From positions 1-21,742 of the IMG/VR virus record IMGVR_UViG_3300021962_000748: a stretch of DNA of 21,742 nucleotides. One strand, given 5' to 3'. Below are positions 1-21,742 of this stretch, piece after piece. Each line of letters starts with the position of its first letter. The first letter of the stretch is position 1. The notes beneath the pieces were generated by a model. That model was given only the letters and a program-made list of their open reading frames with translations, was not told the DNA's origin and searched no databases. Made by a program: the position numbers and the translations under genes. This stretch comes from a virus.

Positions 1-1790
1 AATAATCCAGTGGCATTTAACCCGTTAAAAGTAACCAAATATCTATCATCTGAAGTTGGTGAATAAAGCAAGCTACTGGTTATACCAACGCCAGTCAAAG
101 AAATTAAATCACCCGGATCGACAGTCAAAGGAAAAGTTCCTGTCAATAAGGGAATTGGAGTAAAATTAAAATCGCTTATAGTCGATGTGCCTAAAGCTCC
201 AGAAATAGTTATTGGACCAAATACCGCATCTTCTGCAACAATAATATCCACTGATTGAGCAGAAGCATTTGAAACTGCCGTACAAGCAGCAGAACCACTA
301 AACAAAGCTCCAGTAACATGGTTCATTCCCAATCCACTCAATGTAACTAGCGTTCCTGTTACGCCAGTTGTCAAAGAAGCAGAGTCTATTTGTGGAATTG
401 GAACAAAATTTATAGTTGAAGTACCAGAAGTATTGCGTCTATTAGATTTAACTGTTATAAATCCGCTTTCAGCTAAATTTGGAACTTCGACAGATAATTT
501 TGTTAGAGCAAAATTAGAAGTGGTAAAATTTTTAGATAAAGCTCCACCGCCAAAAGATATTTCATCTATTGAATAAAAGCCTGACCCACTGATAGTTATC
601 AAGCTTCCTATTGCCGCTGGATTTGGATCTAAATTTTCTATTGCTATACCGGGGTCATATGGACTTGCCAGTATTGCGCTTTTTACTTTTCCAACAGAAG
701 TTACGACTTCTGGATATGAGGCTATAGCTCCGTTTGGCGCATAAAATCTCAATCTAGGCGAACCATCACTATCTATATAAGAAAATGCGCTACGAACAAT
801 GTCTTCACCAAATATATTGTCTCTTATTTTTTTGAGTTGACCAGTCGTCAAATTATCTTGTACTCTTTGAACAACTATATCATCTAAAATAATAACTTGA
901 GAACTATCCAAGTTAGCTCCATAAATTTCAAAATAAGTAAATTCATCAGAGCCATTTGTAGTTAAATCTGTTATCGTAGGCTGATCAGAAACCTGCGTAG
1001 AAAAAATGCTAATATTTGATCTAACTATATCATCTATTGCAGTTGATATATTTTTAGAATTCAATACGCCAGTTATTGGCAATGAATAAATAGTGTTGCC
1101 AGCAAAATCTTTTAAATCTAAACTAAGGTTTACTTTTAATCCAGAAGTAGGAAGCGTACCACTAACAATATCTATTTCTGCCTGAAGTTGAGAGCTTCTT
1201 TGCCCAACCAACAAGGAATCTGCCAAAGTTGAATTTAAATTTTTGACAGCAATGATCTCATTATTCAAGGAGTAGTTAAAATTTAAAATATTAACATTTC
1301 CTATTTCATCTTGAGAATTGTTTGTAAATTGAAAATTATAAAAGTTAGGAACTTGAACTTCTTCTGCTGTAGTATCAGTTGGAGTGAAGGTTCCGCTTAG
1401 TTGATCAAAAAATGTTATATCAGCACTTACTTTGATTGGTTGATTTGGCTGACCAGCAATTGAGTAAGAAGACATCTTGCCTTCTTTGAAAAACAGTCCT
1501 CCAAAATTACCAGATATTCTAGAATCATTATCATCAAAATAATCTCTCAGCAAATCCTGACCAGTTAAATAGTAAGTTATTCTAAGAGATCCTTGAACCA
1601 AATCGGTAGCAGAATAATCCGTTGCAAACTGAAAACCATTCAAATAAGAAGGCTGAACGTTTGATTGTAAAGACGCTTCTATTGATTCACACAGAAACGA
1701 TTGAGTAGACAAAATAAAACTCTCTCCACTAACACCAGTGGTTTTATATTTTGCCAAACTTAATGGCGCATTTTTATAAGTGTGAATCAT
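1..1790 (-). CDS. Tail-tube-like structural protein with tandem TIG/Ig-like repeats (partial, 3' end outside window)
   Basis: Open for 596 codons from the ATG at 1790 with no stop before the window edge, so the C-terminus is missing. Residues about 36-135 match the N-terminal part of the next gene upstream: both have a SL..SN.QP segment, then YY, FGG, SYS, and a closing F.Q.SG. Residues about 165-260 look like a second, weaker beta-rich copy. From about residue 267 onward there are about four repeats of 75-110 residues with the TIG/IPT look (I..l.p..G, then a GxG/GxN turn such as SGSGF and SGLGM). It starts 3 nt after the previous stop, so it is probably co-transcribed. Ig-like domains decorate tail tube and other virion proteins in many phages. 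I infer a tail tube or tail surface protein; a baseplate or fibre protein is possible. The repeats are well supported, the virion position is not. Confidence 0.72.
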   Translation of the reverse strand, partial: MIHTYKNAPLSLAKYKTTGVSGESFILSTQSFLCESIEASLQSNVQPSYLNGFQFATDYSATDLVQGSLRITYYLTGQDLLRDYFDDNDSRISGNFGGLFFKEGKMSSYSIAGQPNQPIKVSADITFFDQLSGTFTPTDTTAEEVQVPNFYNFQFTNNSQDEIGNVNILNFNYSLNNEIIAVKNLNSTLADSLLVGQRSSQLQAEIDIVSGTLPTSGLKVNLSLDLKDFAGNTIYSLPITGVLNSKNISTAIDDIVRSNISIFSTQVSDQPTITDLTTNGSDEFTYFEIYGANLDSSQVIILDDIVVQRVQDNLTTGQLKKIRDNIFGEDIVRSAFSYIDSDGSPRLRFYAPNGAIASYPEVVTSVGKVKSAILASPYDPGIAIENLDPNPAAIGSLITISGSGFYSIDEISFGGGALSKNFTTSNFALTKLSVEVPNLAESGFITVKSNRRNTSGTSTINFVPIPQIDSASLTTGVTGTLVTLSGLGMNHVTGALFSGSAACTAVSNASAQSVDIIVAEDAVFGPITISGALGTSTISDFNFTPIPLLTGTFPLTVDPGDLISLTGVGITSSLLYSPTSDDRYLVTFNGLNATGL

Positions 1791-1793
1791 TTT

Positions 1794-2627
1794 TTAAAAG
1801 TACTTGTTGAATGTAGTTTCAGTAGTAGCTATTTGTCCCACCCCATAACTTACTTGAGTTGTGTTTATTTTTGCTCCAGATACATTTATATTTACGCTAT
1901 TCGAAGTATCTCCATCGCAATAAAATTTCAATCCAAAAATTTGTATGCCAGTCGATCCGTTTATATCAAACAAAACATTTGAAACATCAGTTCCAGAAAA
2001 TGTTGGGTCATACAAGCCAGTTCTCGTTACAGACATAGTTTCTGAGCCACCCATCAGTTTTACAACTAATGGCTCGGTTGATCCCATTCTATAAACTGGA
2101 GTATAAGTCGCAGCAAAATTATAAGAAAAACTAAAATCTCCCGGCGAACTATAATTTTGATCTGTGGTCAAATAAGCTACAAAACCTTGAGCTATACCAG
2201 ATCCATTTGATTGATTGTAGTTTATGCTTCCAGCTTTTTCTGTAGGTTGTCCGCTTGTTTGATTGAATCCTACATAAGAAACAGAAGCTTGTATTGGACT
2301 ATTTGGAGCGGCTTGTAAAGAGTAGCTTTGTAAATAAAACAAACCACTTACACCGCCAAAATTTAGCGTAAGTGGTTCGATTTCTTGACTAGTAGAAGAA
2401 AAGTTTTTTAAGTAATCTACAATTCCGTAATTTGGCTCGTTGTCTACTTCTATATAGTAAGAAGCGTTGGCGGCATTTTGAACTGGTCCTGCTGGACCTT
2501 GGCTTATGATTCCTCTTCGTCCGACAGATCTAAAAGGCTGTATATTACTAGTAATACTTAAACTCGCGCTTTGAGCTAGTATACCAGTACCATTTACAGT
2601 TACATCTGTTTGATCGAAAAATAGCAT
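1794..2627 (-). CDS. Tail-tube-like structural protein (paralog of the two other tube-like proteins here)
   Basis: 277 residues, beta-rich, with no signal peptide or membrane segment. Residues 17-55 (ASLSITSNIQP, then VGRRG, then SYYI) and 88-125 (NFGG, FYLQSYSLQAAPNSPI, GFNQTSG) align with the N-terminal domain of the downstream partial protein. They also align with the N-terminal part of the 412-residue protein after the portal (LGKRG, YLESYTLQGA, ISFNTSG). The C-terminal half has the same order of elements, suggesting an internal duplication. Its site in the virion block and this two-copy beta fold suggest a tail tube or related virion protein; I recognise no specific family. The start follows two AAGG stretches and lies downstream of an inverted repeat in the leader. 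Confidence 0.7.
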   Translation of the reverse strand: MLFFDQTDVTVNGTGILAQSASLSITSNIQPFRSVGRRGIISQGPAGPVQNAANASYYIEVDNEPNYGIVDYLKNFSSTSQEIEPLTLNFGGVSGLFYLQSYSLQAAPNSPIQASVSYVGFNQTSGQPTEKAGSINYNQSNGSGIAQGFVAYLTTDQNYSSPGDFSFSYNFAATYTPVYRMGSTEPLVVKLMGGSETMSVTRTGLYDPTFSGTDVSNVLFDINGSTGIQIFGLKFYCDGDTSNSVNINVSGAKINTTQVSYGVGQIATTETTFNKYF

Positions 2628-2637
2628 TACCTTAACC

Positions 2638-2675
2638 TTAGTTGAGCCTTATGCAAAAATGCAAACCTCAACTAA
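2638..2675 (-). promoter_or_regulatory. Inverted repeat in the leader of the tube-like gene
   Basis: Perfect 9-bp arms TTAGTTGAG (2638-2646) and CTCAACTAA (2667-2675) enclose a second small hairpin, TGCA-TTTT-TGCA read on the minus strand. The structure lies between the stop at 2689 and the start at 2627. No T-run follows it on the minus strand, so it is not a canonical terminator. It could be an mRNA-stabilising or processing hairpin, or an operator. A GTGTAA element sits just upstream at 2678-2683. Confidence 0.5.
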
Positions 2676-2688
2676 AATTACACTATAT

Positions 2689-3051
2689 TTATCGACCTTC
2701 TGCTAAAGTTTTTAGAACATCTGGAGGAAACTCTTTGTTCTCTCCTTTTTTCTTCATCGGAGCATTGAGTCCAGCAACGTAAAGACGAAAGTCTTTCATA
2801 AGACGCTCTCTCAATCTTTTTGTATCATCAATTGGCACAAGACCTCTTTTCTTTGCTTCTCTTTGAAGATCTGTCTTGTTCATTTCCGATAGTCTTTCCG
2901 CATATACATCTTCATCAAAAGTATTATACTTCATATAACCATCGTTGCCCCAAATTTGCTCTAGCGTGGTTGGCTCAAACTTCTGCTTTTCCTCCATGCC
3001 ATGAGTCTGCATGAAGTCTTCTAGGATTTGTTTAGATTTTTTACTAGCCAT
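2689..3051 (-). CDS. Small SAP-like domain protein
   Basis: 120 residues, charged, no membrane segment. Residues about 52-90 (LSEMNKTDLQREAKKRGL, then a basic segment ending LRERLMKDF) have the spacing of a SAP motif, a helix-turn-helix-like nucleic-acid-binding module seen in some phage proteins. It is the first gene after the terminator closing the capsid operon, and a TATAAT hexamer ends 7 nt before its ATG, so it probably begins a new transcript. No ribosome-binding site is visible. Its place between capsid and tail genes fits a minor virion or head-completion protein, but that is inference. The SAP reading rests on the motif by eye. Confidence 0.65.
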   Translation of the reverse strand: MASKKSKQILEDFMQTHGMEEKQKFEPTTLEQIWGNDGYMKYNTFDEDVYAERLSEMNKTDLQREAKKRGLVPIDDTKRLRERLMKDFRLYVAGLNAPMKKKGENKEFPPDVLKTLAEGR

Positions 3052-3058
3052 ATATTAA

Positions 3059-3064
3059 ATTATA
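3059..3064 (-). promoter_or_regulatory. TATAAT hexamer 7 nt before the 120-residue gene
   Basis: A perfect TATAAT (minus strand) lies between the capsid terminator and the ATG at 3051, with 7 nt between. No convincing -35 hexamer is seen at 16-18 nt. If it is a -10 element, transcription would begin at or next to the start codon. Confidence 0.5.
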
Positions 3065-3083
3065 TAAAAAATTGTAAATATAT

Positions 3084-3114
3084 AAAAAAAAAGAGGAGGA
3101 CCGAAGTCCTCCTC
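3084..3114 (-). terminator. Intrinsic terminator with UUCG tetraloop after the major capsid gene
   Basis: On the minus strand a perfect 9-bp GC-rich stem GAGGAGGAC / GTCCTCCTC closes a TTCG loop and is followed at once by nine T. It starts 23 nt past the capsid stop codon. This is a textbook rho-independent terminator with an exceptionally stable loop. Confidence 0.95.
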
Positions 3115-3137
3115 CTGAGAATAGTTTGACTGATGGA

Positions 3138-4238
3138 TTAGTTTGCTTCCAAAGTCAAAGCAACCGCAGCGCGGGTATCAACGCACACGCGACCCTCTTC
3201 AAGATGGCCGTAGAAGCCGAGCTTCTCGCTTCTTGCGCTGAACTGGTCGTCAGCAAGAGCAGTGAACGTGCTGTTGTCCTGAGTTGCGATAGCGCGGATG
3301 AAAGCTCCCTTGCTCGCATCAATACCAACAAGAACGTCGTCTGTTGTGCCACTGTATCCGCTCAAACCTGCTTGTGTAGCAAGGGTAGAGAACAAGTTGC
3401 TGTATTTCTTGTTGACGCCAAGCTCCATAATCTCAGTGATGTTGACACCAAAGAGGCTTCCAGCACCAGCAGCGCGATAAATTTCGTCGCGAACTGTGTT
3501 TGGAAGATCAGTGTTTGTCTTTGCACTGGCTCCACCTGTTACTCCTCCAACTGCATTGTAAGAAAATGCGCGGATGTCTTCCATAACCTCTGGAGAGATG
3601 AACAAGTCAGTGATTCCCTTGCTGAATGAATCAGCAGGAGTACCATTGGCGAATGACTCGTTAACGCGTCTCATGCGAGTCATCATCTGGTTCAAGTGAT
3701 CAAGCTGGAAGTCGGTTGTCGATGTCTTTTGAATAGTGTGAGACGATCCGCCAGTGCTACCATTGGCAACAGCCTTGAGGATAACCGCCCAAGCGTTGCG
3801 CTCTTGTTTGACAAGAACCTCTTGAGCCATTCTCTCAACCGCCTTGGCGAGAACATCAAGACGACCTCTGCGAGCATACTTCTTGAGGAAGCTAACAGCG
3901 GAGTCGAGACGATAAGGAGCAATCTTCAACTCTTGACCAGCAAAAACGTCCTGAGAGGTTGGTAGACCTCCAGCAACATTCTGACTGATAACAGAGAAGT
4001 AGTTGTCGCTCTCATTGTAGTAAAGGTCCAACGGAAAGCTGGGATTATCATCTGCGTCATATGGCGCATCTGTATAAACAGCACCGGCGGTTGCAGCCTG
4101 ATTGATAACCTGCGCAACAACTGGTCCGAGGAACGCTGCAAAAGCCTCTTGAGCTTCTCTGGCTTCAACAGCATTGCTGCTGCCCATAGCTTTTACAAGA
4201 GCTTCTTGTTCGGGAGTATTTTTTAAAGTAATTTTCAT
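3138..4238 (-). CDS. Major capsid protein (HK97-fold type)
   Basis: 366 residues, in the usual place: directly after the protease/scaffold and decoration-like genes and followed by a strong terminator. It has the make-up of an HK97-fold capsid protein. The N-terminal region to about residue 60 is helical and Ala/Gln-rich. A long spine-helix-like segment follows near residues 118-157 (RLDVLAKAVERMAQEVLVKQERNAWAVI region). A DLFISPEVMEDIR segment and a C-terminal beta-rich segment ending in GFYGHLEEGRVCVDTRAAVALTLE complete it. AATAGGA before the ATG provides ribosome binding. Base composition is visibly richer in G+C than in neighbouring genes, as expected for codon-optimised, highly expressed virion genes. 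The family call rests on context plus sequence style rather than a diagnostic motif. Confidence 0.85.
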   Translation of the reverse strand: MKITLKNTPEQEALVKAMGSSNAVEAREAQEAFAAFLGPVVAQVINQAATAGAVYTDAPYDADDNPSFPLDLYYNESDNYFSVISQNVAGGLPTSQDVFAGQELKIAPYRLDSAVSFLKKYARRGRLDVLAKAVERMAQEVLVKQERNAWAVILKAVANGSTGGSSHTIQKTSTTDFQLDHLNQMMTRMRRVNESFANGTPADSFSKGITDLFISPEVMEDIRAFSYNAVGGVTGGASAKTNTDLPNTVRDEIYRAAGAGSLFGVNITEIMELGVNKKYSNLFSTLATQAGLSGYSGTTDDVLVGIDASKGAFIRAIATQDNSTFTALADDQFSARSEKLGFYGHLEEGRVCVDTRAAVALTLEAN

Positions 4239-4277
4239 TTCTATTTTTCCTATTTTATTGATTGTTTACGATTAAGA

Positions 4278-4844
4278 CTATTGTGTAGGATCGCAATCGA
4301 TTCTGATCAACACGTAGTTATTGCTGTCCTTGGCACCAAGGGCAACGCCGACTTTCTTCTTGCCAGTGCTAGCAGTTGTTAGTTCGCCGTTAGCAGCACC
4401 GTAAAGAACGCTTGCCGCATCAACTGATTCGGCTGCGAGAGTGGCTCCACTGTAAAGGAATACTCCTCTTGTGGCAACTGGAACAGCCTGACCAGAAATC
4501 GCAGCTTGCATTTCAGCAGCTTTGCGAGGATTAAAAACGAGCTTCTCTCCATTTTCGTCAGTCTCTTTCAAATCGTAAAGAGTCATTCCAATTGGCGCAT
4601 CTCCAGAGCCAGCGATATTCAATGCGGCTTGAACGATGTAGCGGTTAGAAACGGCGCGGGTTGCATAGCTGGTAGAACCAACTGCGTTCTGGGTGTCACC
4701 GAAAATTTCATCGGTGCTTTCCCATCCCTGACCGCTTGTTAATTTCACGAATGTTCCCTTGTTAACGTTACTCTGATCTTTGAGAGTAAACAAGTTGATT
4801 ACGTCGTGTTCATCGTAATCTCTGAATGGTTTTAGTTGTGGCAT
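4278..4844 (-). CDS. Probable capsid decoration / head-stabilising protein
   Basis: 188 residues, rich in Ala, Gly, Ser and Thr, predicted mostly beta, with no membrane segment or coiled coil. It sits between the protease/scaffold and the major capsid protein, the slot usually taken by decoration proteins such as lambda gpD. The C-terminus (KVGVALGAKDSNNYVLIRID) has the short alternating-strand pattern seen in head-stabilisation proteins. AGGA lies upstream of the ATG within an AT-rich spacer. It shares the higher G+C of the capsid gene, again pointing to high expression. The assignment is mainly positional. Confidence 0.68.
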   Translation of the reverse strand: MPQLKPFRDYDEHDVINLFTLKDQSNVNKGTFVKLTSGQGWESTDEIFGDTQNAVGSTSYATRAVSNRYIVQAALNIAGSGDAPIGMTLYDLKETDENGEKLVFNPRKAAEMQAAISGQAVPVATRGVFLYSGATLAAESVDAASVLYGAANGELTTASTGKKKVGVALGAKDSNNYVLIRIDCDPTQ

Positions 4845-4885
4845 AATTTTATCCTATTTATTATTTTAGTTTATCTTTTTGTTTT

Positions 4886-5530
4886 TTAGTATTTGATACT
4901 GAAACCGTCTAAATTAAATGCATTTTTGTATTTCTCAGCCATAGAAACAGCTTGAGGTGTTGTAGTATTGGCGACCGCCTCTCCTTCAACTTCAGCTTCT
5001 TCTGTAGCTTCTTCGATGACTTCTTCAGCCTTTCCCTGAACAGGCTCTTCAGCCTTGACCTCTGGAGCAGCAACTGGAGCGCGAACGCCAGCAACAACCT
5101 CATTGGTCTTCAACTTCGAAGACATCAAAATTTTAATATCTTTTGCAAATGCTTCGAATCCTTCTTCATCAAGATCTTTGATCTGTGAAGCAAGAACTTC
5201 TCTGTCTGCATCAGAAAGGTTAATTTGTTCGTCAAGAGAAGCCATTCTTGAGCTAAATGTTTCAAGAGCTTGTCTTTCGGCTTCTGCGGCTTTCATTTCT
5301 TCAAGCTGGCTCTTGACTTCTTCGAAACTCTTCTTGAGGGCTTCGTGTTCTTCGGCCAATAGAGCAGCTTTTTCTTCTGCCGCTTTGATGGCTTCGTCGT
5401 ACTTTGTTTTCTCTTCGTGGAAACTCTCAGATGCCTTCTTCAATTCGCTTTCGACAAATTCGCTAACGACGGAAGCAGACATCTCCTTGAGATTTTCATC
5501 TGTGATATCTTGAATGCTATTAAGTTTCAT
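4886..5530 (-). CDS. Nested scaffold protein from an internal start (candidate)
   Basis: Met269 of the protease/scaffold gene (ATG at 5530) lies exactly at the border between the Lys/Asn-rich linker and the coiled-coil region. It is preceded by GTGTAAAGGA, which holds a Shine-Dalgarno-like AAAGGA 10 nt before the ATG. Starting here gives a 214-residue scaffold without the protease domain. The arrangement is known from lambda, where Nu3 is translated inside gene C. I see the start signal and the domain border; separate expression is inference. Confidence 0.55.
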   Translation of the reverse strand: MKLNSIQDITDENLKEMSASVVSEFVESELKKASESFHEEKTKYDEAIKAAEEKAALLAEEHEALKKSFEEVKSQLEEMKAAEAERQALETFSSRMASLDEQINLSDADREVLASQIKDLDEEGFEAFAKDIKILMSSKLKTNEVVAGVRAPVAAPEVKAEEPVQGKAEEVIEEATEEAEVEGEAVANTTTPQAVSMAEKYKNAFNLDGFSIKY

Positions 5531-6334
5531 GACGTTATTATCCTTTACACTGTTTTCTTTCGATTCTGAAATATTTTTTTCTATTTTTTTATTTTTTTCT
5601 GTATTAGTCAAAACGCCTTTGACATCTGCGGCAGGATTTTCCGTCAAACCGATTCCAAGAGGAATGATATTTCCTACCACTTGACGATATACGTTTTTGC
5701 CATTCATTTTTCCGCTTCCACCCAAAGCTTTTAGGTTTAACGCAAATTCTTGAACTTTTTCTGGTTCTACAATTTTTTCGGCATAAGCGATATTCTTTTC
5801 TCCTTGTCCAAGAAGAATAAGATTGTATTGATTGAATCCCAATTCCCAGCTTGCTGAAATTTTTTCGTAGTTTGAGCTTGTTGGATCGCTAGCGTCCTCA
5901 ATCAAATCTGCAAGTTCAGAATTAACGACCCTCCAAACTACTCCACCCAAGGTGATATTGAAAGGACCGTCAAGTTTCTCTACTTGCTCTTGGCTGAGTG
6001 GCTCATCAGAGCCAAACGCACTGAATCCAGCTTTTAAAATCACTCCCACGACTCTTTCGCGGTTATGCTCCAAATTAATCTGCTTGTTGACAAAAGATTG
6101 GCAAAGCTCAATAGCCGCCTTTGTATCAATTACGTCTCCGTTCTTATTGACTCTGTTTGCAACACAAGCATTAAATGCAATAGGAAGCAAATCGACATTT
6201 TTCTCAGTATCAATCTGAGGAAGAAAATTTTCCAGTTGAATCAAGCTTGCAAGAGCCAAGTATTCATCTTTTTCTGCTGAAACCAATGGTTTTACAACAG
6301 AACTAAAATTGGTTGTAAATTGAAAATCTTTCAT
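4886..6334 (-). CDS. Prohead protease fused to scaffold protein
   Basis: 482 residues with two parts. Residues 1 to about 230 resemble prohead maturation serine proteases. A His-containing segment NLEHNRERVVGVI (His90) matches the H..p..iG.i box of this group, and KISASWELGF (Ser160/Ser162) sits where the nucleophile box is expected. A Lys/Asn/Glu-rich linker (about 245-268) follows. Residues 270-482 form a long acidic, Ala/Glu/Lys-rich coiled coil with a low-complexity acidic tail, typical of an internal scaffold. The gene starts 2 nt after the preceding stop. An in-frame ATG at 5530, preceded by AAAGGA, could give the scaffold alone. The scaffold would guide capsid assembly and then be degraded by the protease. 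Catalytic residues are assigned by motif position only. Confidence 0.85.
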   Translation of the reverse strand: MKDFQFTTNFSSVVKPLVSAEKDEYLALASLIQLENFLPQIDTEKNVDLLPIAFNACVANRVNKNGDVIDTKAAIELCQSFVNKQINLEHNRERVVGVILKAGFSAFGSDEPLSQEQVEKLDGPFNITLGGVVWRVVNSELADLIEDASDPTSSNYEKISASWELGFNQYNLILLGQGEKNIAYAEKIVEPEKVQEFALNLKALGGSGKMNGKNVYRQVVGNIIPLGIGLTENPAADVKGVLTNTEKNKKIEKNISESKENSVKDNNVMKLNSIQDITDENLKEMSASVVSEFVESELKKASESFHEEKTKYDEAIKAAEEKAALLAEEHEALKKSFEEVKSQLEEMKAAEAERQALETFSSRMASLDEQINLSDADREVLASQIKDLDEEGFEAFAKDIKILMSSKLKTNEVVAGVRAPVAAPEVKAEEPVQGKAEEVIEEATEEAEVEGEAVANTTTPQAVSMAEKYKNAFNLDGFSIKY

Positions 6335-6336
6335 AG

Positions 6337-6981
6337 TTAAATATCTATTCTATAACCATATGAAGAATGTCCTTCATCTTCGTTTAAAAATAAGTCGGTA
6401 TCTGCATCAAACTCGTCAATGTTGATACCGTATTGATCAACATCTAATTCTGCTTGGACAAAATCCTCTTCTTCTGGTAGCCAAGCTTCTGTAAAATCTA
6501 AGTCTTCTGATGCTCTGGCAATATCTCCATCAGCCTTTCTATAAGCGTCTTTTACTTTGCCTCCAGCCATCATGCGCAAAAACATATTTACTCTTGCCAT
6601 CGCCCACTGACCTCTTGTTTTACCCGGACGATGAGTCTGGCTAAATGCTCCAGCCCCACGACGATAGACTTTTTTTAATTGACTTAGAGAAACTTTTTTA
6701 CTATATTTAGAATTATGCTCTTCAACCTTTGTTTTTAGAGCCTCAATTATCTTATTCGAATACTGTATCGAATCAGCTTGAGAAGAAATTAGTTTTCTAT
6801 CGTCTTTCTTTTTTAAGTCTTTCTCTGCAATTTCTTCGGCATCTGGCTTTGTACCAGCAGAACCCGGAGGGTTCTTTGGAGAACCTTTCACTTTTTCTTC
6901 CGGCTTCGACGGAGTTTGCGCAGAAGATTTTGGTCCCCTTCTTTTTGCCGACTTAATTTGTGATGAAAAATCAATTTCCAT
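6337..6981 (-). CDS. Conserved phage head-module protein of unknown function
   Basis: 214 residues from the ATG at 6981; a GTG at 7002 would add seven. I prefer 6981 because a perfect TATAAT ends 6 nt before it and the GTG start has no supporting signal. The N-terminus is a basic, Pro/Lys/Ser-rich, probably disordered stretch. The centre holds a compact basic motif (VSLSQLKKVYRRGAGAF, then HRPGKTRGQWAMARVNMFLRM) resembling a segment I recall from other phage structural-module proteins, though I cannot name a family. The C-terminus is very acidic. It lies directly upstream of the protease/scaffold, so a role in head assembly is likely but unproven. Confidence 0.75.
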   Translation of the reverse strand: MEIDFSSQIKSAKRRGPKSSAQTPSKPEEKVKGSPKNPPGSAGTKPDAEEIAEKDLKKKDDRKLISSQADSIQYSNKIIEALKTKVEEHNSKYSKKVSLSQLKKVYRRGAGAFSQTHRPGKTRGQWAMARVNMFLRMMAGGKVKDAYRKADGDIARASEDLDFTEAWLPEEEDFVQAELDVDQYGINIDEFDADTDLFLNEDEGHSSYGYRIDI

Positions 6982-6987
6982 TAGTCT

Positions 6988-6993
6988 ATTATA
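6988..6993 (-). promoter_or_regulatory. TATAAT hexamer 6 nt before the head-module operon
   Basis: Perfect TATAAT on the minus strand with 6 nt to the ATG at 6981. A GTGTAT element lies just upstream (6997-7002). It may yield a leaderless transcript, or act alongside the late-type element at 7037. Confidence 0.5.
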
Positions 6994-7036
6994 TAGATAC
7001 ACTTTTAATATTTAAAAAAATATATAAAAATATTAT

Positions 7037-7044
7037 TATTTATA
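7037..7044 (-). promoter_or_regulatory. T4-late-type promoter element TATAAATA before the head module
   Basis: TATAAATA on the minus strand, identical to the T4 late promoter -10 consensus, lies in the 86-bp (or 107-bp) gap before the head module. It is followed by T-rich sequence. A start site about 7 nt downstream would leave a leader of roughly 50 nt. A sigma-like protein encoded at 16945-17625 could be the matching factor. It lies in an AT-rich spacer, so a chance match is possible. Confidence 0.45.
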
Positions 7045-7088
7045 CTAATTCGTAATAAACGATAGCCTCTTCAAATAAAGAATACACT

Positions 7089-7523
7089 TTATCTTAATAA
7101 TTTATTGAGCCATTTGCTCCTAGCAATCCAAATTACAGACATAAGGTGTAAAATTAAAAAGAAAATCATTATCCACATAAAATTTTCTTCTTTTTTTTCT
7201 TGTTTTTCTAAATTTTGAGGATGAGAAGAAAGGTTTATAAACCCATTTTTGCTTGCCTCATAAACTTCTTTTTCATCTAAAGCTTTTTTTGCGGCTTCTT
7301 CTGCTAAAAGTCTATCTTTTTCAAAATCAGTGGCTGGTAAGTCTTCCACTTTAATTTCTGCTTGTTTTGGTAATACGCCACCATTTGAAATCTTATAAAC
7401 CCCATCGTCGCTTCTTTTTAATACTTGGGCTTTTACAGGTTTGGCGTGTCCCGGATTTTTGGCTATAGTACTACATCCCACCAAAAAGAAAGACAGAATG
7501 AAGTATATTTTAAAAATTCTCAT
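7089..7523 (-). CDS. Lipoprotein with C-terminal membrane anchor (unimolecular-spanin-like)
   Basis: 144 residues. The N-terminus is a short lipoprotein signal with lipobox LVGC (Cys17). A hydrophilic, Lys/Glu-rich middle of about 97 residues follows, then a transmembrane segment at about 115-134 and a short basic tail. An outer-membrane lipid anchor plus an inner-membrane C-terminal segment in one chain is the layout of u-spanins such as phage T1 gp11, which fuse the two membranes at lysis. It overlaps the upstream membrane gene by 4 nt (ATGA) and ends the small membrane-protein cassette. A second protein of the same layout is encoded at 8482-8784. Function is inferred from topology; sorting signals were not tested. 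Confidence 0.7.
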   Translation of the reverse strand: MRIFKIYFILSFFLVGCSTIAKNPGHAKPVKAQVLKRSDDGVYKISNGGVLPKQAEIKVEDLPATDFEKDRLLAEEAAKKALDEKEVYEASKNGFINLSSHPQNLEKQEKKEENFMWIMIFFLILHLMSVIWIARSKWLNKLLR

Positions 7524-8113
7524 ACTTTTTTCATTTTGGCTTTTTTCTTTATACCGCTACTTTTGGAAGCGGATCGTATCTTAAGTGTTTTGAATATCGC
7601 ATAAAAACTCCAAGTTTGAATCATTATGAAAAACATACTGATTATCGTCACAACAGATCCATTGAGAAAGTTGCAGGTAAAGCATAAAGTAATTAAGTAT
7701 CCGACTAAAGCCGCATTGACAATTTGAACTAAAAGACTCACCAACCAAGTCGAACCCACAGAGATTTCTTTATTTCCTTTTTGAATTTGAGATTTTGATA
7801 TAGATTTCCCCGGCTGCTTTTTAAGAATGAAAACAAAATAATGAAAAACCGCCGCCCATAAAAATAAAGCCGCCAAACCAATATTCAGTATGATTTCTGT
7901 AAATGGAGGATTGCTCAACGTGAGAAGATTTGATAAATTGCCTAAAGAAATAGTTACCAAACCAAATTTTAACCCATAAGCTTGAAACGATCCATATTTA
8001 TAAATTGCACTGTCTTGCCTTCCAAAGCAAAAAATTATAAATGCTAACGTTGATATGAATATAACTACGTTACAAATTGCGTTAGTTATAATATTTATAA
8101 TATCTGCTGTCAT
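7520..8113 (-). CDS. Multi-pass membrane protein in lysis-like cassette
   Basis: 197 residues with about five hydrophobic segments (near 8-30, 50-70, 74-97, 121-145 and 150-172) and a strongly basic C-terminal tail. It starts 1 nt after the preceding stop and overlaps the next lipoprotein gene by 4 nt, so it is translationally coupled in the cassette. I recognise no family. Membrane topology and neighbours suggest a role in lysis or membrane remodelling late in infection, but a superinfection-exclusion or assembly role is equally compatible. Confidence 0.72.
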   Translation of the reverse strand: MTADIINIITNAICNVVIFISTLAFIIFCFGRQDSAIYKYGSFQAYGLKFGLVTISLGNLSNLLTLSNPPFTEIILNIGLAALFLWAAVFHYFVFILKKQPGKSISKSQIQKGNKEISVGSTWLVSLLVQIVNAALVGYLITLCFTCNFLNGSVVTIISMFFIMIQTWSFYAIFKTLKIRSASKSSGIKKKAKMKKV

Positions 8114-8114
8114 A

Positions 8115-8459
8115 TTATCTCATTTTTTTATTTGTATTTTTTCTTGTAGTTTTACGTTTTGAGCTTTTTGGCTCTTCTTTTTGTTGTTTTCCAAACATTT
8201 TTTCTGTTACCAACTCAACGCCTTTTAACCCAAGAAATCCTAACAAAAATGCTATTCCGTAATTCGCATTTGGAGTGTTTATTTTAAACAAGTCCAAAAT
8301 AATTGGAGTCATATAATTTGCGCTTGCTGCCCCGCCAATCAAAGACAATATTGTTGTTCGCAAATCTTCTGCTGCATTTTTACTCAAAAGTAAAATCGCT
8401 CCAAACAATCCACTGGTCAGCAGCCCGACATCTATTCCAATATTTTTTAAGTACTGCAT
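8115..8459 (-). CDS. Small holin-like membrane protein
   Basis: 114 residues. Hydrophobic segments lie near 10-25, 35-56 and 66-82, and the C-terminus is a dense Lys/Arg tail (KSSKRKTTRKNTNKKMR). Small size, two or three membrane spans and a highly basic C-terminus are general holin features. The gene lies between a spanin-like lipoprotein gene and another membrane protein gene. An AAGGAG sequence is present but about 20 nt upstream of the ATG. No endolysin gene is visible in this window, so the lysis role is inference from layout. Confidence 0.6.
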   Translation of the reverse strand: MQYLKNIGIDVGLLTSGLFGAILLLSKNAAEDLRTTILSLIGGAASANYMTPIILDLFKINTPNANYGIAFLLGFLGLKGVELVTEKMFGKQQKEEPKSSKRKTTRKNTNKKMR

Positions 8460-8481
8460 ACTAATATCCCAAAAAATACCA

Positions 8482-8784
8482 TCACTCCTTTTTATCTGAA
8501 AATGGATTTTCTATTTCAGTAGGCGCACTCATTTTTTTATAAATAACGTAACCAACGCTAAGTATAAAAAATGCTATCAAATAATATGCAATTAATTTAT
8601 TCCAATTTACTTTTATTTGCGTAGACTCTTTTTCTGAGCTACCCCTTAAAACGAGTATATCTTTATTATCCTTTTTAGGTACTAAATTCGAATGATCCAA
8701 AGAGGAGGGTTTTTGAGAAGAGCTTCCTATGAAACTAGAGCATCCCATAATAAATACGAATAAAATTAAGAACATTTTCTTCAT
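8482..8784 (-). CDS. Short lipoprotein with C-terminal membrane anchor (second spanin-like protein)
   Basis: 100 residues. Signal sequence with lipobox IMGC (Cys15), a Ser/Lys-rich hydrophilic middle of about 48 residues, a transmembrane segment at about 64-82, and a short charged tail. This is the same lipid-anchor-plus-membrane-segment layout as the 144-residue protein downstream, with a much shorter middle and no obvious sequence similarity. It overlaps the upstream holin-like gene by 1 nt (TAATG). It could be a u-spanin, or one partner of a pair working at the envelope. AAAGG lies a few nt before the ATG. Confidence 0.65.
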   Translation of the reverse strand: MKKMFLILFVFIMGCSSFIGSSSQKPSSLDHSNLVPKKDNKDILVLRGSSEKESTQIKVNWNKLIAYYLIAFFILSVGYVIYKKMSAPTEIENPFSDKKE

Positions 8785-9224
8785 TATTGCCTTTGAGCGG
8801 TTGAACTTCCAAAATAGTAGCCTATTATAGCCATCAGGCTTTGCCTTACTTCTGGTATCAAAAGATAACTTGAAAGCTCTACAAATTTCTTTTCAGTTCC
8901 TCCTCCAAACAATCCAAAAAGATAACTTCTCTTTTGTATATCTATCTCAACGATTGTCCCTTTACCCATGACCGCTAAAATAAATGGCGCGAGAATAACC
9001 CCAAAAAGAACGCTCAATACTATGACTCTTCTTACCCATCTTCCATTTGATCCCGGCTCTCTTTCTGAAGCGTCTTTTCTGCTTTTTTCAACGATATCAT
9101 TTCGCTGAACAAGCATCTTGAATTCTTCAGCTCTGTCCTTGGCTCTTTCAGCCATGAACTTGAATATGAAACCTGTGACGGCTCCAAATCCCATAGTCAA
9201 TAATTCAGGTGGTATCGGTAACAC
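8784..9224 (-). CDS. Three-segment membrane protein, holin-like
   Basis: 146 residues from a GTG at 9224; the next in-frame start is an ATG ten codons in. A hydrophobic N-terminal segment (about 8-24) is followed by an amphipathic charged helix, a strong membrane segment at about 67-88, and a C-terminal segment (about 122-142) ending in GYYFGSSTAQRQ. The order of elements, GRW before the central segment and a small-residue C-terminus, resembles the three-segment holin family known from gene transfer agents and phages. A GTGTAA element lies 9 nt before the GTG. The family link is from memory of its pattern. Confidence 0.65.
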   Translation of the reverse strand: MLPIPPELLTMGFGAVTGFIFKFMAERAKDRAEEFKMLVQRNDIVEKSRKDASEREPGSNGRWVRRVIVLSVLFGVILAPFILAVMGKGTIVEIDIQKRSYLFGLFGGGTEKKFVELSSYLLIPEVRQSLMAIIGYYFGSSTAQRQ

Positions 9225-9239
9225 AATTTTGTTTACACA

Positions 9240-9602
9240 TCATAAACCCTGATAATGGCCTTTTATTTTCCTGTCAAGAATGTCTCTCTCTATAACTAGC
9301 GGCTCTTTTTGTTCATTTAAATGCTTGATAGTCTCATTTATAATGAATAGCTGACCTTGTACATAGTTAAGTCTTTTGACTCTATCTCTCTTTAGTTGGA
9401 TTTTGTCTACTTCATCAGTAAGAAGGTCAGATTTTTTTTCAAGCTCTGCTAATCTATTTTCTGCAATAGCTTTTTGGATTACCTCGTCAGAGTCAGTCAA
9501 CTCTTCTTTGTTTATCAAAAAATGAGCTACTATAAAATAATTGACTTTCTTATTAATCCATTGGGAAATTTTTTTCGATATCTCTGCGACGAACTCTTTC
9601 AT
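9240..9602 (-). CDS. Small coiled-coil protein
   Basis: 120 residues, highly charged. A short moderately hydrophobic stretch (about 15-30) precedes a helical region rich in Leu, Glu and Lys (about 32-115) with heptad-like spacing. It starts inside the upstream gene, overlapping it by 50 nt in another frame, which favours translational coupling. No Shine-Dalgarno sequence is evident. The function is unknown; its place suggests it belongs to the membrane/lysis-like cassette. The long overlap makes the exact start less certain. Confidence 0.6.
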   Translation of the reverse strand: MKEFVAEISKKISQWINKKVNYFIVAHFLINKEELTDSDEVIQKAIAENRLAELEKKSDLLTDEVDKIQLKRDRVKRLNYVQGQLFIINETIKHLNEQKEPLVIERDILDRKIKGHYQGL

Positions 9603-9951
9603 ATGTATTTGCTAAAATATAAACTGATAAAATCGCCGCTGCTGGGGCGTTGATATGAGAAGACACGAATTGTGAAGTGACCGATAGGTAAACGAAATTG
9701 AAAGTTAAAAATAACGAAATCAATATAAACTCTGGATATTTAAACGGATTATCGTTAGCAACTTTAATAGCTTTTATCAAAGATTTATCTTTTTTAATTT
9801 CGTCCCATAGTTCTGGAATATTTTTAGCAAGACCTTTCGCTCCTTCATTCTTGTAAATTTTCCAGAAGTTCTTTATGAAAGCAACGTCTTCTTGTAATTC
9901 TTGAGCCGCCTCTTCGATAACTGAATCTAATTTATTTTTAATATTAGCCAT
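9553..9951 (-). CDS. Small two-segment membrane protein
   Basis: 132 residues. A soluble, Lys/Glu-rich helical N-terminal half is followed by two hydrophobic segments (about 72-92 and 97-112) and a charged tail. It is the first gene of the membrane cassette. A perfect TATAAT ends 7 nt before its ATG, and a 15-bp palindrome overlaps that site and the stop codon of the upstream tube-like gene. I recognise no family. The N-terminal helices could regulate or gate the membrane part, but nothing in the sequence proves a role. Confidence 0.65.
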   Translation of the reverse strand: MANIKNKLDSVIEEAAQELQEDVAFIKNFWKIYKNEGAKGLAKNIPELWDEIKKDKSLIKAIKVANDNPFKYPEFILISLFLTFNFVYLSVTSQFVSSHINAPAAAILSVYILANTYERVRRRDIEKNFPMD

Positions 9952-9953
9952 TA

Positions 9954-9968
9954 GTGATATTATATCAC
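9954..9968. promoter_or_regulatory. Palindrome overlapping a TATAAT element before the membrane cassette
   Basis: GTGATAT-T-ATATCAC is a perfect palindrome with 7-bp arms. It overlaps the TGA stop of the 412-residue gene and contains TATAAT (minus strand 9964-9959) 7 nt before the ATG at 9951. It could be an operator over a promoter, or chance in AT-rich sequence. Confidence 0.4.
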
Positions 9969-11203
9969 AATGCTCCAGATTCCAATAAGAATTTTTCTAT
10001 ATCTCCAGTATTCAATATTCCGCTGAAAAACACTCCGTAAGACAAATCTTCTTCTTTAAGCTCTGTTTTAAAATTTAAGGATACAGTTTTATTGTTTCCA
10101 ATTTGTAATCCATAGCTGATACCTTCAAGTTTCGCCTTTTTAGCAAAAATAGATGATCCTAAAGTCCGAGTATCAGTAGGATTTTTGCTATTATACAAAT
10201 TTATATTTATATCGTAATATCTGTCTTGTTGCGCTAATTCCGCAAAATTACCGCTACTCGTATCTCCAACTAAAGACTCAACTTGTATGGTTGCTCCTAT
10301 AGGGAAAATTATTGGTCGGTCTATAGGGGCTTTATGAGTAATAGAGTTTAGTTGATCCCGCTGGAAATCAATTGTTAAATTGAATTTTTGTATTTTAATA
10401 TCATTAAAACTAAAACCAAAGCCACTTTCTGGAACACTTCCAGATGTCTCAATCATGTCTAAAGTTATATCTCCTTGCGATATAGCTTTTGGTCCATCTG
10501 GTCTATAAAATTTTGGGATTACTGCATTGATACCAGTAGACAGCAATGACCTCGTTTTTGAGTCATAAGTCAATACGTCTACGCCAGATCCAGAAGTGTT
10601 AAAAGAGATAGTTTCAACAACATAATCTAAATCGCAACTAGCAATTGCTCCAACAGCACCTTGAAGCGTATAACTTTCCAAGTAGCAATCATGAAAGGTT
10701 ATTATATCAAAGTTTGGAGAATTATTATCAATGATAGTAGATACTGATGAAGAATCTAATGCGCCAGTTTGGGGAATAAGTACATCATTCCCTTCGTTTG
10801 CTACCGCTATATAAAAATTTCTTTTGTCTAGCGTTCTATCAGAATTACTAGCAAAGCCAGATGCCAAGAACAATGAAAATGTATCATCAACATAATTTAC
10901 ATCACCAGTTCTATAATTAAAATCGAAACCAAGTTTCTTCTCATTTGTAAATCCTTCAAATCCATAAGTCATTGAAAAATTTACTGCTGGTTTTGTTACT
11001 ACAACGCTTCTTTCCGTGCCGCGTTTGCCGAGCATTGTAATATCTTGATGATTCACAGATATTCCATATTGAACACCCTGAACATTAGAAATATTTTTTA
11101 AAATATTGTTTCCGGGGAATATAGATTCGTTGGCCCCACCGCTAATTTTTGGTGGACCTACATATACGGCTTCATTCTGATATATGACTCTTACTCTTGA
11201 CAT
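9965..11203 (-). CDS. Tail-tube-like structural protein following the portal
   Basis: 412 residues, beta-rich, no membrane segment. Residues about 42-85 (GVQYGISVNHQDI, LGKRG, FSMTYGF) and 168-205 (CYLESYTLQGA, ETISFNTSG) line up with the 277-residue and partial proteins at the left end of the window. Residues about 268-390 repeat the same order of elements (LTIDFQRDQL, then IGATIQVE, then AKLEGISYGLQIGN), so the protein looks like a duplicated tube fold. It overlaps the end of the portal gene by 13 nt, tying the two together. T4 also places its tube gene beside its portal gene. I infer a tail tube or tube-related protein; no tail sheath is in this window. Confidence 0.7.
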   Translation of the reverse strand: MSRVRVIYQNEAVYVGPPKISGGANESIFPGNNILKNISNVQGVQYGISVNHQDITMLGKRGTERSVVVTKPAVNFSMTYGFEGFTNEKKLGFDFNYRTGDVNYVDDTFSLFLASGFASNSDRTLDKRNFYIAVANEGNDVLIPQTGALDSSSVSTIIDNNSPNFDIITFHDCYLESYTLQGAVGAIASCDLDYVVETISFNTSGSGVDVLTYDSKTRSLLSTGINAVIPKFYRPDGPKAISQGDITLDMIETSGSVPESGFGFSFNDIKIQKFNLTIDFQRDQLNSITHKAPIDRPIIFPIGATIQVESLVGDTSSGNFAELAQQDRYYDININLYNSKNPTDTRTLGSSIFAKKAKLEGISYGLQIGNNKTVSLNFKTELKEEDLSYGVFFSGILNTGDIEKFLLESGAL

Positions 11204-13095
11204 GACTCTATTTTACTCAAGCTAAGAAGCGTTGCCATTTTAAAATCTAAGTCATGACTAGCAGCTATTTCATCGATATGATTAAACTGCTTTCTGTCTA
11301 CTGGATTTTCTATAAATTCTTGAATATTCTTAGAGTTCCAATCTTTCGGAGCGACATTTCTAGCAACCATTTCAGAAAGCATCGACGCATACTCATTCTG
11401 TTGAGTGGTGAGACGCTTTTTACCATGTTTTGCTCTAAGCTCTAGTTTCACTAACTTTTCTAATGAATCATACTGGTTCATCAATTCTACGAGTTTTTTC
11501 ATAGAATATTGCTCACTAGCCCTTGATGTCTCTATCTGACTTTCTCCTCCAGATCCGCTTGGTCTTCCAGCGTCTGGAGATGGTCCTCCAACTTTTCCGC
11601 CAATCAAAGGCTGGAAAAGACCTTCGTCTCTTAAAGCTTGGAATTTTCTTTGAGATTCAATTGAATCATCAAAATTTGGAAGCCTTCCAGTTTCGAGTGC
11701 GTGTAAGCCTTCTTCCGGAGTCAAAACGCCAAGTTCTACAAGCCTATTGTAAATTCTTCCAATGGCTACCTTGTCATCGAAATCAATGTCTTGAATTGTT
11801 GGAGTAGGAATAGATCTAAATCCTACTTCTTTACCAATCCGCTTCATTTCTGGAATCAAGAAGTCTTTGAGAAATGCTTTTCTAGATTCATTTAATTTTT
11901 GGACAAAAACTATCATCTTGATTTTAACATTAGCAAATTTCTCTTCATTTAAAAGAATATTACCAAGTCCTTCCCTGATGTCTCTATCTAGAACTTCATA
12001 CTTTTTAGGATCAAGAATATCAGCGATCTGTGGAATCACGAACTTAGCGTCAGTCGTGTAATCTGCGACCAATACTCTACCGACAGACTCATTTGCAAAA
12101 AGGCTTTGTAAAGCAATTAAGTTTTTCGGGTTGACGCCACCTTCTCCCGGTTTTGTTCCAGTAGTAACAAGCAAGATTGCTTGCTGCATTGTACGGCTAA
12201 TAGCCATATCCATTTTTCTCAATTCTTTTTTATAATCTAAATCTTCAAGAACTGGAAAACCTAATGGTACAGCGAAAGGCTCGTAATCTTGTTTTTTATA
12301 AAAAACTCCATACGTACGCCTTGGGTCTAAAATCATTGTTACAGTACCAGAGTCAGTATTTTTGATTGTCTTTTTTGCTTGCTCTGGCAGATTATCAAAA
12401 ACCTCTTGATCTTGCTCTGTTTTTGGATATTTTAATCTTGCTACTTCATAGTCGCTCAGTACTTTAAAATAAGATCCAGAGGCGAATGATATATTACCTC
12501 CCATTTGTATATCAGCAGGATTGAGGATGCTATATTTTGCTGGCAACTTCATTTCAGCGGCCTTGAGGAGAGATGTTCCGAAAGTTTGAGTAATCTTCTT
12601 TATTTCGTCCTCTTTGATTTTATAATCGAATCTATAAATAAATACATTTCCAGATCTATAATACTCTCTAAAGAACTGGTCTTGAAAATTCCAAATATTG
12701 ATCTTTTTAAAAAGAGCATTAAAGAAGTCTCTTGACTTTTTATTGCCGCCTTCAAGATAAATATCTCCAACAGAAAACTCTGACATCAAATCGATGGTGT
12801 TTCTGAAAACCGCGATATTGTAGTAAGCTTTTTGGCAAAGAACAACGGCGTCTCTGACATCAAGGTTGGAAGTATTTTGAGCGGTCTTGGAATAATTGAA
12901 TGGGATAAGTCCATCTTCAATATTTGTAAATCTTTGGGTTCTTTCTATAAAGGCGGCACGATTTCCTCTGGTACGCGTAGAAACGCCAGTAGAAGCCGCT
13001 TTGATTTCAGCCATCAATGGAGATGGAAGCTGTTCTTTTGAGCTAGCTTGTATCGTATCACCTTGAGCCTGTTGTTTTTTCTTGCTGATAGCCAT
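11191..13095 (-). CDS. Portal protein
   Basis: 634 residues, directly downstream of the terminase large subunit, the standard portal position. The order fits a portal: a disordered basic N-terminus, a mixed alpha/beta wing (about 85-290, including NVFIYRFDYKI and the LDPRRTYGVFY strand), and a long helical segment with FANVKIKMIVFVQKLNESRKAFLKDF cut here by residues only partly shown. After it come a Gly/Pro-rich loop near 500-520 and a C-terminal helical crown. The portal forms the dodecameric DNA channel at the capsid vertex and docks the terminase. The start has GAGG about 2-5 nt before the ATG and a GTGTAA element 12 nt upstream. The size matches large portals of the myovirus type. The call rests on context and architecture. 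Confidence 0.85.
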   Translation of the reverse strand: MAISKKKQQAQGDTIQASSKEQLPSPLMAEIKAASTGVSTRTRGNRAAFIERTQRFTNIEDGLIPFNYSKTAQNTSNLDVRDAVVLCQKAYYNIAVFRNTIDLMSEFSVGDIYLEGGNKKSRDFFNALFKKINIWNFQDQFFREYYRSGNVFIYRFDYKIKEDEIKKITQTFGTSLLKAAEMKLPAKYSILNPADIQMGGNISFASGSYFKVLSDYEVARLKYPKTEQDQEVFDNLPEQAKKTIKNTDSGTVTMILDPRRTYGVFYKKQDYEPFAVPLGFPVLEDLDYKKELRKMDMAISRTMQQAILLVTTGTKPGEGGVNPKNLIALQSLFANESVGRVLVADYTTDAKFVIPQIADILDPKKYEVLDRDIREGLGNILLNEEKFANVKIKMIVFVQKLNESRKAFLKDFLIPEMKRIGKEVGFRSIPTPTIQDIDFDDKVAIGRIYNRLVELGVLTPEEGLHALETGRLPNFDDSIESQRKFQALRDEGLFQPLIGGKVGGPSPDAGRPSGSGGESQIETSRASEQYSMKKLVELMNQYDSLEKLVKLELRAKHGKKRLTTQQNEYASMLSEMVARNVAPKDWNSKNIQEFIENPVDRKQFNHIDEIAASHDLDFKMATLLSLSKIESCQE

Positions 13096-13113
13096 GCCTC
13101 TATATTTTACACC

Positions 13114-14934
13114 TTACACGAAAAAAGGAACAAAAGTATTCTCCACCTCTTCTTGCTTGTAGTCTTTTGTGTCAAAATAGCATTTGACACCCCAGCAGCC
13201 CAACATAAGAGTAGTATAATTATCTTTTCTGGCTTTATTAGACGAAGTGGACCTCTTTAAGTGCTGTGGTAAATCAAAAGATTGAGTTCCCTTTGCTGTT
13301 GTTTTGACTTCTACCAAAGAGCATTGTTTCTTTGTTTGGTAAACCCAAGCATCTTGAAACTCAATAAATTCTAGAATATTCGGATGACCAACTAGATCCA
13401 TGTTCACTCTTTGCGAGCTAGCTTTAGAGAAGGCTGCGTCATTTGCTGTAGTTTTAGAAGCAAACCATACTTTTTTATGATCTATACAAGCTTGCAGATA
13501 TTCGTTGGCTCTTCTTAAAAATGAAGAAGTAAAATTCTGTTTTATGCAGATAGCCCCATTTTCCTTATTGTAGGTAGCTTTAGCTTTTACTATAGCTTGA
13601 ATATGCTCTGAACCTTCTTTATCTGTTTCAAAATCTATGAACGATAGATGCTTATGGCAATATTCTGACTCATTGTAACTGTCTATAAATTGGTAACCAG
13701 CACTATCAATTATTATCATTTCAACGTCAAATGATTCTAATAAATAAGATAAGTATTTTATGTGATCTTTCAGATCTCCACCGGCAACCGCATAAGAATG
13801 AACTAATGTCGAAGTCTTTGTTTCTTCATCTATTTCCATTACAGACATTGCGAAATAGTCAGAGCTTGGGCTATTAGAAAATGACGGATCAATTCCAATA
13901 ACATACTTTTTATCAACCGCCCCTTTTATTCTTGTGGTTGGCATTTCCCCGTCTGGAATAGTGCATTCGTGCATTTTCTTTGCACTAAAATAGCTATCAG
14001 ATCCATCAGTGAACTGAGCGCAGTATTCGCGTAAAAACAAAGCGTTTGACGAGCCTCCATCTTGAGCTTCTTCAATTACTGTTCTATCAATCATGTCTTT
14101 TGGCATGGCTTCGTAACTTAATTGAGCAATAAAATAAGACGCTTCTCCAACTTCCTTGTCTTGGATTTTTGCTATCCATTCTTTATACGTCTTATATAGA
14201 TTTTCGAAAGTGTAGCTGGCAGAAGAAAGAGCTATCATCATTGAAGTATTTTCAAAAACAATTCTATCTTCTTCTTTTAGTAGCCCTTCTGATACAAGCC
14301 TGTCTTCTAGTTCTCTGATTTCGATACGCTCTCCCATGTTTTGCGGAGCTACCAAGAATGGCATCAATACAGTTTTAATAAGCTCTTCTGGCAAAAGTAG
14401 ATACTCATCAAGCAATAGAATGTTTGCACGGAAACCGCGAATCTTTTCTCCGTTTAATGGAATAGCTGTGATTGTTCCGCCATTTATTTTCCATTCATTT
14501 TGATCGTTTCTTTTCGAAGGCTTTATTGAGAACGCTTGAGCCAATAAGTCTGCACCTTTAGATTCGACAAGCTTTTCAATATTATTAAAGATAAATCTTG
14601 CCGTACGAAAAGTAGGGCCAGCGATAAGTATTTTCGTGTTAGGTTCGAAGATGCATTGAAGAACGCAAAATACAGCCGCTAAAAATGACTTACCTACACC
14701 ACGACCAGCTACAAACATACTGAAATTTCTGTTCAACATTCCTCGCAAGACTATCTCTTGCACCGGAGCTAATTTTACGCCAGAAATAAGCTCTACAGTA
14801 AATCCTATGTTATGACGAAGAAATTTGGCAAGAGTGATCTTAGCTTGCTTATCGGACAAATCCCCCTTCAACTCCAATAACTCTTTATTGTAGTCTACGA
14901 CTGATTTTTTATATTTTTGCGTCTCAAACCACAT
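13114..14934 (-). CDS. terL: Terminase large subunit (DNA packaging ATPase and nuclease)
   Basis: 606 residues. The N-terminal ATPase has Walker A AGRGVGKS (about 76-83), Walker B ILLLDE (about 172-177) and a coupling-type LSSAS motif near 236-240. The C-terminal RNase H-like nuclease has the first acidic residue in VIGIDPSFS (Asp349) and the second in MIIIDSAGY (Asp410). A later acidic residue probably lies after residue 520. It moves DNA into the prohead through the portal and cuts concatemers. The ATG at 14934 lies inside the upstream nuclease gene (11-nt overlap), and the portal follows after 18 nt. No intein or intron is seen. The call is very secure. Confidence 0.97.
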   Translation of the reverse strand: MWFETQKYKKSVVDYNKELLELKGDLSDKQAKITLAKFLRHNIGFTVELISGVKLAPVQEIVLRGMLNRNFSMFVAGRGVGKSFLAAVFCVLQCIFEPNTKILIAGPTFRTARFIFNNIEKLVESKGADLLAQAFSIKPSKRNDQNEWKINGGTITAIPLNGEKIRGFRANILLLDEYLLLPEELIKTVLMPFLVAPQNMGERIEIRELEDRLVSEGLLKEEDRIVFENTSMMIALSSASYTFENLYKTYKEWIAKIQDKEVGEASYFIAQLSYEAMPKDMIDRTVIEEAQDGGSSNALFLREYCAQFTDGSDSYFSAKKMHECTIPDGEMPTTRIKGAVDKKYVIGIDPSFSNSPSSDYFAMSVMEIDEETKTSTLVHSYAVAGGDLKDHIKYLSYLLESFDVEMIIIDSAGYQFIDSYNESEYCHKHLSFIDFETDKEGSEHIQAIVKAKATYNKENGAICIKQNFTSSFLRRANEYLQACIDHKKVWFASKTTANDAAFSKASSQRVNMDLVGHPNILEFIEFQDAWVYQTKKQCSLVEVKTTAKGTQSFDLPQHLKRSTSSNKARKDNYTTLMLGCWGVKCYFDTKDYKQEEVENTFVPFFV

Positions 14935-15850
14935 TCAGTAATTTCATATTATATAGATACTGTAAATCATATTCGAATAAACACTCGTTCAAAAGAATCG
15001 ATTTACAAAGAGTCTTTGCTATTTCCTTGTCTTTCACAAACAGAAATTGCACATTTCTAAATTCTTGATAAGCTTGTCTAACGTTATGAAATATATGCTC
15101 AGGACTTGCTCTGACAAATCTTTGGATTCGTGGCATTTTATCAAAACTAAGCATTGACCCTAAATCTTTTTCTACCAATACGACAATATTCTTTCCACAT
15201 ACTTCTGCTCTTTGAAACTCCTTTTTGAGTCTTTGATAATTTGTAGCAGAAAAAGATTGGATAAAATCCATCATGTTTTTTCTTTCGACATGAATATTTC
15301 CTTCTTTACCATCAATCTCGCAAGCATAGTCTCCAAAATTTAAATTTGTTATTTCAAAATTGCACCCTTCAAATACGTAAGGCTTCTGCTCTCTTGTATC
15401 TATAAATATTTTAGCATTTGGATTTTTAACCGCTATAGAATCTGGGACTTTATATCTTTTATTTAACTTTTGAAAAAATATAGAAGAATCTCCATATATA
15501 AATTCAATTTGTTTTTTGAAAGGCCACTCCAAACTTCTAAGTTCAACTTCTGACATTTCCCAAGTCAAACCTTTTGAATTGATACGGTGATCTAAAATTT
15601 GCCCTAAAACCTGTTTTACTCTGCTAGTAGAGTTTGTCGATATATACTTAGACAAGTTGCCTTTTTTCTCAAAAAATTTTGATTCATAATCTTCGTAATT
15701 TTTAAAAGTGATAATCTCACCAGTATATAAATCAAACTTCGGAAAGTGTTTGTGATAATACTCCTGCTGAGAAACTTTATGAGTTCTTAGGTGGTAATGA
15801 AGCTTTTTTCTTTCTTCAAATTCTTGGGAACATTCTTCGCACTTAACCAT
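14924..15850 (-). CDS. C2H2 zinc finger + ERCC4 (XPF/Mus81-type) nuclease
   Basis: 308 residues. The N-terminus has a C2H2 finger with Cys4, Cys7, His20 and His24 (C-x2-C-x12-H-x3-H). The central domain has the complete ERCC4 nuclease signature: FIDTREQKP (Asp151, Arg153, Glu154), GDY (173-175) and ERKNMMD (189-195), which fits GDXnERKX3D. XPF/Mus81-family enzymes cut branched or flapped DNA. No helix-hairpin-helix tandem is seen at the C-terminus. It overlaps the terminase gene, so it may resolve branched replication intermediates before packaging, a job done by endonuclease VII in T4. Start choice is supported by GGAGG 8 nt before the ATG. The motifs are clear; the biological role is inferred. 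Confidence 0.9.
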   Translation of the reverse strand: MVKCEECSQEFEERKKLHYHLRTHKVSQQEYYHKHFPKFDLYTGEIITFKNYEDYESKFFEKKGNLSKYISTNSTSRVKQVLGQILDHRINSKGLTWEMSEVELRSLEWPFKKQIEFIYGDSSIFFQKLNKRYKVPDSIAVKNPNAKIFIDTREQKPYVFEGCNFEITNLNFGDYACEIDGKEGNIHVERKNMMDFIQSFSATNYQRLKKEFQRAEVCGKNIVVLVEKDLGSMLSFDKMPRIQRFVRASPEHIFHNVRQAYQEFRNVQFLFVKDKEIAKTLCKSILLNECLFEYDLQYLYNMKLLNVV

Positions 15851-16943
15851 TTAAAGCCTCCTCTTTTGAAAGCCCGAAAATTCTAGACTTAAGCTCATCC
15901 ATGCTAGAAAGATTCTCTATTTCTTTTTCGACAATCTGTTTTCTCATATTAGCTAGCTTGATTATTTTCATCCTAGATTCTTCGTCCTTCCAAGCTTCTA
16001 CTAAATTAAGGATACTAGCATTTTCCTTGACATGTTTACTGATTCTCTCACTTCTTTTTATCTTCAAGTCGTTGAGAAGTTTCTGTTGCCTATTGACGCA
16101 TTGATTGTATTCTGTGCGAGCAGAACTGATAGACTCAACAAGAGACATAGAAATTCTTCGTCCTTCTGTATCGTCAGCTATGTCATCTAATAATTCTTGG
16201 AGCCTTACGATATTAGCTTGGATACTTGATGAAATGACTACTTCTGTGGCAAGTACAATATACTGGTCAACTTCTTCTTGAGTTAGATCTGGCTTATCAT
16301 GCGTATATCTAATGAAAGAGCTTTCAAACAAATTTTGATCTTGTTCAGAAGTATAAGTATTTATTTGATGCGAGTATCTAAATGTGTGAAGATAACCAAG
16401 AAGGACTTCTGCGCATTTTCTTTGAGCAGGAGTTAGCTTATCTTTATCGTATCCAGTCGGAACATATTTATTTATTCTTTGTATCGCAGCATTTAAACTT
16501 TTCGGCGGCTTGTATCCGCTTCCATCATTAGCAGAGTCTTCATTTTCTGCTATGATATGAGTTATTCTTGGATCAAGAGTTTTTATATGATCTCTAACAA
16601 GATTGACTTCGTTATTTAAATTCGTAAGCTCTTTGTTCTGAAATATAGCTCTAGCTATTTCGAGAGGCTTCATCAAAGCGCAGTGATTAGCTACATATGA
16701 TTTTTGATCTTCTGTTAATTCTGGAACTTCTTTCTTCTGATATTCGTGAGATTTTCTTGCATTTAGATTTCTCTCTCTGAGAAACTTTGATACAGCTTTG
16801 CCATACTTTGTCCTGCCATCGTAGTTCTCATCTGGATAAGCTTGTTTTATTAAATCTATTAGAGATGGCGGTTCTTCATTTTCATTCCAAAGTTTTAGTA
16901 CCGCCATTTTTTGCTCATCGTTCAAGAATACTTCTTCATTCAT
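15843..16943 (-). CDS. HTH-like DNA-binding protein of unknown role (small-terminase candidate)
   Basis: 366 residues, almost all helical. The N-terminal part (residues 8-110) holds two short helical bundles with helix-turn-helix character: SLIDLIKQAYPDE followed by the basic KFLRERNLNARKSH stretch, and a second with LTEDQKSYVANH and MKPLEIARAIF. The remainder is a long charged helical region, partly coiled coil. It starts 1 nt after the sigma-like gene and overlaps the nuclease gene by 8 nt. Lying two genes before terL, it could be the small terminase subunit, which is otherwise missing here, but it is longer than usual. A replication or late-transcription role is equally open. Confidence 0.6.
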   Translation of the reverse strand: MNEEVFLNDEQKMAVLKLWNENEEPPSLIDLIKQAYPDENYDGRTKYGKAVSKFLRERNLNARKSHEYQKKEVPELTEDQKSYVANHCALMKPLEIARAIFQNKELTNLNNEVNLVRDHIKTLDPRITHIIAENEDSANDGSGYKPPKSLNAAIQRINKYVPTGYDKDKLTPAQRKCAEVLLGYLHTFRYSHQINTYTSEQDQNLFESSFIRYTHDKPDLTQEEVDQYIVLATEVVISSSIQANIVRLQELLDDIADDTEGRRISMSLVESISSARTEYNQCVNRQQKLLNDLKIKRSERISKHVKENASILNLVEAWKDEESRMKIIKLANMRKQIVEKEIENLSSMDELKSRIFGLSKEEALNG

Positions 16944-16944
16944 A

Positions 16945-17625
16945 CTAGAATATTATCTCTTCATCCTCTAAAAGCTTTTTTGCTTTTAGCGCAATAGACT
17001 TCATTAAATTCTTTATTTGTTTGTAGCCGGGGCTTTTAGTTTTCTCTTTTACTCTGTATCCCAATTTTTTCGCAGCAGCTTCTTCAGACATTTTTTCTAC
17101 AAACACATATTCAAAAACTTTTTGCTCTGTAGGCTTTAGCTTTGGAACCAATTTCTCTCTAATCTGCTCGAAAGCTAACTGTAAGTCTATATGCCCACAT
17201 TCATAAGATTCTACTGAGTTCATATTTTCATCTAGAGAGACTGGAAGCTTTGTATTATAAGCTTTCTTTTTATTTTTTTCCCAGTTTTTAAAAAGCGGAC
17301 ACGATGAGCATTGAGATCCATAAATAGCGCACATATCTTCATGCTCTGAAGCAGCGCATTTTAAGCATGGCTTTACATAATTTCCATAGTTGTTACGAAT
17401 TAAATTTTTAATTTGATTTGAAATTATTCGATTAAGCCAAGGTTGCAGAGGCTTCGCTTGATCATATAGGTGCCACTTTTTAAAAACATGAAATCTTAGG
17501 ATTTGACTGACATCGTCAAAATCCATCCAATTTATAATTTTAAGAGTCCATTTGCCTTTTCTTTTGGCAATTTCTGAATCAATTATCTCTACGCAATCTT
17601 CGTATTTTATCTTTTTTTTAGACAT
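16945..17625 (-). CDS. Sigma-70-like RNA polymerase factor with a cysteine cluster
   Basis: 226 residues. Residues about 30-80 (DFDDVSQILRFHVFKKW, then PLQPWLNRIISNQIKNLIR) read like sigma region 2. Residues about 163-215 (LKPTEQKVFEYVFVEKMSEE, then AAAKKLGY) read like region 4, with its helix-turn-helix. Between them five cysteines (87, 90, 99, 106, 109) form a probable metal site. The arrangement recalls phage late sigma factors such as T4 gp55, which recognise mainly a -10 element. It stands at the head of the late gene block, overlapping a zinc-ribbon gene by 8 nt. I infer that it directs host RNA polymerase to phage promoters, perhaps the TATAAT and GTGTAA elements reported here. Confidence 0.75.
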   Translation of the reverse strand: MSKKKIKYEDCVEIIDSEIAKRKGKWTLKIINWMDFDDVSQILRFHVFKKWHLYDQAKPLQPWLNRIISNQIKNLIRNNYGNYVKPCLKCAASEHEDMCAIYGSQCSSCPLFKNWEKNKKKAYNTKLPVSLDENMNSVESYECGHIDLQLAFEQIREKLVPKLKPTEQKVFEYVFVEKMSEEAAAKKLGYRVKEKTKSPGYKQIKNLMKSIALKAKKLLEDEEIIF

Positions 17626-17881
17626 CCTTTGAAGGGGGGATTAATTCGCCAAGCTTTATAGTTCTCGCTTTAATAACTTCGATGTCTACGTCCAATTTGC
17701 TCAACTCAGGAATCTTGTCTCCAAATTCTCTCTGATCTTCTTGAATAGCGACTTTTACGGTTTTAGTGTGTTCTCTTGCTTTACTAGAAAACATCGGAGA
17801 CTTGCATTTCACGCAAGAATTGCTTCTCTTTGATTGAAAGTAATCGTTTTTTGACCCGCACTTTGGACAATACACATTCAT
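17618..17881 (-). CDS. Small zinc-ribbon protein
   Basis: 87 residues. The N-terminus has two CxxC pairs, CPKC (5-8) and CVKC (22-25), forming a zinc ribbon. A charged, probably flexible C-terminal part follows. It overlaps the sigma-like gene by 8 nt and is the first gene of the minus-strand late block. A perfect TATAAT ends 5 nt before the ATG. Small zinc ribbons next to sigma or polymerase factors are often transcription co-factors, so it may assist the sigma-like protein. That role is inference. Confidence 0.75.
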   Translation of the reverse strand: MNVYCPKCGSKNDYFQSKRSNSCVKCKSPMFSSKAREHTKTVKVAIQEDQREFGDKIPELSKLDVDIEVIKARTIKLGELIPPSKDV

Positions 17882-17886
17882 AACAA

Positions 17887-17895
17887 ATTATACAC
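17887..17895 (-). promoter_or_regulatory. GTG-TATAAT element before the late block
   Basis: TATAAT (minus 17892-17887) with GTG directly before it, ending 5 nt before the ATG at 17881, in the 44-bp gap between divergent genes. It combines the two recurrent start-proximal motifs of this window, GTGTA and TATAAT. Confidence 0.5.
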
Positions 17896-17925
17896 TTTTA
17901 AAAAAAAATATAAAATAATTAAAGT

Positions 17926-18096
17926 ATGAAGGTAAATAAAAATCAACTTCAATTGTTAGAAGAAAAAATAGAAGAAATCAAAAAATGTTCTTTTGCTTAT
18001 ATTCATAAATACGGTAGTCAGACTCAAATTGTTCAAATAAATACTCTGGCTTACGAATGTGGCAAAATTATCAAAGAAAAACTAAAACAAGAATAA
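17926..18096 (+). CDS. Small helical protein, 56 residues
   Basis: ATG at 17926 to TAA at 18094-18096, 56 codons. The product begins MKVNKNQLQLLEEKIEEIKK and ends GKIIKEKLKQE. It is charged and mostly helical, with two cysteines (21 and 45) and no membrane segment. It fills the gap between the divergent late block and phoH on the plus strand, and phoH starts 18 nt after its stop. An AT-rich TAAAAT lies 9 nt before the start. Codon use and amino-acid balance look like real coding sequence. The function is unknown. Confidence 0.65.
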   Translation: MKVNKNQLQLLEEKIEEIKKCSFAYIHKYGSQTQIVQINTLAYECGKIIKEKLKQE

Positions 18097-18114
18097 CGAG
18101 TGTAAAAGATATAT

Positions 18115-18870
18115 ATGCCGAGATCCAGAAAGGCACCTAAAAAACCTAAACAAGACAACTTTGAAGAAGAATTGATTCAAAGTGAAGACGTTAGTTTTAA
18201 ACCTAAAACTAACTTAAAAATAAAAGAACTAAATTGGACGCCAAGACAAAGAGAGTTTTTTAAATTAGCTTTTCAAGAAAACACAAGAGTAGTATTAATA
18301 TCTGGCCCAGCGGGAACATCAAAAACTCTATTGGCTGTATATTGTGGATTAAGAATGATGAAAGAAGCTAAAATTTCTGAGATCATGTATCTTAGGTCTG
18401 CTGTAGAATCTAGCGAAGCAAAGCTAGGATTTTTACCGGGAAGCGCAGAAGAAAAACTTAGTTTTTATAACCTTCCATTTTTAGATAAAATAACAGAACT
18501 CGTTCAAAACTCAAGTGCGGAAAGACTGATTATAGAAAATAAAATAGAGATGTTTCCAGTTAATTTCGCCCGAGGACTCAATTGGACTCACAAATTTATT
18601 ATTTTAGATGAAGCCCAAAATTCTACCAAGAAAGAATTGACCACTGTTTTAACAAGACTGAGTGAAGGAAGCAAGTGCTTTATTCTTGGCGACCCAATGC
18701 AAACAGATCTAAAGCCCGGATTTGGCGGGGCATTTGAAAAAATAATAAATTTGCTGGACGATGAAGAAAGTAGAAAAATGGGAATTATTTCATTCAAATT
18801 CACAGAAGAAGATATTATGAGAGATGAGATAGTTAAATATCTTGTTAAAAAACTAAAAGCATTCAATTAA
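18115..18870 (+). CDS. phoH: PhoH-family ATPase
   Basis: 251 residues. Walker A GPAGTSKT (about 64-71), Walker B FIILDEAQN (about 161-169) and the LGDPMQTD motif (about 191-198) appear in the usual PhoH order. A basic, Lys-rich N-terminal tail precedes the domain. PhoH proteins are RNA-associated P-loop NTPases common in marine and freshwater phages; their role in infection is not settled. No KH or PIN domain is attached. It is on the plus strand after the 56-residue gene, with a GTGTAA element 9 nt before the ATG and no clear Shine-Dalgarno sequence. Confidence 0.93.
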   Translation: MPRSRKAPKKPKQDNFEEELIQSEDVSFKPKTNLKIKELNWTPRQREFFKLAFQENTRVVLISGPAGTSKTLLAVYCGLRMMKEAKISEIMYLRSAVESSEAKLGFLPGSAEEKLSFYNLPFLDKITELVQNSSAERLIIENKIEMFPVNFARGLNWTHKFIILDEAQNSTKKELTTVLTRLSEGSKCFILGDPMQTDLKPGFGGAFEKIINLLDDEESRKMGIISFKFTEEDIMRDEIVKYLVKKLKAFN

Positions 18871-18888
18871 ACAAGTGTAATAAACATT

Positions 18889-19338
18889 ATGCCATTACCG
18901 AAACCTAAAAAAGACGAGCAAAAGAATGACTTCGTATCTCGCTGCATGGGCGACGAAACAATGAAAAAGGACTTTAAAGACAATAAACAGAGAGTCGCCG
19001 TTTGCCTTGCTCAATTTAGCAAAAAAGACTCAAAAGCGAATTGGGCAAATAAAGCCTATCACGAAGAAATGGAAGAAGAATCTCCAATGCACGAAGAAAT
19101 GGAAACAGAAGAAATGGAGATGGAAGAAGGCCAAATGGAAGATGGCAGCGAAGAAGAAAAAGACTACGAGGGCGAAATGGCTAAAATTCAATTGATGAAA
19201 ATCGCTGACAACGCAATGCAAATTGCGAGAATGATCAAAAGCGAAGACCAACAGTTGGAAGCTTGGGTTCAAGACAAAATCAGCGTGTCAGAACATCACA
19301 TGCAAGCTGTAAGAGACTACATGAAGTATGGACAGTGA
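18889..19338 (+). CDS. Acidic phage protein with MPLPKP/CM...VC N-terminal motif
   Basis: 149 residues. The N-terminus (MPLPKPKKDEQKNDFVSRCM, then QRVAVCLAQF) matches a motif I recall at the start of many phage proteins, often attached to protease or structural domains. The middle (about 58-98) is a Glu/Met-rich low-complexity stretch. The C-terminus (AWVQDKISVSEHHMQAVRDY) is a helical motif also familiar from phage proteins. Both ends are present with only a disordered linker between them. It starts 18 nt after phoH with a GTGTAA element about 9 nt before the ATG, and ends convergent with the signal peptidase gene 11 nt away. The function is unknown. Confidence 0.75.
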   Translation: MPLPKPKKDEQKNDFVSRCMGDETMKKDFKDNKQRVAVCLAQFSKKDSKANWANKAYHEEMEEESPMHEEMETEEMEMEEGQMEDGSEEEKDYEGEMAKIQLMKIADNAMQIARMIKSEDQQLEAWVQDKISVSEHHMQAVRDYMKYGQ

Positions 19339-19349
19339 GAGGGCGGTTA

Positions 19350-19829
19350 TTAAAACAATACCTTTCCAAGTACCTGTTCTTTAGAGATGATATAGTACAT
19401 ACTTTCATCTCTATTGTCGCCTATTATAAAATACTGGCTTGTGCTAAGTTTTGTCTTCAATAAAGATAATGGATATTTATTAGAAGAAAAATCTGTATTG
19501 GTTTTTTGATTTATTATTATTTGACCGTCTTTTATTTCAATCCAGTCTCCCTCCTCGGCCAGAATCCTTTTTATGACTACGACCTCTTTTATTGAGGAGT
19601 CTGTTTCTTCCAAGATTTCGGCGCAAATTATGTCTCCTATTTCGGGTGCGCTATTTTTATAATAATCATAACTAACCACACTCCAGTCATGGTCAAAGTA
19701 GGTATCCTCCATGCTAGTTCCACTAACAACCACAAAATTATACTTATAGTTCAATAGGTAACAAAAGAAATAGACATAAAGAAAATACCTAAATAAACAA
19801 AGCAATAATTTATGATTTTTGCGGCTCAT
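19350..19829 (-). CDS. Signal peptidase I (family S26)
   Basis: 159 residues. One N-terminal membrane segment (about 12-34) is followed by the S26 boxes in order: VSGTSMEDT with the nucleophile Ser39, IGDII (about 64-68), VIKRILAEEGD with general-base Lys87, and GDNRDES (137-143). The C-terminal DSR part of the last box is not conserved. It would cleave signal peptides at the outer face of the inner membrane. It is short but complete compared with small bacterial enzymes. The ATG overlaps the stop of the frame-disrupted upstream gene by 4 nt (ATGA). Signal peptidase I is uncommon in phages; its natural substrate here is unknown, since the spanin-like lipoproteins would need signal peptidase II. 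Confidence 0.9.
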   Translation of the reverse strand: MSRKNHKLLLCLFRYFLYVYFFCYLLNYKYNFVVVSGTSMEDTYFDHDWSVVSYDYYKNSAPEIGDIICAEILEETDSSIKEVVVIKRILAEEGDWIEIKDGQIIINQKTNTDFSSNKYPLSLLKTKLSTSQYFIIGDNRDESMYYIISKEQVLGKVLF

Positions 19830-20120
19830 AAATGTTTTTCAAAAAGTTCGATGTCTTGTTTGAACAATAATTCCAAATCAGATCTGCGGCAATTTTCTTT
19901 TGTTGGCTTGAAATTCATTTTTGGGGTTTTAATCAACTTTATTTCTAAAAGATTTATCTTTACCATAAACATATTCTTTGGTCTTATGATCTGCCCATAA
20001 GTATGCGTCATGATAATTTACGCAAAAAAGCTGTCTACGCAATTGATTCAATAATTCAGGATATGGTCTTACTGGATGTAGCTGATATATAAAACACTTG
20101 GTGAAACTTACGCGGCTCAT
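19826..20120 (-). pseudogene. Frame-disrupted small gene upstream of signal peptidase
   Basis: Two overlapping minus-strand reading frames look like one protein of about 97 residues. The first runs from the ATG at 20120 (MSRVSFTKCFIYQLHPVRPY, then LWADHKTKEYVYG) to a stop at 19929. The second, in the +1 frame, is open from 20011 and ends at 19826 with an ATGA overlap onto the signal peptidase start. The shared open stretch is 19929-20011. The first part has a TATAAT 5 nt before its ATG and the second is coupled to the next gene, so both ends look real. It may be a true frameshift mutation, a sequencing error, programmed +1 frameshifting, or two small overlapping genes. No classic slippery site is obvious. 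The function is unknown. Confidence 0.55.
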
Positions 20121-20131
20121 ATAATATTATA
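20120..20131. promoter_or_regulatory. Compact divergent start region with two overlapping-strand TATAAT elements
   Basis: Only 11 bp separate the divergent ATGs at 20120 (minus) and 20132 (plus). The plus strand has TATAAT at 20120-20125, 6 nt before its ATG. The minus strand has TATAAT at 20131-20126, 5 nt before its ATG. No Shine-Dalgarno sequence can fit for either gene. Confidence 0.55.
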
Positions 20132-20494
20132 ATGTTTGATTGGCTAAAAGAGCAGCATAAAAATAGCGTATACAAAGATATACACAAAAATGTGCTGGAA
20201 GAATTTGAGCAAGAGCTGCGCGAATCGGCGGTGGACATGAAGTTCGAAAACTTTGCATTTTTTGACAACAATCTGGCGGCGGCAAACAGCTTGTACGTGT
20301 CGCGCATTTGCGACGAAAATCCGGCGGCATTTTATATTTTCACCAATGTAAACATGAAAGAATATGAGCTTCAAGAATTCATAGAAGAAATAGACACAAA
20401 AAGTCGCTTTGTTGCAGTTGAAATCGACGGGGCGTTGTTTGTTACCCGCAAAAGCATGTGGAAAAAGATGCAGAATGGATATAACTTGTATTGA
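20132..20494 (+). CDS. Hypothetical protein, 120 residues
   Basis: 120 residues, acidic, soluble, mixed alpha/beta, with no membrane segment or cysteine cluster. The N-terminus is helical (FDWLKEQHKN, then LEEFEQELRE). The C-terminal half alternates strands and helices (FYIFTNVNMKEYELQEFIEE, then RFVAVEIDGALFVTRK). Part of the gene (about 20200-20330) is richer in G+C, with gcggcg runs, than its surroundings. It is divergent from the frame-disrupted gene with an 11-bp gap and has a TATAAT 6 nt before the ATG. I recognise no family and propose no function. Confidence 0.72.
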   Translation: MFDWLKEQHKNSVYKDIHKNVLEEFEQELRESAVDMKFENFAFFDNNLAAANSLYVSRICDENPAAFYIFTNVNMKEYELQEFIEEIDTKSRFVAVEIDGALFVTRKSMWKKMQNGYNLY

Positions 20495-20519
20495 TTTACT
20501 GATATGATACGCATATAAC
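20491..20519 (+). promoter_or_regulatory. Sigma-70-like promoter before the LamG gene
   Basis: TTGATT (20491-20496) and TATAAC (20514-20519) are separated by 17 bp, the optimal spacing, with 4/6 and 5/6 matches to TTGACA and TATAAT. It overlaps the stop of the upstream gene. The start site would be near 20526, giving a leader of about 43 nt to the ATG at 20569. Confidence 0.5.
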
Positions 20520-20525
20520 ATTAGA

Positions 20526-20567
20526 ATGTCTCAAAAAAGTGTAATAAAACAAAGAAAAAAGAAATAA
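20526..20567 (+). CDS. Possible 13-residue basic leader peptide
   Basis: ATG at 20526 encodes MSQKSVIKQRKKK and stops 1 nt before the ATG of the LamG gene. TATAAC lies 6 nt before it, the same spacing seen at other starts in this window. It could couple translation to the next gene. It may equally be a chance reading frame in an A-rich leader. Confidence 0.25.
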   Translation: MSQKSVIKQRKKK

Positions 20568-20568
20568 A

Positions 20569-21540
20569 ATGTCAAATTATACAAATGCTAGAATTTTACA
20601 ATCTGAGATGCATCAAAGCGTCGATAGTGGCGCGTTCTTGGGTGAAAGTGGCTTTAAAGCGTCAATAACGGGTCTTTTAGACACTGGCGATGCGGCAGAC
20701 TTAAAAGAACTGCAAAACCATGTTGGGCGCGAATATTATAGAAAACTTCATTTGTTTGGTCTTGACGCCGAAATAACCGACTCGGTTGACGTAGGATTTA
20801 GACCTTTGACTTTTACTGGTTTGTATGCATCGACGGCTGCTGTTCCATCGACGTTGTTGAGTGGTATTTATGGTTATTGGACGCTCAATGAAGCGGCTGG
20901 CACTCGTTACGATTCAGTCAACTCTTCAGATATGACTGATGTAAATACGGTAGGCTCAGTAAGCGGCATAAATGATCTGGCCGCGAATTTTGTACGCACA
21001 AGCCAAGAAAGAATGTATACTCCTTCAAATAGTAATTTGACTGTTGGCGACATTGATTTTACTTGGAGTTTCTGGATCAAAGCAGCTAGTCCTACTTTAG
21101 TTCAAGGCGTTATCAATAAATGGTATGACAATAGCGAAAGAGAATATTGTATGTATCTTGGTCTTGCTGGCGCGAAATTATCATTTATTGTTCGCAATGC
21201 TGCAAATACAGTTGATACTCAATTGAATGAAGCTGGTACTATAACTACAAATACTTGGTATCATTATATTTGCTATCATGATTCGGTAAATAATAAACTA
21301 GGCATCATCAGGAATAATGGAACGCCAACAACCGTCAATTACTCTGCTGGCGTTTACAACGGAGCAGTAAATCCACGCGAACTGGCTTTCGGTTGCGACC
21401 AAAACTTGCCCGTTGTAGGAAATAACAATTACTTCAATGGAGCAATTGATGAAGTCGGCTTCTGGAAGAGAATATTAACAGCTGATGAAAGAACTCAACT
21501 TTACAACGCTGGAGTTGGCACGACTTATCCTTTCTCATAA
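20569..21540 (+). CDS. LamG/concanavalin-like domain protein, probable virion adhesin
   Basis: 323 residues. The N-terminal part (1 to about 95) has no recognised domain and may attach to the virion. Residues about 105-320 form a LamG/concanavalin-A-like jelly roll. It opens with YWTLNEAAGTRYDSV, has DFTWSFWIKAAS and WYHYICYHDSVNNKLGI in the middle, and ends with the hallmark DEVGFWKRILTADERTQLYN. Such domains bind glycans and are common on phage tail or capsid surface proteins. It is on the plus strand, away from the minus-strand late block, behind its own promoter, and ahead of a strong terminator. A receptor-binding or surface-decoration role is likely; the glycan is unknown. Confidence 0.82.
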   Translation: MSNYTNARILQSEMHQSVDSGAFLGESGFKASITGLLDTGDAADLKELQNHVGREYYRKLHLFGLDAEITDSVDVGFRPLTFTGLYASTAAVPSTLLSGIYGYWTLNEAAGTRYDSVNSSDMTDVNTVGSVSGINDLAANFVRTSQERMYTPSNSNLTVGDIDFTWSFWIKAASPTLVQGVINKWYDNSEREYCMYLGLAGAKLSFIVRNAANTVDTQLNEAGTITTNTWYHYICYHDSVNNKLGIIRNNGTPTTVNYSAGVYNGAVNPRELAFGCDQNLPVVGNNNYFNGAIDEVGFWKRILTADERTQLYNAGVGTTYPFS

Positions 21541-21645
21541 AATGAAATAAGGAAAAATATAAAAGAGCTAAAAAATAAAAAGGCCCCGGGGATTTTTTGG
21601 CCCGAATGATTTTTTTCTTTTCTTGTTTTGCATTTTAATTTGAAA
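21541..21645 (+). other. Non-coding spacer with a GC-rich island
   Basis: No convincing gene. The sequence is A/T-rich except for a GC-rich patch GGCCCCGGGG followed by ATTTTTTGGCCC (about 21582-21603). GGCC arms could close a loose loop with a T-run inside, a poor terminator shape. It sits just before the strong hairpin at 21646. Confidence 0.4.
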
Positions 21646-21675
21646 AATGGGGGGGGTACCCCCCATTCTTTTTTT
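21646..21675 (+). terminator. Intrinsic terminator downstream of the LamG gene
   Basis: A 9-bp stem AATGGGGGG / CCCCCCATT with a GGTA loop is followed after one C by seven T. The core is a run of eight G and six C. It also reads as a weaker hairpin with four to five T on the minus strand, so it could act in both directions. Confidence 0.88.
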
Positions 21676-21726
21676 ATCTTATTCTTTTTAACTTATATAT
21701 ATGATAATAATTAGTAATATATAATA

Positions 21727-21742
21727 ATGGGATATTTAAATT
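21727..21742 (+). CDS. Possible start of another plus-strand gene (cut by window end)
   Basis: ATG at 21727 reads MGYLN before the window ends, with a TATAAT directly upstream. Only five codons are visible, so this is a hint, not a supported gene. Confidence 0.2.

Follow-up and report, generated by a model that had tools for sequence, protein, structure and literature searches.

We consider it likely that many transcription units in a widespread clade of uncultured phages are headed by promoters that give rise to leaderless mRNA, with transcription predicted to start on or near the ATG. The promoters fall into two classes, one built on the hexamer TATAAT and the other on GTG-TAATAT, which looks to be a new promoter element. 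In the first-pass annotation of this DNA, leaderless expression had been attributed to TATAAT alone, read by a factor resembling gp55 of T4. The core of that reading stands: -10-type elements are found at unit heads, their spacing would put the start on the ATG, operon-internal genes use a Shine-Dalgarno (SD) sequence, and the pattern is repeated in a held-out set. The restriction to TATAAT has to be given up, and the sigma factor looks less like gp55 than had been proposed.

The window, meaning the whole stretch of DNA analysed (21,742 nt, or 21.7 kb), comes from IMG/VR and is part of the genome of a large phage. Its TerL matches 247 relatives in that database and shares only about 25% identity at best with the cultured phages in the collection. 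About 150 related contigs supplied 1,937 non-redundant upstream regions, of which 1,105 formed a discovery set (the first k-mer count covered 81 related contigs) and 832 a held-out set; the contigs of the latter were found via the sigma factor and were filtered to exclude overlap with the discovery set. The contigs are fragments, each gene start was simply taken as the ATG that gives the longest frame, and early and late regions were assigned from gene content, not by timing. The analysis computed how far motifs are enriched, how close they come to the start, how they covary with the SD, where in the operon they lie and how well they are conserved; we infer transcript 5' ends, the pairing of sigma factor and motif, timing, and that the host translates leaderless mRNA. 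The end of the window (21646-21667) carries a strong G/C hairpin followed by a T run, likely a terminator.

The first-pass annotation had listed six gene starts with an exact TATAAT 5-7 nt before the ATG and no SD. All six hexamers and their spacings are exact, and none of the six starts has an SD. They are not six separate sites, as those of 20120(-) and 20132(+) are two readings of one palindrome, TATAATATTATA, and count as one observation. The sites, together with a neighboring terminator, are as follows:

3059-3064, minus strand: TATAAT, 7 nt before the ATG of gene 2689-3051, after an intrinsic terminator
3091-3116, minus strand: intrinsic terminator (11-pair stem, T run), marking the end of the capsid operon, directly ahead of the promoter of 3051
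6988-6993, minus strand: TATAAT, 6 nt before the ATG of gene 6337-6981
9959-9964, minus strand: TATAAT, 7 nt before the ATG of gene 9553-9951, adjoining the preceding gene's stop codon
17887-17895, minus strand: GTG-TATAAT, with TATAAT at 17887-17892, 5 nt before the ATG of gene 17618-17881
20120-20131, either strand: palindrome TATAATATTATA, placing TATAAT 5 nt (20126-20131, minus) and 6 nt (20120-20125, plus) before an ATG; weakly supported

Gene 17618-17881 encodes a zinc-ribbon protein and is the first in the sigma/terminase operon. Around the palindrome, ORF 19929-20120 is without relatives in the contig set and may not be a gene, and the TATAAT of the 20132 gene is not kept in L014, which holds that gene's only relative. 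The same neighborhood contains a signal peptidase I gene (Peptidase_S26, 19350-19829), unusual for a phage, with a relative in L014. The small ORFs between it and the 20132 gene (19826-20120) had no match in the contig set; since the two genes are directly divergent in L014, this segment may be an insertion or non-coding.

TATAAT is frequent throughout the window (35 versus 23.5 expected), and together with the palindromic pair this raises the question of whether the hexamers occur by chance in AT-rich DNA. For the class as a whole chance is refuted and scarcely credible, even though single sites may be fortuitous. Within the window, TATAAT-N3-9-ATG occurs 9 times against 2.5 expected (the maximum of 100 shuffles was 8), and TATAAT lies 5-25 nt upstream of 6 gene starts against 1.1 expected. 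The excess near starts, the lack of which would have refuted the first-pass reading by its own terms, is also present in the relatives once composition is controlled. In the discovery set TATAAT is found at 5-8 nt 28 times over a background of 4, and no other A3T3 hexamer exceeds 12; in the held-out set the figures near starts are 19 versus 5.2, with other A3T3 hexamers at 11 or below. Off-position controls agree with this positional excess, the TATAAT of 9951 is kept in 4/4 relatives, and long relatives have -35 boxes at the right distance.

TATAAT is nevertheless not the main start signal it had been taken for, but the minor one in the clade. Near starts, the previously unremarked GTG-TAATAT outnumbers it about threefold (152 versus 51 genes). 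Among k-mers upstream of genes in the 81 contigs, GTGTAA was the strongest (154 versus 21.9 expected), compared with 118 versus 65 for TATAAT. In the window, GTGTA occurs at 7 sites 5-25 nt before starts, where 0.5 would be expected. These include:

6998-7002, minus strand: GTGTA, 16 nt before the ATG of 6981
9234-9238, minus strand: GTGTA, 9 nt before the GTG start of gene 8784-9224
13108-13112, minus strand: GTGTA, 12 nt upstream of the portal gene's ATG (gene 11191-13095); conserved in 7/7 close relatives
18100-18108, plus strand: GTG-TAAAAG, GTGTA 10 nt before the ATG of phoH (18115-18870)
18875-18883, plus strand: GTG-TAATAA, GTGTA 9 nt before the ATG of gene 18889-19338
20539-20543, plus strand: GTGTA, 25 nt before the ATG of gene 20569-21540; of the short-leader type, with an A-rich leader

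Across the clade GTGTA is carried by phoH, by the portal gene and by genes for tail or virion proteins, among others. Upstream of phoH the motif lies at 9-25 nt and is present in 29/30 relatives, with identities as low as 40%. It was also considered as a general feature of marine phages and rejected as such, being absent at that position from HTVC008M, P-SSM2, Melnitz-1 and T4, with one site in Mosig.

The GTG is directly followed by TA in 111/138 cases at the leaderless register compared with 10/61 at a control register, most often as TAATAT, TAAATA or TAATAA. Close orthologues of 17881 have GTG-TATAAT; in distant ones TATAAT or GTGTAA stands there, equally far from the ATG. The GTG thus seems to sit immediately against the -10 hexamer, around positions -15 to -13. 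The extended -10 of sigma-70 promoters has TGn before the hexamer, from which the GTG differs in spacing by one base. GTGTAA could instead bind an activator or repressor of the phage and overlap a weak -10, rather than being a sigma contact; the flank upstream of GTGTA is merely AT-rich, with no clear or conserved -35 element, and at some sites (6981) TATAAT stands apart from GTGTA. We regard this as quite unlikely, because the fixed register of the TA hexamer and the fixed minimal distance to the ATG suit contact with the polymerase best.

Both signals show a sharp minimum of hexamer-to-ATG spacing at 5-6 nt. TATAAT lies 5-9 nt before the ATG. In the discovery set hardly any genes have GTGTA nearer than 9 nt; the counts peak at 9 nt and 10 nt, with 21-22 genes at each, and then fall off in a long tail. 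The held-out set gives the same profile. A fixed lower limit with a tail fits a promoter with a fixed distance to the start, whereas for a ribosome site both an upper and a lower limit would be expected. If a short spacing means that there is no leader, the SD should be missing there and permitted farther off, and this prediction was tested. With GTGTA at 9-13 nt an SD is found in 1/73 genes of the discovery set, compared with 26/52 at 17-32 nt (Fisher, 2e-11). The held-out set gives 2/79 at short and 11/35 at far spacing (3e-5), so that both sets together have 3/152 versus 37/87. Genes without the motif have an SD in 28% (discovery) and 25% (held-out) of cases. The rarity of SDs at short spacing is partly forced by lack of space: AT-rich control hexamers at 5-9 nt likewise go with few SDs (12/87 versus 4/38, p = 0.77). 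As the contrast for TATAAT is not significant against these controls, the SD argument alone is weak for this class, and its case rests on position and spacing.

Stronger evidence comes from genes that exist in two layouts. Orthologues of 3051 have either TATAAT at 7-9 nt and no SD (4/4) or GTGTA at 20-28 nt and an SD (6/6), and those of 6981 have GTGTA either at 10-11 nt without an SD (3) or at 27-28 nt with one (3). It could still be that the promoters are real and the leaders short, about 5-15 nt, with translation by some other SD-free route. Spacings of 14-16 nt do occur with few SDs (3/22 in the discovery set) and the leaders are AT-rich. This reading is unlikely, as the modal spacings (9-10 nt for GTGTA, 5-8 nt for TATAAT) are those at which a sigma-70-type start would fall on the A. 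A leader of 1-7 nt would look the same in sequence as none at all, and transcription may begin on the A of the ATG or a few bases off.

Operon position separates promoter from ribosome site. GTGTA at 9-13 nt precedes 1.4% of operon-internal genes and 7-24% of others. A -10 at 5-9 nt is found at 3.4% of operon-internal genes (2.7% at the control offset) compared with 8-20% of others (controls 1-6%), and at genes directly behind another gene both TATAAT and GTGTA are near background. The first-pass annotation had set against the TATAAT genes four operon genes with SDs; those of 15850, 4844 and 4238 are real, and the latter two are conserved, but at 13095 only 1 nt separates the GAGG from the ATG, too little for an SD. 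GTGTAA lies 9-13 nt from the ATG and takes the place of the SD at those genes, as would a non-SD ribosome-binding element on mRNAs with ordinary leaders. That it is a translation signal of this kind is very unlikely: it is nearly missing at operon-internal genes, those most in need of a ribosome site, it persists at 20-30 nt with an SD then added downstream, and it shares a register with TATAAT at gene 17881. Moreover, to our knowledge the conserved 3' end of 16S rRNA is not complementary to GTGTAA.

Convincing -35 boxes had been described as mostly absent, as for gp55. This is so within the window, where promoter-like sites show no excess (63 versus 60.3 expected), but not in long relatives, many TATAAT sites of which have TTGAC at 17 nt. 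In the small-gene regions of two of them (G001, 125-137 kb; G002, 99-123 kb), which are probably early, TTGAC lies 17 nt upstream of TATAAT-like hexamers. For TTGAC-N16-18-TATAAT-like elements the -10 ends 6, 7 and 8 nt before the ATG in 10, 10 and 6 genes, with about one gene per other offset; the held-out set has 9, 1 and 6 genes at these offsets, and SDs in 2/49. With such a box the TATAAT class resembles ordinary sigma-70 promoters. In these regions the promoter stands at the first gene and SDs at the following ones (e.g., G001 134391 and 135179). Genes with sigma-70-type promoters encode an endonuclease, an endolysin-like protein and proteins of no known function.

The candidate reader of GTG-TAATAT lies beside the terminase:

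16945-17625, minus strand: sigma-70-family protein with region 2, a weak match to region 4 and a conserved Cys-rich insert

Sigma70_r2 (PF04542) scores over the Pfam cut-off in this protein and in the relatives, and the match to region 4 is weak (E 0.0069, below the cut-off). The gene is kept beside the terminase, with 50 matches in the contig set (sigma loci among all relatives number more than 548), and the Cys-rich insert between regions 2 and 4 (CxxC...C...C), possibly a zinc site, is invariant. In an AlphaFold model (pTM 0.39) region 2 and the C-terminal helices are confident, their arrangement is not. The fold matches of the model are sigma factors, ECF among the best, with E ~0.01 and a low overall TM; a PDB sequence search with the sigma profile gave no match. 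The protein had been described as gp55-like. It does belong to the sigma-70 family, but with its weak region 4 match, C-terminal helices and Cys-rich insert it looks ECF-like instead. Judging from co-occurrence and conservation, it is the best candidate and probably the factor that reads GTG-TAATAT. The long relatives G001, G002 and G014 have three sigma-70-family genes each (one of those in G014 is below the Pfam cut-off); the further sigmas of the longest relatives are an RpoD-like protein (273-317 aa) and another, the third, with about 205 aa. An RNA polymerase of the phage's own was rejected, as no beta subunit (PF00562) was found in ten records of relatives, some of them incomplete.

Several known systems share features with these promoters. 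T4 late promoters, read by gp55, are likewise -10-only and lack a -35. They differ in motif, as the octamer TATAAATA is not the enriched element here (TATAAT and GTG-TAATAT are), and in their sigma, which here has a Cys-rich insert and what seems to be a region-4-like part. T4 late transcripts are also leadered; in our calibration the late promoters lie 14-35 nt from the ATG, never 5 nt, and 12/13 genes have an SD. In two T4-like phages of SAR11, TATAAATA does lie exactly 5 nt before the ATG, in 7-8 genes of HTVC008M (L124, L126, L127) and 4 of Mosig (L225, L226), with an SD in at most one or two; sites farther off mostly have one. By the known T4 geometry, 5 nt puts the start on the ATG. As no such site was found in T4 or P-SSM2, and one in an OM43 phage, this parallel layout suggests host-linked convergence. 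SPO1-type cascades similarly have several phage sigmas and more than one promoter class, and their motifs are unrelated to those described here. The jumbo phages phiKZ and AR9 use short motifs close to the transcription start, but through a phage multisubunit polymerase, and AR9 leaders are 26-491 nt (PMC5312081). A further likeness is to TA-led bacterial genes, for which both the TA signal as proxy for leaderless expression and the rule of operon-proximal position have been published (Zheng et al., 2011, PMC3160421). These have TANNNT ~10-12 nt before the start, no SD and an operon-proximal position, with SDs at distal genes; signal, absence of SD and position were all found here. The differences are the setting, a phage clade, and GTG-TAATAT, which falls outside their TA-like consensus.

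With a -10 ending 5-7 nt before the start codon, the polymerase would begin at or near the A of the ATG, leaving no leader and no SD, and genes farther down the operon would be translated via SDs. Where the start codon is at least 17 nt from the motif, an SD would often be put in the leader. The sigma-70-type TATAAT would most simply be served by sigma-70 of the host or by a sigma-70-like factor that the phage encodes; a phage-encoded sigma would probably read GTG-TAATAT, which precedes phoH, portal, tail and other genes. It is, in our judgment, an even call whether the sigma with the Cys-rich insert redirects the host polymerase to an extended -10 (GTG plus TAATAT), such that late unit heads, like the early sigma-70 promoters, would be leaderless and first genes throughout the clade would bypass the SD.

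A TerL search of GTDB genomes for a host found nothing. The sigma profile matched two MAG contigs, one from a 'Flavobacteriales' MAG and one from an uncultured bacterium, too weak a basis to name a host. Both carry GTGTA before several genes; in the latter (L230), with a sigma only 41% identical, it lies 9-14 nt before six genes. Early promoters of the TTGAC/TATAAT type argue against a Bacteroidota host. The leaderless layout itself suggests that the hosts translate leaderless mRNA well, which would be a further clue to their identity.

Discussions of leaderless expression usually concern individual phage genes, for instance lambda cI, or treat it as characteristic of some bacteria. In the phages described here, which form an abundant, mostly marine, uncultured clade, a leaderless start looks to be standard for the heads of transcription units. 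The apparently new promoter element lends itself to sequence searches, could help to revise start codon and operon annotations, and is testable with one purified sigma.
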